From Candidatus Schekmanbacteria bacterium RIFCSPLOWO2_02_FULL_38_14 (lineage in GTDB: Bacteria; Schekmanbacteria; GWA2-38-11): a stretch of DNA of 64,000 nucleotides. The DNA lies in NCBI GenBank assembly GCA_001790855.1, contig MGDH01000009.1, positions 85,486-149,485 on the forward strand, given 5' to 3'. Shown here in pieces: positions 1-64,000 of the stretch. The translations under genes were made by a program, and so were the position numbers. Below the pieces are notes generated by a model. It did no database searches, was not told the DNA's origin, and saw only the letters and a list, made by a program, of their open reading frames with translations. Positions within the stretch are counted from its first letter, which is position 1; each line of letters begins with the position of its first letter.

Positions 1-1148
1 CCTTTATTTATTTCATTGTTTATTTTTTCTGGAAGGTTTAGAGTGCTAACAACGTAAAACTGTTCTCTCTCTTCATCTAATAACCATATTGAAATCCTTA
101 AAACCCACATAGTATTAGATATCACTTCAAGCATTTTAGGCAACATCTCAGATAGATTCAAATCATAGCTTATCTTTTCTGTAAACTCTGTCCATACATA
201 GCGGTAATCATATTTGTTAGCAAAAAAATTCTTGTTTACAAAAATTTGTATTTTCCTTCTGGTTCTTTCAGACAGTACCAAAGCTCCAAAAAATGCCATT
301 GCAATAAAAATTGCAACAGGCCTTAAAAACAGCTTAATATCTTCACCAAAAAATCTTGTAAGCTCAATCACTGTACCGGTAAAAAGGAGGTAAGTCCCTA
401 CTGCCAAAATAGATATTGATCTGTATATTATTTGGCGGGAAATAAATACATTTACATCTAAAAGACGATGCCTTATTATAGAAAAAAACAGCACAAGATT
501 AACCATTAAAATTATAAATGATCCTCCTATCATTAACTTCACCCTCATAAATGAATAGAGCAATGTTTCACTAATGCTATAAATAAAAAAGCAAAACCCT
601 ATTATTATTCCTACTACAGCATACTTGATTTGCCATTTTTCAATTCCTTTTGATTGGCGGAATGTATTTTCAAAATTCACAATTATTAAAATTATTGAAA
701 GAAGTAGAACTATATTAAAATAATACCCGGCTTTCCCTATAGATATTATTATATCACCCATTCTTATAGAAATACTCTTTACTGCTAAATCAGAAAATAA
801 AACTGAAATGATAAATACCAAACATATAAAAGATATAACGCTTAAATAAGTTCTCCATTTAACAATAAGTTCCAGAGCATCTCTTCTCGCAAAGACTATA
901 CTAAAAAAAGTCCAGGTCGGCGGAATTAAGGCAATACCAACCAAAGAAATTTTTATCCAAAAAATTCCTCCTCCTCTATCTAAAGAGTAAAAAAACATAA
1001 AATTACCAAATTCAATAATAGCAAAGCTCAGTAGAGCTGCAGCAAAAGAAATATTTTGAATTTTTTTTGGATTTTTTGAGAAAACATAAACTCCTACTAA
1101 AATAGAAGATAAAAAACTTAAAGAAGAGGGTAAAATTAAAAGGTTCAT
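1..1148 (-). CDS. prsK: PrsK-type sensor histidine kinase, N-terminal part (runs off the window)
   Basis: The minus frame is open from an ATG at 1148 to the window edge, giving about 382 residues with no stop. The first ~270 residues are hydrophobic and form a series of membrane helices. A soluble segment follows with a KNFFANKYDYRYVW stretch and the start of a GAF-like region (residues ~300-382). This layout and the KYDYR motif match the N-terminus of the PEP-CTERM-system kinase PrsK. The His-box and ATPase domains would lie beyond position 1. It follows epsI after 27 bases and is the last gene of the locus in view. In known systems PrsK partners a sigma-54 activator, PrsR, often encoded next to it, which may lie just outside. 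The family call rests on layout and motif memory; the kinase domain itself is not visible. Confidence 0.72.
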   Translation of the reverse strand, partial: MNLLILPSSLSFLSSILVGVYVFSKNPKKIQNISFAAALLSFAIIEFGNFMFFYSLDRGGGIFWIKISLVGIALIPPTWTFFSIVFARRDALELIVKWRTYLSVISFICLVFIISVLFSDLAVKSISIRMGDIIISIGKAGYYFNIVLLLSIILIIVNFENTFRQSKGIEKWQIKYAVVGIIIGFCFFIYSISETLLYSFMRVKLMIGGSFIILMVNLVLFFSIIRHRLLDVNVFISRQIIYRSISILAVGTYLLFTGTVIELTRFFGEDIKLFLRPVAIFIAMAFFGALVLSERTRRKIQIFVNKNFFANKYDYRYVWTEFTEKISYDLNLSEMLPKMLEVISNTMWVLRISIWLLDEEREQFYVVSTLNLPEKINNEINK

Positions 1149-1175
1149 AATGACTACATTAAAGGATTTCTAATA

Positions 1176-1829
1176 TTATTTAGGAAGATAGTTTTTTATA
1201 AGCTGAGAAACTTCTTTTGCAAAATCTAGAGCCTTCGCTTTGTCTTCTTCATTTTTTCCTACTCTGAGAGGAATTGATACTCTAATAAATCCGCTTTCAA
1301 CATATCCATGAAATATTCCTGTAAATACCATATTGAGAATTTGGTCAAATCTGCTTGCCATCTGCTTTCTACCTGAACCAAACCACCAATATAGAACCAT
1401 TTCTTTAACACCTTCTTTTTCAACATAAAAATAATTTATTTTATGCTCTAATCCACTTATCGAAATCTTTCTGGTTTCATATCTTCCACCATAATCATAC
1501 AAATTCCAACCTTGTGATTTATAGCATACCTGAGGGTCATGGGCTCCCCATCTATCATTCTGATGGTATACAATACAGAGCCATACAGCATCTTTGTTTC
1601 CGTTTTCATATTTTCTAAATACCAAAAATGAAGGTTCAAGAGCTGTCTTAGCAGATGAATCTACTTTGATATCTTCTGTAGCAATCCATTCACCTACTTT
1701 TCTTGAAAACATTTGTAAAATTTTTACCGTTTCTAAACTACTTTTGGGTTTATAAAGAAATAGTATATAAAAATTAGCAAGTAAAATGAGTACAATAGGA
1801 ATTATATATTTTATTCTGTCTTTTTGCAT
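1176..1829 (-). CDS. epsI: EpsI family exosortase-associated protein
   Basis: About 217 residues with one N-terminal membrane helix and a periplasmic domain. The region HDPQVCYKSQGW resembles the conserved 'CYxxQGW' signature of EpsI (DUF3485), the partner found beside or fused to exosortases. The C-terminal half (VLYWWFGSGRK, then FDQILNMVFTG) also fits. A longer reading would start at a TTG at 1850. I prefer the ATG at 1829 because it is a standard start and leaves a shorter overlap with the exosortase stop at 1811. The overlap implies translational coupling. EpsI's exact role is unknown; it is thought to act with exosortase on EPS-linked surface proteins. Confidence 0.85.
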   Translation of the reverse strand: MQKDRIKYIIPIVLILLANFYILFLYKPKSSLETVKILQMFSRKVGEWIATEDIKVDSSAKTALEPSFLVFRKYENGNKDAVWLCIVYHQNDRWGAHDPQVCYKSQGWNLYDYGGRYETRKISISGLEHKINYFYVEKEGVKEMVLYWWFGSGRKQMASRFDQILNMVFTGIFHGYVESGFIRVSIPLRVGKNEEDKAKALDFAKEVSQLIKNYLPK

Positions 1830-2644
1830 TTCAATAAGTGGCGAAACCAAACAAGCCCTAAAAGAGCTACTAAAAAAACTAAAAGCCCTGATAGAGTATG
1901 GATAAATCCTTTTGTGACGTTTATTCCATTACTTGTCATTATACCAGTAAATAAAATTCTAACTAAATTACCTAATACTGCTAAGGGAATTGCTGAAATT
2001 ACCAGAACTATTTTTTTAAAAGCAGAACTCTCAGTAAAATATGCAAAAATTATCCCCAAGGCAAGTAGTGATAAGATAGACCTGATACCACTGCATGGAT
2101 CTGCAACTTCAATAGATCCAGTTGAAAAATTAAGAATTACTCCTTCTCTGAAAACAGGAATCCCTAATAAATAAATTATGTTAGCTGAAAGATAAGCTGA
2201 AAATAATTTTAACATGTTACTAATACGGTTAAGGAAAAAGATTCCTAAAAATGGTACCATGAAAAAAAGATAAGCTATTGGAAACAGTAATTCCTTCGCA
2301 ATATCTTTGCCATAATATGTTAAAATAATTCCATATATTATTAAAATAAATGAATAGGAAGATGTCAAATTTACTTGAGCTCTGATACTAATAATTTGTA
2401 TAATTATTGCAATAAAAATAATTGTAATGCCAAGGATAGAGCCATCTCTTCCCTTAATTTTTGATATTGTATCTTTTTTTAACCACCCAATATATATTGA
2501 TATTAAAGGAATTAAAGGTCCATGGGAATAATTTGGATCATTTAACCATTTTGAACCTAACCAGATAAAATTTTTATAGTATAACAGAATCAATGAAACA
2601 ATAGTTATAGCTAATAATATTATTTTATTTACATTTTTAGTCAT
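1811..2644 (-). CDS. xrtA: Exosortase (EpsH/XrtA-like transpeptidase)
   Basis: A 277-residue protein with about eight membrane helices. All three catalytic residues of the exosortase family are visible: Cys184 in PCSGIRS, Arg229 in GNLVRI and His249 in GFIHT. Family members cut PEP-CTERM sorting signals of exported proteins at the membrane and are thought to attach them to the surface. The gene starts at an ATG one base after the stop of the acyltransferase and overlaps epsI. The subtype is uncertain: XrtA is suggested by the PrsK-like, DUF3473-deacetylase and BY-kinase genes in the same locus, not by a subtype-specific motif. No protein with a recognisable PEP-CTERM tail is encoded in this window. 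Confidence 0.88.
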   Translation of the reverse strand: MTKNVNKIILLAITIVSLILLYYKNFIWLGSKWLNDPNYSHGPLIPLISIYIGWLKKDTISKIKGRDGSILGITIIFIAIIIQIISIRAQVNLTSSYSFILIIYGIILTYYGKDIAKELLFPIAYLFFMVPFLGIFFLNRISNMLKLFSAYLSANIIYLLGIPVFREGVILNFSTGSIEVADPCSGIRSILSLLALGIIFAYFTESSAFKKIVLVISAIPLAVLGNLVRILFTGIMTSNGINVTKGFIHTLSGLLVFLVALLGLVWFRHLLKCKKTE

Positions 2645-2645
2645 T

Positions 2646-3272
2646 TTAATTTCTTTTTTTTATGGATTTAGCCGGTATACCTCCTGCTATTGTATAAGGA
2701 GGTATATCCTTTGTTACAACTGATCCAGCAGCAATTATAGAACCATCTCCAATGGTCACACCTGCTACGATAATACAATTTGCTCCGAGCCAAACATCAT
2801 TTCCTATTACTATATCTTTTTCAATAAACGGTTGGGTATTCATAGGCATTCCTAAGTTAGTGCTGTGATTAGAGGAGAAAATTTTAGTCCCGGGACCCAT
2901 TAATAAATTATCTCCAAGAATTATTTTTGAATTAGAACTTGCCCAGATACAGCAATTATGGTTTATATGAGAATTTTCCCCAAGGTAAATATTCTCACCA
3001 CATCTAAGAGAAGCTGTTGGATGAATCCTTGGATTTCCCTTTATATGCATCTTTGATAAAGGTGCTACATGGTCATGGACAAAATAAGCCAACCTTGCAA
3101 ATAATCCTTTAAATAAAGAAGGGGCAAAAAGAAATTTTAGCACTTCCATCACATCTTTAAATTCAGGTTTATTCCTTGGTTTTGTTAAGGATTTTTCACT
3201 CATAGTCATATAAGTATAGCTAATTTGCCTTGCTCCTAATATATTATTTAGGTTTCCATAGTTTTGATACAT
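2646..3272 (-). CDS. Hexapeptide-repeat acyltransferase (WcaF/CysE-like fold)
   Basis: A 208-residue protein. Residues ~75-205 carry the [LIV]-G-x4 hexapeptide pattern of left-handed beta-helix acyltransferases ([40 protein letters not shown]). The tail [18 protein letters not shown] is typical of maltose/galactoside/WcaF-type O-acetyltransferases. A histidine in the SSNHSTNL stretch is the likely catalytic base. The first ~70 residues are less typical and may form a separate helix. It probably O-acetylates a sugar of the EPS or an intermediate. It lies between the epimerase and exosortase genes with gaps of 1-4 bases, so it is in the same operon. A later ATG 21 codons in is possible. Substrate unknown. 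Confidence 0.85.
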
Positions 3273-3275
3273 AAA

Positions 3276-4277
3276 TTAATTATCATAACTATTATAACCT
3301 TTTTCCCTTTTATTGCTTTTATACCATTGAATCGTGCGAGTTAACCCTTCTTCCGAAGAGTATATCTGTCGGAACCCAGCATTTCTAACTTTATTAGCAT
3401 TATGTTGTGTTGTCTTATTCATCTTTGAAATAGCTGCAGTTATTGGAAAATCTATTTTTAAAACTTTTAATAAAAATTCAAAAGGTACCATAGCGTTTAA
3501 AATAGGATTAACAGGCAGAGAATACTTTGGAACTGGTCTTCCCAATAGCTTATAAATCAGATTAGTAAATTCTTTAAAAGATATACTTGGTTCGTCAGCA
3601 TAATTATAAATTTCTACTCCATCAAATCCCTTATTAATTAAAAACAATGTAACATCTATCATATTTTCAATATAAGCAGTTGATTTAACATTATCACCCA
3701 TGCCTATTGGAAAAAACAGATGTCTGGCTATTTGACGGATTAATCTATATACATTTCCTTTATTTTTAGGTCCAAAAACCACCGTTGGCCTTATAATTAG
3801 TGCACATCTTCCTGTTTTTTCAGAAACCCATTTTTTTATTAGTTTTTCTGCTTCAAGTTTTGTACTGCCATATATTGTATTGGGTTTTGGTATAGTGTTT
3901 TCATCAGTAGGAATATTCTGGTCACCATAGACAGCAACAGAACTGAAAAAAACAATTTTGTTAATGCCGGTTTCACTCATAGCCTTTAAAATATTTTCTG
4001 TTCCAACGACATTAACTTGATAGAATTCGTCTTCAGAAATACCAAAAAACCGGTGTTTTGCAGCAAGATGTATGATTAAATCATTTCCTTTTATTGTTTG
4101 TAGGACTGTTGAGTAATCAAGAATATTTCCTTGTATGTAGTTAAATGTATCAAATTCTTTACTGAAATTTGTTTTTTCCTTGATATCTAATATTCGCACA
4201 TTCCAACCATTTTTATATATTTTTTTGCATAAAAAATCTCCTATAAATCCTCCTCCACCTGTGACTAACGTTTTCAT
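3276..4277 (-). CDS. NAD-dependent sugar epimerase/dehydratase (extended SDR)
   Basis: About 333 residues. The N-terminal Rossmann motif TGGGGFIGDFLC and the catalytic YGSTK (Tyr-x3-Lys) with an upstream SSVAVYG define an extended short-chain dehydrogenase acting on nucleotide sugars, of the GalE/WcaG/RmlB type. An ATG lies four codons upstream at 4289. I place the start at 4277 because it leads directly into the MKTLVTGG Rossmann strand and has a weak GGGAA ribosome site before it. It probably supplies or modifies an NDP-sugar for the EPS. The substrate cannot be read from the sequence. The next gene follows after 3 bases. Confidence 0.85.
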   Translation of the reverse strand: MKTLVTGGGGFIGDFLCKKIYKNGWNVRILDIKEKTNFSKEFDTFNYIQGNILDYSTVLQTIKGNDLIIHLAAKHRFFGISEDEFYQVNVVGTENILKAMSETGINKIVFFSSVAVYGDQNIPTDENTIPKPNTIYGSTKLEAEKLIKKWVSEKTGRCALIIRPTVVFGPKNKGNVYRLIRQIARHLFFPIGMGDNVKSTAYIENMIDVTLFLINKGFDGVEIYNYADEPSISFKEFTNLIYKLLGRPVPKYSLPVNPILNAMVPFEFLLKVLKIDFPITAAISKMNKTTQHNANKVRNAGFRQIYSSEEGLTRTIQWYKSNKREKGYNSYDN

Positions 4278-4346
4278 TAAAATTCCCATTTTATTAATAA
4301 TTTTTATAGACTGATTCTATTTTGGTTTTTAAAAAGATAACAATAT

Positions 4347-5480
4347 TTATCTTGTTGTTTCTGCAATTTCCCATACTGAATGGCGTTTACCTCTGAAATA
4401 ATTTAAAACCCCGATTAAAGCTGCTGTGTTAATTAGACAAAAGTAGAATGGAACAGAAAATAATCTGCCTGATTTATTTCTTAAAAAAAATCCTACTAAA
4501 CTGATAAAATAGAAAAACAACTGTAAATATAAAGTAATTTTAGAAAATAGTGAATTTAGAAAAAAGTTAGATAATAAAATTACAATTAAAAAGAAAGGTA
4601 CAAACCATCTAATAAGCTTATGAGAAATAAAACAGAATCCCCACATACCTTTAAGCATGTGATATTTTTTCCAATAACGAAGGAAAGCTGTAAGCCCTCT
4701 TGTTACAATTCGAGATCTTCTGTCAAACTCCTCTTTGGGCGATGATGTTGCTTTCTCATAAGCTATTGCTTCAGGTTCAAATACTATTTTATACCCTCTG
4801 TCGGCTATTTGAATTGGGTGTGCTAAATCATTTGCAACATCTAAGTCTAGATTAAAAAATAAATTTTTTCTTATTGCATAAATTGAGCCATTTGCAGCCA
4901 CTATCGAACCATATTTGCTTTCAAGCTTCTTTATCATTGACTCATAACGGAAATACAAGCCTTCACCTTTACCAACTGATGTTTTTTTATCTATATATTT
5001 CAAGCTCCCTACCACACAGCCTACTTTTTCGTCAGTAAAATTTCTAACCAACTTTTTAACAGCATCTTCCTTATAAATGCAGTTAGCATCTGTAAAAATT
5101 ATAATTTTTCCTTCACATCTTGATATAAATTCATTGATTATAGAATTTTTTCCCTTTCTTATTGTAGATTTATAAAAAGCTACTCTCTTATCTGAAAAAT
5201 CTCTTACTCTTCTTTCTGTTGCATCATCTGAACCATCTGATGCAACAACTATTTTCAATTTTTCTTTTGGGTAGTCTAAAGCAAGGCAATTTTCAATTTT
5301 GTTCTTAATCACTTTTTCTTCATTGTAAGCTGGAATAAATAATATTATACTTAAAATAAATTCTTGTTTTGTTAAAGAACTATCTTTTGATGTTAAAACC
5401 ATAAGAACAAGTGGATATCCAACATATACATAGAATACTAAAAATACTAAAAACCAAAAAATATACTCAAGCACTATCAT
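4347..5480 (-). CDS. Membrane glycosyltransferase family 2 (processive type)
   Basis: A 377-residue protein with an N-terminal membrane helix (~1-28), a GT-A domain (IPAYNEEKVI, then ASDGSDDAT, then FTDANCIYK as the DxD-like metal site) and two or three C-terminal helices (~285-350). The RRSRIVTRGL segment occupies the place of the (Q/R)xxRW acceptor motif of cellulose/hyaluronan-synthase-like enzymes. It likely adds sugars to a lipid-linked glycan at the inner membrane, or builds a polymer. It is separated from the upstream radical SAM gene by 123 AT-rich bases without a clear promoter. Confidence 0.85.
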   Translation of the reverse strand: MIVLEYIFWFLVFLVFYVYVGYPLVLMVLTSKDSSLTKQEFILSIILFIPAYNEEKVIKNKIENCLALDYPKEKLKIVVASDGSDDATERRVRDFSDKRVAFYKSTIRKGKNSIINEFISRCEGKIIIFTDANCIYKEDAVKKLVRNFTDEKVGCVVGSLKYIDKKTSVGKGEGLYFRYESMIKKLESKYGSIVAANGSIYAIRKNLFFNLDLDVANDLAHPIQIADRGYKIVFEPEAIAYEKATSSPKEEFDRRSRIVTRGLTAFLRYWKKYHMLKGMWGFCFISHKLIRWFVPFFLIVILLSNFFLNSLFSKITLYLQLFFYFISLVGFFLRNKSGRLFSVPFYFCLINTAALIGVLNYFRGKRHSVWEIAETTR

Positions 5481-5603
5481 CTATTTCTTTTTTTAAGTTA
5501 GATTATTATATCAGAAAAATTTGGCAAATAACTCTGTATCCCAAGATTCAATGAAAAAAATATTTGATGTAAAAAGTAGAAATAACTTCACAGTTTATTG
5601 TTT

Positions 5604-7049
5604 TTAGTTTAATCCAATTACAGATTTAATTATTAGTTTTATCTTTCTTAAAACATTTTTAAAAGAACGTATTCCAAAGTGTCCGTGCGCTGCACTCATT
5701 CTTGCTTGTAGTACCATCCCTTTCAGCCTTTTTCTTAAAATTTCTTTTTTGTCAACACCTGGAATTTCCATCTGGACCGTCCATGGATTTTTGACTTGAA
5801 GCTCACTTCTGAAAATTTTGTGTTTAATTGCAATATCATATAGCTTTGAGCCAGGATAAGGGGATGCAATCTGCCATGATATATAATCAAGAAGTCCTTC
5901 TTTATACCAAATTTTGGCAGTTCTTAGTGTATTTTCTACTTCTTCGCTCGTTTCAATCCGTAAGAGACCATCTTCTTCCCACAACTGGTACATCATGAAG
6001 AATCCATATATCTTGATACTATATTTTTTAAGAGCTTTAAGTATATCATACATCTTTGGAACAGTTGTATATTTCCCTATACCATCAAGGACTCTTTGGT
6101 TAATGCTTTCAATACCTAAATGAACAAGCCAGAAATTTGCTAAAGATATTGCTTTTGCAAGATTGTCATCAATGTTGTGAAGAAAAAGATTGCACTGGAA
6201 AAAAAGATCATTGCGTTTAATTTTTTCTAATTCATTCATTAAACTTAAACACCACTTATAATCTGCATTCAATTCATCAGATCTGATATAAATTTCCCTT
6301 ATCCCTCTGTTATAAAGCATTTCTATTTCTTCAACTATTTTTTGGGGTGACCTGAGTCTTACCCTTGGATAACCTGACCTCCAAACAGGGTTTGAACAGA
6401 ATACGCAATTCCATGGGCAACCCCTTGAAGCAAGTATTGCTGTACTTGGAGATTTTTTTCTGTAAAGGTTACCTCTATATTTTGAAAAATCAACAAGCCC
6501 CCAATCAGGGAAAGAAATATCATCAAGGTTTTTAACGAAATCTCTCTTCTCTGAAAAAACAATTTCTCCATTATTTTTAAATGCTATGCCTGGAATAGAG
6601 AACCTATCTTCTTTCCTTTTTGCAAATGCTTCAAGGAACGAAGTGAATGTTATTTCTCCTTCTCCAACAGCACAGAAATCTGCAGGAGAATCCCTTAAGA
6701 CTTCTTCATAATTCAAAGTAGGATGTACTCCGCCACATAAAATTGGCAGATTAGGCATTTCTCTTTTTAGGGCTCTTATAGTTTTAAATGCTCCTTCTCG
6801 TAGAAGCGAGACAAATGATAAACCATAAAGATCAGGATTTATTTCTTTTATTCTTTTTATGTGGCCTTCCAAATCGCAAAATCCTTCCAAATAGTAAAAC
6901 TCAAAAATGTCAGGAAGAATTCCTTTTGAGATAAGTTTTTTTGCATAACCAACGAGATATAAAATCCCCAAATTAGGGTATGCTAAATCATATCCACCTG
7001 CTATCTGTGGTGGATCTGCAAGTAAGATCTTGAATTTAGAAGCTCCCAT
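5604..7049 (-). CDS. Radical SAM protein with N-terminal B12-binding-like domain
   Basis: A 481-residue protein. Residues ~8-140 form a cobalamin-binding-like Rossmann domain (ending CGGVHPTLNYEEVL, then CAVGEGE). The radical SAM core has the cluster motif Cys211-x3-Cys215-x2-Cys218 (RGCPWNCVFC). I see no DxHxxG motif, so base-off cobalamin binding by histidine is not indicated. A strong ribosome site (AGAGGTGAAT) precedes the ATG. Such proteins methylate or rearrange unactivated carbons; in EPS loci their substrates are unknown. A modified sugar or lipid carrier is a guess. A second member of this family lies at 38054-39520. Confidence 0.88.
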   Translation of the reverse strand: MGASKFKILLADPPQIAGGYDLAYPNLGILYLVGYAKKLISKGILPDIFEFYYLEGFCDLEGHIKRIKEINPDLYGLSFVSLLREGAFKTIRALKREMPNLPILCGGVHPTLNYEEVLRDSPADFCAVGEGEITFTSFLEAFAKRKEDRFSIPGIAFKNNGEIVFSEKRDFVKNLDDISFPDWGLVDFSKYRGNLYRKKSPSTAILASRGCPWNCVFCSNPVWRSGYPRVRLRSPQKIVEEIEMLYNRGIREIYIRSDELNADYKWCLSLMNELEKIKRNDLFFQCNLFLHNIDDNLAKAISLANFWLVHLGIESINQRVLDGIGKYTTVPKMYDILKALKKYSIKIYGFFMMYQLWEEDGLLRIETSEEVENTLRTAKIWYKEGLLDYISWQIASPYPGSKLYDIAIKHKIFRSELQVKNPWTVQMEIPGVDKKEILRKRLKGMVLQARMSAAHGHFGIRSFKNVLRKIKLIIKSVIGLN

Positions 7050-7075
7050 AGATTCACCTCTTTTTATTTCTTTAC

Positions 7076-8203
7076 TTATAGCTCATAAATTCTCTCTGTT
7101 TCCTTAACCATTCGTTCTGCTGTATAATTTTCCAAAACCCTTTTTCTTCCTTTTTCCCCAAAACTATTTCGTAAGTTATCATCTTTTAAAAGCGTAAGGA
7201 TTTTATCCGCTAACTGGATTGGGTCATTAGGAGGCACTATAAATCCCGTTACACCATCCTCAACAACCTCAGAGTTTCCTCCTGCATCTGTTACAACACA
7301 GGATTTTTTTGCAGCCATTGCCTCCAGAATGGCTATGGAAAACCCCTCTCTCAATGAGGACAGAACAAAGATATCCATAAACTGCAATAGTTCCGGAATA
7401 TCAGTTCGAACCCCAGAAAAGATAACCTTTTCTTTAATTTCAAGCTTCTTTGCTAAGTTTTCAAGTTCATTCCTCAGAGGCCCATTCCCTACGATGAGAA
7501 AAGCAACATCCTTGTATTGATCTGATAGAATTTTTGCAGCTTCAATAAAATACCTTTGGCCCTTTTGAAGAGTAAGGTTTCCCACATTTCCTACGATTTT
7601 AGATCCCTCTTCTATAAAAAATTCCTTATAAAATCTTCCCTTGTTAATCTCTTTCGCTAAATATAAATCTGGATCAATTCCATTGTAAATAGTTATATAT
7701 CTCCCTCTGCCAAAAATCCCCTTTTTCTGATTAGATACTCTTACCCTCTCGCATACTGAAATAATCTTTTTGTTAAGCAAGCCCAGTATGTTGCTGATGA
7801 CAGAAAAAAGAAGCCCTTTTTTATAAAACTGATTCTGCACTGTATGGTCTGTCCTTATTCTATTCTTTACCCCAGAAAGAAGGGCAGCCACTATAAACCA
7901 GTTATTCACGACGAAATTGTGGGAATGAATTATATCTATCTTTTCCCTTTTTATAAATTTTATAAGTTTTATCAAAAAGAGAAGAGGAAAGATTTTTTGT
8001 TTATTAAACATAAAAGTTTTAACATTAAATTTTTTTATTTCCTCCTCTAACTCTCCTCCACTTGTCAGAGAACAGATAATCGGTTCAAACCTGCTCCTAT
8101 CATGGTAGCGGGCATAGTAAGACACTATCTTCTCTGCACCTCCCATTTTAAAGGAGTATACGCCATGCAATACCTTTCTCTTTGATAACTTATTTTTTCC
8201 CAA
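7076..8203 (-). CDS. Glycosyltransferase family 4
   Basis: A 375-residue GT-B enzyme. The N-terminal acceptor domain opens with VLHGVYSFKMGGAEKIV. The C-terminal nucleotide-sugar domain has NVGNLTLQKGQ, GNGPLRNELENLA and the E-x7-E motif in SSLREGFSIAILEAMAAKK. Retaining GT4 enzymes add sugars to a lipid-linked acceptor on the cytoplasmic face. The best in-frame start is a TTG three bases after the stop of the preceding GT4 gene, which suggests coupled translation. It is a diverged paralogue of that neighbour (8207-9319). Confidence 0.88.
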   Translation of the reverse strand: MGKNKLSKRKVLHGVYSFKMGGAEKIVSYYARYHDRSRFEPIICSLTSGGELEEEIKKFNVKTFMFNKQKIFPLLFLIKLIKFIKREKIDIIHSHNFVVNNWFIVAALLSGVKNRIRTDHTVQNQFYKKGLLFSVISNILGLLNKKIISVCERVRVSNQKKGIFGRGRYITIYNGIDPDLYLAKEINKGRFYKEFFIEEGSKIVGNVGNLTLQKGQRYFIEAAKILSDQYKDVAFLIVGNGPLRNELENLAKKLEIKEKVIFSGVRTDIPELLQFMDIFVLSSLREGFSIAILEAMAAKKSCVVTDAGGNSEVVEDGVTGFIVPPNDPIQLADKILTLLKDDNLRNSFGEKGRKRVLENYTAERMVKETERIYEL

Positions 8204-8206
8204 TTT

Positions 8207-9319
8207 TTAGCTTATCTCTCCTCTCAGAAGATCTTCGTAAATCCTCATATAGTCTGAAACCATTCTTGAAATTGAAAAGTTTTCTAAAACCGATTTCTTT
8301 GCCATTTCACCAAGCTTTCTTGCCATGCACTTGTCTTCAAGCAGAAAAATAACTTTCTCAGCAAGTGTCTGCCAGTTTCCCGGAGGCACAAGGAAACCAT
8401 TAACACCGTCTTTTATCAACTTAGGGTTGCCACCAACATCTGAAGCAATAATAGGCCTTCCAGAAGCCATTGCTTCAAGCAGAGCTATAGAAGTCCCCTC
8501 AGATCTTGATGGAAGAAGATAGATATCTAAAATTGATAGAATCTCCGCCACATCACCTCTAAGACCTAAAAAAATAATATAACTTTCTAAATTCAACTCC
8601 TTTATCAGTTCCTGAAGCTCTTCTCTGTACTGAATATCTTTAGGTCTTATAGCGTCCCCTAATATTAGGAGCTTTCCATCTTTGTATATACTGAAAATTT
8701 TTTGAGCTGCTTTTATGAGAAGATCATATCCCTTTACTGGTTTTATGTTTCCAACAGCTCCTATCAATGGAAAAGCAGACAGCAAATTAAGTTCTCTCTT
8801 TTTTGAAGAAGAACGGTTATTATTATCAAATTTTTTGATATCTATCCCATTGTAAACCGTTAAGACCTTCTTTCCTTTAATTACTTTACAAAACTCATCT
8901 TTCAAAAAATCTGAAACTGCTATTATCCTATCTCCAAATCTTGCTAAAAACCTGTAGGCAAATCTTCTTTTCCTAGATCTTAAACAATCCATTCCGTGAA
9001 TAGTCATAATAATTTTACACCTTGTCAATTTCGCAGTTATAAAACCATAAAAATTATTAACGAAAAGATGAGAATGGATTATGTTGATTTTTTCTCGTTT
9101 CACAAGTTTCATTAATGCTCTGATGTAATGAAAAATATTTTTATCTTTTTTGCTTATAATCTCACAAGGCACCTCTCTCAATTCCTTTTCAAATCTACCT
9201 CCTTCTCTTGAACAGATATAAACATCAACTCCCCTCTTTCTTAGTTCTTGGGAGAGGTCTTTAACAACCGTTTCTGCTCCTCCCAAATGAAGATTCCCTA
9301 TCATCTGAAGAACTCTCAA
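8207..9319 (-). CDS. Glycosyltransferase family 4
   Basis: A 370-residue GT-B enzyme that starts VLQMIGNLHLGGAETVV and carries GNIKPVKGYDLLIKAA and the E-x7-E motif in SRSEGTSIALLEAMASGRP. The start is TTG, supported by an AAGGGGAAAG ribosome site six to seven bases upstream. The downstream GT4 begins three bases after its stop. It is likely to add one residue of the EPS repeat unit; donor and acceptor are unknown. Confidence 0.88.
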   Translation of the reverse strand: MRVLQMIGNLHLGGAETVVKDLSQELRKRGVDVYICSREGGRFEKELREVPCEIISKKDKNIFHYIRALMKLVKREKINIIHSHLFVNNFYGFITAKLTRCKIIMTIHGMDCLRSRKRRFAYRFLARFGDRIIAVSDFLKDEFCKVIKGKKVLTVYNGIDIKKFDNNNRSSSKKRELNLLSAFPLIGAVGNIKPVKGYDLLIKAAQKIFSIYKDGKLLILGDAIRPKDIQYREELQELIKELNLESYIIFLGLRGDVAEILSILDIYLLPSRSEGTSIALLEAMASGRPIIASDVGGNPKLIKDGVNGFLVPPGNWQTLAEKVIFLLEDKCMARKLGEMAKKSVLENFSISRMVSDYMRIYEDLLRGEIS

Positions 9320-9337
9320 ACTTTCCCCTTTAAAAAA

Positions 9338-11290
9338 TTATTTTTCCTCTACAAACTTCATCTTTATGAGGAGAGAACTTACTTTAAAAATCCCTTTCGG
9401 CTTTTTTCTGAACCTGATCCCATTCCATCCTTTTTTAAGCCATGATTTATCGATAGGAATCGGTTCAAATGTATAATCCTTCCAGTTGAAATCTTTGCCT
9501 CTTCCTTCTGGCAGAGGAATTGGACCTTTCCCGTTTATAAAGAATTCTCCTTCGTTAAGGTTATCTGCATCAAACAATGTCAATATTATAAAAGCCCTTC
9601 TCGTTTTTCCTGGATCAATATCTACAAAAACAGCAGTTCCTTTTTCACTAAGTCCATCACTTTTGGTAAAATCTAAATCTCCAGAAAGTCCTGAAAAATC
9701 CTTTTCCTCTTCATGGATCTTTGGAAAAAGATCTGATTTATATTCGAGTTGTAAAGTGATTTTTGTTACCTTAAAGATTCCGCCTTTATTCTTGATAAAT
9801 TTTATCTCATTTTCACCATTTTTAAGCCAATTTTTTCCAATCGCAATTGAGTCAAACTCAAAATCCTTCCAGTTAAAACTTTTTCCTTTTCCCCACGGTA
9901 GGTCTAATGGTCCATTTCCATTTATGAATATCTTCCCTTCAGATGGATTATCCGCATCAAAAAGAGATAAAAGAATAAAAGCCTTTTCTGCTTTTTTTAG
10001 ATCAACGTCTATCGGGATATTCATTTGCCCTTCATCAGGACCTGCTTTTTTAGTAAAATCCAGAAGACCAAAGCCATGAAACTCTATCTTTTTATTTTCT
10101 AACAGAAGTTTTACATCTTTTTTTAATAAGATATCACCTTCTCTTGCTTTAAAAACAATCTCTTTTACTATTGTTCCATCTCGTGTTTTATACTCTTCAG
10201 AAAGTAATATATTCTTAGAAGAGATATTAGGATTAACAATTACTAAACCATTAGTAAATTTTCTAAAGACCGCTCCATCTTGTTGATAATAATTGCCATT
10301 AGGTTTTCCTAAGTCGAGTTCATAAAATGGATACCAAATCATCCCTTTAAAATTGTATCCTTTCATATAAGAAAAATATGCATTATCACCCTCTTTTACC
10401 AAGAGATAAGAACAGTAAAGTCTCAAAGCATCGGCCTCTTTTTTCCCAATGGCAACAGGAATAGAAATTTTATTTCTCTTGTTAATTACACTGATTATGT
10501 CTATTCCCTCCTTAAAGTCCTTAAAATAGAAATTGCCATTGTTAAGCCAATTCTCATCCATTGCTCCATCACATGTCGCAAGGTATTTAAGACTATTTTC
10601 AGTATCATATCCACGAACCTGATTGAAAACTAAAATCCTTTTACCTATTGCCTCCTTTATAGCCTTCAGAAAATCTACAGAAATCTTCCACCATTTTTCC
10701 TTATTCATACCGATAGGGGTAGCGGATGAAAATTCACGGAAATCAGAGCCATAGGGATAATTTACCCATACATTATCCAAAAAGATTCCATCATAACCAT
10801 TACTTACAAGCTCTGCCGCCAGTTTACTATAAAATTCTTGAAACCCTTTATTTTCTATATCAAGACCAAACCTTTCTTCTTTTTTATTAAGATACACCCT
10901 TACCCTCCTGCCATTTTCATCATGAAAAAACCAATTTTCATGAGAACTTATTTCCTTCCATTCTTTATACATCCTAAAGCCCTTACTGTTTTTATTCATA
11001 TTTTGCTTATAAATCTTTTCCATATTGGAGACATCAAAAGGACTCATATAGGCAAGGATTATAAGATTTTTTTTATTATCTTTAAGAATGGCCGGAGGGT
11101 TTGGGTACCAATATGAATCTAGGATAACTAGATCAAGTTTTTTTGCCATTTCTTTGAATTGCTCATCAGAATATTTGCCAAAGCAGTAGCCAAAAAATCT
11201 TGCAAATTTAGGGTCTGCAGAATAACTCGGCAATCTCAATAAACAAAAGCAAATAAAGATAACATAGATTATAACCCTCTTATTATTCAT
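9338..11290 (-). CDS. Secreted glycoside-hydrolase-like protein (GHL15-like TIM barrel) with duplicated C-terminal domains
   Basis: A 650-residue protein with a signal peptide (~1-25, ending SYSA). Residues ~28-350 resemble a TIM-barrel hydrolase of the uncharacterised GHL15/GH114-like type (LDLVILDSYWYPNP, GYDGIFLDNVWVNYP with acidic residues, CDGAMDENW). The C-terminal ~220 residues are two copies of a ~105-residue beta-rich module. Each has an LDFTK start, a FILLSLFDAD/FIILTLFDAD strand, a FINGxGP.xLP segment, FNWKD.xF and an xKNWLK/xKSWLK stretch. The duplication is clear by eye. It probably trims or binds an extracellular glycan, perhaps the EPS itself, and the repeats may bind carbohydrate. 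Lying among glycosyltransferases, it fits an EPS-processing role. Catalytic residues are inferred. Confidence 0.72.
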   Translation of the reverse strand: MNNKRVIIYVIFICFCLLRLPSYSADPKFARFFGYCFGKYSDEQFKEMAKKLDLVILDSYWYPNPPAILKDNKKNLIILAYMSPFDVSNMEKIYKQNMNKNSKGFRMYKEWKEISSHENWFFHDENGRRVRVYLNKKEERFGLDIENKGFQEFYSKLAAELVSNGYDGIFLDNVWVNYPYGSDFREFSSATPIGMNKEKWWKISVDFLKAIKEAIGKRILVFNQVRGYDTENSLKYLATCDGAMDENWLNNGNFYFKDFKEGIDIISVINKRNKISIPVAIGKKEADALRLYCSYLLVKEGDNAYFSYMKGYNFKGMIWYPFYELDLGKPNGNYYQQDGAVFRKFTNGLVIVNPNISSKNILLSEEYKTRDGTIVKEIVFKAREGDILLKKDVKLLLENKKIEFHGFGLLDFTKKAGPDEGQMNIPIDVDLKKAEKAFILLSLFDADNPSEGKIFINGNGPLDLPWGKGKSFNWKDFEFDSIAIGKNWLKNGENEIKFIKNKGGIFKVTKITLQLEYKSDLFPKIHEEEKDFSGLSGDLDFTKSDGLSEKGTAVFVDIDPGKTRRAFIILTLFDADNLNEGEFFINGKGPIPLPEGRGKDFNWKDYTFEPIPIDKSWLKKGWNGIRFRKKPKGIFKVSSLLIKMKFVEEK

Positions 11291-11541
11291 AAATCGCCCA
11301 TCTTCCTAAAAAAACAGAGCCTCTTTTTTTGAAAACTAACAACTTATAATTTTATAAAAGAAATTTATTCTTCATAGTGTTAGCTTTTTGAAAAAATCAA
11401 TATATGGTTTTGCTCCATTATAAATTTATTTTAGCTTCCCCAGAAGTAAACGTCAAAGGCTTCTGAATATAAACATCATACAGCTTCGATAGTCAATTTT
11501 TGTGAGAAAATGAGACGCAACAAAGTAGGTAATACGTCACT

Positions 11542-12774
11542 TTAATATATAATATTTTCATAGAAAATATTATAAAGTTTTTCAATATTTTTATTAAAGT
11601 CAAATTTATCCTCAACTGTTTTCCGAGCATTAAAAATTATTTCCTTTCTTGCAACCGTATTGCAACTTAAATATTTAATAGCTTCAATTATTTCTTGAGG
11701 AGATTTCTCGTTAACTAAAATTCCATTTGTTTTGTCAACTATTAGCTCATTTTCAACTACTGATAACCTAGTTGTTATCACTGGCAGACCTGTAGCCATT
11801 GCCTCAATTAAAACATTTGGTATGCCAAACTGATATTTCCTGATAGCAGGTAGCACAAATATATTTGAGTTTCTATAATACTCAATTACCTCATCATATG
11901 GAAGAGCTCCAGTGATTATTACATTATCTTCTAAACCGTATTTTTTGATTTTATCTTTTATTTGATTCATCAAAGACCCTTGCCCAATAATAATCGTTTG
12001 GAAATTATTATTACACTGCTTTAATAAGCGACATGCTTCAATTAGATAAATGTGACCTTTTAACTTTTCAATCCTCCCAACAGAAAGAATCTTTAAGTTG
12101 CTAAAGTCTCTTTTTTCTATAAATTGAAATATATCTAATTTAATCCCATGATAACTTAAAAATATATCTTTATTTACAGTTTCACGGAAGCACTTGCTAA
12201 GATACTTTACATTTTCTCCGGTGCAGGTTATCATAAAGCTAGATCCTTTTATCTTTTCCCCGAGCATTGTAGTATCTGCATAAATATCAGTCGCATGTCC
12301 TGCAAAACTATATGGAATTTTAGTAAGTATCTTGATAATATATGCTGTTAATGTTGGATAAGTTGCATGCATTGCATGAATATGAGTGATATTTTCTTTT
12401 TTTATTTTGTATGCGTAATAAACACTTTTAGGGAATAGAATCAGATTTTTTATAAAAGTAATCCACCCCCCTTTTACGCTATTTTTGATAACAGATATTA
12501 GTGCTTGAAAATATTTTTTGGGGTTGGTCAAAATAAAATATATGTTGCTCATAACAACTCTCATAGAAAATAGATATCCACATCTGATAACTTGGATTTT
12601 TTGTTCAATCTCCAATGCATCAGACTGAATTTTTTCCCATTTCTTATTCTTAAGTGAAAAAATTATAATGGGCATACCTTTCTTCATTAATCCATTAATT
12701 TCTCTTGATAAATAGGTTTCAGAAATTGATGGGAATCTTGAAAATATAAAAGCAATTTTTTTATCTAAGCTCAT
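11542..12774 (-). CDS. Glycosyltransferase family 4
   Basis: About 410 residues. It starts MSLDKKIAFIFSRFPSISETYL and contains a GT4 C-terminal domain: SVGRIEKLKGHIYLIEAC, IIGQGSLMNQIKDKI, and an FGIPNVLIEAMATGLP stretch around the second Glu of the E-x7-E motif. The first Glu is replaced by a Lys/Gln-rich stretch (AIRKYQFG), seen in some GT4 subgroups (WcaL-like). The frame is open 31 codons further upstream to 12867, but that extension is low complexity and unlike the family, so I choose the ATG at 12774. It probably adds a sugar during EPS assembly. A 186-base AT-rich gap precedes it. Confidence 0.85.
   Translation of the reverse strand: MSLDKKIAFIFSRFPSISETYLSREINGLMKKGMPIIIFSLKNKKWEKIQSDALEIEQKIQVIRCGYLFSMRVVMSNIYFILTNPKKYFQALISVIKNSVKGGWITFIKNLILFPKSVYYAYKIKKENITHIHAMHATYPTLTAYIIKILTKIPYSFAGHATDIYADTTMLGEKIKGSSFMITCTGENVKYLSKCFRETVNKDIFLSYHGIKLDIFQFIEKRDFSNLKILSVGRIEKLKGHIYLIEACRLLKQCNNNFQTIIIGQGSLMNQIKDKIKKYGLEDNVIITGALPYDEVIEYYRNSNIFVLPAIRKYQFGIPNVLIEAMATGLPVITTRLSVVENELIVDKTNGILVNEKSPQEIIEAIKYLSCNTVARKEIIFNARKTVEDKFDFNKNIEKLYNIFYENIIY
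11548..11574. repeat. Perfect AT-rich inverted repeat at the 3' end of a GT4 gene
   Basis: Two 12-base arms (TATAATATTTTC and its complement) flank a three-base loop, inside the last codons of the GT4 gene ending at 11542. The stem holds only one G-C pair, so it is a weak hairpin. It could slow RNA decay or be chance in AT-rich DNA. The 251 bases between this gene and 11290 hold no other feature that I can see. Confidence 0.35.
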
Positions 12775-12960
12775 GTTGTCTTTTTGTATTTGACTATTCT
12801 TTTGTTTCAAAATCATTTTTTTCATTAATAGAAAAAATGTTCCTATTACTTTAATATGACAAATCAAGAAAACAATCAGTTGTCAATAAATTCCAAGATT
12901 TTTATCAATGTTTTAAAACCTAATTCTGAATTTGAAAAATATTGTTGGAAAATATCCTCC

Positions 12961-14172
12961 TCATACTTTAGCCTTTACCATCTCATATCTCAAAATCTTT
13001 ATAGAGGTCAATATCCCTGAAAAAATATAAAAAAACCTATAATATTGCTGAGATAAAAAGAAACCTGAAAACAAAAATGCTATAAAACCAATTCTTAACC
13101 CTTGTGAGATGCCCTTGAGATAAGAATATTCCCCATTTACAAAAAACTTTTCAGAATCCCTGCTACCTTTTATCACTGCAAAAGCAATCGCAATATATAT
13201 AAATAAATTGACAAGTCCGGTCTCAGTGGCAATTTCCAGATAGGTGTTATGGGCTACATGCTCAACATCAACTCTTTCAAACTTCCCCAATCGCGCCCTT
13301 GCCATTCTGAAAGCACCTATTCCCACCCCAAAAATAGGACTTTGTTTAATCATCTCTTTTCCATCCTCTATTGCAATAAGCCGCGCTCTTATGGAACCAT
13401 CTGCTACCTCCTCATTTGCAGTAATGGTATCCATCCTTTCCCAGAATGAACCAGGTGTTTTATAAAAAAGAAAGGCAAGAAGGGCTATCATTAGAACCAG
13501 ATATTTTAAATTCTTCCTCTGCAAGATAAGGAGCTGAAAGAATACTATAGCACTTGCAATCATTGCACCTCGTGATAACGTCCTGGTAAAAAAATAAGAA
13601 TAGGAGAAAAAAGAAAAAACAAGAAAGGCTTTTTTTGCAATGGAGGATTCATTTTTCATCAAGATAATGGTAAGAGGCAAAACCATAAGCATATGGAGGC
13701 CATATTCATTAGGGTCACCCCCTATACCCCCATAAAAGGAGCCAAGTCTATATGGAAGCAGGCCTTCTCTATGAGCAATAAATGTTCCCAGATTATCAAA
13801 GATGGTAAATATAAGAATTATCCATACAAATCGCTTTATTGACTTTTCATCATCAAGAACCATAATAATCAGAAAAAAAAGTGTTATGGGTTTATATAGT
13901 TCTGGCAGAATTTCCAGAGACTCATTAAAATAGGGTGAGATTAGGACAGAGCTTAGAGAGAAAAAGAAGAAAAGGATGAAAAGAATGGCTTCAGAGCTTT
14001 TGGGAATTCGAAATTTTCTTGAAAGAAAAACTAAAATCAGCGTGATGATAGGAACCACCAGGGCAAGACGTAAAGGTATCAAAGACTGATATCTCTCAGC
14101 AGGTCTGAAAAAGAAAAGAGCTAAATAAACTACTAAACCCCAGAAGGAAAGATTCAAGTTCTTTCTCCGCAA
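12961..14172 (-). CDS. O-antigen ligase / Wzy-type polymerase
   Basis: A ~403-residue protein with 10-12 membrane helices and a large periplasmic loop that ends in ERVDVEHVAHNTYLEIATE. This H-N-x-Y/F-L motif marks the O-antigen ligase/Wzy superfamily (PF04932). It either polymerises lipid-linked repeat units in the periplasm or ligates the chain to an acceptor. The track-length start is a TTG at 14172 with no clear ribosome site. Another TTG at 14157 is preceded by GGAGAA at good spacing and may be the real start. Its presence beside an ABC exporter is notable, because ABC-exported chains are normally polymerised in the cytoplasm. Confidence 0.85.
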   Translation of the reverse strand: MRRKNLNLSFWGLVVYLALFFFRPAERYQSLIPLRLALVVPIITLILVFLSRKFRIPKSSEAILFILFFFFSLSSVLISPYFNESLEILPELYKPITLFFLIIMVLDDEKSIKRFVWIILIFTIFDNLGTFIAHREGLLPYRLGSFYGGIGGDPNEYGLHMLMVLPLTIILMKNESSIAKKAFLVFSFFSYSYFFTRTLSRGAMIASAIVFFQLLILQRKNLKYLVLMIALLAFLFYKTPGSFWERMDTITANEEVADGSIRARLIAIEDGKEMIKQSPIFGVGIGAFRMARARLGKFERVDVEHVAHNTYLEIATETGLVNLFIYIAIAFAVIKGSRDSEKFFVNGEYSYLKGISQGLRIGFIAFLFSGFFLSQQYYRFFYIFSGILTSIKILRYEMVKAKV

Positions 14173-14260
14173 AAACTTTTATTTCTTAATTCTATCTAAG
14201 ACTTTCGCTAACTTCATATATTACTTACTTTTTTTGAAAATTATAAAAAGATGAGGAATT

Positions 14261-16201
14261 CTATTGATTAAACAAGTTTGCAAGATCCATTTCAGGCTTT
14301 TCAACCTTTGGTAGATCATAGAAGATTCGCAACCAAATCTCCAACACAACAAATGACCATATATCCACCCATGACAGAGTCCGAAAAATATAGAAGTCTT
14401 CATATAATCTCTTTAATTCTTTTTTATCAAAAATATCTCGCGCCGCAATTCCCTTTTCAGAAAAGACATAATCAACAATAGGTTTAAGATCTGACCGTAA
14501 CCAGACATCAAAAGGAATCTTAAAGGCCATTTTAGGGCGTTTTAAAATCTCTTTCGGCACACTACCTGATGCCAAACTGTGCAAGATATATTTTTTAATT
14601 CCATCTTTTGATTTTAAGTTATTTGGTAGATTCACACAAAATTCCAAAACCTGCACATCCAAATATGGAAACACAGGTTCAGCATCATAAAACTTACAAA
14701 TACTATTATAAGGCATCAACTGTTGATTTGGCATATAAGTCTTGAACGCTATGTATGTATACTTATCTGAAATTATCTTTAGTCCGGAATTTTTAAAATA
14801 TTGAATGTATAAGTCTGGAATTGATCTTATGTCTCTCATATTCTCATTTGTAAAAATTCTTCGGATTCTTTCTTCCCTGATCACTGACCCTTTCCATTTA
14901 AAATAACCAAGGCTTGAAAAAAAATAATCATGAATACCTCTCAAATATCTTATCTTAAATTCTTCTTTTAAATAGCGGGAAAAAGCCTCTGACATTTCAT
15001 AAATTCTTCTTCTGTTTTTTACTCCTAATAACTTTATAAAACTCAGATATCTTTCAATTACGTTGAAATATGTCCATCGCTCATCGAGACCAAATAGAGT
15101 ATCAGCGCCTTCACCCAAAAAATAATGTTGTATGCCTTCAACATGCCCTAACTTTGAAACAAGCTGGAGTTTAAACCCACTGTTTGAAACAGGTGTATTC
15201 ATATTCCATACCATATTAACAAGATTATTTCTTATATCGTTAGCTTTAAAAACAACATTTGTATGAACTGTGTTTAAATGCCTGGAAACAATTTCCGCAT
15301 AAGAAGATTCATTACTCTCTTTTCCTTCGTCTCCAAAAGTCACATGAAATGTCCGAATTGGCTCTGCATAGTATTGATGCAGTAATGCCGCCACATAGCT
15401 TGAATCAATCCCACCACTTAACAATATCCCTGCTGAAGAAGGCTCAATGCTGCTGCAAATCCTCCTCACAGTATTTTCAAGTAAATCTTTCATTTCCTTC
15501 ATAGCTGCTTGCTCAGTTATATTTTGGTTAGACTTAATTTTTATATCCCAGTATTGTTTCAGAAACAGTGTATCATCTTGATATATGAGATAGTATCCAG
15601 GCAGAAGACTATATAGGCCACTAATCGGAGTAGCAGGCTGCTCAAATGCTTTCATAAAAAGAAAATGGAAAATACCTTCGATGTTCAATTCTTTCTTTAT
15701 TATTTCGCTTGCGAGTATTCCTTTTACAGATGAAGCTAATAAGAAGAATTTCCCATTTTGATCCTGGTAATAAAAAAGGGGTTTTTCACCCAACCTATCC
15801 CGGGCTGCAAATAATCTTTTTTTGTGTTTATCCCAAACAGCAAAAGCAAATACACCTTCAATATATTCTAAACAATTTTCTTGATATTCTGCATATAGGC
15901 TCAGAAGTAATTCAGCATCAGAGCAATCTTCTTTAATTTCGTATCCATTTTTTCTAAGAATATTAAGCAACTCTAATCTATTTAAAACCTTACCATCAAA
16001 GACAACTGCTGCTGAATCTGTTATATCAGCATTGCCTTTATCTTTATCTTTTAACCCACCGTATCCTAAAGCAGCCTCTCCATAGGAGAAAAAATTAACA
16101 CCTGAGGATGAAATAGTGGCTTGAGCCTTACACATTTGAGAAATATAATGGTCTATATTTTCAGATAGTTTTCTATTAAAAATAGCGCCAGCAAAATTCA
16201 T
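14261..16201 (-). CDS. Asparagine-synthase-like amidotransferase lacking the glutaminase cysteine
   Basis: A 646-residue AsnB-like protein. Residues 1-~200 form an Ntn glutaminase fold, but the mature N-terminus reads MNFAGAIF instead of MCGI, so the nucleophile Cys2 is absent. The glutamine-pocket motifs (HRRL, NGEIYN) are also lost, while ARDRLGEKPLFYY (133-145) remains. The synthetase half is intact, with the PP-loop LSGGIDSS (261-268) and the later GEGADTLFG. It should therefore activate a carboxylate with ATP but use ammonia, or an amine donor, from another source. AsnB homologues are regular members of exosortase-EPS loci, where amidation of uronic acids or a similar role is supposed. 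The target is unknown. Confidence 0.85.
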   Translation of the reverse strand: MNFAGAIFNRKLSENIDHYISQMCKAQATISSSGVNFFSYGEAALGYGGLKDKDKGNADITDSAAVVFDGKVLNRLELLNILRKNGYEIKEDCSDAELLLSLYAEYQENCLEYIEGVFAFAVWDKHKKRLFAARDRLGEKPLFYYQDQNGKFFLLASSVKGILASEIIKKELNIEGIFHFLFMKAFEQPATPISGLYSLLPGYYLIYQDDTLFLKQYWDIKIKSNQNITEQAAMKEMKDLLENTVRRICSSIEPSSAGILLSGGIDSSYVAALLHQYYAEPIRTFHVTFGDEGKESNESSYAEIVSRHLNTVHTNVVFKANDIRNNLVNMVWNMNTPVSNSGFKLQLVSKLGHVEGIQHYFLGEGADTLFGLDERWTYFNVIERYLSFIKLLGVKNRRRIYEMSEAFSRYLKEEFKIRYLRGIHDYFFSSLGYFKWKGSVIREERIRRIFTNENMRDIRSIPDLYIQYFKNSGLKIISDKYTYIAFKTYMPNQQLMPYNSICKFYDAEPVFPYLDVQVLEFCVNLPNNLKSKDGIKKYILHSLASGSVPKEILKRPKMAFKIPFDVWLRSDLKPIVDYVFSEKGIAARDIFDKKELKRLYEDFYIFRTLSWVDIWSFVVLEIWLRIFYDLPKVEKPEMDLANLFNQ

Positions 16202-16332
16202 TATTGCCTTAAATATTCATACGTCAATTTCAACCAAGTGACGGTTCAAAGTTGAAAGAAGGTAAATCCTCAATTTATCATGGTTAAATAAACTATTAAT
16301 TGATATATTTCAATATATTTACCTATATTTTA

Positions 16333-17511
16333 TTATAGATAATTATTTTTTGTTATATTTCTATAAAAATCAATATATTGCTTAGAAACCTTTTCAAGAG
16401 AAAAATCCAGCAGTGCTTTTTCTCTTGCTTTTTTGCCAATTTCATTAGCTTTTAAAGGGTCATTTAATAATTTTAAAATTTCCTCAGCCAATCTTTCAGG
16501 ATTATCTTGCGGAATAATAATTCCCTCCTCCTTATCTCTCATCAAGAAATCAGATATTCCGGGCATTTCAGATATTATGCAAGGTAAACCACAAGCCATA
16601 GCTTCTATCACAACATTTGGACAGCCTTCCTGACGCGAGGGGAAAACAAATATATCAGATGCTCTCAAATAATTACTAACTTCTTTACTTTCCCCTGTAA
16701 AAATGATATCATTTTCTAAACTGTACTTTGAAATTTTATTTATAATTTCTCCAACAAAAAGATTATTTTCTTTTTCCAATATTTCAAATTTATTAGGTCC
16801 TACAAGAAGAAGAAATGAATTTTGAAATTCTTTATTTATTATTTTAAATGCCTCAATTAATATATCTACACCCTTTCTTCTAATAATTGATCCCATAAAA
16901 CACAGAATTTTTTTATTTATTGGCAATCCTAATTTCTCTCGTAGATATCTTTTATCTTCTTCTGGATAAAATTCATCCATAGGCTTCCCATTAGGTATTA
17001 ATGCCACCTTTTTAGTATCAAATTTACAATCATTATAGGTTTTGACCATAATTGGAGAAATGGCAATATATCCATCAATTAATGATAGCAAAATATATCT
17101 CCATCTTCCCCTCCGACCTTTTTTCTTTAGCGTGACCATATCATCACTTCCATAACAAGCTGATTGAAAAATAAACTTTTTCTTAAAAAGCTTACAAAAT
17201 AGTAATGAGGAAATATAACCCTTAGCAAGACTATTGGAATGTATAATATCAAAATTATTTCTCATTTTTAATAAAAGTAAAAAAAAATTTAATCCAAATA
17301 ATAATTCCCCAAAATATTTCCTTTTATTAGATTTGAACCTATAAATTGGTATCCCATCTATTACATCACAGGAAGAGCTGTTATCATAATTACAAGTAAT
17401 AATAAATGTATTAATATTTTCTTTTTTAAACTCTTTACATAGTATTTCAAGAAAAATAGCACGCCCACTAAATATAGGCTTATATCTGTCAATCAGCATG
17501 CAAATATTCAT
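16333..17511 (-). CDS. Glycosyltransferase family 4
   Basis: A 392-residue GT-B enzyme. The N-terminal domain (MLIDRYKPIFSGRAIFLEIL) is followed by the donor domain with GSIIRRKGVDILIEAF, LLVGPNKFE and the E-x7-E motif in SRQEGCPNVVIEAMACGLP. It belongs to the GT4 set of the EPS locus and probably adds an internal sugar of the repeat unit. It starts at an ATG 5 bases after the stop of the preceding GT2 gene (17517-18557). The downstream gap to the AsnB-like gene is 131 AT-rich bases. Confidence 0.88.
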   Translation of the reverse strand: MNICMLIDRYKPIFSGRAIFLEILCKEFKKENINTFIITCNYDNSSSCDVIDGIPIYRFKSNKRKYFGELLFGLNFFLLLLKMRNNFDIIHSNSLAKGYISSLLFCKLFKKKFIFQSACYGSDDMVTLKKKGRRGRWRYILLSLIDGYIAISPIMVKTYNDCKFDTKKVALIPNGKPMDEFYPEEDKRYLREKLGLPINKKILCFMGSIIRRKGVDILIEAFKIINKEFQNSFLLLVGPNKFEILEKENNLFVGEIINKISKYSLENDIIFTGESKEVSNYLRASDIFVFPSRQEGCPNVVIEAMACGLPCIISEMPGISDFLMRDKEEGIIIPQDNPERLAEEILKLLNDPLKANEIGKKAREKALLDFSLEKVSKQYIDFYRNITKNNYL

Positions 17512-17516
17512 TTAAT

Positions 17517-18557
17517 TTATTGATTTATTACTCTTTTAATCTTCTTATCAAGATATCTGACTATTAACCTTTTGGGGATAAAGGTTGAAATTAAAAAGCC
17601 CTTAAGGTTCTTAAAAGTGAGCTTATATATTAGGCTTATTAAATAGTAATCTCTTGCTAAATGAAACATATTTTTCTCTTTAAAATAATAGTAACCTATT
17701 CTATAATAGGTGTTTGATATGTTAAAATTAATCTGCCTTCTTTCTTCCTTGGACATTTTATTCCAATAGCGACTCTTTACATCAATCCAGACCTTTAAAG
17801 ATTCGCTAAAAGTTTTTGGTCTGTCTCTATTCTGATTAGCAAGATTTTGTCCATGACACAGTATATTACAACCCACTTTCTCCAAAAAGCATACATCTAT
17901 TTTTTCGTCTTTGGCAATCCTGATGACTAAATGCTGATCTTCACCGATCAGAATATCCTCACTAAATCTATATTTATCCAATAATTCCTCACGGAACACA
18001 CTTGACTGGATTGGAATGAGATATCCCTTCAATAAGTATCCAAAGATATTCTCAGTAAATTTTCTGCAAAGAGGGCTATAAGTAACTACTTCATGAGGTA
18101 TCTGTTTTAAAGCAGTTGTTTCTCCAAAGAATGATTCATTGATTACTTCCTCACCCTTAAGGTATCTGCATTCAGAAAATACTGTCCCTATTTTTTCATC
18201 TTTTTCTAAAATACTTATACAATCTTTTAGATGTTCCTTTTCCCACCAGTCATCTGAATCAAGAAAAGCAATATACTTACCTCCGGAGGCTTCAATTCCT
18301 GTATTCCTTGTAACACCTGCTCCTCTTTTATCTTTTAAGTTATTTATCAACCTGATATTGTTATTGTCTCTTATAAACCCTGTTACAATTTTTTCAGTTT
18401 CATCAGTTGAATGATCATTTACAATTATTAATTCCCAATTTTTATAGCTTTGTTCTATAACACTTTCAATAGCTTTTGGTAAAAACTTTGCTCTATTATA
18501 TGTTGGAATAATCACGCTGACTAAGGATTTGTTATCTGACCCACTAACTTTATTCAT
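17517..18557 (-). CDS. Glycosyltransferase family 2
   Basis: A 346-residue protein with a GT-A domain in the first ~220 residues: VSVIIPTYNRAKFL, IIVNDHSTDETE, GVTRNTGIEASGGKYIAFLDSDD (the DSDD metal site). The C-terminal ~120 residues are basic and helical, without a clear membrane span. It is an inverting enzyme, probably peripheral to the inner membrane. GGAGG lies about 12 bases before the ATG. It is in series with two further GT2 genes upstream, all of different sequence, which suggests a glycan repeat of several sugars. Confidence 0.88.
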   Translation of the reverse strand: MNKVSGSDNKSLVSVIIPTYNRAKFLPKAIESVIEQSYKNWELIIVNDHSTDETEKIVTGFIRDNNNIRLINNLKDKRGAGVTRNTGIEASGGKYIAFLDSDDWWEKEHLKDCISILEKDEKIGTVFSECRYLKGEEVINESFFGETTALKQIPHEVVTYSPLCRKFTENIFGYLLKGYLIPIQSSVFREELLDKYRFSEDILIGEDQHLVIRIAKDEKIDVCFLEKVGCNILCHGQNLANQNRDRPKTFSESLKVWIDVKSRYWNKMSKEERRQINFNISNTYYRIGYYYFKEKNMFHLARDYYLISLIYKLTFKNLKGFLISTFIPKRLIVRYLDKKIKRVINQ

Positions 18558-18590
18558 TTATAACTTACCTCCAAATTGAGCTCTTTTCTA

Positions 18591-19571
18591 TTATCTCAAA
18601 CTATGTCTTATTTGACGAATCATTTCTATAATCGTTAAAGGAAGAAAGGAAGCACCCCAAAAGAGCCAGTTTTTCCAATTAAAAAACTGGTAGCAGATAC
18701 CTCGAAAGAATAGTAATCTGGATTCCTTAAAGAGGTTTTGACTAAAATAGCTCCAGCCAAGAGACCAGCAACGTTGACTCAGAACTTCCTTAACTAAACC
18801 CTGAAGCTCACGGGGAACCCAGTTGTTCACAAGATGTTTTTCGAAAACTCTGATATTAGCATGACCCCACCGAAATCTTCTAACATCAGTAGCTCCAGAT
18901 AAACTATCCAAGCGATACCGATATTTATAGAGTACACGGTTGATATAGATAAACTTATATTTTTTGGCAATCCGTAGCCAGAGGTCATAGTCCTCACCGA
19001 TCTTGAATGTTTCATCAAACATGCCGACTTCCTCCATGACCTTTTTCTTCACAAAAACCGAGGAAATGCAGCTACCAATGAGCAATTCTCGATAAAACCA
19101 GCCATAGGCAAGGTCTGTGGTTGCACTTCTATGCTTGTTAAACCAAACCTTGAACCTGTCAGCGCAATTCGATTGTTGGATGACACCAGATTCATCAAAC
19201 TTCAAATAATCCGTGAAGGCTAAGCCAGCCTCTGCATATTGTTGAAAAGCTTGTACTGTTTGCTTTAGTATATCTGGAAACCAGATATCATCAGCATCCA
19301 AAAAAGCGATATACTCCCCTCTTGCTGCTTTTATGCCTGTGTTCTTGGCCTTTGATGGACCACCGTTTTCTTGGTAAATATAGTTAATTTCTTTCTCAAA
19401 CGATTTAGCTACATCTCTGGTATTATCCGTTGAACCATCGTCAACTACAATAATTTCAAAATTTTTATATATCTGATTCAAAATAGATTCTATTGTCTCC
19501 CCTATATACTGAGCACAGTTATAAGTAGGGATTACAATTGAGACTTTAGAAGATACTGTTGGCACTGACAA
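18591..19571 (-). CDS. Glycosyltransferase family 2
   Basis: A 326-residue GT-A enzyme: VSIVIPTYNCAQYIGETI, VVDDGSTDNT, KNTGIKAARGEYIAFLDADD. After the catalytic domain, GEDYDLWLRIAKKYKF and YRYRLDSLSG match the 'SpsA/WcaA' type with the ED-x-DLW motif. The C-terminus is aromatic and basic and probably lies on the membrane. The frame begins at TTG; a GTG two codons later is an alternative. It is part of the three-gene GT2 run left of the IS element. Confidence 0.87.
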   Translation of the reverse strand: MSVPTVSSKVSIVIPTYNCAQYIGETIESILNQIYKNFEIIVVDDGSTDNTRDVAKSFEKEINYIYQENGGPSKAKNTGIKAARGEYIAFLDADDIWFPDILKQTVQAFQQYAEAGLAFTDYLKFDESGVIQQSNCADRFKVWFNKHRSATTDLAYGWFYRELLIGSCISSVFVKKKVMEEVGMFDETFKIGEDYDLWLRIAKKYKFIYINRVLYKYRYRLDSLSGATDVRRFRWGHANIRVFEKHLVNNWVPRELQGLVKEVLSQRCWSLGWSYFSQNLFKESRLLFFRGICYQFFNWKNWLFWGASFLPLTIIEMIRQIRHSLR

Positions 19572-19630
19572 GTTTTATTCTCTATTAAAGTATTTATAAA
19601 AAACATCTAAGTAGTAAAAAATTTTTAAAT

Positions 19631-20545
19631 TTATTTAGAACCAATGTAAAATCTTATCCTTCCTGCAAAAAATCCAATAATGTAAATAAATCTTAGTTGT
19701 TCAATAAAAGCATTCTGTGGATAAAAAATTTGTATCCATAAATATTTGAATAATTCTTGAATGAGCTGTTTTATAGAATATAAAGGTATACCCAAAATAT
19801 TTCTATAACCATAATATCCCATCCGGATTCCTCGCAATTCACCCTCATCATATCTCCATTTTCTAAAATATGATTTTTTAATTCGATGTGCAGGTATACA
19901 GTGATACACTAAAATATCAGGAGAATAAAGAATCTTCTCTCCTCCTTTTAATAATGATTGAAAAAACTCTGTCTCCTCATCTGCATATAATTTCGTTGGT
20001 AGTCGGCCTAGAGTAGTATCAAAATATCCATACTTTTGAAACAAGGAAGACTTAACTGCAAAGTTGGCTCCCCATATCTCAGGAGAATCTATATAAAAGG
20101 GATTTTCTCCATAGTCAAGTAAAGCCAAATAGCCATATAAATCCTTTGTTAACCACTTTGGACATGGTTTCTCCCATATAGGGAGTATTTTGCCTCCGAT
20201 ACAACCTACATAATCTTCCTTGAATATTCTATCAATATTGTGGATCCAGCTTTTTTCAACAATGACATCATCATCAGTAAAGGCGATGATCTCACCTTTT
20301 GCCTCCTTAACTCCTGTATTCCGAGCATGGGAATGCCCCTGCTTTCCTTCAAAAACATATCTAATATTTAACTCAGAAGACCTTACAAAATCTTCAACTA
20401 CTTTTCTCGTATTATCACTGGAATTGTTGTCTACCACAATCACTTCCCATGACAAGTTTACTGGAACTGACATTTCTTTAAGACTCTGAAGTGTCTTCCT
20501 TAAACTTTCAGAACGGTTGTATGTACAGATAATTAAAGATATCAA
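19631..20545 (-). CDS. Glycosyltransferase family 2
   Basis: A 304-residue GT-A enzyme: ISLIICTYNRSESLRKTL, VVDNNSSDNT, ARNTGVKEAKGEIIAFTDDD (DDD metal site), WGANFAVKSSLF. It belongs to the GT2 group that includes rhamnosyltransferase-like and WbbL-like enzymes. The start is TTG, supported by an AGGTGA ribosome site six bases upstream. The end of the decayed IS element lies only 14 bases before the start codon, so the native upstream region and any local promoter have been replaced by IS sequence. Confidence 0.87.
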   Translation of the reverse strand: MISLIICTYNRSESLRKTLQSLKEMSVPVNLSWEVIVVDNNSSDNTRKVVEDFVRSSELNIRYVFEGKQGHSHARNTGVKEAKGEIIAFTDDDVIVEKSWIHNIDRIFKEDYVGCIGGKILPIWEKPCPKWLTKDLYGYLALLDYGENPFYIDSPEIWGANFAVKSSLFQKYGYFDTTLGRLPTKLYADEETEFFQSLLKGGEKILYSPDILVYHCIPAHRIKKSYFRKWRYDEGELRGIRMGYYGYRNILGIPLYSIKQLIQELFKYLWIQIFYPQNAFIEQLRFIYIIGFFAGRIRFYIGSK

Positions 20546-20558
20546 TTAACTTCACCTA

Positions 20559-20586
20559 TGATCTTACCCCGAAAATATGGACACAC
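20559..20586 (+). repeat. Left inverted repeat of the IS3-type element
   Basis: Reads TGATCTTACCC, ten variable bases, then GACACAC. It pairs with 21424-21451. Confidence 0.88.
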
Positions 20587-20590
20587 ACAA

Positions 20591-21382
20591 TTAGACAGCA
20601 TTAACTTTTCCTTCATAAGTTAATCTTTCAAAGTTTTCAGGTGACATATACCTTAAAGCCGAATGTCTTCGTTCCCGCTTGTAAAACATTTTAATATATT
20701 CAAATATAGAAAGCCTTGCTGATTCCCTGGTCTCATAACTCTCAAAGAAGACATGTTCTGTCTTTATTGTGTTAAAAAACGTCTCTGTTATTGCATTGCC
20801 ATAACAATTACCTTTACTGCTCATGCTTTGTCTTATCCCATGGGCTTTTAATATCTTTACTATGTCGTTACTGGCATATTGTATTCCCTGGTCAGAATGA
20901 AATATCAACCCATGGTCTGGATTCCTTTCTGCCAGTACTTTAAGCAAAACTTTTTTCACTATATATATCACTTCTTAAATATCTTTCCAGTGCCCACTCT
21001 ACTATTTTTCTGCTGTATATATCAAGTATTATTGACAGATACAGCCAGCCTTCTTTTGTCCAGATATTATATCTGATGACCATACCTGATTCTTCTCCTC
21101 TGCCATAAATTCCTGCTGCAACAAATCAGCAGCTGTGGTTTTCTCATGGTTAGATCTTGTCGTCACCTTAAACCGGCGCTTTGTCTTTGCCATTATCTTA
21201 TTTTCCTTCGTAAACATGGCTATCCTGTTACGGCTGTATGGGACTTCTTTCTCTTTTGATAATGTACTCTTGGCTATCCCTAAATCTCGCGCTACTGATT
21301 CCTTGCTTCTGCCTCCTTCTAATACCAACTTCACCGCGTCTCATTTGAACTCCTTATCATATATTCTACGATTTCCTCCCAT
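20591..21382 (-). pseudogene. Broken IS3-family transposase (orfA/orfB remnant)
   Basis: From an ATG at 21382 the frame reads GGNRRIYDKEFK, then a TGA stop, then the orfA helix-turn-helix start (AVKLVLEGGRSKESVARDLG). The rest of orfA and the start of orfB are deleted. The frame then continues in orfB (IAMFTKENKIMAKTKRRFKV, KNQVWSSDI), shifts near 21060 into WTKEGWLYLSIILDIYSRKIV, and shifts again near 20975 into the C-terminal rve part (GLIFHSDQGIQYAS, YKRERRHSALRYMSPENF). The middle Asp and the terminal Glu region of the DDE core survive. At least one stop, two frameshifts and one large deletion make it non-functional. Confidence 0.9.
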
Positions 21383-21423
21383 GGCTCACATCTCCTATCT
21401 TTATTATTTACTTTTTGGTTTCG

Positions 21424-21451
21424 GTGTGTCCACTTTTTTAGGGTAAGATCA
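21424..21451 (-). repeat. Right inverted repeat of the IS3-type element
   Basis: The reverse complement begins TGATCTTACCC and ends GACACAC, pairing with 20559-20586. Its bases also supply the last codons and stop of the GT-C gene that ends at 21438. Confidence 0.88.
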
Positions 21452-23138
21452 GATTTTCTGCTCTCGGGTTTTTGGCAAGCCAGTTCCCGAAAGGATTTAT
21501 TTGCTTGCCAAAATACATATTGATTTTCCCATCAAGTGCCTCAAATACCTTGTTAAAATTCTCAATTTCTACTGTAGATGAAGAAAGATAAACGTATAGT
21601 GTTCCATTATCATCATGCAACAACTCAAACTTTCTACAGGTTGCCCGTCTCTGTTCTGAATTATATTTAAAATCAAAAAGCCATTTCATATATTCTATCC
21701 ATTTTGACGGACAAGTATAACCATTATATTTTGCAATGTCATAATCTGGTGTTACATAGGATAATGCTACAACAACACATTTTTCTTCTTTCAAATGATA
21801 ATATTCTGGAAGAGATTCATTGTTATAAAAGAATAGAAGGAGATCTGCATCAAGCACTTTTTCTCTCTCAAAAAAATATTGTAAATGATTTTGAGTAGTC
21901 CAATCCGTTAAAATCACACACTCCTCAGGTATAAGTTTTGCCATCCTCCAGGCATTACGATAATCTGTTCCTTGGGTTTGATGGAGCGCTAAAGCATTTT
22001 TGCCATTTTTTGCAGAAATAAAGGCTATAAACAAAATCAAGACAACAGGAATAAGTTTGTTAAGGAATCTTAATTTTTTTTCTTTACCCAATAAATCCTT
22101 TATGGATAGGGCAAACAAAAGCATGATTGGAACCAATGTTGTGATAAAAAATTCTTTCTCACCAGGCAACCACCAAAGAAAAAAGATGAAATATGTCATT
22201 ATCCAGATTAGCAAAAATCTTCGAAACTTATTATGATATGTTGCAGGTTTGCTAGCTTTCACTAAATTCCAAATAAACAGAATGATTAGAAAGGATACCG
22301 CAATGTAGCGAAACCTCCTAGGAAGTTCAACGACATTCCACAATTGGCTCTTCAGAAGCTTTTTGATACCAAGTAAACTGAAATGCTCAAGGCTTCCCCA
22401 ATTAGGATCAGGATAAAAGCTATAACTTAAGCAGAATCGAAGAAAGTTTGCAGCAGTCCTGTTTTCATCAATAGAAAAAAAGGCTAATATATATGCTAAT
22501 AATACAATTATACCAGAAAGGGACAAAATTATTATTAAAGACTTATATCTTTGTTTGTTTTGTGTAGCAATGAAATAGTAACTAAATGGAATGCAAAATA
22601 ACACATTTGTTTGATGATAAAATATAGCCATTGTGAGTAATAGTAAAAGCGCGATAACTTTAGCATTATCGAATTTGTTCGACATGAGACGAGTAGTCAT
22701 AATTAATACGAATAGGGTAAGACAAGCTGTAGCAGGGATATAAACTTCTATTTGTGTTGAAAACACCAAAATTCCCCGAGAAATAAGGAGAAGAATTGTT
22801 AATAATGTGGAAAAGAAGGAGGAAAAGACTATTACGTCTTTAAGAATAACATAGAATGACAAGATGACTACCGTAGCTAATATGATATTATGAAGTTGAG
22901 CAGCAAATATTACATCGCATGATTTACATATCAACGTAATAGCCGAATAGGACAAGTAAATAATTGGGGTAAATAAAAGATGGTGAGGATGAAACATTCT
23001 CTGTCCTGTTTTGGCAGATAAGGCATAACTAAGACTGTCACCTGTTTGTTGAGTTGCTCGTAACATAAATAGGAGCAAGAATGTAACTATAAAAATAGAC
23101 ACGACCGGTATAATTTTAATTTTGGTTCGTGAAAGCAT
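21438..23138 (-). CDS. Multi-spanning membrane protein, GT-C glycosyltransferase-like; 3' end formed by the IS
   Basis: A 566-residue protein with about 11 membrane helices. After the first helix comes a loop with an acidic residue (TGDSLSYALSAKTG) followed by FHPHHLLF, the usual place of the catalytic Asp in GT39/GT83-type GT-C enzymes that use polyprenyl-phosphate sugars. The last ~160 residues form a soluble extracytoplasmic domain. The final codons (ILP and stop) lie inside the right inverted repeat of the IS element, so the original C-terminus has been replaced. How much was lost is unknown. AAGGAGG precedes the ATG at a spacing of about 13. The GT-C assignment rests on topology and loop position, not on a specific family match. 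Confidence 0.65.
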   Translation of the reverse strand: MLSRTKIKIIPVVSIFIVTFLLLFMLRATQQTGDSLSYALSAKTGQRMFHPHHLLFTPIIYLSYSAITLICKSCDVIFAAQLHNIILATVVILSFYVILKDVIVFSSFFSTLLTILLLISRGILVFSTQIEVYIPATACLTLFVLIMTTRLMSNKFDNAKVIALLLLLTMAIFYHQTNVLFCIPFSYYFIATQNKQRYKSLIIILSLSGIIVLLAYILAFFSIDENRTAANFLRFCLSYSFYPDPNWGSLEHFSLLGIKKLLKSQLWNVVELPRRFRYIAVSFLIILFIWNLVKASKPATYHNKFRRFLLIWIMTYFIFFLWWLPGEKEFFITTLVPIMLLFALSIKDLLGKEKKLRFLNKLIPVVLILFIAFISAKNGKNALALHQTQGTDYRNAWRMAKLIPEECVILTDWTTQNHLQYFFEREKVLDADLLLFFYNNESLPEYYHLKEEKCVVVALSYVTPDYDIAKYNGYTCPSKWIEYMKWLFDFKYNSEQRRATCRKFELLHDDNGTLYVYLSSSTVEIENFNKVFEALDGKINMYFGKQINPFGNWLAKNPRAENLILP

Positions 23139-23472
23139 GATTCAGATAGAACCTCCTTATAGTTCGCTACATTAAGGAATACTCACAGTTTATATCTAAC
23201 TGCCAAAAACATTAAAGCTTCCTCGCCTTAAGCAAACATTTCCATAGATTACTTTCTCTTCGATCAGACGAATTGTTTACGATTTTGAGTGATAGAGATA
23301 TTCTTGCCGCTCAACGACCGAGTTGAGCGATGGTTTGGATAACGAAGCGAACTGGTTCACGAATGTTATGCGACCGGTCGCTCCAGCGTTTTGTTGGCGT
23401 GTCGCGAATCAGCGCACAGGCAACGAAATTATGATTTAGGGTAATATCATACAATATTCTCATATAACATAA
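23139..23472. other. 334-base intergenic region containing a GC-rich structured segment
   Basis: No coding frame that I can support. The left part (23139-23300) and right end (23415-23472) are AT-rich like the rest of the window. The centre (about 23305-23415) is distinctly richer in G and C and holds several palindromes, described separately. It separates the pyruvyltransferase gene from the GT-C gene. Confidence 0.6.
23309..23398. repeat. GC-rich attC-like palindromic element (possible cassette recombination-site relic)
   Basis: Of 90 bases, 48 are G or C, in contrast with the surrounding DNA. It opens with the perfect inverted repeat GCTCAAC-GACCGA-GTTGAGC (23309-23328). It contains GAAC-TG-GTTC and the 12-base palindrome GCGACCGGTCGC (23370-23381), and it closes with GTTTTGTTGGC. 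GAGCGA (23325-23330) can pair with TCGCTC (23378-23383). The start fits the RYYYAAC box of integron attC sites. The end (GTTGGC) is one base short of the GTTRRRY box, so if this is attC it is degenerate. No integrase or cassette gene is recognised nearby. It could instead be another mobile repeat. Confidence 0.35.
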
Positions 23473-24783
23473 TCAACTAAAGTAACTTTTCACCTGTTTA
23501 TCAAATATATTGTACCAAAGCTCTTTGGACTTTTTTGCCTCAAGGCTAAGCTTTTCCCGGAAAACTCCGTCCTCAAATAATTGTACAATATGATTTACTG
23601 CCTGATTTGTACTGGTCTCATTTAGAGGTAGGGCTAATCTTCCATCTTTCCAAAAACCACAAAGCCCACGAGCTTTTTGTAAGTAATAATCACCATCATG
23701 AATACAGACCGCTGGAACTCCCTGACTTAAAGCAAAAGTACAAAAATGGTACGATACTCCGACTACACCAAATGCCTTGCCAAGTATTCCCTTGACCAGA
23801 CCTGGAGTCAGGTTATTATTCTCCATCACTAATATTTGTGCAGAACGCACTAATTTAGCCAACTCTTTTCCTGATACGATATCACTATCACCCGGATTTA
23901 ATGCTATAGGAACAATCACTATCGGCATTTGAAAATAAATTCCAATTTTATCTAAAATAACAGCAATTTGTTGTAAATGCCTCTTTTGCTCTAACGCATA
24001 GAATGCAATACGGACGTTAAACGCCAGAAATTCATTTTCTTTTAATCCATATTGGTCTAAAAGATTTAATATAAGTTCATCATCTGCTGGAGAAAGTCCA
24101 AAAGAATCATCTCCCATAACTTCAAATTGTTTCGCATCTATATGAGCTTTTTGACAAAAACTCAAGGAATCTATCGGTTCACGCAAACCTACAAAATTAG
24201 ACTTACGCAAAACTCTGCACAAAGCCTTCTTAAGTATATTGGACTTAAATGGTCCTATTTGCTGACCTGTAAGTACTATAGGTTTATCCTGTTCAGCAAA
24301 TGTGAGTAGCAAACAACTCTTTTTAAACAGTTCTTCAAGAAATGTATCAGTCAGGTTACCACCACCAACGATGTGCAGAGCATCAAACTGTTCACAAAAT
24401 TCACTCAGTTTTATGCTCTTATTTTCTGTTTTTGAATAATTAGCAATTGAGAGTGAACCTGCTGGAAAAAATCTTCCCAGACTCCACAATGTAATTTTAC
24501 GAGACACCTTTCGCCAACAATTGCGGTATCTCCTGAAAAACGGTACACCTGCAAAAATATTCATAAAAAAAGATTTCACTATATATTCATTATATTCCTT
24601 TTGTCTGAATACCCCAGGAAAATCCCATATCACAGTCTTTAAACTCTGACTATCTACCACAAATATTTCAGCTTCTGGTAAAATGCTCTTAAGTCTTAAG
24701 ACAACTCCTTCTATCATAGCAGTGTCCCCTAAGTTGCCATATGCACCATGATCTACAAGGAGTTTCATTTTTTTGTTAGCCAT
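23473..24783 (-). CDS. Polysaccharide pyruvyltransferase family protein
   Basis: A 436-residue protein of the CsaB/WcaK/PssK family (GT-B-like fold). It starts with LLVDHGAYGNLGDTAMIEGV and has HIVGGGNLTD, VLTGQQIGPF, FVGLREPIDS and VGVSYHFCTFALSQGVPAV, all typical of the family. These enzymes transfer pyruvate from PEP to form ketals on sugars, adding acid groups to EPS or cell-wall polymers. GGTGG precedes the ATG. Lying between the PP-loop protein and the GT-C gene, it is probably a tailoring enzyme of the EPS. Confidence 0.87.
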   Translation of the reverse strand: MANKKMKLLVDHGAYGNLGDTAMIEGVVLRLKSILPEAEIFVVDSQSLKTVIWDFPGVFRQKEYNEYIVKSFFMNIFAGVPFFRRYRNCWRKVSRKITLWSLGRFFPAGSLSIANYSKTENKSIKLSEFCEQFDALHIVGGGNLTDTFLEELFKKSCLLLTFAEQDKPIVLTGQQIGPFKSNILKKALCRVLRKSNFVGLREPIDSLSFCQKAHIDAKQFEVMGDDSFGLSPADDELILNLLDQYGLKENEFLAFNVRIAFYALEQKRHLQQIAVILDKIGIYFQMPIVIVPIALNPGDSDIVSGKELAKLVRSAQILVMENNNLTPGLVKGILGKAFGVVGVSYHFCTFALSQGVPAVCIHDGDYYLQKARGLCGFWKDGRLALPLNETSTNQAVNHIVQLFEDGVFREKLSLEAKKSKELWYNIFDKQVKSYFS

Positions 24784-24994
24784 ATATATGCCACCGCTCT
24801 CAGTTAGGTTATAAATTTTATCATATTATTAATAATACTTTCCCCATCATAGACTGAAATAATTATTAATATCGGTGGTTGATAATTGAAATCATCCTTA
24901 CCCAATTCTATGCACAATCTTTACACTTTCAAGTAGGAATCTTTTCGTCAAATTGCTTTATGATTATCACATAACAATTAACATACCAATAACC

Positions 24995-26173
24995 TTACGG
25001 AACTGACTTCAAATTGATAAGGAGTTTTCTTACTATTTTCTTTAAGCGTTTAATAAAACCGATTTTCTTGAAACCGCTTAGCCTCAGTCGCCTTATTCCT
25101 CTATAATATCGCTCAGTTAGACAATCATTCAGAGCTTTTGCCAAAGCAGGATCATTACCTAACCTTTTAACAGCCTCCAAGTTTTCTTTGTAAGAAGGGA
25201 TGTTTAATGGATTTGATATTTCAACCCGAGCTAATGCTTCTAAATCCAGTGGACGTTTAAAGGTCGTACAACGTTCCAATACACCGGCTATTCGCAGGCT
25301 TACCATTGTACGTAAACATTTTTCACACTGACAGCAATTGTAAGCTCCTTGCCGGTTCTCCCAGCAGACTCGAAGCGATTTCAGAGCAATGTCATTCAAT
25401 GCGATTTGCTCGACTTTTTCAATCCTAGTGGCTTCGCAACCATCATGCACTATCTCTGTCTCTTCAGTGCTCCATAATGGGTCCAGTATCGGATGAGAAC
25501 CTGTTGGAAGCAGGTTGGTGTAAGAGAGAGAAGCAGCAATGTAAACCTTTTTCAGTTGTGGTGACAGTAGAAGAGCAACACTCGCTAAGGCTGCACCATG
25601 ATATAGTTTCCACGGAACATAACAATCGGAGAACTCTCGCAAATTAGTCTCTACTTCAATAAGTTGCTTATGGAGTTTGCTGGCAATATCCCGGATCGCT
25701 TGAGACACTTTGGCACGTAGCAAAGTGTCATCCAATCGGATGTCGAAACCGTGTACAAAAATTAGTTTGGTGATTTCATTGCGATTTTTCAGGAGTGTAT
25801 AGAAGGAATCAACACCTCCAGTGAAAAAGCACCCAACACCTCTGTCGGTATTAGTAACAGATTCAGAAGTATTCTTGGTTTTGGCTTCGACTGAAATCTT
25901 TTGGAAGCTCCGATCCCAAACATGAAAAATTTCCTGAATTCTGGGAATAGATTCTAGAAGTTTTGGGAAAACATCTCCAGTTATTCGCAGGGAGCCATCC
26001 GCTTTCATTGCAGGTAGCAGTGTTGCTGCCAAAAAAGTCTCAGCTCCGGCAGATAAAGAACCTCCCGTTATCCGGTAGTATATCTCATAGCAACTTCCAT
26101 TTATGTTAATCGAAGCAGAAACGACCTGAGACACGTCCTCGTCTGAATACCTTGGCTCACTAACTATTACCAT
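24995..26173 (-). CDS. PP-loop ATP-pyrophosphatase, QueC-like, with a C-terminal cysteine cluster
   Basis: A 392-residue protein. The PP-loop FTGGVDSFYT (117-126) and following HGFDIRLDD place it in the adenine-nucleotide alpha-hydrolase superfamily. LRVCWENRQ then NCCQCEKCLRTM gives Cys270, 280, 281, 283 and 286, arranged like the zinc site of QueC (7-cyano-7-deazaguanine synthase). The N-terminal ~100 residues are unlike QueC, which is also shorter (~230 residues). It would activate a carboxylate or similar group with ATP, perhaps to form an amide or nitrile. Lying between Wzt and pyruvyltransferase genes, it is more likely a glycan-tailoring enzyme than a tRNA-base enzyme. Product unknown. 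Confidence 0.72.
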   Translation of the reverse strand: MVIVSEPRYSDEDVSQVVSASININGSCYEIYYRITGGSLSAGAETFLAATLLPAMKADGSLRITGDVFPKLLESIPRIQEIFHVWDRSFQKISVEAKTKNTSESVTNTDRGVGCFFTGGVDSFYTLLKNRNEITKLIFVHGFDIRLDDTLLRAKVSQAIRDIASKLHKQLIEVETNLREFSDCYVPWKLYHGAALASVALLLSPQLKKVYIAASLSYTNLLPTGSHPILDPLWSTEETEIVHDGCEATRIEKVEQIALNDIALKSLRVCWENRQGAYNCCQCEKCLRTMVSLRIAGVLERCTTFKRPLDLEALARVEISNPLNIPSYKENLEAVKRLGNDPALAKALNDCLTERYYRGIRRLRLSGFKKIGFIKRLKKIVRKLLINLKSVP

Positions 26174-26246
26174 TGTCTTTTTTTAAATCCATTAATTGTT
26201 ATCTGATACTTCATGTATAACTATTATGATGCATGTATCAGCTATT

Positions 26247-27470
26247 TCATTCCTCTTTTATAATATCCCAAGATACCGGGACATCAATAATGGCATACTC
26301 CGAACTTGGCAGTTTTTTGGCTATTTCATCATTCTGAATATTTATAATTAAATCTGGTTGTCCAAATTCATCCAATACACGACCAGTTGATATATCAGTA
26401 AGAAAGAGTCGCATCCTGTAGTTATTAGGTAGTAAATTACAATTAAACTGACATGTTAATCTCCTAACTCCAGGTTTTATAACTATGTTTCCTATTTCTG
26501 AGCTAAGTCCAATGTAATCCTGCCCATCATGGCTTCCAATTTTAATAATTAAATGCGATTCTGGAAACCCTAGTGGCAAATTGCATTCTATCATTAATTT
26601 AATTGGGGACCCAAAAGGAATTGATGAAATTTTACTTCCAGAACAGTTAATTGGCGTAACAGTAAATGCCATATCATTTGATAAAATTGATTTGCTTTTG
26701 TTGCCAGATATTCTACTAACAAAATCGCGATAAGTTTTGATAGCATGGTTTGGATCTCCTATATGTTTTATTTCTCCATGTGCAAGCACAATAACTTTGT
26801 CACACAATCTTGCAACTTGCCTAACATTATGGCTTACAAAAATCAAAGTTGTACCACTGGAAATGACTTCTCGCATTTTTAATAGAGACTTTGCTTGGAA
26901 ACCAGCATCACCCACACTTAACACCTCATCTACAAGCAAAATCTCAGGGTCAACATGAGCAGCAACAGAAAAACCCAATCGTGTATACATACCGGATGAG
27001 TACCGTTTTACAGGAGTATCTATGAAATCCTCAAGCCCTGAAAATTCGACAATCTCATCGAATTTTTTATCTATTTCATTTTTTTTCATTCCAAGAATAG
27101 CACCATTCAAATATATATTTTCTCTTCCGGTAAGGTCCTGATGGAAACCGGCTCCAACCTCGATTAATGCACTTAATCTGCCATTAACCTTGATGTCCCC
27201 TTTGTTGGGTTTTAAAATTCTGCTTAGCAATTTAAGTATTGTGCTCTTCCCAGCTCCATTGGGACCAATAATGCCAAGCGCTTCTCCACGCTTGACTTGG
27301 AAAGAAACATCCTTGATGCTCCAGAACTCTTTATCCAGCAATTCTTCTTTCTGACTCCCTTTGAAAACCCTTTTAGTCATAGAAGGAATAAAATCTCTGA
27401 GAGAGTTGTGCTTCTCTCCTTTTTTAAATTTTTTCCAAACATGATCAAATTCTAAAACTACATCATCCAT
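26247..27470 (-). CDS. wzt: ABC transporter ATP-binding protein for polysaccharide export, with Wzt C-terminal domain
   Basis: A 407-residue protein. The N-terminal ATPase (~1-245) has Walker A GPNGAGKST, signature YSSGMYTRLGFSVA, Walker B ILLVDE and the switch His in FVSHNVRQVARL. Residues ~265-400 form a beta-sandwich-type Wzt C-terminal domain (LIIKIGSHDGQDYIGLSS, RLFLTDISTGRVLDEF), which in O9a-type systems recognises the terminal modification of the glycan. With the permease gene 9 bases downstream it forms a complete exporter. AAGGA precedes the ATG. Confidence 0.93.
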   Translation of the reverse strand: MDDVVLEFDHVWKKFKKGEKHNSLRDFIPSMTKRVFKGSQKEELLDKEFWSIKDVSFQVKRGEALGIIGPNGAGKSTILKLLSRILKPNKGDIKVNGRLSALIEVGAGFHQDLTGRENIYLNGAILGMKKNEIDKKFDEIVEFSGLEDFIDTPVKRYSSGMYTRLGFSVAAHVDPEILLVDEVLSVGDAGFQAKSLLKMREVISSGTTLIFVSHNVRQVARLCDKVIVLAHGEIKHIGDPNHAIKTYRDFVSRISGNKSKSILSNDMAFTVTPINCSGSKISSIPFGSPIKLMIECNLPLGFPESHLIIKIGSHDGQDYIGLSSEIGNIVIKPGVRRLTCQFNCNLLPNNYRMRLFLTDISTGRVLDEFGQPDLIINIQNDEIAKKLPSSEYAIIDVPVSWDIIKEE

Positions 27471-27479
27471 TAAAATTCC

Positions 27480-28265
27480 TTATATATTTTCAGCAAAAGC
27501 AGGTTCGAGATTATCAAATATTTTCCACGAAACTAAAAATCCAATTATTGCCCAACAAGCGGAATAGGTTAGCCAGAGAAAATCAGGCGGATGATGTAAT
27601 ACAACAACATCATTTATAGCCTCAAGAATAGAACCTATTGGGTTTAGAAGCATTATTGGAGCCCACTTGCCAAACATCTTTACCTCGTAAAAAACTGGGG
27701 TAAAGAATATTCCGAATGTAAGGATTACCTCAACAATATATTTTACATCTCTGAAGAATAGATTAGAGCATGACAAAAATAAACCGAAAGCAGCCGTTAT
27801 AAGAATTAACAAAATTAAAAGAACAGGAAGCCACAATAAATAGATGCTCGCTCCTATTCCTGCTATCACAAGTATTACAAAGAGCACCACAGCGGCGACT
27901 GCAAAATCAAATAGATTTGCCAATACTGATGAAAGCGGCAAAACCTCCCGAGGAAAATAGATTTTTGTAACAAGATTGCTCTTACCTACAAGGCTGTTTG
28001 TTGCAAACCGAATTGACCCGACAAAGAACGCCCAAGGAAGAGCCTTGACAGAAACTGATGCCAATTCCATAAATTCCATTGGTTTTCCTGAGACAATAGA
28101 GAAACCTTTTTTAACAAGTATTCCTGCACATACAATCATCATTGGCATAAAAATAGCCCATAAAAAACCCATTACTGATTGCTTGTATCTAACCTTTATG
28201 TCCCTCCATGTAAGCATAAAAAGAAGATGTCTGTATTGAATGAGTTCGTTTATAGTTTCTCGCAT
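27480..28265 (-). CDS. wzm: ABC-2 type polysaccharide export permease
   Basis: About 261 residues, with a short amphipathic N-terminus (LFMLTWRDIKVRYKQSVMGF, the typical ABC-2 entry) and six membrane helices, including AIFMPMMIVCAGILV and IVEVILTFGIFFTPVFYEV. It pairs with the adjacent Wzt to carry undecaprenyl-linked glycan across the inner membrane. A TTG four codons earlier is open, but the ATG at 28265 fits the upstream GGAG better. Its operon also contains Wza/Wzz-type genes, so the final path to the surface could use those. Confidence 0.92.
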   Translation of the reverse strand: MRETINELIQYRHLLFMLTWRDIKVRYKQSVMGFLWAIFMPMMIVCAGILVKKGFSIVSGKPMEFMELASVSVKALPWAFFVGSIRFATNSLVGKSNLVTKIYFPREVLPLSSVLANLFDFAVAAVVLFVILVIAGIGASIYLLWLPVLLILLILITAAFGLFLSCSNLFFRDVKYIVEVILTFGIFFTPVFYEVKMFGKWAPIMLLNPIGSILEAINDVVVLHHPPDFLWLTYSACWAIIGFLVSWKIFDNLEPAFAENI

Positions 28266-28349
28266 TTTTTCTTTCAAACTCCTATATACACTTTTAAACT
28301 ATCATTTTAGTTTTTAGTGCTAAATTATTTTTATTACTTATTAAAGCAG

Positions 28350-29549
28350 TTATTTTGAATACCATTCCAAAACTCTTCTCACAGCCAAGGTTACATCATC
28401 AATATCTTTGTCAGTCAACTTTGCTGAAAGAGGTAAGGAGATAGTTCTCTCAGAAATATATTTTGCATTTGGAAAGTCTTTGATATGAAAGCCAAAAGTC
28501 TCTCTATAGTATTTATGCAAATGTAAAGATATAAAATGAATGCCCGTTCCAATATTTTCTTTTTGTAAAGCTTTTTGAACAGTATCACGGTCTACTTTTA
28601 GTCTATCAATATCAAGTATTAATGTATAAAGGTGTCTTGCATGAATGGTTTTATTTTCTGGTTTTGGTGGTAAAGATACTGGTAAATCTTTAAAAGCATC
28701 ATCATATTTTTTCCATATTTTATTCCGCTTAATAAGATATTTATTTATTCTTTTCATTTGATGAATTCCTATAGATGCCTGCAAGTCCATCATATTGTAT
28801 TTGAAACCTGGGAAAGTGACTTCGTAATGTTTAAACCCTTCATCTGAATACCTCTTCCATGCATCCCTACTTAAACCGTGCAAACCATACATCTTTATTT
28901 TATCAGCCCATTCTTCATTATTAGTGGTAACCATTCCCCCTTCTCCTGTTACTATATTCTTAGTAACATAAAAGCTAAAACATGTTAAATTTCCAATGTT
29001 ACCAATTTTCTTCTCTTTATAATATCCTTCAATACAATGAGCAGCATCTTCTATAACAATTAAATTATTCTCCTTTGCAATTTCAAGAATAGCATCCATA
29101 TTGCAAGGTCTTCCGGCAAAATGGACAGGAATTATTGCTTTAGTCTTTTTTGTCAAAACACTTTTTATTTTTTCTGGATCAATATTCATGCTCTCTTTCT
29201 CAATATCCACAAAAATCGGTTTTGCTCCTACATGAAAAATTGAATTAGCTGTTGCACAGAAAGTCATAGGTGAAGTAATCACTTCATCGCCCTTTTGAAT
29301 ACCAGAAACTATTAGTGAAAGATGTAATCCTGCGGTACAGGAATTTAAAGCTATTGCAAATTTTGAACCTACATACTCTTTAAAAATATTTTCAAATTTT
29401 TCTACTTTAGGCCCTGTGCCTATCCATCCACTCTTTAACGAAGCAACAACTTCTTCTATTTCTTCCTTCTCTATTATTGGATTCCCAAAAACCAAAAATT
29501 TATCTCTAACAGGATCCCCGCCATTTATTGCTAATTCTTTTCTCGCCAT
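28350..29549 (-). CDS. DegT/DnrJ/EryC1/StrS family aminotransferase
   Basis: About 399 residues from the ATG at 29549. A TTG five codons earlier would make it overlap the deacetylase stop, so I use the ATG. Motifs: LNSCTAGLHLSL (cofactor phosphate site), VIEDAAHCIEGYY (Asp for the PLP ring), CFSFYVTKNIVTGEGG, where the Lys after VT is the Schiff-base residue. Such PLP enzymes make amino-sugars from NDP-keto-sugars for surface glycans. The partner NDP-sugar oxidoreductase or dehydratase is not obvious next to it; the SDR at 3276 is a candidate. Confidence 0.9.
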   Translation of the reverse strand: MARKELAINGGDPVRDKFLVFGNPIIEKEEIEEVVASLKSGWIGTGPKVEKFENIFKEYVGSKFAIALNSCTAGLHLSLIVSGIQKGDEVITSPMTFCATANSIFHVGAKPIFVDIEKESMNIDPEKIKSVLTKKTKAIIPVHFAGRPCNMDAILEIAKENNLIVIEDAAHCIEGYYKEKKIGNIGNLTCFSFYVTKNIVTGEGGMVTTNNEEWADKIKMYGLHGLSRDAWKRYSDEGFKHYEVTFPGFKYNMMDLQASIGIHQMKRINKYLIKRNKIWKKYDDAFKDLPVSLPPKPENKTIHARHLYTLILDIDRLKVDRDTVQKALQKENIGTGIHFISLHLHKYYRETFGFHIKDFPNAKYISERTISLPLSAKLTDKDIDDVTLAVRRVLEWYSK

Positions 29550-29556
29550 AGATATT

Positions 29557-30471
29557 CTATTCAAAAACTGTATTTTCTATTACACTTTCAAAAGAAGTAA
29601 ATCTAAAATCTTTTATCAGCTTGCAAAATTTGGTTTCAGTTTTTTCTAAATTTAAATAATGTCTGAACTTTTTAAAATAACTAGCTTTAATCTTAGGTTG
29701 TCCAGGATCGAATTCCCACGGATGAACATAAATTATAGCAAATTTGTTTTCAACTAAATTTATTCTTTTTATTCCCCATTGTATAAATTTATAAGGGAAT
29801 AATCTAAAGTATCCTCCTCCTGCAATCGGAATATTGTAATTTAAGACTTTCACTGTGGAAAGAGGAAACTCTAGGATTCTCCCTACTCCTTCTCGTTCCA
29901 CATAATGGGGATTTCTAGGAAAGTTAGGAATTCCATATCTATCATGATGAATTGGAAAGATACTTGAATCATATTGAAAGCCCATCTCAATCAAAATATC
30001 TAATGCCCAAAGTGAATCTTTTGTTATAGAATAAGTAGGTGCTCTATAGCCTATAACTCTTTCACCAATTAAATCTTCTAAAATAGATTTTGCTCGTTTT
30101 GTATCTTCCTTAAATTCTTCCTTTTTCTGCGCAAATATCATCTTGTGCGAAAAACTATGGCACCCAATTTCATGCCCCTGATCTTTTACTTCTCTTACAA
30201 GATTTTTATATTTCTCAGCAACCCATCCTAAGAAAAAAAAAGTAGCTTTAGTATTTTCCCTATTTAAAAGTTCTAGCAAACGTCTAGTATTTTTTTCAAT
30301 ACGGCTATCAAATTTACCCCAGTCATTGAAATCTACATAATTCTCGAAAGCTGTAACATGAAAATAATCTTCTACATCAACAGTTAAAATATTTGTTAGT
30401 ATGTTTTTATTATATGAACTACTTGTTTTAATTTTTTTTTCATTAAAATTATTCTTACTTTCATAATTCAT
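29557..30471 (-). CDS. Polysaccharide deacetylase of exosortase/PEP-CTERM loci (NodB fold, DUF3473 type)
   Basis: A 304-residue protein. NodB motifs: TVDVED (30-35, catalytic and metal Asp), HSFSH (105-109, metal histidines), RAPTYS (143-148). The C-terminal HPWEFDP and the tail after it are characteristic of the subgroup found in exosortase-associated EPS loci. It likely removes N-acetyl groups from the growing or finished EPS. I see no signal peptide, which is usual for this subgroup and leaves its site of action open. Its ATG overlaps the stop of the sugar transferase by ATGA, so translation is coupled. Confidence 0.92.
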   Translation of the reverse strand: MNYESKNNFNEKKIKTSSSYNKNILTNILTVDVEDYFHVTAFENYVDFNDWGKFDSRIEKNTRRLLELLNRENTKATFFFLGWVAEKYKNLVREVKDQGHEIGCHSFSHKMIFAQKKEEFKEDTKRAKSILEDLIGERVIGYRAPTYSITKDSLWALDILIEMGFQYDSSIFPIHHDRYGIPNFPRNPHYVEREGVGRILEFPLSTVKVLNYNIPIAGGGYFRLFPYKFIQWGIKRINLVENKFAIIYVHPWEFDPGQPKIKASYFKKFRHYLNLEKTETKFCKLIKDFRFTSFESVIENTVFE

Positions 30472-31865
30472 GCCATTTCCTTACTCATTATCATAACCTG
30501 AATGGTTTTAAAATATATATATAGATCTAAAACTAAAGAAATATTCTGAATATAATATATGTCATATTGCAGTTTTTCCAAAGTATCTTCAACCGTAGAA
30601 CCATACCCATATTTTACCTGTGCCCATCCTGTTATTCCTGGCTTAACAGTAAATCTTAATGAGTAATAAGGAATTTGCTTTTTAAGTTTCTCTACAAAAA
30701 ATTGTCTTTCAGGCCTTGGACCGATAAATGTCATCTCTCCCTTTAATACATTGATAAGCTGTGGGATTTCATCAAGTCTTGTAGGTCGCAACAATTTTCC
30801 AACTCTTGAAATTCTTGAATCATTTTTTTTAGCCCAAACCGGCCCTGATATCTTTTCTGCATCAGATTTCATTGACCTAAACTTTATAAGTTTAAAAGGC
30901 TTTTCATTAAGCCCGATTCTTTCTTGAACATAAAAAACAGGACCAGGAGAATCTATTTTTATCAAAATAATTATAATAATCATTAATGGAATTGCTATAA
31001 TTAACCCAACAAGAGAAAGAATCACATCAATTATTCTTTTAACTTTAAAAACAAAAGAATTTCTCACGCTTTCAAAACCGCTAGAAAAAATAAACCAAGA
31101 ATCTCTAACATGTTTTATTGGAATTTTGCCTGTAATCTTTTTATAGAAATTAGGCATTTCAGTAATCTGAATACCAATCAACTTAGATTCCAAGAGAGCA
31201 GATATTAAGTCCTGATGTTTTTCCTCATATGCAGAAACAATAATTTTACTTATTTTTTCTTTTTTAACAATGTCAACTAGATTATATCTATTGCCTATTA
31301 TATTAACTCCCTCAAATCCATTACTTTGAGAATTTCCATTTTTATCACTTATTATCCCTACAATATTATAAGAAAATACTGGTGATTTATGTATTTCTTT
31401 TATTATTTCCATTATAGACCAATCACTTCCTACTAAAAGAATATTTTCTGGAAGCATTGGTTTTTTTGAAATCAAATAAAAAATATACCTCCATAATAAA
31501 AATAAAATAATAAAATTAATACCCCATAATATCAAAAATCCTCTAATAAGTTTAAGATAAAAAACATAACTCAGAATAACAGCTGCAACAATTCCAGTAG
31601 CGTTTACAGCAATTATCCTAATTAAATACCTTAGCTTTGTAAGACTTAAATTTATGTCGTAATATTCAAAAAAATACAATACTACTAAATATGTTACTAA
31701 CAAAATTAAAATCTGAAGCCAGTTTTCTTTTGTTTTTTCATAATCTCCGGTTCTGATTCTAAATGATAAAATAGCAGTAAAAAATATAACTAAAAAATCA
31801 CCCAAAAACAGTAAAAGACCTAAGAGCTTCTTCTTATTTATAGGAATATTTGATATAGAAACCAT
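30468..31865 (-). CDS. Polyprenyl-phosphate sugar-1-phosphate transferase (WbaP/WcaJ-like initiating enzyme)
   Basis: A 465-residue protein. Four N-terminal membrane helices and a Rossmann-like middle domain (ENILLVGSDWSIMEII) precede the C-terminal bacterial sugar transferase domain: KRIIDVILSLVGLI, DSPGPVFYVQERIG, FKLIKFRSM, RLDEIPQLINVLKGEM, FIGPRPE, PGITGWAQV. It transfers the first sugar phosphate to undecaprenyl phosphate on the cytoplasmic face and so starts the EPS repeat unit. This domain order is that of the EPS sugar transferases found in exosortase loci. It overlaps the deacetylase gene by four bases. Confidence 0.93.
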   Translation of the reverse strand: MVSISNIPINKKKLLGLLLFLGDFLVIFFTAILSFRIRTGDYEKTKENWLQILILLVTYLVVLYFFEYYDINLSLTKLRYLIRIIAVNATGIVAAVILSYVFYLKLIRGFLILWGINFIILFLLWRYIFYLISKKPMLPENILLVGSDWSIMEIIKEIHKSPVFSYNIVGIISDKNGNSQSNGFEGVNIIGNRYNLVDIVKKEKISKIIVSAYEEKHQDLISALLESKLIGIQITEMPNFYKKITGKIPIKHVRDSWFIFSSGFESVRNSFVFKVKRIIDVILSLVGLIIAIPLMIIIIILIKIDSPGPVFYVQERIGLNEKPFKLIKFRSMKSDAEKISGPVWAKKNDSRISRVGKLLRPTRLDEIPQLINVLKGEMTFIGPRPERQFFVEKLKKQIPYYSLRFTVKPGITGWAQVKYGYGSTVEDTLEKLQYDIYYIQNISLVLDLYIYFKTIQVMIMSKEMA

Positions 31866-31909
31866 TTATAAACTCAAAATATAACAGCAACTAAAATTTA
31901 AGATATAAC

Positions 31910-32377
31910 TTATTTCCAAAAGAGGGCAAGTATTACCCCAAGGATAAGCCATAAAGGGATAGAGATAATTATTGTCAAAAGCATACCCTTGAAAAAACTT
32001 AACTGACTTTCCATCTGCCTTTTCTCAAGAGCTCTGTTCAATGACATCTCAAGTTCTTCAAAATTTATAGGCTTTTCCAAAAAGTCATATGCACCTAGCT
32101 TTATTAATTCTACTGCGGAAGGAACAGACCCATAGCCTGTCAAAACTATAATGACAGCATCTTTATCAATAATTTTTAATCTTTTTACAAAATCTTTTCC
32201 ATCTAAGTTCGGCATTCTCATATCTGTAATCACTAAATCGTAATTGCTTTTTTTAAACTTTGATAAACCTTCAATTCCATCAGAAGCTACATCAATTTCA
32301 TGCCCTAAAGATGAGACTAGTTTAAAAATTGCCATCTGCATTGAAGTATCATCATCTACAAAAAGAATTTTACCCAT
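31910..32377 (-). CDS. Single-domain response regulator with a C-terminal transmembrane helix
   Basis: A 155-residue protein. Residues 1-~120 are a complete receiver domain: acidic pocket DDD (8-10), phospho-acceptor Asp52 in VITDMRMP, Thr80 and Lys102 in EKPINF. There is no output domain. Instead, residues ~131-153 form one hydrophobic segment (GMLLTIIISIPLWLILGVIL). A membrane-anchored receiver is unusual. It may bring a phosphorylation signal to the EPS machinery at the inner membrane. AGGAG sits five bases before the ATG. It lies between the sugar transferase and the tyrosine kinase, and its kinase could be the PrsK-like protein or one elsewhere. Confidence 0.88.
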   Translation of the reverse strand: MGKILFVDDDTSMQMAIFKLVSSLGHEIDVASDGIEGLSKFKKSNYDLVITDMRMPNLDGKDFVKRLKIIDKDAVIIVLTGYGSVPSAVELIKLGAYDFLEKPINFEELEMSLNRALEKRQMESQLSFFKGMLLTIIISIPLWLILGVILALFWK

Positions 32378-32565
32378 AACAACTCCTACTCTTTCTTTTA
32401 TTTTCTTACTTTAATTAGGTCTTCTATAAAAAGGATAGCTAAATAAACATTTAAATTTATTTAAAAATTAAGTTTTAAAAATCCTCTTTGATGCTTTTAA
32501 ATTTTTTAAGAACAAAAATAAATTATTTTTTCGAAAGATTAAGCAATCAATTATATGTTATAATT

Positions 32566-33387
32566 CTATTTTGAATACTCAACATATCCATAAGCATAGC
32601 TATAACGATATGGATAATAAGGTGAAATTCCACTAATATTGTTTAAAATAATTCCTAAAATATTAACATTTTTCAAAAGGGAAAGGCCATGACTTATGAC
32701 ATCCCTTGGTGTTCTTCCTGCTTGTACTACAAGAAGCACACCACCGACATAAGTGGCTATAATTCTTGGATCTGTTGTTGAAATAATTGGCGGAGAGTCT
32801 ATTATAACATAATGATTTTTCCCTTTAGACTCTTCCATTCTTAAAAAATCTGTCATTTTAGAAGTTGCTAACAATTCTGAAGGACTTGTCTGAGGTTCTC
32901 CAGCTGGAAGGATAAACAAATTATCAATTTTTGTCGGGACAATTAATGAATCTAGCTCTGATTCACCCTTAAGATAGTCCACTAACCCACGATTACCTCT
33001 AATACCAAATATTTTATGGATTGAAGGTATTCTCATATCTCCATCAACCAAAAGTACAGAATTTTGACGGTTATGAGCTAATATTATCCCTAAGTTACAA
33101 GAAGTTATACTTTTTCCTTCACCTCTTATGGAGCTTGTAACAAGAAAAGTGTTTATCGATTTGTTTCCAGATTCTGCTAATAGATGTGTCCTTAAACTCC
33201 TATATTGTTCAATAACAGGAGACCTAGGGTCTAAAAACATTACCAGATGTTCATTATATTCATCAGGTAAATCTAAGATTGTTTTAATTTCTTTTTTCTT
33301 GTCTGAAACTTCAGAAAAAAAATTTTTGATTTTGATTAAACCTTTAAGTTTAATCAATTTATTCAAAACTAAATTTATCTTTTCCAT
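32566..33387 (-). CDS. BY-kinase (CpsD/CapB-type tyrosine autokinase) of EPS export
   Basis: A 273-residue protein. EQYRSLRTHL (oligomerisation motif), Walker A TSSIRGEGKS (84-93), Walker A' VLLVDGDMR (111-119) and Walker B-like YVIIDSPP define a bacterial tyrosine kinase. The last ~20 residues hold eight tyrosines (from PYYPYRYSYAYGY to the end), the autophosphorylation cluster. It is the cytoplasmic partner of the chain-length protein encoded 42 bases upstream. Cycles of Tyr phosphorylation control assembly and chain length. Confidence 0.94.
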   Translation of the reverse strand: MEKINLVLNKLIKLKGLIKIKNFFSEVSDKKKEIKTILDLPDEYNEHLVMFLDPRSPVIEQYRSLRTHLLAESGNKSINTFLVTSSIRGEGKSITSCNLGIILAHNRQNSVLLVDGDMRIPSIHKIFGIRGNRGLVDYLKGESELDSLIVPTKIDNLFILPAGEPQTSPSELLATSKMTDFLRMEESKGKNHYVIIDSPPIISTTDPRIIATYVGGVLLVVQAGRTPRDVISHGLSLLKNVNILGIILNNISGISPYYPYRYSYAYGYVEYSK

Positions 33388-33429
33388 AACTCTATTGAAA
33401 TATTGTTGATAAAAAATATAATTTTTATT

Positions 33430-34950
33430 TTATGGATTATATTTTAGAAATTCAAGGATTATAAGAGCAAAAATACAAATAAGATATATTATTCCTATAA
33501 TGCCTCCAGTCAGATTAACTTTCTTTGTTATTTTGATGTCGGTATCAGTTAATATTGTTGGTATTGTCCCTATGATTGGGATTTCAAAAAATTCTTTTGC
33601 TTCATTTAAATCTCTGATTGAATGATCAAAGTATTCCAATAGCACAATAACCCCAACTCCTACTCCAACACCAAAAAATAGTCCTAATAAAATTATCCTT
33701 GCTCTGTTAGGTTTAATAGGATTTATTGGGATTCTCGGTGGATCTACTATTCTAAATTTCTCTCCTTGTTCATCTGCCTGTAGCTCCTTTGATATTCTTG
33801 CCTCTTCTAAACGCCTCAAAAGCATTTGATATATTTCTTCATTTACTCTATAATCTCTAGTAATTCTAGTTAGCTCTTCTTCCTGTTGAGGTACTCCCTG
33901 AGCTTTTTGTTGATATTCTCCAAATTTCCTTTCAAATTCATTTATTCTTGACTGATAAGATGTTATTTCAACTTCTATCGAACTTAAATCTTCCTTGATC
34001 TTTTGGTATACAGGATTTGGCAATGAAGTTTCTGGATTAAGCATAGCCTCATTGCTCTCTTTTTTATCCTTTGAGGTTAATTGTTTTTTAATTTTTTCTA
34101 TCTGCTTTTTTATTCTTACTACTTCAGGATATTTATCAGTATAATTAATCAATAAACTTTTGAGTTGTTCTTCTAAATATCTTAATCTATCCTCAGTATT
34201 TCCAAAAGGATTTATGAAAGGTTTTTCTTCTTTGAGCTGTTCGAGTAATTTATCTTTTTTTAACTTTGCAATATTCAAAGACAATCTCGCTTCAGCTAAA
34301 GCTGCTTCATAGCTAGACAACTTTGATAAGTTAGTATTTATTTCTCCAGGAAGTTCTCCTAAATGTTTTTCTTTAAAACCTTTTAATGTCGCTTCAGATT
34401 TCTCTAAATTTTTCTTGTATTGATCCAGCTGGTTATTGATAAAAGTAAAAACCGAATGAGTTTCTGATCTAGATTCAGTTAAGACTGATTCAACAAAGTT
34501 GTCTATTAAAGTCCTTATCACAAGCATACAGATTTTAGGTTTTGCATCCTCGTAAGAGATTTCAAAAAGATTGACCCCTTTTACATTAACACCAATATTA
34601 TCCCTCATTTTACTTATTAAATTTTCTAAACTGCTAAGTCCTTTTAAATTTACATCAAGGTCAAGTTTTTTTATAATATCTATAAGATTTCCTGTGCTGA
34701 TAATCCTCTCTTTAAATGTTCTAACTTTGCTAACCATTTCATCTCCAACAGCTTGTTGGCCAACAATATTTCTTAAAAGATTCTGTCTCTCAATCAATAT
34801 TAGACTTTTAGAAACATATACTTTAGGGAGGAAATAACTTATAATAGTGGTAACTGTTGTTATTATGAAAAAAACTGTCAAAAAATGAATCCTTCTTTTA
34901 TAAAATATCTCTAAGTAGTCTCTTAAGTCTATTTTGTCTTTTTTTACCAT
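33430..34950 (-). CDS. Wzz/GNVR-type polysaccharide chain-length determinant
   Basis: A 506-residue protein. A membrane helix (~20-42, then SYFLPKVYVSKSLI) begins the Wzz domain. A long coiled-coil region follows (~165-370: ESEATLKGFKEKHLGE, LRYLEEQLKSLL, SYQSRINEFERKFGEYQQKA). The GNVR region is GVPQQEEELTRITRDYRVNE. A second helix follows PINPIKPNRARIILL, and a third lies at the C-terminus. There is no kinase domain at the C-terminus; the separate BY-kinase supplies it. It sets EPS chain length and bridges inner membrane and exporter. The 257 AT-rich bases before it show nothing clear. Confidence 0.93.
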   Translation of the reverse strand: MVKKDKIDLRDYLEIFYKRRIHFLTVFFIITTVTTIISYFLPKVYVSKSLILIERQNLLRNIVGQQAVGDEMVSKVRTFKERIISTGNLIDIIKKLDLDVNLKGLSSLENLISKMRDNIGVNVKGVNLFEISYEDAKPKICMLVIRTLIDNFVESVLTESRSETHSVFTFINNQLDQYKKNLEKSEATLKGFKEKHLGELPGEINTNLSKLSSYEAALAEARLSLNIAKLKKDKLLEQLKEEKPFINPFGNTEDRLRYLEEQLKSLLINYTDKYPEVVRIKKQIEKIKKQLTSKDKKESNEAMLNPETSLPNPVYQKIKEDLSSIEVEITSYQSRINEFERKFGEYQQKAQGVPQQEEELTRITRDYRVNEEIYQMLLRRLEEARISKELQADEQGEKFRIVDPPRIPINPIKPNRARIILLGLFFGVGVGVGVIVLLEYFDHSIRDLNEAKEFFEIPIIGTIPTILTDTDIKITKKVNLTGGIIGIIYLICIFALIILEFLKYNP

Positions 34951-35207
34951 CTTATATTCTGAACCTATTCAAAAATAAAGACCAAACACCTTACTAGATG
35001 AGAGGAAAATGTTGTCATCATATTCACCACTAATGCTAAAAAAACCTTTCAATGTTAAATTTGCCCCTTGTGTGTTAAATGGAGTTAAAAGTAATAAAAA
35101 AAGAATAGAGGAAATATTGTAAAAATATTTTTTCTCTCAAAAAGAATGTCTTTGTAAGAAAAATTTTGAATCTTTTCCCTCTTGAATCAATCTATCGAAA
35201 GACTTAG

Positions 35208-36029
35208 CTAGAAAAACCCTTCTGGAACAATTACAATATCTCCGGGATTTATCAATATATTTTTATCTATTTTTCTATCTTCTATTATATCTTTCATTTT
35301 CACTTTAATCTCCTCACTTTTATCACCTTTTTTACGTATCACTTTTGTTGCATTCTGGCTTGCAAAATCTGTAAATCCTCCAGCATCAAGAATAACATCC
35401 AAAATTGTCATCCCTTTTCTATAATTAATTGTTTTTGGATTTTTGACTTCCCCAACAACTGTTATTCTCCCACCATAATTATCATGAATAAAAATTGTAT
35501 CATTTGGTAATAGGTCTATATTCATAGAAAGATCATTTTTCTCTATCAAGTCAACTAAATTTATATCATTTTTTTTGTTATTTCTAAGTATATAGGACTT
35601 TTCTAAATCTATATTATTAGTTCCTCCGATTTGTGCTAAAAATTGTAATAATGTTGTTTCTCTTTTTAATGTAAAAGCTCCAGATTGAGGTCCGACACCG
35701 TCCACAAACACATATACTTTAAAACTATTTATTCCTCTTACTATTACAGTTATATCAGGAGCTTCTATAAAATCTTTTAGTTTTTCTGTTATTACATCCC
35801 TCAACTGTAAAGGGGTAAACCCTTTTGCCTGAATATCATCTAATAGGGGAAGCGATATTTTACCGTCAGGTCTGACTACTACTTCTGTACTCAGTTCCGG
35901 ATTTTTCCAAACTGAAATCTGTAAAACATCCTCTTCTCCAATAATATAATCAGAAGCTTCTACTGAAAAATCAATTTTAATTAAAGTGACTATCACAGTA
36001 ATTGTTAATATAAACTTTACAAACTTCAT
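35208..36029 (-). CDS. Polysaccharide export protein (Wza-like, SLBB domains)
   Basis: A 273-residue protein. A signal peptide (~1-25) is followed by the Poly_export domain (YIIGEEDVLQISVWKNPELS, VVVRPDGKISLPLLDDIQAKGFT) and two SLBB-type domains (FVDGVGPQSGAFTL and VVGEVKNPKTINYRKG). No cysteine lies near the signal cleavage site, so it is not a lipoprotein. It is also shorter than Wza (~380) and lacks the C-terminal pore helix. It could sit in the periplasm and need a separate outer-membrane pore, as in other exosortase-EPS systems. It is the first gene of the long minus-strand locus. Confidence 0.92.
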   Translation of the reverse strand: MKFVKFILTITVIVTLIKIDFSVEASDYIIGEEDVLQISVWKNPELSTEVVVRPDGKISLPLLDDIQAKGFTPLQLRDVITEKLKDFIEAPDITVIVRGINSFKVYVFVDGVGPQSGAFTLKRETTLLQFLAQIGGTNNIDLEKSYILRNNKKNDINLVDLIEKNDLSMNIDLLPNDTIFIHDNYGGRITVVGEVKNPKTINYRKGMTILDVILDAGGFTDFASQNATKVIRKKGDKSEEIKVKMKDIIEDRKIDKNILINPGDIVIVPEGFF

Positions 36030-36353
36030 AGCTCAATTAGGATTTGAAATTAATATGTTGCTTCTGTAGGTCTCTATTTTTATCGAAATCTACATTACTA
36101 CCATTAAATTATTAAACAAAATCTTGTTGCAAATTAATAGAATCAATGACTTTATTTATTATAATATTTTAGTAATTCTTTAAGTCAAGAGCTATTTATT
36201 ATATAAACTATAATACTATTTCATTAACACAAACAAAATATATATTGAAAATTTACTATATTTGCTTTTTAGAAATTAAATCATTATGATTAAACTTAAT
36301 ATTTTATTTAATTAAAAGTTAAAACAGTTGAGCCGACACTATTAATTCGAATT
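36030..36353. other. 324-base divergent intergenic region (EPS locus promoter region)
   Basis: Very AT-rich and without coding frames. It separates the first gene of the minus-strand EPS locus from the plus-strand FAD enzyme gene, so it should hold at least two promoters. One candidate for the minus direction is listed separately. I saw no sigma-54 type TGGCAC-N5-TTGC element on either strand. Confidence 0.6.
36158..36188 (-). promoter_or_regulatory. Candidate sigma-70-type promoter for the EPS locus
   Basis: On the minus strand TTGACT (36188-36183) is followed by TATTAT at 16 bases (36166-36161), or by TATAAT at 19 bases (36163-36158). It is about 130 bases upstream of the Wza-like start. 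In DNA this AT-rich such matches can arise by chance. Confidence 0.4.
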
Positions 36354-37766
36354 ATGAATAAAGATAAAAAAGTAATAATTTTAGGTGCGGGTCTTGCAGG
36401 ATTGTCCAGTGCCTGGAAATTATCTGAAGCAGGATATGATGTTGAGGTAATAGACAAGAAGCCTGAAGTAGGCGGGTTGTCCGGCACTTTAAACTACAAG
36501 GGATTTCTATTTGATTACGGTGGTCACAGGTTCATTACTAAAAACCATGAGGTCTTAAAAGAGATAAAAAAACTGCTTGGCAATGACTTCTGGCTCAATC
36601 ATCGGAAAACCCAGTATTTTCTATGGCATAAATATCTGAATTATCCCCTTGAGCTTAAGGACATGCTTCTGAAGGTGAACCCGCTGATTTCAACAAAGGC
36701 GATGCTGGATTATTTCTGGACAGTTCTCAACAACAAAATTAAACCGGTAAAAGAAGAATCTTTTGAAGATTGGGTAGTCAACAGATTCGGCAGAACGCTC
36801 TACCTTACTTTTTTTGGCCAATACACAGAAAAAGTATGGGGAATATCACCAAAAAAAATTGATAAGGAATGGGCATCTCAAAGAATCAGCTTACTTAATT
36901 TAATGGATGTTTTAAAAAAACTGATCTTCAAGCCCAGAAATCAGCCAAGAACCTATACCACAGAATATTACTACTGTACCGACGGCATTGGTCAGATAGC
37001 ATCTAAAATGGCTGAGGCAATAATAAAAAATGGCGGAAAAATTCATCTTAATTCAGAGGTCTCAAGATTAGAGCAAAATGGTAAATTAATCACTCGTGTG
37101 TATTTTGAAAAAGATGGTGTGGAGCACCAGACAAACGCTGACTGGGTTTTATCAACAATCCCTGTGAACTCCTTTGTTCTGTATTTAAAGCCTGGAGTCC
37201 CTCCGGAAATAAAAGAATCTGCTAATCATCTGCGATTCCGTTCAATAATGTTTTTAAATCTTTTAATAAATAAAGACCTGGTTACAGAAAATGACGCCCT
37301 CTATATTCCGGAGCCAAAATATTTTTTCTTTAGAATCGAGCAATTCAAACTCTGGAGTGCAAAGATGGCTCCTGCAAACAAAACCTCCCTTTCACTTGAA
37401 ATAAGCTGCTTTGACGGGGATGAAATCTGGAATGAAAAGCCTGAAATAATTTATGATAAATGCCTCTCTGGCCTTAAAGAAATGGGCTTAATAAACGGCG
37501 AAGGGCTAATCGAGGACTATTTTATTGTAAAAGAAAAAGAAGTTTACCCTGTTTTTGAAATCGGCTACAAAGAGAACATCAATGCTATAAGAAACTACCT
37601 TGACAATTTTGAAAATTTGATTTGCTACGGCCGTCAGGGCAATTTCCAATATATCCATATGCACCATGTCGTTGATATGGGCTTCCGGGTAGCAAAGTTT
37701 TTTGAAGGAAAGTTCAAAAAAGATGAAATCACAAAAGTCGGAACTGATAACGAATATTTTGGATAA
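36354..37766 (+). CDS. FAD-dependent oxidoreductase (Glf/protoporphyrinogen-oxidase-like amine oxidase fold)
   Basis: A 470-residue protein. The N-terminal dinucleotide site GAGLAG (11-16) and VEVIDKKPEVGGLSGT, then FDYGGHRF, match the UDP-galactopyranose mutase/amine-oxidase fold. The C-terminal ENLICYGRQGNFQYIHMHHVVDMG is the second FAD contact. Its length exceeds Glf (~370). Homologues in glycan loci are often annotated only as FAD oxidoreductases. A sugar ring mutase or oxidase role is possible. It is transcribed away from the EPS locus. A remnant of a second copy follows directly after its stop. Confidence 0.85.
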   Translation: MNKDKKVIILGAGLAGLSSAWKLSEAGYDVEVIDKKPEVGGLSGTLNYKGFLFDYGGHRFITKNHEVLKEIKKLLGNDFWLNHRKTQYFLWHKYLNYPLELKDMLLKVNPLISTKAMLDYFWTVLNNKIKPVKEESFEDWVVNRFGRTLYLTFFGQYTEKVWGISPKKIDKEWASQRISLLNLMDVLKKLIFKPRNQPRTYTTEYYYCTDGIGQIASKMAEAIIKNGGKIHLNSEVSRLEQNGKLITRVYFEKDGVEHQTNADWVLSTIPVNSFVLYLKPGVPPEIKESANHLRFRSIMFLNLLINKDLVTENDALYIPEPKYFFFRIEQFKLWSAKMAPANKTSLSLEISCFDGDEIWNEKPEIIYDKCLSGLKEMGLINGEGLIEDYFIVKEKEVYPVFEIGYKENINAIRNYLDNFENLICYGRQGNFQYIHMHHVVDMGFRVAKFFEGKFKKDEITKVGTDNEYFG

Positions 37767-38018
37767 CTTGCTTCAATCTCAAATGAGGTTTTGCAAACAG
37801 TGTTTTCTGCAATAAATACTTTCGAGAATTTAATTTGCTGTGGAAGACAGGGACTCTTCAGATACAACAACATGGATCACTCAATAGAAATGGGACTGTC
37901 AACTGCTGAACACATACTCTTTGGTTTGCCAAGAGATAAGATATATAAAGTTGCTGATGAAGATGAAATTTTTGAGCATGAAGGAAAACAAGCTCACGTA
38001 AATACAAAAGAATTCTGA
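37767..38018 (+). pseudogene. C-terminal remnant of a second FAD oxidoreductase
   Basis: In frame with, and directly after, the stop of the previous gene, 83 codons read NTFENLICCGRQGLFRYNN then MDHSIEMG, closely parallel to NFENLICYGRQGNFQYIHMH then VVDMG at the end of that gene. The rest (GLPRDKIYKVADEDEIFEHE) parallels FKKDEITKVGTDNEYFG. The N-terminal ~90% is missing and the only start in the fragment is a TTG without a ribosome site. It is best read as what remains after deletion between two tandem copies. Confidence 0.85.
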
Positions 38019-38053
38019 ATTTGGAAGACTTTGAAGATTAATAAGGAATTAAA

Positions 38054-39520
38054 ATGAAGGTTTTATTCTATGCAAGAGGCTCAGAAATATTTGGCATCGA
38101 GTATATCTCAGCAATATTAAAAGATACTGGACACCAAACAGATATTATCTTTGATACGGGTCTTGATGATAATCTCTACTTTAAAAATATCTTTATCAAT
38201 CGTGAAAAATTCTTTCGAAAATTAATTAGAAAAACCCAGGATTTTAAACCTGACCTCTTAGCTCTCTCTTTTGTAACCAATGTATTTCCACTTATTCCTG
38301 AATTAACTGAGCGCTTCAAAGAAAACTTTGATATTCCAATAATTGCAGGAGGTATCCATCCAACTCTTCTTCCTGAAGAAGTCTTAAAAGTTAAAGGTAT
38401 AGATATGGTTTGCGTTGGAGAAGGCGAAGAAGCAATGTTGGAATTAGTTAATAACATGGAGATGGGAAAAGAAGATCTTACAATAAAGAATATCTGGTTT
38501 AAGATAGATGGTAAAATTATAAAAAATGAGCTTCGTGATTTAGTGGCTTTGGATAATTTGCCAGTTCCAGACAAGGATCTTTTTGCTCCCTTTTTCTGTT
38601 TTTCTGACACTGTCCATTTAATAGCTACTCGAGGGTGCCCTTACAGGTGTACCTATTGCTACAATCATATCTACTGGGAAATGTATAAAGATAAAGGAAA
38701 ATTTTTGCGGCAACAGAATGTTGAAAAAGTAATAGAGGAGCTTTTAATTTATAAAAAAAAATATAATCCTCAGAATTTTTTCTTCCAAGATGATACCTTT
38801 ACTTTTAATAAACCATGGTTAAAAAGTTTTTCAGAATTATATAAAAAAAATATCAACAGGCCTTTTTCTGTTATTTCACATCTTGAAAGAATAGATGAAG
38901 AAGTCTTAGAATATTTAAAAGCTGCAAACTGCAGTACTCTTTTTGTCGGAATTGAATCTGGGAGTGATAGAATACGAAAAAAAGTCTTAAATAGAAATAT
39001 CTCAAACGATGATATAAAAAAGAAAATGAAATTAATAAAAAAATATGCCATGAAAACTGTTACATTCCTGATGTTTGGTTTGCCTCATGAAACTGAAAAG
39101 GATATGTGGGACACCGTAAACTTAATAAAAGATGTAAAGCCTAATTATGTAGGTGCTGGTACTTTTTATCCATTTCCCAAAACAAGTCTAACAGAATATT
39201 GTGTCAAGGAAGGTCTCATAGATCAAGAAACTATCCTCAGTATTAGCCTAGGGCTTGGTACGTATTCAGAAAAAACTCTTCTGAAGCAAGAAAATGCTGA
39301 ATTAGCAATAAACCTGAAAAATTTAATAGCGTTTTCCAATTGGCTCCCCAGTCCATTCTCCCCCCTACTTAAAATCTTAGCTAAAACAAAATCCAAATGG
39401 CTGATGAAATTAATAAAATTAATATGGATTATTACCATGCCTTGCAAAAGTCCTTTGTATAAATCCAGGCTAAAGGAATATTTAAAACAATTAAAATTAA
39501 CCATATTTGATATTTCTTAA
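38054..39520 (+). CDS. Radical SAM protein with N-terminal B12-binding-like domain
   Basis: A 488-residue protein. Residues ~1-135 form the cobalamin-binding-like domain (IIAGGIHPTLLPEEVL, VCVGEGEEA). The radical SAM cluster motif is Cys195-x3-Cys199-x2-Cys202 (RGCPYRCTYC). GIESGSDRIRKKVLNR is the common substrate/SAM region. No DxHxxG motif is seen. AAGGAATT precedes the ATG. It is diverged from the enzyme at 5604-7049. It likely methylates or rearranges a sugar or lipid; the substrate is unknown. Confidence 0.88.
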   Translation: MKVLFYARGSEIFGIEYISAILKDTGHQTDIIFDTGLDDNLYFKNIFINREKFFRKLIRKTQDFKPDLLALSFVTNVFPLIPELTERFKENFDIPIIAGGIHPTLLPEEVLKVKGIDMVCVGEGEEAMLELVNNMEMGKEDLTIKNIWFKIDGKIIKNELRDLVALDNLPVPDKDLFAPFFCFSDTVHLIATRGCPYRCTYCYNHIYWEMYKDKGKFLRQQNVEKVIEELLIYKKKYNPQNFFFQDDTFTFNKPWLKSFSELYKKNINRPFSVISHLERIDEEVLEYLKAANCSTLFVGIESGSDRIRKKVLNRNISNDDIKKKMKLIKKYAMKTVTFLMFGLPHETEKDMWDTVNLIKDVKPNYVGAGTFYPFPKTSLTEYCVKEGLIDQETILSISLGLGTYSEKTLLKQENAELAINLKNLIAFSNWLPSPFSPLLKILAKTKSKWLMKLIKLIWIITMPCKSPLYKSRLKEYLKQLKLTIFDIS

Positions 39521-39544
39521 CACACTATATCTTTAAAAAAATAA

Positions 39545-40294
39545 ATGATATATATATTGCTCCCAGCATATAATGAAGAGAAGGCAATCTGGAAATTGAT
39601 AGAGAGGGTAATAAATCTCAGGAAGAATTCTAATCTTTGCCTTTCAATCTTAGTAGTTGACGATGGAAGTACAGACAATACAGCCAAAGTATTAGATAAT
39701 TTCAAAAAAAATATTTCCATCGAAGTAATATCCCATGAGAAAAACAAAGGTCTTGGCGAAGCCCTGAAATCCGGAATCCTTTTTCTCCTCACAAAACTCG
39801 CGGATGATGATATAATAGTCACAATGGACTCTGATAACACCCATAACCCATCCCTTATTCCCCTGATGGCTAATGAAATAGGTAAAGGCTGTGATATTGT
39901 TATCGCATCAAGATTTCTGGGAGGGGGTAAAGAAATCGGTGTTCCTAACCTGAGAAAATTTTTAAGCAGATGTGCCAGAATGATTTTTAATCTTCTTTTC
40001 CAGACCCGGAATGTAACTGATTATACCTCTGGCTACAGGGCTTTTAAAGCTGCTGTTATAAAGAAAGCATTTGAGAAATATAAAAGTAATTTGATAGAGG
40101 AATCAGGATTTACTGCTACAGTAGAATTACTTTTAAAACTAAGGTCTATTGGTGCCAGAATAAACGAAGTCCCTTTAGTTCTCCGTTATGACTTTAAAAA
40201 AGGAAAAAGCAAGCTAAAAATAGTAAGAACAGTTTTTAGATATTTATATATAATAGTAAAATTTAGTTTATCAAAAAAAGCCGGGAAACCCTGA
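39545..40294 (+). CDS. Glycosyltransferase family 2 (DPM1-like)
   Basis: A 249-residue protein: IYILLPAYNEEKAI, LVVDDGSTDNTAKV, VTMDSDNTHNPSLIP (DSD metal site), DYTSGYRAFKAAV and a C-terminal LRYDFKKGKSKLKIVRT. This is the dolichol-phosphate mannosyltransferase (DPM1) type without C-terminal membrane helices. It probably charges undecaprenyl phosphate with a sugar for GT-C enzymes, several of which follow in this part of the window. Confidence 0.87.
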   Translation: MIYILLPAYNEEKAIWKLIERVINLRKNSNLCLSILVVDDGSTDNTAKVLDNFKKNISIEVISHEKNKGLGEALKSGILFLLTKLADDDIIVTMDSDNTHNPSLIPLMANEIGKGCDIVIASRFLGGGKEIGVPNLRKFLSRCARMIFNLLFQTRNVTDYTSGYRAFKAAVIKKAFEKYKSNLIEESGFTATVELLLKLRSIGARINEVPLVLRYDFKKGKSKLKIVRTVFRYLYIIVKFSLSKKAGKP

Positions 40295-40349
40295 CCATCC
40301 TGACCCATTTCAATACTTTTTAGCTTTGCGCTTTCAGTTTTAAGTTTCT

Positions 40350-41490
40350 TTACTGTACCATCCCATTAGAAACTAAATAATCATAAATTGTTTTTGCAAC
40401 AAGTTTATGTCCCTCTTTATTCCAGTGAGAGTCTGAAGGAAGGAAAAGGTCAACTTTTTTCTCGTATTCACGCTGAGAAGGTAAAAGATCAAGAAAAGGG
40501 ATTTTATTTTCTTCTGTAAAATTTGCCAGTTCATCATTTATCCTTGTTACACTGTAATTTGCGGGATTCTCATGGTACCGGATTAACTCCTTTGCAAACG
40601 ATCCCTCAAAGACCTGGATTCTGTTAGGAATTAAGAAAATTAATGACTTCCCTCCTATCTGTTTTTCTAAAGAGTCAATGCCTTTTAGAAATCCTTTTGT
40701 TTTATTCATTGCCTCTTCAAGCTTAGAAGGATATTTCTTTAAATAAAATTTCATATCAAAAGGAATCCCTGAATTTTCCCAGGGCTTTTTTTTAAGGCCT
40801 TTCTTAATTAATAAGTTATTAACTCTATCCTCAAAAAATTCGTATGCCCTGCTATTCCTTTCTAAAAAGTTTTTGCGTCTCTCTTTTTGCTTATGTTCAA
40901 AAAGATCGAAGAGATAACCATCTTTAACTGTATAATGATTTATAGCCCCAATCATAACATCCTCTACGTCATATCTGAATATAAAAAGCTACTATTACTA
41001 AATCAGGTTTTAATTTAAATCCCCATTCCTTTAAATAGTAGTATTCCTGGTCAGTCCCGTAACCCATAACGCCTGCGTTTATAACCTCATATTTTTTGCC
41101 ATCATTTTTTTCCCCTAAAATCGATTCTAATTGTTTAACAAATGTGTCCTCAAACTCTACCCCGGCCCCGAATGTAAAAGAATCACCAAGAACCAGTATC
41201 CTAAAAGTATTTCCTTTTTTTCCTCCGTATTCATAATCCCTGAAACCAAGAGAGTTTGTCTCAGCTTTTGCTATATAATTTCCATCAGAATCAAGGAAAA
41301 CTCCTTTAAAATTTTTAACAAGTTTATAACCTCTTTTTTTATCTGTTTCATAAAGTCCTTTTGGGTGCGGAATGTATGTGTATCTATTTTTCAAAAAAAA
41401 TCTAAGTACGATTTCGAGCATTAAAAAGCAGAAGAGCAATGAGGATAATATTAAAATTACATTCTGAAAGGCTTTCTCATATTTGGTCAT
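40350..41490 (-). pseudogene. SGNH/GDSL hydrolase split by a frameshift
   Basis: Two adjacent frames make one protein. The N-terminal part (40969-41490, 173 residues) has a membrane helix and the SGNH block I (LVLGDSFTFGAG), and reads to PDLVIVAFYIQI then a stop. The C-terminal part, in another frame, continues DVEDVMIGAINHYTVKDG and ends with the catalytic SDSHW (block V). An indel near 40985 explains the switch; VAFYINDVEDV is the likely ancestral reading. The intact homologue at 62842-63906 has the same layout. Such proteins act as glycan O-acetyl esterases or transferases (AlgJ/AlgX-like). It is either a recent pseudogene or an assembly error. Confidence 0.85.
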
Positions 41491-41563
41491 AGTTTCCTTT
41501 TGGAAAAATACTTGAATAATTTAGGTAAATAGTATTAATGTCTAAAAATCAATATATTTTACA

Positions 41564-43540
41564 ATGGATAAAGAAATCACAAATAGAAATAGTATAGAAA
41601 AATTAAAATATTCTTTAATTATATCAGGCATTGTCATTTCAGCAATCCATCTAATCAGTCCATACATTCCTTTAAAGTTTCTTTGGGGATTTAATTTTTT
41701 CAGGTTCATCTCATTACCATCACAAATAATTCTTTTTATTCTTGGAATTTTAGTTTCAATTTCTTATTTTAATGAACTGATAAGTAAATTTTTAATTTTT
41801 ATTATAGAATACTTTAATAAAATTTTTAATAAAATTTCCACTAAGACACTCTATATTATTATATCCTTCCTTTTTTTCATTATTTTCTGGATATTCCGCT
41901 CAAGAAGACTTTATGGAGACGGTGTTTTTGCCGGATATGTCATTAAGGATAAAGTGTATTTAACAATTGATGGCTTATATAATTCAATATTTATCATCTC
42001 CCATTTTTTAATATCCCATGCATATAAAGCAGTGCTTAGACTTGACTATCCGTATGGATATTTTGTCACTTTCGCTTTAATCAACTGCATTTTAGGAAGC
42101 TTCTTTATTGCCGCACTTCTCTTCATATGCAAAGAACTCTCAGATAACATCTACAGGAAATTTTTTATTTTTTCCTTAATAATTTCACAGGGAGGAATTC
42201 AGATCTTGTTTGGTCATGTAGAAAGCTATACAGTACTCTTAACAGGAGGAATATTTTTTATACTTCTGGCATATTATTATATCCAGGGTAAGATTAATAC
42301 ATTCTTACCTGTTTTTACTCTCATCATAGCATCTATCCTTAAAATTACCACTATACAGTTATACCCTGCTTTAATTATCTTGGTTTTTTTAAAACTGATA
42401 AGAAAAAAAGATTTAAAATCAATTTATGAATTATTTTTAATATTGGGAATACCTCTTTTAGGGCTATTTACTTATTTAATAATGGCTTGGAAAACAGGAA
42501 AATTAAAGCTCTTTCTTAATTTACTCTTTTTTGCTGATAACTTTTTCCCCTTAATAAATCCAAAATCCCATAATCATTTATATACCCTTATCTCTTGGGA
42601 TTATTTAATAGTCTTTATCAATGAATTAATCTTAATATTTCCTATGGGAATATTACTGGCAATTTTTCCCCTATTTTTTTACAGAAAAAAAATAGAATAT
42701 AAAGATCCATTTTTTATATTTCTTTTAAGTTCGTCATTTTTCTGCCTTCTTTATAATGTCATCTCATATCCAATCTTAGGACCATTCAGAGATTGGGACA
42801 AGTATTCACTCACCTTTCTCCCGGTAAGTTTATTAGGAGTTTATTTATTGAATAAATATGTGAAAGAAGACAGACATTTCTTCTCAATAGCTTTACTGGT
42901 TCTGACTTTTTCACTTATCCATACGGTCCCCTGGATACTGGCTAATAATCAGAAAATTTTAACATTAAAACCTGAAACCGAATATACACACATAAGGGAT
43001 TATCTGGCCGGAGAAAATTATTTAAAGTCTTCTATCAGATCAGTAGACAATAATAATATTAAAAATAGAAATGCCCTTAAATGGTTTACCTTAGCGGCAA
43101 AATCTGATGTAAATTTAGGAGGAGATAATGATGAAATTGCTTTAAGATATTACCAAAAGGCAATTAATGAAAACCCGAATTTTGCTGAAGCCAGAAACAA
43201 TCTTGGAGTAATATATGATAAGATGGAAATGTATAATCAGGCATCAGATGAATTCAGAAAAGCGTTGGAAATAGACCAGAATCTAGCGGAAACTCATAAT
43301 AACCTGGGCATCCTCTTTGCAGACTGGATGTGGTGGAATGAAGCTTATTCTCATCACAAAAAGGCAACTGAACTGAATCCGAATTTGGCACAGGCTCATA
43401 ATAATTTAGGAATAGACTATGCAAATGTGGGAAAGTATAAAGAGTCTATAGAAGAATTTAAAAAGGCTCTGGAAATAAGTCCCGATTTGGAAATATCCAA
43501 AAAATACCTTGCCCTGATTTCAAAAATAATAAAAAAGTAG
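41564..43540 (+). CDS. GT-C-like membrane protein with C-terminal TPR repeats
   Basis: A 658-residue protein with about 12 membrane helices (to residue ~470). The first large loop (FRSRRLYGDGVFAGYVI) holds the Asp expected of GT-C enzymes. Residues ~510-650 contain about four TPR units (ARNNLGVIYDKMEMYNQASD, THNNLGILFADWMWWNEAYS, AHNNLGIDYANVGKYKESIE). The fusion resembles the TMTC family and the two other TPR proteins at 58891 and 60874, though the membrane part is diverged. It probably transfers a lipid-linked sugar to an extracytoplasmic acceptor, with the TPRs binding the acceptor. It is divergent from the broken SGNH gene. Confidence 0.75.
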   Translation: MDKEITNRNSIEKLKYSLIISGIVISAIHLISPYIPLKFLWGFNFFRFISLPSQIILFILGILVSISYFNELISKFLIFIIEYFNKIFNKISTKTLYIIISFLFFIIFWIFRSRRLYGDGVFAGYVIKDKVYLTIDGLYNSIFIISHFLISHAYKAVLRLDYPYGYFVTFALINCILGSFFIAALLFICKELSDNIYRKFFIFSLIISQGGIQILFGHVESYTVLLTGGIFFILLAYYYIQGKINTFLPVFTLIIASILKITTIQLYPALIILVFLKLIRKKDLKSIYELFLILGIPLLGLFTYLIMAWKTGKLKLFLNLLFFADNFFPLINPKSHNHLYTLISWDYLIVFINELILIFPMGILLAIFPLFFYRKKIEYKDPFFIFLLSSSFFCLLYNVISYPILGPFRDWDKYSLTFLPVSLLGVYLLNKYVKEDRHFFSIALLVLTFSLIHTVPWILANNQKILTLKPETEYTHIRDYLAGENYLKSSIRSVDNNNIKNRNALKWFTLAAKSDVNLGGDNDEIALRYYQKAINENPNFAEARNNLGVIYDKMEMYNQASDEFRKALEIDQNLAETHNNLGILFADWMWWNEAYSHHKKATELNPNLAQAHNNLGIDYANVGKYKESIEEFKKALEISPDLEISKKYLALISKIIKK

Positions 43541-43581
43541 TTACCAATTCTCTGTCTGCCTACCAATGCTGACTGATAAAA

Positions 43582-44187
43582 TCAGGCAGAAACTTCTGCC
43601 AGTACAATGACCCAGGGAAATGGAGTTGCTATCTTTAAGATTTTAAAACCATCATTTTTTAATAATCCAAGAAACTGTTTTTTTGTCCAATTTTGCAAAT
43701 GTTCAGGGTCGTTTCCGAATCTGAAAAAATTTTTACATCGCAAAAAATTTGAAATCCTAAAAAGTGGTTCATGGGGAATACTTATAAGAGCATATTTACT
43801 TGTAATATTCTTAACTATTCTTAAAATCTCGTCAGGCTTTTTCATATGTTCTAATACCTCAATTAACATCACAAGCTCAAAAGACTTTTTTTCACATTGA
43901 AAATTATTAATATCACACTCAATAAATTTTGCTCTTGGATTTAAATCCCGGGCTAAATCCAGCGCTTTAGTATCTATATCCACCCCTGTAATTTCAAGAT
44001 AAGAATAAAATTTAGACAATTTATTGATTACAAACCCTTCTCCACACCCAAGATCTAAAACTTTTTTAACATCAATAGTACCAACCATTTGCAAAATCTC
44101 ATTTAGGAATCTATCTAATAATATTTTAACAAATGGGTTCTTGCTCTGGTATTTCTGAAGGTTGCCATAAGACTGGTGGGATATCAC
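43582..44187 (-). CDS. Class I SAM-dependent methyltransferase
   Basis: A 201-residue protein. VLDLGCGEG (43-51) is the SAM motif I; ITGVDIDTKALDLA and LVMLIEVLEHMKKPDEI are motifs II-IV of the UbiE/Methyltransf_11 type. It starts at GTG after an AGGAG about ten bases upstream. It may methylate a sugar or a lipid carrier; the substrate cannot be inferred. The stop is followed by the convergent end of the GT-C/TPR gene. A 7-base hairpin (GGCAGAA-AC-TTCTGCC) spans its last codons and may aid termination. Confidence 0.85.
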   Translation of the reverse strand: MISHQSYGNLQKYQSKNPFVKILLDRFLNEILQMVGTIDVKKVLDLGCGEGFVINKLSKFYSYLEITGVDIDTKALDLARDLNPRAKFIECDINNFQCEKKSFELVMLIEVLEHMKKPDEILRIVKNITSKYALISIPHEPLFRISNFLRCKNFFRFGNDPEHLQNWTKKQFLGLLKNDGFKILKIATPFPWVIVLAEVSA

Positions 44188-44205
44188 AGAGAAAAAACTC
44201 CTCTT

Positions 44206-45141
44206 TTATATCTCCGAGATAATAATATCTTTATTACTCTCTTTAACAAAGCGAGCGGTAATCATCTCACCTATAAGACCCATAGAGACAAATTGGACAC
44301 CTAAGATTAACATGAGAATCCCCAATAGCAAAAGGGGCCGATCCCCTATCTTATAACCCTGAAATCGTAGGAATGACATATAGATACAAATCCCAAAACC
44401 TGTTCCGGAAACTATTATTCCTGATATTCCAAAAAAATGAAGCGGCCTTTCTTTATACCTTGTAAGAAGCAATACTGTGAGAAGGTCAAAACAACCCTTA
44501 ATAAACCTTCCAGGACCATATTTAGATTTTCCAAATCTTCTATAATGATGCTCAACAGGGATCTCACTTACTCTAAATCCTCGACCAGCAACGAGTATGG
44601 GAATATATCGGTACAACTCCCCATAGATGTTTATCTGCTCTAAAACCTCACGTCTGTAACATTTAAAGCCACAATTAATATCGTGGAGCCTCACACCAGT
44701 AAATAATGCCGTCATCTTATTGAATATCTTTGATGAGATAACTCTGAAAAAATGGTCATTCCTTTTTTGCTTCCATCCAGAAATGAGATCATATTCCTCT
44801 TTGATTTTTTGTAAAAACTTCGGGATTTCCTCCGGCTCATCTTGTAAATCCCCATCCATGGTAACAATAATCTTCCCTCTTGCACGTTGGAATCCAGTAG
44901 AAAGGGCTACTGCTTTCCCAAAATTCTTCCTTAGCTGAACCCCTCTAATGCTGTGATTTTTTTCATTAATTTCCTTAATGAAATCAAAAGAACCATCTGT
45001 ACTTCCATCATCGACGAAGAGAACCTCATAATTTGTACCAATTCTTTCTAACACATTGACTAACTTACTTGAAAGCTCCTTTAAGCTTTCTTTTTCATTA
45101 AAGACAGGAATAACTACTGAAACATCAAGAAAGTTTTCCAT
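44206..45141 (-). CDS. Polyprenyl-phosphate glycosyltransferase family 2 (GtrB/DPM1-like)
   Basis: A 311-residue protein. The GT-A domain (VVIPVFNEKESLKEL, FVDDGSTDGS, VQLRKNFGKAVALSTGFQRA, VTMDGDLQDEPEEIP) is followed by HYRRFGKSKYGPGRFIKG and two C-terminal membrane helices (~235-295). This matches GtrB/ArnC-type enzymes that make undecaprenyl-phosphate sugars. It probably supplies the donor for the GT-C proteins in this region. The methyltransferase gene lies 18 bases downstream. Confidence 0.93.
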   Translation of the reverse strand: MENFLDVSVVIPVFNEKESLKELSSKLVNVLERIGTNYEVLFVDDGSTDGSFDFIKEINEKNHSIRGVQLRKNFGKAVALSTGFQRARGKIIVTMDGDLQDEPEEIPKFLQKIKEEYDLISGWKQKRNDHFFRVISSKIFNKMTALFTGVRLHDINCGFKCYRREVLEQINIYGELYRYIPILVAGRGFRVSEIPVEHHYRRFGKSKYGPGRFIKGCFDLLTVLLLTRYKERPLHFFGISGIIVSGTGFGICIYMSFLRFQGYKIGDRPLLLLGILMLILGVQFVSMGLIGEMITARFVKESNKDIIISEI

Positions 45142-45505
45142 ATGCTTTAAAACCTAATTTTCCTATGAAGTTTCCAATTGAAGCTCCCCACAACAAGCTA
45201 TGGAGAATTTCCAAATGTAAGGAATTTTTTTATTTTTATTATATTCGCTCGCTAACCTAGTAGCAAGCTGCAAGGAATACGCTCACTATGCATTTTCAAA
45301 AACATCTTGTAAACTCAAAATATTTTTTAAATTTAGCATTTCCAAATTATAAAAGCAAGTTTTTACACAACACAACTACAAATCTGGCTATACCCCAAAA
45401 AATAAGATTTTTCCTTTATACCCTCTCTGATTACCTCTCAGAAGTGCTTAAAAAAATTACAAAATCCCTGCTCTAATTATGGACACCCCAGCCAAAATAC
45501 CAGTT

Positions 45506-45527
45506 ACCTGCCTGCCGGCAGGCAGGT
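45506..45527. repeat. Perfect 22-base GC palindrome
   Basis: Each 11-base arm reads ACCTGCCTGCC, with no loop. Sequences built from CCTGCCGGCAGG recur as interspersed palindromes in many uncultivated bacterial genomes. In this AT-rich region a run of this kind is conspicuous. Confidence 0.75.
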
Positions 45528-45590
45528 CTATTAACTTTAGGAAATTATCATTAAAATTTTGGGGTATTGCCAGACCAGCATAGAAATATC

Positions 45591-45620
45591 TTGACAATTA
45601 GCCCTTTAATAAACTATTTT
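45591..45620 (+). promoter_or_regulatory. Candidate sigma-70-type promoter
   Basis: TTGACA (45591-45596) is followed after 18 bases by TATTTT (45615-45620). It is about 95 bases upstream of the GT-C gene starting at 45716. The -35 box is perfect; the -10 box matches four of six. Confidence 0.45.
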
Positions 45621-45715
45621 TTTTATAAATGTCTATCTGTAAAAGTCTTATAATATGTATATCATTATAATAGGCAGAAAAAATTTCTCTAAATTTAATC
45701 CTCTGAAGTTTCAAA

Positions 45716-47518
45716 TTGGAAAAAAATATATTTTCAAAAATATTTAGAAATGAAAAGCTAAGAGTCATTCTTCTTTATTCAATAATAGTCATAATTCTTA
45801 CTTATCCTTTTATCTACAAAATTCATAATCACCTTTTCAGGGGTTTTCTAAGAAGCGAATATAACAATAACCCAGTCATCTGGGAACCCAGATGGGATGG
45901 TGCACATCCTGATACTTTTGGATTTATATATACTATGGCATGGATTTCTCATTCCTTAACAACTGATCCCAAAAATCTTTTTAATGCAAATATCTTTTAT
46001 CCCAACAAAAACGTATTAGCTTATCATAACCATAACTTTACAAATGCTTTAATAGCTCTTCCATTTAATGCTATTTTAAAGAATCCGGTACTGGCGTATA
46101 ATTTTTTGGTATTTTTTTCATACATTTCAGCCGCCTTTGGCATGTATCTTTTAACCAAATTCTTTATTGATGACAAACTAATCTCTTTTACAAGCGGATT
46201 GATGTTTGTCTTCACATGGTTAAACTATTTTTATATCCAAGGGATTGAAGTAATTTCTACAGAATGGATACCTTTAACTTTTCTCTACCTGTTCAAATTT
46301 CTTGATTCTAAAAAAACAAAACATATTTTTTTATTTCTAATATTCTTTCTCCTTGGAGCTTTGACTTCATGGTATTTTCTCGTCTATTTGGTTTATAGTC
46401 TTGCTCTTCTCATTATTATCCAGATAATCTATAGATGGAGGGAAATCCTGACTCCCAGAAATCTAATCTTATTTTTAATCATTTTCATATTAGCTGCTGC
46501 TGTCATATATCCAATCTCATTACCATATTTAGAGAACAGACACCAGTTCCCTGACTTTAAAAGAACTAAAGCTAACACATTAATGGAGGCTGATTATTTA
46601 GATTACTATTTATTAACCATAGATAAGATGAAATATCTTCAATATATTTTATGTGCTTATATTCTGATAACCCTTTTGGGCAGAAAGAAAGATTCTGAAA
46701 ACGAGAACAGACTAATGCCTGCAAAGATATTTTTTTTACTCCTTGCTTTTTTTTCATTTTTACTTTCCATGGGACCTCGTTTAAAAGCTTTTGGAAAGGT
46801 ACGAAACATTCCTTTACCATATACACTGCTATTCGATTATTTCCCTGGATTTGAGATTACAAGAAACCCAAGACGATTCGAGGTTCTTTTAAACCTATCT
46901 TTGAGTTTCATAGCATGCTTAGCCATTTGGTACATAATTAAAATGATAAAGGGTGACGGTGTTAAAAAAGCTGTTAAAATCGCTTTAATCTTAATCCCAA
47001 TTGTCAACTATTCCCATATAGCCAATTTCCCAAACATGCTTCAGTATTGTCCAAGGGGCGATGAAGTCTACAAAGTTTATAAATGGCTTGCTTCTTTAAA
47101 TGAAGATGTATCTATCTATCAAACTTCATATAATAAACAAAATGGTTTTGCAAAGCCTGGCCATAGTATGAGAGAAGCAATTTATACTTACTATTCAATT
47201 TATCATTGGAAAAAAACCGTAAATGGGATTGCTACATGGATACCTCCGAGTTTTCGAAAACTTATTAATATGGAAGAACAATTCCCTTCCAAAAAGTTTC
47301 TAAATGAATTAAGGAACCTCGGCACTAATTATATAATAGTTATAGACTGTGTTGGTGATCTTCTGGACGTAAAAAATGGACCTTTAGAAGAATTACTTAG
47401 AGATAATGAAATAAGACTGATAAAAAAAGATACTGGCATAAAAAAGCTGAGATACAACTACGCCTATGAGATAATTTATAAAAATAAGTCACCCCAATAT
47501 AAAGATATCCCTTCCTAA
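45716..47518 (+). CDS. Multi-spanning GT-C-like membrane protein
   Basis: A 600-residue protein with 11-12 membrane helices and a short soluble C-terminus (~490-600). The first periplasmic loop contains EPRWDGAHPDTFGFIYTMAW, with an Asp/His cluster where GT-C enzymes carry their catalytic acid. It belongs to the broad class of uncharacterised bacterial membrane glycosyltransferases (YfhO/GT39-like). The only suitable start is TTG, with a weak ribosome site. It is first in a plus-strand run of six genes (to 55347) and probably uses polyprenyl-phosphate sugars. Confidence 0.62.
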   Translation: MEKNIFSKIFRNEKLRVILLYSIIVIILTYPFIYKIHNHLFRGFLRSEYNNNPVIWEPRWDGAHPDTFGFIYTMAWISHSLTTDPKNLFNANIFYPNKNVLAYHNHNFTNALIALPFNAILKNPVLAYNFLVFFSYISAAFGMYLLTKFFIDDKLISFTSGLMFVFTWLNYFYIQGIEVISTEWIPLTFLYLFKFLDSKKTKHIFLFLIFFLLGALTSWYFLVYLVYSLALLIIIQIIYRWREILTPRNLILFLIIFILAAAVIYPISLPYLENRHQFPDFKRTKANTLMEADYLDYYLLTIDKMKYLQYILCAYILITLLGRKKDSENENRLMPAKIFFLLLAFFSFLLSMGPRLKAFGKVRNIPLPYTLLFDYFPGFEITRNPRRFEVLLNLSLSFIACLAIWYIIKMIKGDGVKKAVKIALILIPIVNYSHIANFPNMLQYCPRGDEVYKVYKWLASLNEDVSIYQTSYNKQNGFAKPGHSMREAIYTYYSIYHWKKTVNGIATWIPPSFRKLINMEEQFPSKKFLNELRNLGTNYIIVIDCVGDLLDVKNGPLEELLRDNEIRLIKKDTGIKKLRYNYAYEIIYKNKSPQYKDIPS

Positions 47519-47595
47519 GGATTATCTTAGCCCTATTTTTGATTTTACTTTAATCTATGTTTAATTTATAAATTAATAATATAATTCAAAAAAAG

Positions 47596-49581
47596 ATGAG
47601 TAAGACCAATTCAGCAAAAAATAAAATAATTACCTTAACTTTTTTGATATTTGCATTTTTAGTAATCAGAATTACTTTTCTCCTCCTCTCCTTTTACTTC
47701 ATTAACAACCATGAAGAACTTTACAATGGTACTTTTGCTCATGATTTTATAAATAACCCAAAACTATTCTTCAACTACCCTGCCCTTCCGCTCAGCTATC
47801 AGTACATGCCTTTTGCAGGAGGAACTTTAGTCGTCAGCCTTTTAGCAACACCATTTTTTTTTATTTTTGGAAGTTCTATATTTTCACTAAAATTGTTATC
47901 ACTTTTTATTTCCATTATTGCATTTATAATATTTTTTCTTTTACTTGAGAAATTCTTCAGCTTAAAAGCTGCCTTGATTTTTGGAATCCTTTCTGCAATT
48001 TCACCGCCTTATCCTGTTATTATGTCCCTGATCCTTTGGGGAAACCATTACGAATCAATTTTACTTTCCGCACTTCTTATCTTCTTAATGTTCCATTACT
48101 GGACAAGGAATAAAAAGGAAAATTACAGGTATCTTATTTTTTCAGGTTTAGTTGCTGGATTTGGAATTTATTTTGACTATATCTTTTTTATAACTGTTGT
48201 TACAGTTATAACTTTTCACTTTTTGTATAATAGAGGCACTCTAAACAAGAAAGAGATGCTTTTATCTCCTATATCAATTTTAATAGGGCTGATCCCGTGG
48301 TTTTTTAGTATAATTTTCTTTAAACTCGACAACCTCACAATTTACCAGTTACTTAAGGCAAACTTCTCACCTGACTACCTAATTAAAAAGTTTCTAAACT
48401 TGGTGGTCCTTGATATTCCTAACTTTTTCTGGATAAAAGAATTTTATCTCTTTCGTATTAACGTTTTCTCAAATATTTATTATTTACTTTTTTTAATCTC
48501 ATTTTTTTATTTTTTATTTACCGGTATAAGAAGTTATCTAAAATTTAGATTACTGCCAAAAGAATTTTTATTTGTAGTATATATAATTTTATTTTCTATA
48601 ATTTTTACTCTTTCTAAATTTACAACCAGTGACACTCTACTTGAGTTAAATCTCAATCTCCATCCTTTTAGAATTTACCGCTATAGGTTTCTGGTTCCGT
48701 TATATCCTTTCATCATAATTCTGATCTCATTATTCTTAGCAAAGCTGAAGAAACATATTGTTTTTATTCCTATAACTGCAGCCCTTCTGATAATCTCTTT
48801 AGCTTCATACTCAGATTATCTCTCCACAAAAACTATAGGTGAGTGTTTTATTTATAAGGGCTATAGTTACAACATTCTTTCTGAAAAACTAGCAAGCAAT
48901 TACAGCCTGAAGAAATGTAGTGAAATAATTAGTAATTTGCCGAAGGAATATCGTCTTAAGCTTTATAAAGGGCTGGGGTTCTATTTTGCACAAAATGAAG
49001 GTGGATTCATACTGAATAAAAAAATATCACAATTTATTAATATAAATTATGAAAATTCATTTTATGAAGGGGTTGGGGGTGGACTAACAGAAAGATATAA
49101 AAATTTTAATGAAAGCTTAAAAATAATAGAGAAATTTGACGACAAAAACAAAATTCATTATCTCATGGAAGGGATAATGGAATTTTCCCCTTTGTTTAAC
49201 AGTTTTAAGGATATTACTGAATATTTAAACTCTTTGGCAAGTCAACAGTCTGATTACCTCTACAAGGCAATGGGTAAAGGTGCATATATATTACTAGGCC
49301 CCGATTATATTAATAAAGCAAGAAGTGAAACTGAAGGCAGTAGCAATATCATAATCTCTTTTTATAACGGTGTTGGAGAGGCAATATGGGAACAGATTAT
49401 TGATAAGAGGCAAACATTGTTGGGCAAAAAGGATATCCCTTCAATATTCCATGCAGATTACGACACAACACTTTCTAAAATATTAAACAGCAACAACGTG
49501 CTTAATAAAATTGATAAAAATATTTTACCTTATGTCAGGGAAGGACTGGAAAAAAATATTAACCTCAACAACCTTGAATGA
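47596..49581 (+). CDS. Multi-spanning GT-C-like membrane protein
   Basis: A 661-residue protein with about 11 membrane helices in residues 1-~410 and a ~240-residue soluble C-terminal domain. The first loop (NNHEELYNGTFAHDFINNP) carries acidic residues and a His-Asp pair, as in GT39-type enzymes. ISAISPPYPVIMSLILWGNHYES is a typical following helix region. The C-terminal domain, rich in GxGFYFAQNEGG and GVGGGLTE-type segments, is unfamiliar to me. It starts at ATG 77 bases after the previous gene and is followed by the sulfatase-like genes. Confidence 0.6.
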   Translation: MSKTNSAKNKIITLTFLIFAFLVIRITFLLLSFYFINNHEELYNGTFAHDFINNPKLFFNYPALPLSYQYMPFAGGTLVVSLLATPFFFIFGSSIFSLKLLSLFISIIAFIIFFLLLEKFFSLKAALIFGILSAISPPYPVIMSLILWGNHYESILLSALLIFLMFHYWTRNKKENYRYLIFSGLVAGFGIYFDYIFFITVVTVITFHFLYNRGTLNKKEMLLSPISILIGLIPWFFSIIFFKLDNLTIYQLLKANFSPDYLIKKFLNLVVLDIPNFFWIKEFYLFRINVFSNIYYLLFLISFFYFLFTGIRSYLKFRLLPKEFLFVVYIILFSIIFTLSKFTTSDTLLELNLNLHPFRIYRYRFLVPLYPFIIILISLFLAKLKKHIVFIPITAALLIISLASYSDYLSTKTIGECFIYKGYSYNILSEKLASNYSLKKCSEIISNLPKEYRLKLYKGLGFYFAQNEGGFILNKKISQFININYENSFYEGVGGGLTERYKNFNESLKIIEKFDDKNKIHYLMEGIMEFSPLFNSFKDITEYLNSLASQQSDYLYKAMGKGAYILLGPDYINKARSETEGSSNIIISFYNGVGEAIWEQIIDKRQTLLGKKDIPSIFHADYDTTLSKILNSNNVLNKIDKNILPYVREGLEKNINLNNLE

Positions 49582-49629
49582 GTTCTGTCTATGAATCAGA
49601 ACTAAATCATTTTTTTATGAAAGGAATTA

Positions 49630-51054
49630 ATGACTAACTCGCTTAAATTTAAAACTCTTTTAAAGGTTTCTTGCCTTTTATTCTTATTATTACAGTTTCA
49701 GGGATGTGACCTTCTTGCAATTTTCTCCGGCACCCCAAAATATATTTTGTTTATTTCTGTTGATACCCTAAGGGCTGACCATCTGGGTTGTTACGGCTAC
49801 AGCAGAAAAACTTCCCCTACTATTGATAAAATAGCAAAAGAAGGAACGCTTTTCGAAAATGTTGTTTGCCAGCGGGGAATAACCCTGCCATCATTAGCCT
49901 CTGTAATGACTTCAAAATATATAAACCAGCACATGCTGAAAGATCATATTTATGGCAATACCTTAAAAGATGATAAAACTACCCTGGCTGAATATCTTTC
50001 AAAAAATGGATATTCTACCCGAGCATTCTCAGCGAGCCTCCTTGTCAATCCGTTAACCGGAATCCATCAAGGCTTTAAAGATGTTACTGTTGAAATAGAT
50101 GAAAGGGAGCTCACAAATATGGCTTTGAGCTGGCTTAAGGATTTTACCGGTAAAAAACCTGATGGAAAGTTTTTTCTGTGGCTTCATTATATGGACCCCC
50201 ATGAACCCTACACGGCAAGAAAACCATATATAGATAAATTTGAACCAAGCCACAAAGGAAGTTACGCAAACGAAATTAGTTTCGACGTAACAGAAAAAAT
50301 GTTCCTTGAAAAAAGAAACCTCAGTAAAGAAGACCTTGATCATATTATTGCCCTGTATGACAGCCAGATCCCAAGGGTAGACGACTTCTTAAGGGAAATA
50401 GTTGAAGAATTGAAGAGGTTAGGAATCTACGATAAAACCCTTTTGGTTTTTTTTGCTGACCACGGTGAAGAGCTCTACGAGCACAATTTCTACATTGAAC
50501 ATCACAGGTCAGTTTACGAATCTGTTTTAAGAATACCCCTGATTATGAGATATCCTGGGAAAATTCCTGCAAACAAAAGAGTTAAAGATGTGGTGGAATC
50601 CATTGATATTACTCCTACAGTACTTGAATTTTGTAAAATCTCCCCATTAGATAAATTAAGTGGAACAAGTTTAAAACCACTTTGGGAAGAAAAAAAACTT
50701 AAAAAGGATTTTGGCGTCAGCGAGTGGTGGAATCTGATCTTTACTCTAAGAACACGGGACTGGGTCTATATCTGGAATCCAACCGGCTGCTGGCCAACAG
50801 ACTCGAGATATTCCGGGGGAGATTATCCCGTTGAAAAAGAGGAGCTATATAATATAAAGTTTGACCCTAAACAGAAAAACAATCTGGTTACTAAAAACCG
50901 CGAACTTGCAGATACCCTCAAGGCAAAGGTTACAACATGGATGACTTCTACCTTTGGCAAAAAAGAATGGACAAAGGAATTTAAAATTGAACAAAAACCA
51001 AAGTTAAATAAGAAGATGGAAGAAGCCTTAAAGAGTTTAGGATATATTAAATAG
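49630..51054 (+). CDS. Sulfatase-like alkaline-phosphatase-superfamily protein, Thr nucleophile, probable lipoprotein
   Basis: A 474-residue protein. The signal segment ends LLQFQGC, so Cys26 is a possible lipid anchor. Metal site FISVDTLRADHLGCYGYSR, then nucleophile region CQRGITLPSLASVMTSKY, where Thr85 stands in place of the Cys/Ser of true sulfatases, then HYMDPHEPY and FFADHGEELYEH. Thr is the nucleophile in phosphotransferases such as LtaS and EptA, so transfer or removal of a phospho-group (phosphoglycerol, phosphoethanolamine) is as likely as sulfate hydrolysis. AAGGAA precedes the ATG. It is paralogous to the next gene along its whole length. Confidence 0.85.
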   Translation: MTNSLKFKTLLKVSCLLFLLLQFQGCDLLAIFSGTPKYILFISVDTLRADHLGCYGYSRKTSPTIDKIAKEGTLFENVVCQRGITLPSLASVMTSKYINQHMLKDHIYGNTLKDDKTTLAEYLSKNGYSTRAFSASLLVNPLTGIHQGFKDVTVEIDERELTNMALSWLKDFTGKKPDGKFFLWLHYMDPHEPYTARKPYIDKFEPSHKGSYANEISFDVTEKMFLEKRNLSKEDLDHIIALYDSQIPRVDDFLREIVEELKRLGIYDKTLLVFFADHGEELYEHNFYIEHHRSVYESVLRIPLIMRYPGKIPANKRVKDVVESIDITPTVLEFCKISPLDKLSGTSLKPLWEEKKLKKDFGVSEWWNLIFTLRTRDWVYIWNPTGCWPTDSRYSGGDYPVEKEELYNIKFDPKQKNNLVTKNRELADTLKAKVTTWMTSTFGKKEWTKEFKIEQKPKLNKKMEEALKSLGYIK

Positions 51055-51124
51055 ATGGCAGACTCTTTTTGGTATTCTAACAGGGCTTAAAAATTATCCG
51101 TTAATTGTTTTCGGAGGCTAATTA

Positions 51125-52552
51125 GTGAAATATTTTTGTAAATATAAAACATTTTTATTACAAGTTTTTATTCTGTCATTTTTATTATTGCCGTTTTACA
51201 GGTGTGATTTTTTACCAATTTTCCCTGATGCTCCAAAATATATTTTGTTTATTTCTGTTGATACCCTCCGGGCTGATCATCTGGGTTGTTATGGCTACAG
51301 CAGAGAAACATCTCCTGCTATTGACAAAATAGCCAAAGAAGGAACACTTTTCGAAAATGTTGCCTGTCAGCGGGGAATAACTCTACCTTCATTAGCTTCA
51401 ATAATGACCTCAAAATATACAAGTCAGCATAAATTGACTGAAAATGTCCGGAACAATATTTTGCCAGATGACAAGATTACTTTAGCTGAATACCTTATAA
51501 AAAATGGATATTTTACCAGAGCTTTTAGTGCAAGCGGACTTGTCAGGCCGGAGTTTGGAATTCTTCAGGGTTTTAAGGAAGCAACTTTTGAGCTTGATGA
51601 AAGAAAGCTTACTGATAGGGCAGTTAGCTGGCTTAACAATTTTATCATGAAAAAGCCAAAAGAGAAATTTTTTATGTGGATACATTACCTTGACCCCCAT
51701 GAACCCTACACAGGAAAAAAACCATATATAGACAGATTTGAATTAAACTACAAAGGCAATTACGGAAATGAAATTGATTCTAATGCGGCAGAAAAAATCT
51801 TTCTTGAAAAAAAAACCCTCAGCAAAGAAGACTATGACCATCTAATTGCTCTGTACGACAGCCAGATTTCAAGAATAGATGAATTCATAGGGAAACTAAT
51901 TGAAGAACTAAAGAGGCTCGGAATTTACAATAAAACTCTCCTTGTCTTTTTTGCAGACCATGGAGAGGAGCTCTATGAACACAATTTCTATATACAACAC
52001 CAAAGGTCAGTTTATGAAAGCGTTTTGAGAATTCCTGTAATTATCAGATACCCTGAAAAGATTCCGGAAAACAGAAGGATTAAAAATGTGGTAGAATCAA
52101 TTGATATTATGCCAACAGTACTTGAATTTTGCGGAATTAAACCAACCGATAAAACGAGTGGCACAAGCTTAAAACCTCTTCTGGAGGGAAAAGAGCTTAA
52201 AAAGGATTTTGGAGTCAGCGAATGGAATAATTCAATCTTTATCCTGAAAACATCAGGATGGGCTTATATCTATAATCCAAAAGGAATTTGGCCAACAGAT
52301 CCGAGGTTTGAAGTGGGAGAATATCCTGTTGCAAAAGAAGAGTTGTATAATATAAAGCTTGACCCTAAACAGAAAAACAATCTGGTCTCCAAAAACCGCG
52401 AATTTGCAGATACCCTCAGGGCAAAGGTTATGACCTGGATGACTTCCACCCTTAGTAAAGAAGAATGGTCAAAAGAATTTAAAGTTGAAGAAAAACCAAA
52501 ATTAACCAAAAAGATGGAAGAAGCTTTAAAGAGTTTAGGATATATTAAATGA
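51125..52552 (+). CDS. Sulfatase-like alkaline-phosphatase-superfamily protein, Thr nucleophile (tandem paralogue)
   Basis: A 475-residue protein, closely similar to the preceding gene from the metal site (ISVDTLRADHLGCYGYSRET) to the identical end KKMEEALKSLGYIK. The nucleophile region is again GITLPSLAS with Thr. The signal segment ends LLPFYRC; Arg before Cys makes lipid anchoring doubtful, so it may instead be held by an uncleaved helix. It starts at GTG with GGAGG at good spacing. Its stop overlaps the next start by ATGA. Divergence between the copies is spread evenly, so the duplication is not recent. Confidence 0.85.
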   Translation: MKYFCKYKTFLLQVFILSFLLLPFYRCDFLPIFPDAPKYILFISVDTLRADHLGCYGYSRETSPAIDKIAKEGTLFENVACQRGITLPSLASIMTSKYTSQHKLTENVRNNILPDDKITLAEYLIKNGYFTRAFSASGLVRPEFGILQGFKEATFELDERKLTDRAVSWLNNFIMKKPKEKFFMWIHYLDPHEPYTGKKPYIDRFELNYKGNYGNEIDSNAAEKIFLEKKTLSKEDYDHLIALYDSQISRIDEFIGKLIEELKRLGIYNKTLLVFFADHGEELYEHNFYIQHQRSVYESVLRIPVIIRYPEKIPENRRIKNVVESIDIMPTVLEFCGIKPTDKTSGTSLKPLLEGKELKKDFGVSEWNNSIFILKTSGWAYIYNPKGIWPTDPRFEVGEYPVAKEELYNIKLDPKQKNNLVSKNREFADTLRAKVMTWMTSTLSKEEWSKEFKVEEKPKLTKKMEEALKSLGYIK

Positions 52553-54594
52553 TATTTAAAAATCAGCTTGATAAAATTATCATTTACAACTCACATAAAA
52601 AAAACCAGTTCAAATCTATATTAGTGGCACTCATTGGATTTTGTGTGGGACTTTTGGTTTCTTCTATTGTTATTCATTACCTCCCTTCCTCTTCTTCTGA
52701 CCTGGAAAAAGCGAAAGAACTTGGAATCGTAAGTCTGTCTGTATTGGCAGGTTACCCAAAATCACAAGAAACAATATATTATATAGCCGGTTTTTTTATC
52801 ACTCTCCTGGTTTCGCTATCAATATGGACTGCATGGATGGTTTATTCATCAAAGAAATACGAACCAGTAAAAAAAGAAAACCTTTCTCCGCAAAGTCCAG
52901 CAGATTTAAATGGAGTAAATTATAGTAGCTTTCTCACCAAAACTAATCTTCTCAGCTTCCTTTTGGTTATAACAGCAATCTTTATACTCACCTATAATAA
53001 AAATTTTTTCTATTCCAACTGGTTTAACCACTATACATTTTTTTCTGAGGAAGGACAGCATCTTTCTTATGCAAATGATATCCTTCATGGCAAAAAACTA
53101 TATAAAGATACATATGCAATTTATGGCCCCTTAATGGAATATCCTCTGGCACTTTTGATGAAATTTTTCACTCCCTCCATCCTGATTTCAAGGATTTACA
53201 CATACTCTCTTGACTTTATTGCCTTTGCCCTGATCTATTTATTATCAAAAGAGATTTTTTTAAAAAAAAGTGCCATCATAATAAATCTATTAATATTTCT
53301 CTCTTTCTATGCTCCGGTTTTTCCGGCTCCCAACGGTTCAATACTGAGAATATCCCTTGCACTTTTTGGTGTTGTTCCTCTTGCACGCTATATCAAAACC
53401 AAAAAATCATTTTATGCTGGATTATCAGGAATATTCTTAAGTGCCTCTCTTTTTTTCAGTCATGAGACAGCAATATGCCTCGCCATCTCTTCTTTCTTCA
53501 TGCTCATGTCTTCCAAATTCATTCAGGAACATGGAAAAGCTCGGATTGGCACGAAATTCTTTTCAAACTTTACACTTGGATTCAGCATAATTGCCCTTCC
53601 TGTAATTCTTTTTCTTTTATATGAGGGAACTTTTTCCTATTACCTTGAAGCTTCCATATCCTATCCTAAATACGTGACTTTAGGTTTTGGTGGAATCCCT
53701 TTCCCAAACCTGTTTATTGAATTTAAAAACATTATAAAACACTTTTCCTATAATAGTTTTAAAAATTTCTTATTCGTTTATGCAGCATACTGGCCAATCA
53801 TTCTTTACTTAGGAGTAACTTTGCATCTTATTATTAGTATAATATTAAAAAACTTCAATTACAAAAAATTGATAGCCTCCGGCATCCTCATTTATGGAAT
53901 TATTCTGTTTAAAGGCGCTCTTGGAAGGTCAGGAATTGATAGGAACTATTTGTTACTGCCGCCTGCAATAATACTTTCCATTTTCTATGCAGAAAAACTG
54001 CTAATTAAAATTTATGAAGTATATAAAAACAGATTACGCAACAAGCTGGGTTTAATAGCGCTATATTTTACCATCCTGATTTTTATTGGCGAAGGGTTGC
54101 TTTCATACGCAATCTGGCCCGCTCACTGGTGTATAGAATATTTCTTTATTTCCAACATTAATAAGGTATATAATTTAAATCTCAATGCCATTAATGATAT
54201 GGTTGTTTTAAAAATTCCACGAAGTGGGAATATAAGATTGCCGAGGACTCAAGCAGAAAGAATCAAGGCAGTTGTAGAATATGTCAAAAGCAACCTTACC
54301 GGCAAAGATTGCATTTTTGTTTTTCCCAATGATGCCACATATTATTTCCTGCTTGACCGGCCAATGCCAGCACGTTTTGGTGTGCTCCATGATGCAGCCA
54401 CTATTGGATTAAAGGAAGAAGTGGTAAAATATTTAAAAGAAAATACTCCGAAGTTTGTAATAAGTAATATGGGTGAATGGCAGGTTGACAGAATCCCTGA
54501 AGAAATTGAATTTCCACAGATTCTAAAATATATTAATAACAATTATCATTTTGAAAAAGAAATTTACGGAGTCAATATTTTAAGGAAAAACTAA
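52549..54594 (+). CDS. Multi-spanning GT-C-like membrane protein
   Basis: A 681-residue protein with two helices at the N-terminus (~25-100), a hydrophilic linker and then ten or so helices. The loop after the third helix (FFSEEGQHLSYANDILHGKKLYKD) resembles the acidic loop of GT39/ArnT-like enzymes, and TYAIYGPLMEYPLA follows as in that class. The C-terminal ~120 residues are soluble (AVVEYVKSNLTGKDCIFVFP). The extra N-terminal pair of helices is unusual. It is translationally coupled to the upstream sulfatase-like gene (ATGA). Confidence 0.65.
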   Translation: MIFKNQLDKIIIYNSHKKNQFKSILVALIGFCVGLLVSSIVIHYLPSSSSDLEKAKELGIVSLSVLAGYPKSQETIYYIAGFFITLLVSLSIWTAWMVYSSKKYEPVKKENLSPQSPADLNGVNYSSFLTKTNLLSFLLVITAIFILTYNKNFFYSNWFNHYTFFSEEGQHLSYANDILHGKKLYKDTYAIYGPLMEYPLALLMKFFTPSILISRIYTYSLDFIAFALIYLLSKEIFLKKSAIIINLLIFLSFYAPVFPAPNGSILRISLALFGVVPLARYIKTKKSFYAGLSGIFLSASLFFSHETAICLAISSFFMLMSSKFIQEHGKARIGTKFFSNFTLGFSIIALPVILFLLYEGTFSYYLEASISYPKYVTLGFGGIPFPNLFIEFKNIIKHFSYNSFKNFLFVYAAYWPIILYLGVTLHLIISIILKNFNYKKLIASGILIYGIILFKGALGRSGIDRNYLLLPPAIILSIFYAEKLLIKIYEVYKNRLRNKLGLIALYFTILIFIGEGLLSYAIWPAHWCIEYFFISNINKVYNLNLNAINDMVVLKIPRSGNIRLPRTQAERIKAVVEYVKSNLTGKDCIFVFPNDATYYFLLDRPMPARFGVLHDAATIGLKEEVVKYLKENTPKFVISNMGEWQVDRIPEEIEFPQILKYINNNYHFEKEIYGVNILRKN

Positions 54595-54612
54595 TATTTC
54601 TATCTAATAAAA

Positions 54613-55347
54613 ATGGAAAATCAGCATATAGATTTATCAGTTGTAATACCCGCTTTTAATGAAGAAAATAGAATTTTTAAATCTCTTGACGCTATTGATA
54701 CATATCTGTCCTCTAAGAATCTCAGATATGAAATAATAGTGGTTGATGATGGAAGCAATGACAATACACCCTCCATCGTAAAAGCGTTCTGCAAAACTCA
54801 CGCCAGGGCCTTTTATACAACTTATGGGAAAAATATGGGTAAGGGCTATGCTGTAAGACAAGGTGTAAATATTTCAAAAGGATATTTTGTACTGTTTTCC
54901 GATGCTGACCTTTCAACTCCAATAGAAGAAATAGAAAAATTAATTAAAGCTATCAAAAGCGGCTATGATATATCAATTGGCTCAAGGGCTTTATCAGACT
55001 CGGAAATAATTATCTCACAACCCTTTTACCGCAAAACAATTGGGAAAATTTTTAATATTCTGGTAAGGTTACTCATATTCGGAGGAATAAAAGATACTCA
55101 GTGCGGATTTAAATGTTTTACGGGAACAGCAGTAAAAAAGATTTTCAGCAAATGCAGAATAAACGGCTTTAGTTTTGATGTTGAAGCGCTTTTTATCGGG
55201 AAAAAACTTGGTTTTAAGATAATGGATATTCCTATTCAATGGATTAACTCGCCTGAAAGCAGGGTTCACCCTATAAAGCATTCTCTGGCAATGATAAAGG
55301 AACTCCTGCAGATCAGATGGAATGAGATGAGAGGGTTGTATAAGTAG
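54613..55347 (+). CDS. Polyprenyl-phosphate beta-glycosyltransferase (ALG5/DPM1-like GT2)
   Basis: A 244-residue protein: LSVVIPAFNEENRIFKSL, IIVVDDGSNDNT, GKNMGKGYAVRQGVN, LFSDADLSTPIEEIEKL and DTQCGFKCFTGTAVKKIF. The DADLSTP motif and layout match dolichyl-phosphate beta-glucosyltransferase (ALG5) and its bacterial homologues. It should make a polyprenyl-phosphate sugar donor. No C-terminal membrane helix is present. It is last in the plus-strand run, 18 bases after the GT-C gene. Its stop codon lies in the palindromic repeat that follows. Confidence 0.9.
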   Translation: MENQHIDLSVVIPAFNEENRIFKSLDAIDTYLSSKNLRYEIIVVDDGSNDNTPSIVKAFCKTHARAFYTTYGKNMGKGYAVRQGVNISKGYFVLFSDADLSTPIEEIEKLIKAIKSGYDISIGSRALSDSEIIISQPFYRKTIGKIFNILVRLLIFGGIKDTQCGFKCFTGTAVKKIFSKCRINGFSFDVEALFIGKKLGFKIMDIPIQWINSPESRVHPIKHSLAMIKELLQIRWNEMRGLYK

Positions 55348-55397
55348 CCGCAGGCTTTAGCCTGCGTTATATGGCGCAACCTAAAGGTTGCGGCTAC
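55344..55397. repeat. Double-hairpin palindromic repeat between convergent genes
   Basis: A 54-base element with outer arms GTAGCCGCA (55344-55352) and TGCGGCTAC (55389-55397). Inside are two perfect hairpins: CGCAGGCT-TT-AGCCTGCG (55349-55366) and CGCAACCT-AA-AGGTTGCG (55375-55392). It sits between the 3' ends of two convergent genes, includes the stop codon of the left one and can act as a two-way terminator. Its form is that of REP-like interspersed repeats. Confidence 0.85.
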
Positions 55398-55412
55398 AAA
55401 TTATTGCCACTT

Positions 55413-56681
55413 TTAGTGAATAAGATACCCTTTTCTTTCCTCTAAAAAAAATCCAAGACATAATACAGAAAAAACATACCCTAAATAGTTGTCATGCAAA
55501 AATCTTGAGAAGTAGAGCAAGACAAATGAAAGTATTCCGTAGCTTATGAGCATGAAATTAATAGTATTATTTTTAAGCTGTCTCCTTAACAAGAAGTAAA
55601 GTAATGGCAAACCTGTTATAAGCTGGAGATATTTAAACGGGAAATAATCACTTTTCGAATACCCAATAAATAGTAAAAGATTTGAAAAGCCATAACCAGG
55701 AGTTCCACCCAGAGGATATGCCTCATCCCAGTTAAAGATATCTTCTTTAAACGAGTGAAAATCCAATATTAAAAATGGAAGAATAAATATTAGAAAAATA
55801 AGAATAAAAGGATATGTATTTTTAAGAAGAAACATTAATTTTTTCCCCAAATTCTCTGATTCATTATTTTTGCCCCAGATATAAGTTATAAAAAAAGGGA
55901 TTAAAAACCATGCTGTGGGCTTGCTGACACAGGCGAGCCCCAAAAAAACAGATGCAGTTTTAAGCCTGTCGCGCATCAAAAAAAGGAAACTCATTAACAG
56001 CCAGAATAACAAGAATATTTCATTCCTGCCATCCGCAAGAAAATAAGTAAAAAATGGATTTAATGAAATGGTGATAAGAAGCAGAGCCTTACTCCTGAAA
56101 TCAATGGCAAGCTTCGGAATAGTATATAGAGATAGCCCAAACATTAAGATGTATATAAACCTCATATCAAACCACCCTATTGTAGCTTTTGATAAAAAAT
56201 AAAAAGGAATAGGGAAAAGAAATGTAAGAGGCAAGTATGTGTAGTGATGAATAAGGGAGTTTTTTATTTCATCAAGTTTATACACAGTATAATGCTCATC
56301 AAGGATTGTATTATAGTAGTCTTCATGATAAGGGTTTTCTCCTTTTATAAAATACTTTATGGCTTCTTCTGTCTGAATAACTCCGCCGTCATGGGCAAAT
56401 TCATAGGGGTTCCCATTATGTCTCTGAGAAATTCTATGAAGACAGGGGATAATGGCAAGAAGTGATATAATAAGAATAATTATTATAAATTTGCATGTAT
56501 TTAGGTAAGAAATATTATTTTCCCGTGCATTCAGCATCACATCAATTAACAGGTAAATTCCAAGGAGGAAGATTACAATCGGATGAACTACTAATCTTAT
56601 CTCAGCAGGAACAAATTTGATTACTGAGAGGGTTGCAAGAAAAAGAATTATTGTATCTATTGAAATTATGTTTTTTTTCAC
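55413..56681 (-). CDS. GT87-like membrane mannosyltransferase (GT-C)
   Basis: A 422-residue protein with about ten membrane helices. The loop after the third helix (NPYEFAHDGGVIQTEEAIKYF) has the Asp-Gly-Gly context, and HHYTYLPLTFLFPIPFYFLS fits the DUF2029/GT87 type (polyprenyl-phosphomannose-dependent alpha-mannosyltransferases). It starts at GTG; the first base pairs of its start overlap the stop of the sulfatase-like gene (GTGA). It is last in a minus-strand run of five genes that begins at 63906. Confidence 0.65.
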   Translation of the reverse strand: MKKNIISIDTIILFLATLSVIKFVPAEIRLVVHPIVIFLLGIYLLIDVMLNARENNISYLNTCKFIIIILIISLLAIIPCLHRISQRHNGNPYEFAHDGGVIQTEEAIKYFIKGENPYHEDYYNTILDEHYTVYKLDEIKNSLIHHYTYLPLTFLFPIPFYFLSKATIGWFDMRFIYILMFGLSLYTIPKLAIDFRSKALLLITISLNPFFTYFLADGRNEIFLLFWLLMSFLFLMRDRLKTASVFLGLACVSKPTAWFLIPFFITYIWGKNNESENLGKKLMFLLKNTYPFILIFLIFILPFLILDFHSFKEDIFNWDEAYPLGGTPGYGFSNLLLFIGYSKSDYFPFKYLQLITGLPLLYFLLRRQLKNNTINFMLISYGILSFVLLYFSRFLHDNYLGYVFSVLCLGFFLEERKGYLIH

Positions 56682-58894
56682 TGGATGTATCCTAAAGCCC
56701 TTATCTGGTCTTTTGTCTTTTCATCTACTTTTGTTTTTACCGCCGGGACTGCTGTTTTATTAATATATTCCAAAAGATGATTAATTTTTCCATTAATCAT
56801 TATTAGCTCTTCAGGTTTTTGTTTGATTATATTAAGAAATTCTTCACTGTCTGTTTGCAAGTTAAATAATTCTTTAGTTTCTGAAGCGCTAACCTCTTTG
56901 TTTTTAAAAAGTTTTGTAAAAATATATTTATAATTTTCCATTCTGAGAGAATGAAGCATCATAGGTTTCCCAAATGCAAACAGTTCCTCTAAAAATATAA
57001 AATCTCTCTGTTCCTCTGAATGTACATCTTTTATCAAAGGTAAAAGAGACTTTCCTTCTATTGGCCCTTTATATTGAATATTCAGGATATTAAGAATTGT
57101 AGGCAATATATCAATAGTACAAACCTGATATACCACTTTTCTATTAACAGGAATATAACCCGGCAGTCTCATAATCAAAGGAACAAAAATCTCTTCCTGA
57201 TAAAGAGTAAAACCATGTTCTTTATTTCCATGCTCAAGGAAAGCTTCTCCATGGTCAGAAAGCAATATAACCAATGTGTTTTTAGTAAGGTTTAGCTCAT
57301 CAACAGTCTTTAGCAATTCTCCGATGTTCAGATCAGTAAACTCTATCTCCCCATCATAAAGAGCCATTTCCGTCCTATTAATATCAAATCTGTCATTTCC
57401 CTTGTAAACTTCAGGATCTATCCCTTTGACGTATTTCTTGTAAAAAAAATCAGGAGGTTTATATGGTGAATGAGGATCTTTATAATGAAGATAAAGGAAA
57501 AACTTTTTATCTTTGTTATTCCTTAACCAAGGTACTATTGTACTATTGAGAATATCAGCATTAACTATATCTTGAGTAAGGAATCTATTCCTTGATATAC
57601 TCATTACTATTCCTCCAATAAAGGAGTTTCTTAACACAGAGTAATATATTTTATCTTTTGTAAACTCATCAATGTAAAGGTCAAATCCTTGCTGAAAGTT
57701 AAAAGGCTTTCCAACAATTGGATTAGCTATAAAAGCAGCCGTGGTATAATTATAACTTTTCAATATCTCAGCTATAGTGGTCGCACGATCAGGCAAAATG
57801 TCCTCAAAAGTATTCGTATTATGCTGAGTTGGATAAAGTGATGTAAAAAGGGATGCAACACTCGACTTTGTCCATGATGCTTGTGAAAAGCTGTTTGTAA
57901 ATAAAACCCCTTCTTTTGCTAATTTATCAATGTTAGGACTTGTATTTTGCCCATATCCATAACAGGATAAATGGTCAGCTCGCAGAGTATCAATTAGAAT
58001 TAATATTACATTTAGATAATCCTTGTTAGAAACTGTGTTTACAGAATTCTTCGCAGAAAAGGTTTCCAATCCAATTTCACGGTTTTCTTCAAAATATCCA
58101 AAACAGGTTAAACCAATTAAAAGTATTAAAATGAATACAGAAGCTATACCAAATTTAGAAATGGATAAAAATTTTGAGTTTGGTTTCAAGACTTCTTGAG
58201 GGCTTTTCTTTCCCAAACCAAAAATTCGTTCATAACATATTGGACTGAGGCTTAAAACTGAAAAAAGTATAAACAAACTTAATAAAAAGTTTATACTCCG
58301 AAAAGTCCTTGGCACATATTCTATGAAATATCCTACAAAGAAAAATCTTAAGAGCATAGTCAATCCCGCAAGAAAAAGAAAATTAACTAGAATAAAAAAC
58401 CAATATCCCTTGGAAGTAGCATTATAGATCCTGAAAGAAAGGTGAAATGATAAGAGTCCGATAATTAAAATAACAAAATATAAAATAAGGTTATGAAAAA
58501 CTATTTCTCTGTTGCTCATGCAAGGCCGTATCTTATTCAAAAATGGCAAGCCCCAGTTTATAAATATGATTTCTGAATATAATCCCCAATAGATAGCCAT
58601 TACAGGCCATACCTTATCTAAATTATTTTCATCTTTTTTATATAGGTTCCATAACAAACAAACAGGTATAACTGGCAGGAACATTATTATTGTAAACCCA
58701 AAAGAATTTATTGAAAGAAGATATATTCCGAGTAAAACCTTTTCTGTTGATAAGAGATAATCGAATTTTATTTTATTTCGCTCATTATCTAGTTCTTTAA
58801 AAGCGGTAAACTTAATTATTTCGTAGGCACCAAATGTTATTCCAATAATAAACCCTAATAATATGAAAATTAATATTAAATATTTTCTATTCAT
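56678..58894 (-). CDS. Membrane-anchored sulfatase-like phosphotransferase (LtaS/EptA-like layout)
   Basis: A 738-residue protein. About seven N-terminal membrane helices (1-~265) precede an extracytoplasmic alkaline-phosphatase-superfamily domain: LILIDTLRADHLSCYGYGQ, nucleophile region ASWTKSSVASLFTSLYPTQH with Thr, HYKDPHSPYKPP, LLSDHGEAFLEHG. The tail KDQIRALGYIQ matches the ends of the two soluble paralogues at 49630 and 51125. Membrane part plus catalytic domain and a Thr nucleophile resemble LtaS/EptA-type phosphoglycerol or phosphoethanolamine transferases, though the substrate may differ. Both ends overlap neighbours by four bases. Confidence 0.85.
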   Translation of the reverse strand: MNRKYLILIFILLGFIIGITFGAYEIIKFTAFKELDNERNKIKFDYLLSTEKVLLGIYLLSINSFGFTIIMFLPVIPVCLLWNLYKKDENNLDKVWPVMAIYWGLYSEIIFINWGLPFLNKIRPCMSNREIVFHNLILYFVILIIGLLSFHLSFRIYNATSKGYWFFILVNFLFLAGLTMLLRFFFVGYFIEYVPRTFRSINFLLSLFILFSVLSLSPICYERIFGLGKKSPQEVLKPNSKFLSISKFGIASVFILILLIGLTCFGYFEENREIGLETFSAKNSVNTVSNKDYLNVILILIDTLRADHLSCYGYGQNTSPNIDKLAKEGVLFTNSFSQASWTKSSVASLFTSLYPTQHNTNTFEDILPDRATTIAEILKSYNYTTAAFIANPIVGKPFNFQQGFDLYIDEFTKDKIYYSVLRNSFIGGIVMSISRNRFLTQDIVNADILNSTIVPWLRNNKDKKFFLYLHYKDPHSPYKPPDFFYKKYVKGIDPEVYKGNDRFDINRTEMALYDGEIEFTDLNIGELLKTVDELNLTKNTLVILLSDHGEAFLEHGNKEHGFTLYQEEIFVPLIMRLPGYIPVNRKVVYQVCTIDILPTILNILNIQYKGPIEGKSLLPLIKDVHSEEQRDFIFLEELFAFGKPMMLHSLRMENYKYIFTKLFKNKEVSASETKELFNLQTDSEEFLNIIKQKPEELIMINGKINHLLEYINKTAVPAVKTKVDEKTKDQIRALGYIQ

Positions 58895-60822
58895 TTACTC
58901 AGAGCTTCAATCTCTTTCAAGATAGCTTGATTATTTGGGGAAATTTTCAAAAGTTTGTTCAAGATTTCTGAAGCCTTAACTTTATCTCCTTTTGCCTTGT
59001 ATATCAATCCGAGATTCCAGTAAGCCTTGTAAAGATTAGGCTCTGATTTAATTACACTTTCGTATTCAGATATAGAATTATCTAAATCTCCTTTTAAAAA
59101 ATAAATATTTGCCAGATTCAGTTTTGCCATTTTATTTTCAGGGCTATATAAAAGAGCTTTTCTTAAAGATATTTCAGCGTCTCCATACATTTTCTCTATA
59201 AGCTCCATTACTCCAAGATTATTATAGTTATTAGAGATTTTCAACTTAATCTTTTCGCTTATTTCAGGATTTGTCACTTCTTTTATCATTAGTTCTTTTT
59301 CCCGCTTGGCTTCACTTAAAGCTCGCCTGTATTCCTCATGTTCAGGGTTTATCCTGACTGCTTTTTCATACTGAATAATTGCTTCATCCAGCAGCCCGAT
59401 TTTATAATATAGCAGTCCGAGGTTAAACTGTGCACCCGGAATATTAGGGTTCAGTTTCAAAGCTGATTTAATCTCAACTAAACTCTTTTGATAATTTTTA
59501 ACAGTTGCATATAAAGTTCCAATATTAGCATGTGCTTTGGCAAAATAGGGATTTAATTCTAAAGCTTTTTTATATGAATTAATTGCCTTATCATAAAGTT
59601 TAGCATCGGAATATGCAATTCCAAGATTATTATAGGCTATAAACATGTCAGGAGATTTTTTAATTGTATCTTCCATAAGGGTTATACTGTTTTTCCAGAC
59701 CTTATTCCTCTCAACAGTCAGGATAGAAAATAATAACAGCACTGGCATTATAACAAACAGAGACTTAATTTTTAAAGTTCTGCCGGACAACTTATTAAAT
59801 AATATGGAAGCAAAAGCAGCAAAAGCAATAGATGGAAGATACAAATACCTGTCCGCTTTCAAAGTAGATATTGGTATTATGTTAGAAACTGGAAGTATTG
59901 TGATAACAGACCAGATAAGAAAAAAAAGAGAGTGTGAATTAAACTTAATTTCCTTTATAGATATGATTAAAAATATTATTAACAAAATTAAGAACATGAT
60001 AGATTTAAAAGTTATCTCTATTGGTATCATATAGCGCATACACAGATTAACAGGCAAAAATATCAACCTGAGATAGTCGAAGAACACTCCGTTCATCAGC
60101 ATAAAATTCACTGAGAAAGTATCCCCAATATGTTCCTTTACAACTCCCTTTTCAACCCCAACTTTTAATGTAATAAAAGCAGAAATGACAGCAACTATAA
60201 AAAAAGGGGAAACCTTAGGCAAAATTGTTTTCCATTTATTTTCAATCTTATTTATAGTCAGTTCGTAAAGTATAAGGACAAGAGGCAAAATGACCACTGT
60301 TGGCTTTGAGAGAAGCGCTAGGATAAAAGAAAGCAAAGCAAATATATTGCGGTTTTTCAGATAAGCATAAAAAGAGAGGAAGAAAAATAGCCCTGACAAC
60401 AAATCCTTCCTCCCTGAAATCCATGCAACTGATTCTACATGGATTGGATGGACAGTAAAGACTATTGTTCCTATAAAAGATATGAATTTATCCTTAAAAA
60501 TAAATTCAAAAATCAAATATACCAGCAAACAATTTAAAACAAATAGTACCACATTGGACAGGTGAAAACCAAAAGGATTTAATTTCCAGAGATAATAGTC
60601 AATGGCATATGACAACTCTTTTAAAGGAAGATAGTCGGTTACAGTAGGAGTAGTCAGGATTTTTTTTAATTTTTCTAAATTTAAATCCTGGATCCTGTAA
60701 TTGTACAGTATCAGCTCATCATCATCCCAGTTAGTAAAATCATTCCATAATGTATTGAAATAAATAATCGCAGCTGAAAAAAAGATTAACAGCAGGTATA
60801 TATTCTTATCTTTTATTTTCAC
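58891..60822 (-). CDS. TMTC-like membrane glycosyltransferase with C-terminal TPR repeats
   Basis: A 643-residue protein with about ten membrane helices (to ~375) and then around seven TPR units (IAYNNLGIAYSDAKLYDKAI, AHANIGTLYATVKNYQKSLV, AQFNLGLLYYKIGLLDEAI and others). The first loop has TNWDDDELI, then a long loop with YLPLKELSYAIDYYLWKLNP, and VHPIHVESVAWISGRKDLLS. This order is that of the animal TMTC1-4 O-mannosyltransferases and their bacterial homologues. The Asp pair in WDDD is the likely catalytic acid. It starts at GTG and overlaps the sulfatase-like gene by ATGA. Acceptor unknown. Confidence 0.85.
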   Translation of the reverse strand: MKIKDKNIYLLLIFFSAAIIYFNTLWNDFTNWDDDELILYNYRIQDLNLEKLKKILTTPTVTDYLPLKELSYAIDYYLWKLNPFGFHLSNVVLFVLNCLLVYLIFEFIFKDKFISFIGTIVFTVHPIHVESVAWISGRKDLLSGLFFFLSFYAYLKNRNIFALLSFILALLSKPTVVILPLVLILYELTINKIENKWKTILPKVSPFFIVAVISAFITLKVGVEKGVVKEHIGDTFSVNFMLMNGVFFDYLRLIFLPVNLCMRYMIPIEITFKSIMFLILLIIFLIISIKEIKFNSHSLFFLIWSVITILPVSNIIPISTLKADRYLYLPSIAFAAFASILFNKLSGRTLKIKSLFVIMPVLLLFSILTVERNKVWKNSITLMEDTIKKSPDMFIAYNNLGIAYSDAKLYDKAINSYKKALELNPYFAKAHANIGTLYATVKNYQKSLVEIKSALKLNPNIPGAQFNLGLLYYKIGLLDEAIIQYEKAVRINPEHEEYRRALSEAKREKELMIKEVTNPEISEKIKLKISNNYNNLGVMELIEKMYGDAEISLRKALLYSPENKMAKLNLANIYFLKGDLDNSISEYESVIKSEPNLYKAYWNLGLIYKAKGDKVKASEILNKLLKISPNNQAILKEIEALSK

Positions 60823-60873
60823 TTTTCTTTGCTTGAAAATGTATAGTGTGAGAATATAAAATAAATATTTCTT

Positions 60874-62793
60874 TTATTTGGACCCTCTCTGCGGCTTTCC
60901 GAGGGAAGCTTCAATCTCTTTTATATAGTTTATTGCAAGGCTGTTTTTGGGATCTATTTCTAAAACTTTTTTAAAATTTTTCATCGCCATATCTTCTTTG
61001 CCCTGTTCCATATATATTAACCCTAAATTTCCGTAAGCCTGGGGATATTTTGGATCAAGCTTTATTGCCTTCTCACATTCTATCCTTGCCAAATCCATTA
61101 ATCCCTTTCTGTAATATACCAAGCCTAAATTGCTGTGGGCATCAGCAAGGTCAGGCCTCATTTTTATTGATTCCTTGTATTCCTTGATAGCCTCATCATC
61201 TCTTCCTTCCATAAAACAGAAAAGTCCTAGGTTGTAATGGGCATGTGGGTTACGGGGGTCTAACTTTATTACTTCATTAAATTTATCCTTAGCCTCTTTT
61301 GTTCTTCCAAGATTCATGTAAAGGGATCCAAGGTTGATATTTGCATCAGCATAATCATTTTTCAGTTTAGCTGCAGCCTTATAAAATTTTTCTGCTCTTT
61401 TGATATTTCCTTTTTTCTCATAAGCACCACCGAGATTATTCAGAATCAGATACAGAAAAGGACTTTTTCCCTCTTTTGCTAATGGCTCAAGAATCTTAAT
61501 AGACTCATCCGGATGGTTTTCTCTTAAATATGCCAATCCCAGATTGCTCCTGGCAAGCTGCGAAGAAGGGCTTTTGTCATAAATATTTTTAAAAAAAATT
61601 ACCTCACTATCATAATCTAAATTCCTGGCATAAGAAAGCAATGAATAGAGGACAAAAAAAATTACAAGCAGGGCAGAAACAAACCTTCTATAATTATTTT
61701 TTTGCCTGACAATACTTTCTAAGTTTTTTATTATTAATGCCAGAAAAAGACTAAACCCGACAGAAGGAATGTATAACCATCTCTCTGCCATCATAGACCC
61801 AGGTATTGGAATGAGGTTTGATATTGGAAGAAAAGTTACAAATAGCCAGAGAACAGAGAAAAGGCTCTCTTCTCTTAGCTTAAAAATACAGGCAAGAACC
61901 AGCAGAGTTAAAATGCCTATTGAAATAAATATCTCTGTATTTAGAATTGACCCGGGAGCAGGAATTTCATACCATCCAGACATCCCTGCTGGTATAAGCA
62001 GGAGCTTAATATATTTCTTTATAACTACAAGCTGCATCAAAAAGTTGGAATAAATATTTCCTCCCCAGAAATTAAGAACTGAATTTTTTTTATCCTCTAA
62101 ATTTGAGCCGTGCAGAATCAGATACCAGAAAACAAAATAGAAAACGCTCAGTAAAAAATAAGGGATATAGGAAGAAAATCTGGATAATGATATTTTAATC
62201 TCTCTCCTTCCAATAACTCTGTCATATATGATAATAAGAAATGGCAGAACTATTGCTATCTCCTTTGAAAGCATTGAAAGAACATATGCAATCAGCGAAA
62301 AATAATAAAATAGTTTTTTCCTGTCCCCTTCTGCATCCAAAGACTTAATATACAGAAGAAAAGAGGTTAAAAAGAAGAAACAGCAGACAAGGTCAGACCT
62401 GCCCAAAAAAAGATTTACCGCTTCAGTATGAATTGGGTGAAGGGCAAATATTGCCCCTGAAAGAACTGACACCCACTCATTCCTGAATGTTAAGTTGGCT
62501 ATATAGAAAACTAAGGCAGTGTTGCAGATATGCAGTAAGATCTGTGTAAGATGATATCCAAAAGGCTTTAATCCAAAAATAACATAGTTAAGAGCAAAGG
62601 AAAATGTAACAACTGGCCGCTGAGGAATAGGATTGGAAAAAAAATAATTTTTAAAATTTAATGGCGTCCGTAAAACATAATTATTTACAACCAATTCCTC
62701 ATCATCCCAGTAAAAGGGATTGTCCAGCGAAATAGTGTATATTGAAAAAATTATTATTGCAGTAGCTGATAAAAATAATAATTTTCTGTTCAT
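60874..62793 (-). CDS. TMTC-like membrane glycosyltransferase with C-terminal TPR repeats
   Basis: A 639-residue protein of the same layout as its neighbour. The first loop has FYWDDEELVVN, then RPVVTFSFALNYVIFGLKP and LHPIHTEAVNLFLGRSDLV. Residues ~410-630 form at least six TPRs (ARSNLGLAYLRENHPDESI, ADANINLGSLYMNLGRTKEA, AHSNLGLVYYRKGLMDLA, AYGNLGLIYMEQGKEDMA). The two proteins are paralogues but clearly diverged, so they probably serve different donors or acceptors. It likely adds a sugar from a polyprenyl-phosphate donor on the extracytoplasmic side. Confidence 0.86.
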   Translation of the reverse strand: MNRKLLFLSATAIIIFSIYTISLDNPFYWDDEELVVNNYVLRTPLNFKNYFFSNPIPQRPVVTFSFALNYVIFGLKPFGYHLTQILLHICNTALVFYIANLTFRNEWVSVLSGAIFALHPIHTEAVNLFLGRSDLVCCFFFLTSFLLYIKSLDAEGDRKKLFYYFSLIAYVLSMLSKEIAIVLPFLIIIYDRVIGRREIKISLSRFSSYIPYFLLSVFYFVFWYLILHGSNLEDKKNSVLNFWGGNIYSNFLMQLVVIKKYIKLLLIPAGMSGWYEIPAPGSILNTEIFISIGILTLLVLACIFKLREESLFSVLWLFVTFLPISNLIPIPGSMMAERWLYIPSVGFSLFLALIIKNLESIVRQKNNYRRFVSALLVIFFVLYSLLSYARNLDYDSEVIFFKNIYDKSPSSQLARSNLGLAYLRENHPDESIKILEPLAKEGKSPFLYLILNNLGGAYEKKGNIKRAEKFYKAAAKLKNDYADANINLGSLYMNLGRTKEAKDKFNEVIKLDPRNPHAHYNLGLFCFMEGRDDEAIKEYKESIKMRPDLADAHSNLGLVYYRKGLMDLARIECEKAIKLDPKYPQAYGNLGLIYMEQGKEDMAMKNFKKVLEIDPKNSLAINYIKEIEASLGKPQRGSK

Positions 62794-62841
62794 AATTATT
62801 AATTTTTTACAAAAATATCAATCGCAATACTTATGATACTT

Positions 62842-63906
62842 TTACCTGATTACATTGCTTTCAACCAGCTTTTCATAAATAGCCCTTGCAATTACTTCGT
62901 AGCCATAAGGAGTGCAGTGGCCATCTTTTTTCCAAAAAAGCATCTTTCCTTTTTTGATTTCTTTTATAATCTGAGGGTATGTATCTATATATAAATATCC
63001 ATTTTCTTTTGAAAACCTTTCCAATCTTTTACCAGTGTAAGAAAAATCAACGTCTTTGAGAAAACTCGGAAACTCAGGTATATTAACTATAACCACAGGA
63101 CTGCCAATTGACTTTCCAATCTCTATAATTTTCTGAAACTCCTGTTCAACTTTTCTCCAGTCCTTTTCATGAAATCCGTTTTCTTTATAGATTTCTTCCC
63201 ATTTTGCGGGCTTTTCTTTCTTCAGCTTATAACTGATATAAGCCCTGATAAATACTCTTGCCAGATGATACCGCTTAAATAATCTCATTCCGGTTTTTCC
63301 AATATCAGATGACTCCTTTGTGCTTAAAAATCCGTTTTTAACCTGAACTGAGCTCGCTCCATAATATGTACCAATAATATCATTTGGCAAGAATCCTGCG
63401 ATTATCAAATCAGGACTGTATCTTATTCCGTAATGCTCGAGCAAAATCCGTTCCGGCTCTGTGAAGTATCCTCCTGTTCCCGTTTTGATGATTTCAATTT
63501 TTTTAGGGCTGTATTTTTCATTCAGCATCTTTTCTAATTTATAAAAATATGAATCCTTAAATTCTGCTCCTGCACCCATTGTAAAGCTGTCTCCAAGCCC
63601 GACAATACGGTAAACGCCTATCGGTTTCTGATAGTTGTGCTCAAAATCCCTGAAACTGACACTATTAATCTTAACCATTACATCAAACTCTCCAGACCTT
63701 TTAATCCTGAATTTGATATTTGGTATATACTTGTAAGGAAGGTATTTATCAGTAATATAAACCCTGTAATCCTTCGGTAAGGGGCATATATTAAATATCC
63801 TCATAAATATCTCTGCCGCAATCAAAGAAACAATCAATACAATTACAAGGTATGAAATATAGAATAAGTTACTATTTTTTTTGCTTTCCAATGTAGATTT
63901 TTTCAT
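62842..63906 (-). CDS. Membrane-anchored SGNH/GDSL hydrolase
   Basis: About 354 residues from the ATG at 63906; a TTG three codons earlier is open but less likely. One N-terminal membrane helix (~14-37), then SGNH block I IVGLGDSFTMGAG, block III-like region PDLIIAGFLPNDI with the Asn, and block V KDGHCTPYGYEVIA with the Asp-x-x... His pair. It probably removes or transfers O-acetyl groups on an extracytoplasmic glycan. The homologue at 40350-41490 is frameshifted. It is first in the minus-strand run to 55413. Confidence 0.87.
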   Translation of the reverse strand: MKKSTLESKKNSNLFYISYLVIVLIVSLIAAEIFMRIFNICPLPKDYRVYITDKYLPYKYIPNIKFRIKRSGEFDVMVKINSVSFRDFEHNYQKPIGVYRIVGLGDSFTMGAGAEFKDSYFYKLEKMLNEKYSPKKIEIIKTGTGGYFTEPERILLEHYGIRYSPDLIIAGFLPNDIIGTYYGASSVQVKNGFLSTKESSDIGKTGMRLFKRYHLARVFIRAYISYKLKKEKPAKWEEIYKENGFHEKDWRKVEQEFQKIIEIGKSIGSPVVIVNIPEFPSFLKDVDFSYTGKRLERFSKENGYLYIDTYPQIIKEIKKGKMLFWKKDGHCTPYGYEVIARAIYEKLVESNVIR

Positions 63907-63948
63907 ACGTGTCAAAAAAAATTATCATTTGATTTTTTTATTGTTTTA

Positions 63949-63985
63949 AAATGAAAGGCGGACATTCAATGTCCGCCTTTCATTT
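63949..63985. terminator. Strong inverted repeat, likely transcription terminator
   Basis: Two 18-base arms (AAATGAAAGGCGGACATT and its complement) face each other around a single C. The GC core GGCGGACAT followed by TTTCATTT has the form of a factor-independent terminator that can work on both strands. It lies upstream of the SGNH gene start, so it probably ends a transcript that enters from beyond the right edge, or a plus-strand gene. It shows that the minus run to 55413 begins near here. Confidence 0.75.
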
Positions 63986-64000
63986 CTACTCTAAACTTAA

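Follow-up and report, generated by a model that had tools for sequence, protein, structure and literature searches.

What do the membrane glycosyltransferases and sulfatase-like enzymes encoded side by side in one stretch of the genome of Candidatus Schekmanbacteria bacterium RIFCSPLOWO2_02_FULL_38_14 act upon, and do they act together? The stretch, called the window throughout, is 64,000 nt long (MGDH01000009.1, positions 85,486-149,485), and the region of interest within it extends from 40350 to 63906 (Table 1). An initial annotation had likened proteins of this region to TMTC1-4, the eukaryotic cadherin O-mannosyltransferases (PF08409), in which an N-terminal GT-C domain with DD, RxD, KE and ERxxY motifs is followed by C-terminal TPRs. 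Our literature search found no work on bacterial TMTCs, the family being studied only in animals in the papers found; prokaryotic homologues are mentioned only in passing in PMC7801869. A bacterial member would allow tests of mechanism and substrate choice outside animal cells, and the locus could reveal how exosortase-sorted surface proteins become glycosylated.

Table 1. Features of the window; in the text, ORFs are named by the first position given here
Feature	Positions	Strand	Remarks
XrtA/PEP-CTERM exosortase and EPS locus	3-36029	-	Part of conserved superlocus; exosortase 1811-2644, deacetylase 29557, EpsB-type 30468, kinase 32566, chain length 33430, export 35208
GT2 glycosyltransferase	39545-40294	+	
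SGNH/AlgX-like gene	40350-41490	-	Broken by frameshift into ORFs 40350-40955 and 40969-41490
Polytopic membrane protein with TPRs	41564-43540	+	Not TMTC-type
SAM-dependent methyltransferase	43582-44187	-	
Polyprenyl-phosphate glycosyltransferase, ArnC/GtrB type	44206-45141	-	2 C-terminal TMs
GT-C-like membrane protein	45716-47518	+	hhalign 93.9% to TMTC profile
GT-C, PMT_2-type membrane protein	47596-49581	+	Pfam PMT_2 E 2.5e-7, above cut-off
Alkaline-phosphatase-superfamily enzyme	49630-51054	+	Thr nucleophile; 74% identical to 51125
Alkaline-phosphatase-superfamily enzyme	51125-52552	+	Thr nucleophile; single N-terminal TM
GT-C-like membrane protein	52549-54594	+	4-base overlap with 51125; hhalign 93.9% to 47596 family
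GT2 polyprenyl-phosphate-sugar synthase, DPM1/ALG5-like	54613-55347	+	No TM segment
GT-C (GT87-like) membrane glycosyltransferase	55413-56681	-	4-base overlap with 56678; hhalign 84.6% to TMTC profile
Alkaline-phosphatase-superfamily enzyme	56678-58894	-	N-terminal 6-TM region; Thr nucleophile (SWTKSS, SDHGE)
TMTC-family GT-C glycosyltransferase, variant subclade	58891-60822	-	TPRs; 4-base overlap with 56678
TMTC-family GT-C glycosyltransferase	60874-62793	-	C-terminal TPRs; canonical DD, RP, RSD, KE, ERWLY
SGNH/GDSL-like protein	62842-63915	-	Pfam match below cut-off

Gene content of the region

The positions of the ORFs named in the initial annotation were confirmed, and some of its counts change. 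SGNH hydrolases are present, but they number two, ORFs 40350 and 40969 being halves of one frameshifted gene whose unbroken relative (L095:3791-4933) encodes 380 aa; four-base gene overlaps exist, but are three (51125/52549, 55413/56678 and 56678/58891) rather than many. The assignment of 44206 and 54613 as donor-making GT2 enzymes holds: 44206 matches ArnC/GtrB/DPMS structures over its full length (E 2.8e-57), and 54613, which has the GT2 domain only, matches DPM synthase (E 2.2e-20). Relatives of 54613 lie beside TMTC-like genes on G001:C37 (76%) and G002:C15 (56%), and three genera have donor GT2 genes next to TMTC-like genes in the same order.

Six GT-C-like membrane proteins, the number announced earlier, are well or fairly supported. 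Besides the TMTC-family pair and 47596, they include 45716, 52549 and 55413, which hhalign ties to GT-C profiles (84-94% probability) directly or via the 47596 family, unrelated polytopic proteins used as controls reaching at most 2.1%. Pfam gave no match above cut-off for 45716, and for 55413 a GT87 match below cut-off (E 0.0034). Relatives of 52549 (42% on G002:C15, 79% on G001:C71) each adjoin a sulfatase-like gene; those of 55413 are 70% identical on G001:C37 and 42% on G002:C9. A further, uncertain candidate is 41564. It had been counted among three TPR-fused TMTC-like proteins, of which 58891 and 60874 stand by motifs and TPRs; in the alignment 41564 has KD in the DD position and lacks DD, HP and ERxxY, its hhalign probability against the TMTC-like family is only 36%, and on present evidence we rejected it as a member.

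The TMTC-like family

By their DD, RxD, K(E) and E/D-R-xx-Y motifs and C-terminal TPRs, 58891 and 60874 are true TMTC relatives, sharing the arrangement of TMTC1-4; each has 7-10 TM segments. With the motif table (M1-M7) taken from PMC7801869, DD (M1, first external loop) was found in all 24 aligned members, these two included, as were the M4 lysine and M7 (E/D-R/H-xx-Y), and M3 in many; in the same alignment M6 (PxxP) was half matched and M5 (DW) was not found. In the L113 member, DV replaces DD and HS replaces RN. In 60874, M4 is KEIAIV, which keeps KE without the last Thr of KE(T/Q)xxT, and M7 is ERWLY; its syntenic relative on G002:C15 (L056:15568-17529) is 35% identical, with tree support of 99/94 for the grouping. 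Compared with the KE(T/Q)xxT and ERxxY of TMTCs, 58891 has KP at M4 and DRYLY at M7, as well as LP instead of RP at M2, and may be altered or inactive because of KP where TMTCs have KE. The idea that a KP-type copy always adjoins a KE-type one was dropped, since G003:C154 stands alone. O-mannosyl transfer to proteins from lipid-phosphate-mannose, a trait of the TMTC family, is putative for the window proteins.

Unlike TMTC1-4, the family described here is bacterial, is present in 13 full copies in the source genome, is coupled to Thr-type alkaline-phosphatase-superfamily enzymes, and has a putative acceptor and sugar; its EL4 (DUF1736) segment is without DW and falls below the Pfam cut-off. 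PF08409 (DUF1736) gave no match in the source genome, was weak in 3 of 24 aligned relatives (best 0.006), and gave eight matches in 241 genomes, two above cut-off and all eight in members of this same family. Profile matches to the family number 9-15 per genome in all four genomes of the phylum, and of 241 bacterial genomes sampled, 97 contain relatives, those that were aligned having kept the catalytic motifs; a search of viral contigs found none. Structure models were built from the window's own proteins alone, on alignments of 2 and 3 rows: in the TMTC-like model the TPR domain was well modelled and the GT-C part had pLDDT mostly <50, its fold being unusable, as was the model of the Thr-type enzyme (mean pLDDT 45). 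Searched against solved structures, the GT-C domain profile returned TPR matches only.

Coupling to alkaline-phosphatase-superfamily genes

The three Thr-type alkaline-phosphatase-superfamily proteins (49630, 51125 and 56678) were recovered as annotated, but the sulfate decoration proposed with them was not borne out: in all three the nucleophile is Thr, with no Arg, and the C/S-x-P-x-R sulfatase signature is absent. Because of the threonine nucleophile, these 'sulfatases' are probably phospho-transferases or hydrolases. Among EptA/PptA/LtaS-type traits, the Thr is present in all three and the N-terminal 6-TM region in 56678 only; in sequence the three match arylsulfatase models best and transferase models weakly.

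Within the source genome, the co-occurrence of these genes with TMTC-like genes is not random: of four sulfatase clusters, three share 4-8 bases with a TMTC-like gene (permutation P about 1e-4), and in the same analysis at a distance of 10 kb, six of the seven Thr-type sulfatase relatives lie near one. Overlaps of this length occur at three places in the source genome and two in G001. The TMTC-sulfatase operons on C5, C32 and G001:C17 all begin with a gene for a small CarboxypepD_reg-like beta-sandwich protein, probably secreted; the targets of animal TMTCs are EC domains, which are beta-sandwiches too (PMC11292533). In two genera, PEP-CTERM genes are followed by sulfatase-TPR fusions. The TMTC triple is adjoined by a MurJ-type flippase, a GT2-DUF2304 pair and a Ser/Thr-rich (20%) lipoprotein of 1042 aa, relatives of which (39-41%) occupy the corresponding position in another family. 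On G001:C37, a 67% identical relative of 56678 has the same gene arrangement; in G002, the sulfatase relative in the corresponding position (L096:3129-4973) carries Ala in place of the nucleophile and no longer has the DHG motif.

Co-conservation of TMTC-, DPM- and sulfatase-like genes, a check proposed in the initial annotation, was seen between genera of the phylum, but the TMTC-sulfatase pairing is nearly absent in distant bacteria: a sulfatase is adjacent at 1 of 39 distant TMTC loci, and 12 of 40 distant TMTC-bearing genomes have no sulfatase match (E<=1e-15). We therefore rejected a link general in bacteria; it is lineage-specific.

Relation to the exosortase locus and possible functions

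In the adjacent locus, XrtA-type chain-length, export, deacetylase and PrsT models (TIGR03007, TIGR03027, TIGR03006 and TIGR02917) match above cut-off, and the source genome has six PEP-CTERM matches. The locus shares exosortase, PrsT, PrsK-like kinase, chain-length, export and deacetylase genes with the XrtA/PEP-CTERM EPS system (Haft 2006, PMC1569441); in the available part of that paper, the TMTC-like/GT-C/Thr-type block is not named among the system's parts. The block had been considered separate from the EPS locus, which it is not, because a genome of another family keeps both as one collinear superlocus within about 68 kb.

The reading that we prefer, tentatively and at a little under an even chance, is that of TPR-guided periplasmic glycosyltransferases with exported proteins as probable acceptors and with phospho-modifying partners. 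The region, as the distal portion of an XrtA exosortase/EPS superlocus, would encode an extracytoplasmic glycosylation module. As their families suggest, the cytoplasmic enzymes 44206 and 54613 would make polyprenyl-phosphate monosaccharides, to be flipped and used by the GT-C enzymes in the periplasm; 58891 and 60874 would transfer sugar to exported acceptors selected by the TPR domain in the periplasm, the likeliest being surface proteins of the secreted, PEP-CTERM or lipoprotein kind, and the coupled Thr-type enzymes would add a phospho-group to the same acceptor or glycan, or remove one. Homology, motifs, gene coupling, synteny and copy number were observed; topology, sugar, acceptor and phospho-chemistry we infer. 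In favor of this reading we count the TMTC motifs and copy numbers, the donor GT2 genes and flippase nearby, the overlaps with Thr-type genes, the small beta-sandwich proteins, the sulfatase-TPR fusions and the Ser/Thr-rich lipoprotein; the scarcity of adjacent sulfatases in distant bacteria, the Ala-bearing G002 relative, the KP of 58891 and the departures at M5 and M6 tell against it. The window TMTC-like proteins probably add sugars to exported molecules, because their two genes adjoin a surface-polysaccharide/protein-sorting locus and several copies are coupled to phosphotransferase-like enzymes. The acceptor may be a protein rather than a glycan, which is consistent with the data, and glycan acceptors are equally natural because the EPS locus flanks the module. 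A bacterial counterpart of the animal TMTC pathway, in which single sugars would be guided by TPRs onto folded beta-sandwich domains of exported proteins and a Thr-type enzyme would add a phospho-group, with about a dozen enzyme-substrate pairs inside an exosortase sorting locus, seems unlikely.

The main rival, a real possibility that falls somewhat short of an even chance, is that the module tailors surface glycans: GT-C enzymes would put side-chain sugars on EPS, LPS or lipid-linked precursors, Thr-type enzymes would add phospho-groups, as ArnT and EptA act on lipid A, SGNH proteins would acetylate, and the TPRs would assemble an export complex. The collinear arrangement of module and XrtA/EPS locus in a second family, the SGNH/AlgX-like genes, the weak NCBIfam link of 51125 and 56678 to EptA/MCR-type transferases, and the pairing of TPR-less GT-C genes with Thr-type enzymes (52549/51125, 55413/56678) with no protein gene all agree with it. 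However, characterised TMTC-family members act on proteins (PMC11292533), and 11 of the 13 full TMTC-like genes are carried by other contigs than that of the window; eight of the 11 also lie outside the C37 superlocus piece, adjoining housekeeping or secreted-protein genes.

A surface-polysaccharide island that gathered unrelated membrane glycosyltransferases and hydrolases, neighbors by chance and with no joint function, is quite improbable; we found no neighbor common to TMTC-like genes in distant bacteria, and in the tree 58891 and the TMTC gene of the G001 operon are not orthologues, but order and strand are collinear across families, the four-base overlaps recur in independent loci, and the permutation P given above speaks against chance. 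It would be most surprising if the TMTC-like proteins were scaffolds or sensors that had lost GT-C activity, a role that the KP subclade including 58891 and the L113 member might suit, as the DD, Lys and ERxxY-type motifs are strictly conserved in nearly all members.

Two known systems offer comparisons. The ArnC/ArnT/EptA system of lipid A likewise combines an ArnC-like donor synthase, a GT-C transferase and an alkaline-phosphatase-superfamily transferase acting in the periplasm; the locus studied here differs in its adjacent, overlapping genes, TPR domains, neighboring exosortase locus and putative acceptor. In Neisseria, pilin is one protein that receives both an O-linked sugar and a phospho-form, the latter through PptA, a member of the phosphoethanolamine transferase family (PMC4010543). 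The module as we propose it would similarly place a sugar and a phospho-form on the same protein, with a sugar transferase of a different family.

Domain content and the TMTC-like family

All ORFs listed by the initial annotation are present in the window (genes are named here by start coordinate), the SGNH ORFs 40350 and 40969 forming a single frameshifted gene. Pfam places sulfatase-family domains in 49630, 51125 and 56678, a GT2 domain in 39545, 44206 and 54613, and PMT_2 above cut-off in 47596 and 60874, while 45716, 52549 and 55413 were linked to GT-C profiles by profile-profile comparison (unrelated polytopic proteins of the same genomes, our control, gave at most 2.1%). Three GT-C proteins fused to TPRs had been proposed: Pfam finds TPRs in all three (41564, 58891 and 60874), but 41564 scores just 36% in the GT-C comparison and lacks the motifs of TMTC, the animal O-mannosyltransferase family. 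Two of the GT2 enzymes are candidate makers of the sugar donor: 44206 is ArnC/GtrB-type, with two C-terminal TMs, and 54613 is DPM-synthase-like.

A search of the source genome with the GT-C domain of 60874 retrieved 13 full copies, 60874 among them, plus one fragment at a contig end. The family profile gave 9 to 15 matches per genome in the four genomes of the phylum that were searched. D30, D31, P120, K177, P268, Y341 and R390 are invariant in 24 aligned sequences. From the human motif set (PMC7801869), M1 (DD), the Lys of M4 and M7 (E/D-R/H-xx-Y) occur in 24/24, the Glu of M4 in most, and M2 (RP) and M3 (RxD) in many; M6 is half matched, and M5 (DW) was not found in these 24. PF08409, Pfam's model of the TMTC loop, matches eight places in 241 bacterial genomes, all within proteins to which our profile aligns along most of its length with E<=1e-69; since the two models were built independently, the bacterial family is, judged by sequence, the TMTC family. 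As 97 of these 241 genomes match the profile (E<=1e-30), TMTC-like proteins are common among bacteria. Gene 58891 falls in a supported subclade where KP replaces KE and LP replaces RP (see table), which possibly reflects altered chemistry or a partner subunit.

Features of the module and related loci (L-numbers are fetched loci, with coordinates inside each)
Feature	Coordinates	Spread	Remark
KP/LP TMTC subclade	L047:4117-6315; L056:4380-6404; L113:9149-10867; window 58891-60822	three genera	
SGNH/AlgX-like gene, frameshift-split	window 40350-41490 (minus strand)		intact relative in G002; either a pseudogene or an assembly error
PEP-CTERM / TPR / sulfatase-TPR fusion row	L098:166-4181; L107:4294-8206	two genera	
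Large Ser/Thr-rich lipoproteins, without Pfam domain	L047:311-3439; L056:6973-10161; L056:12283-15474	two families	beside TMTC clusters

Coupling with Thr-type enzymes

The source genome (G000) encodes seven Thr-type alkaline-phosphatase-superfamily enzymes in four clusters. In three clusters (contigs C5 and C32, and the window), one gene shares 4 to 8 bases with a TMTC-like neighbor, a pattern that random placement yields about once in 10,000. Six of the seven lie within 10 kb of a TMTC-like gene. In G001, another genome of the phylum, three of six such enzymes lie within 10 kb of a TMTC-like gene, and there are two further overlaps (on its contigs C37 and C17). Its C37 keeps the GT87-like gene of the window at 70% and the TM-sulfatase gene at 67%, whereas its TMTC groups with a different copy (C28): the position is thus conserved and the TMTC itself swapped. 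On C5 and C32 of the source genome and on C17 of G001, the operon starts with a small CarboxypepD_reg-like protein bearing an N-terminal hydrophobic segment. The link is strong in G000 and G001, but weak in G002 and G003. In the latter two, a TPR gene and then a sulfatase-TPR fusion come after a PEP-CTERM gene. Beyond the phylum, only one of 39 fetched loci has a sulfatase-type gene adjoining a TMTC-like gene, no common family was found among the immediate neighbors of the TMTC-like genes in these loci, and 12 of 40 distant genomes gave no sulfatase match at E<=1e-15.

Among 25 relatives in phylum loci, the nucleophile position is Thr in 23 and Ala in one (it is uncovered in the other), and the CxPxR signature occurs in none, which rules out FGly sulfatases; the superfamily suggests a phosphotransferase or phosphodiesterase role. 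The relative at the matching place in G002 has lost both nucleophile and DHG motif.

In G001, a TMTC-like gene lies next to one (L058:8564-9841) whose product, by eye, has several CxxCH motifs and resembles a multihaem cytochrome.

Continuity with the EPS locus and possible acceptors

The module had been regarded as separate from the adjacent EPS locus. The left part of the window is an XrtA/PEP-CTERM EPS locus (NCBIfam models above cut-off), and in G002, which belongs to another family, one gene order spans both. One side, in order and strands, carries a sulfatase, a 52549-like GT-C, a 54613-like GT2, a GT87 gene and a 60874-like TMTC, then Ser/Thr-rich lipoproteins, four TMTC genes, DUF2304, GT2, MurJ and a methyltransferase; the other carries the XrtA EPS genes through to exosortase. 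Separateness is therefore unsupported. The source assembly comprises 43 contigs, and the window together with C37 would fit the G002 order if the right end of the window's contig (C9) joined the left end of C37. On C37, three TMTC-like genes sit next to a further GT2, its DUF2304 partner and a MurJ-type flippase, as at the corresponding place in G002. An IS3-type transposase-like fragment was seen by eye within the EPS locus (20591-20971, minus strand).

Human TMTCs act on beta-strands of Ig-like EC domains, which their TPRs are thought to recruit (PMC11292533). If the bacterial proteins work in a similar way, they would take a sugar from polyprenyl phosphate and attach it, in the periplasm, to exported acceptors; gene position lets us guess at CarboxypepD_reg proteins, a 1042-aa lipoprotein and PEP-CTERM proteins. 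With 20% Ser+Thr, the lipoprotein ranks first among 215 proteins, a value made less telling by the tendency of exported proteins to be Ser/Thr-rich in any case. Nearly as likely as protein glycosylation is EPS or LPS tailoring, above all by the GT-C genes without TPRs. On contig C38 (L048:8708-11281), a type IV pilin-like gene precedes one for a TPR-bearing Wzy_C protein of the O-antigen ligase/PglL-like kind, and a TMTC-like gene lies nearby.
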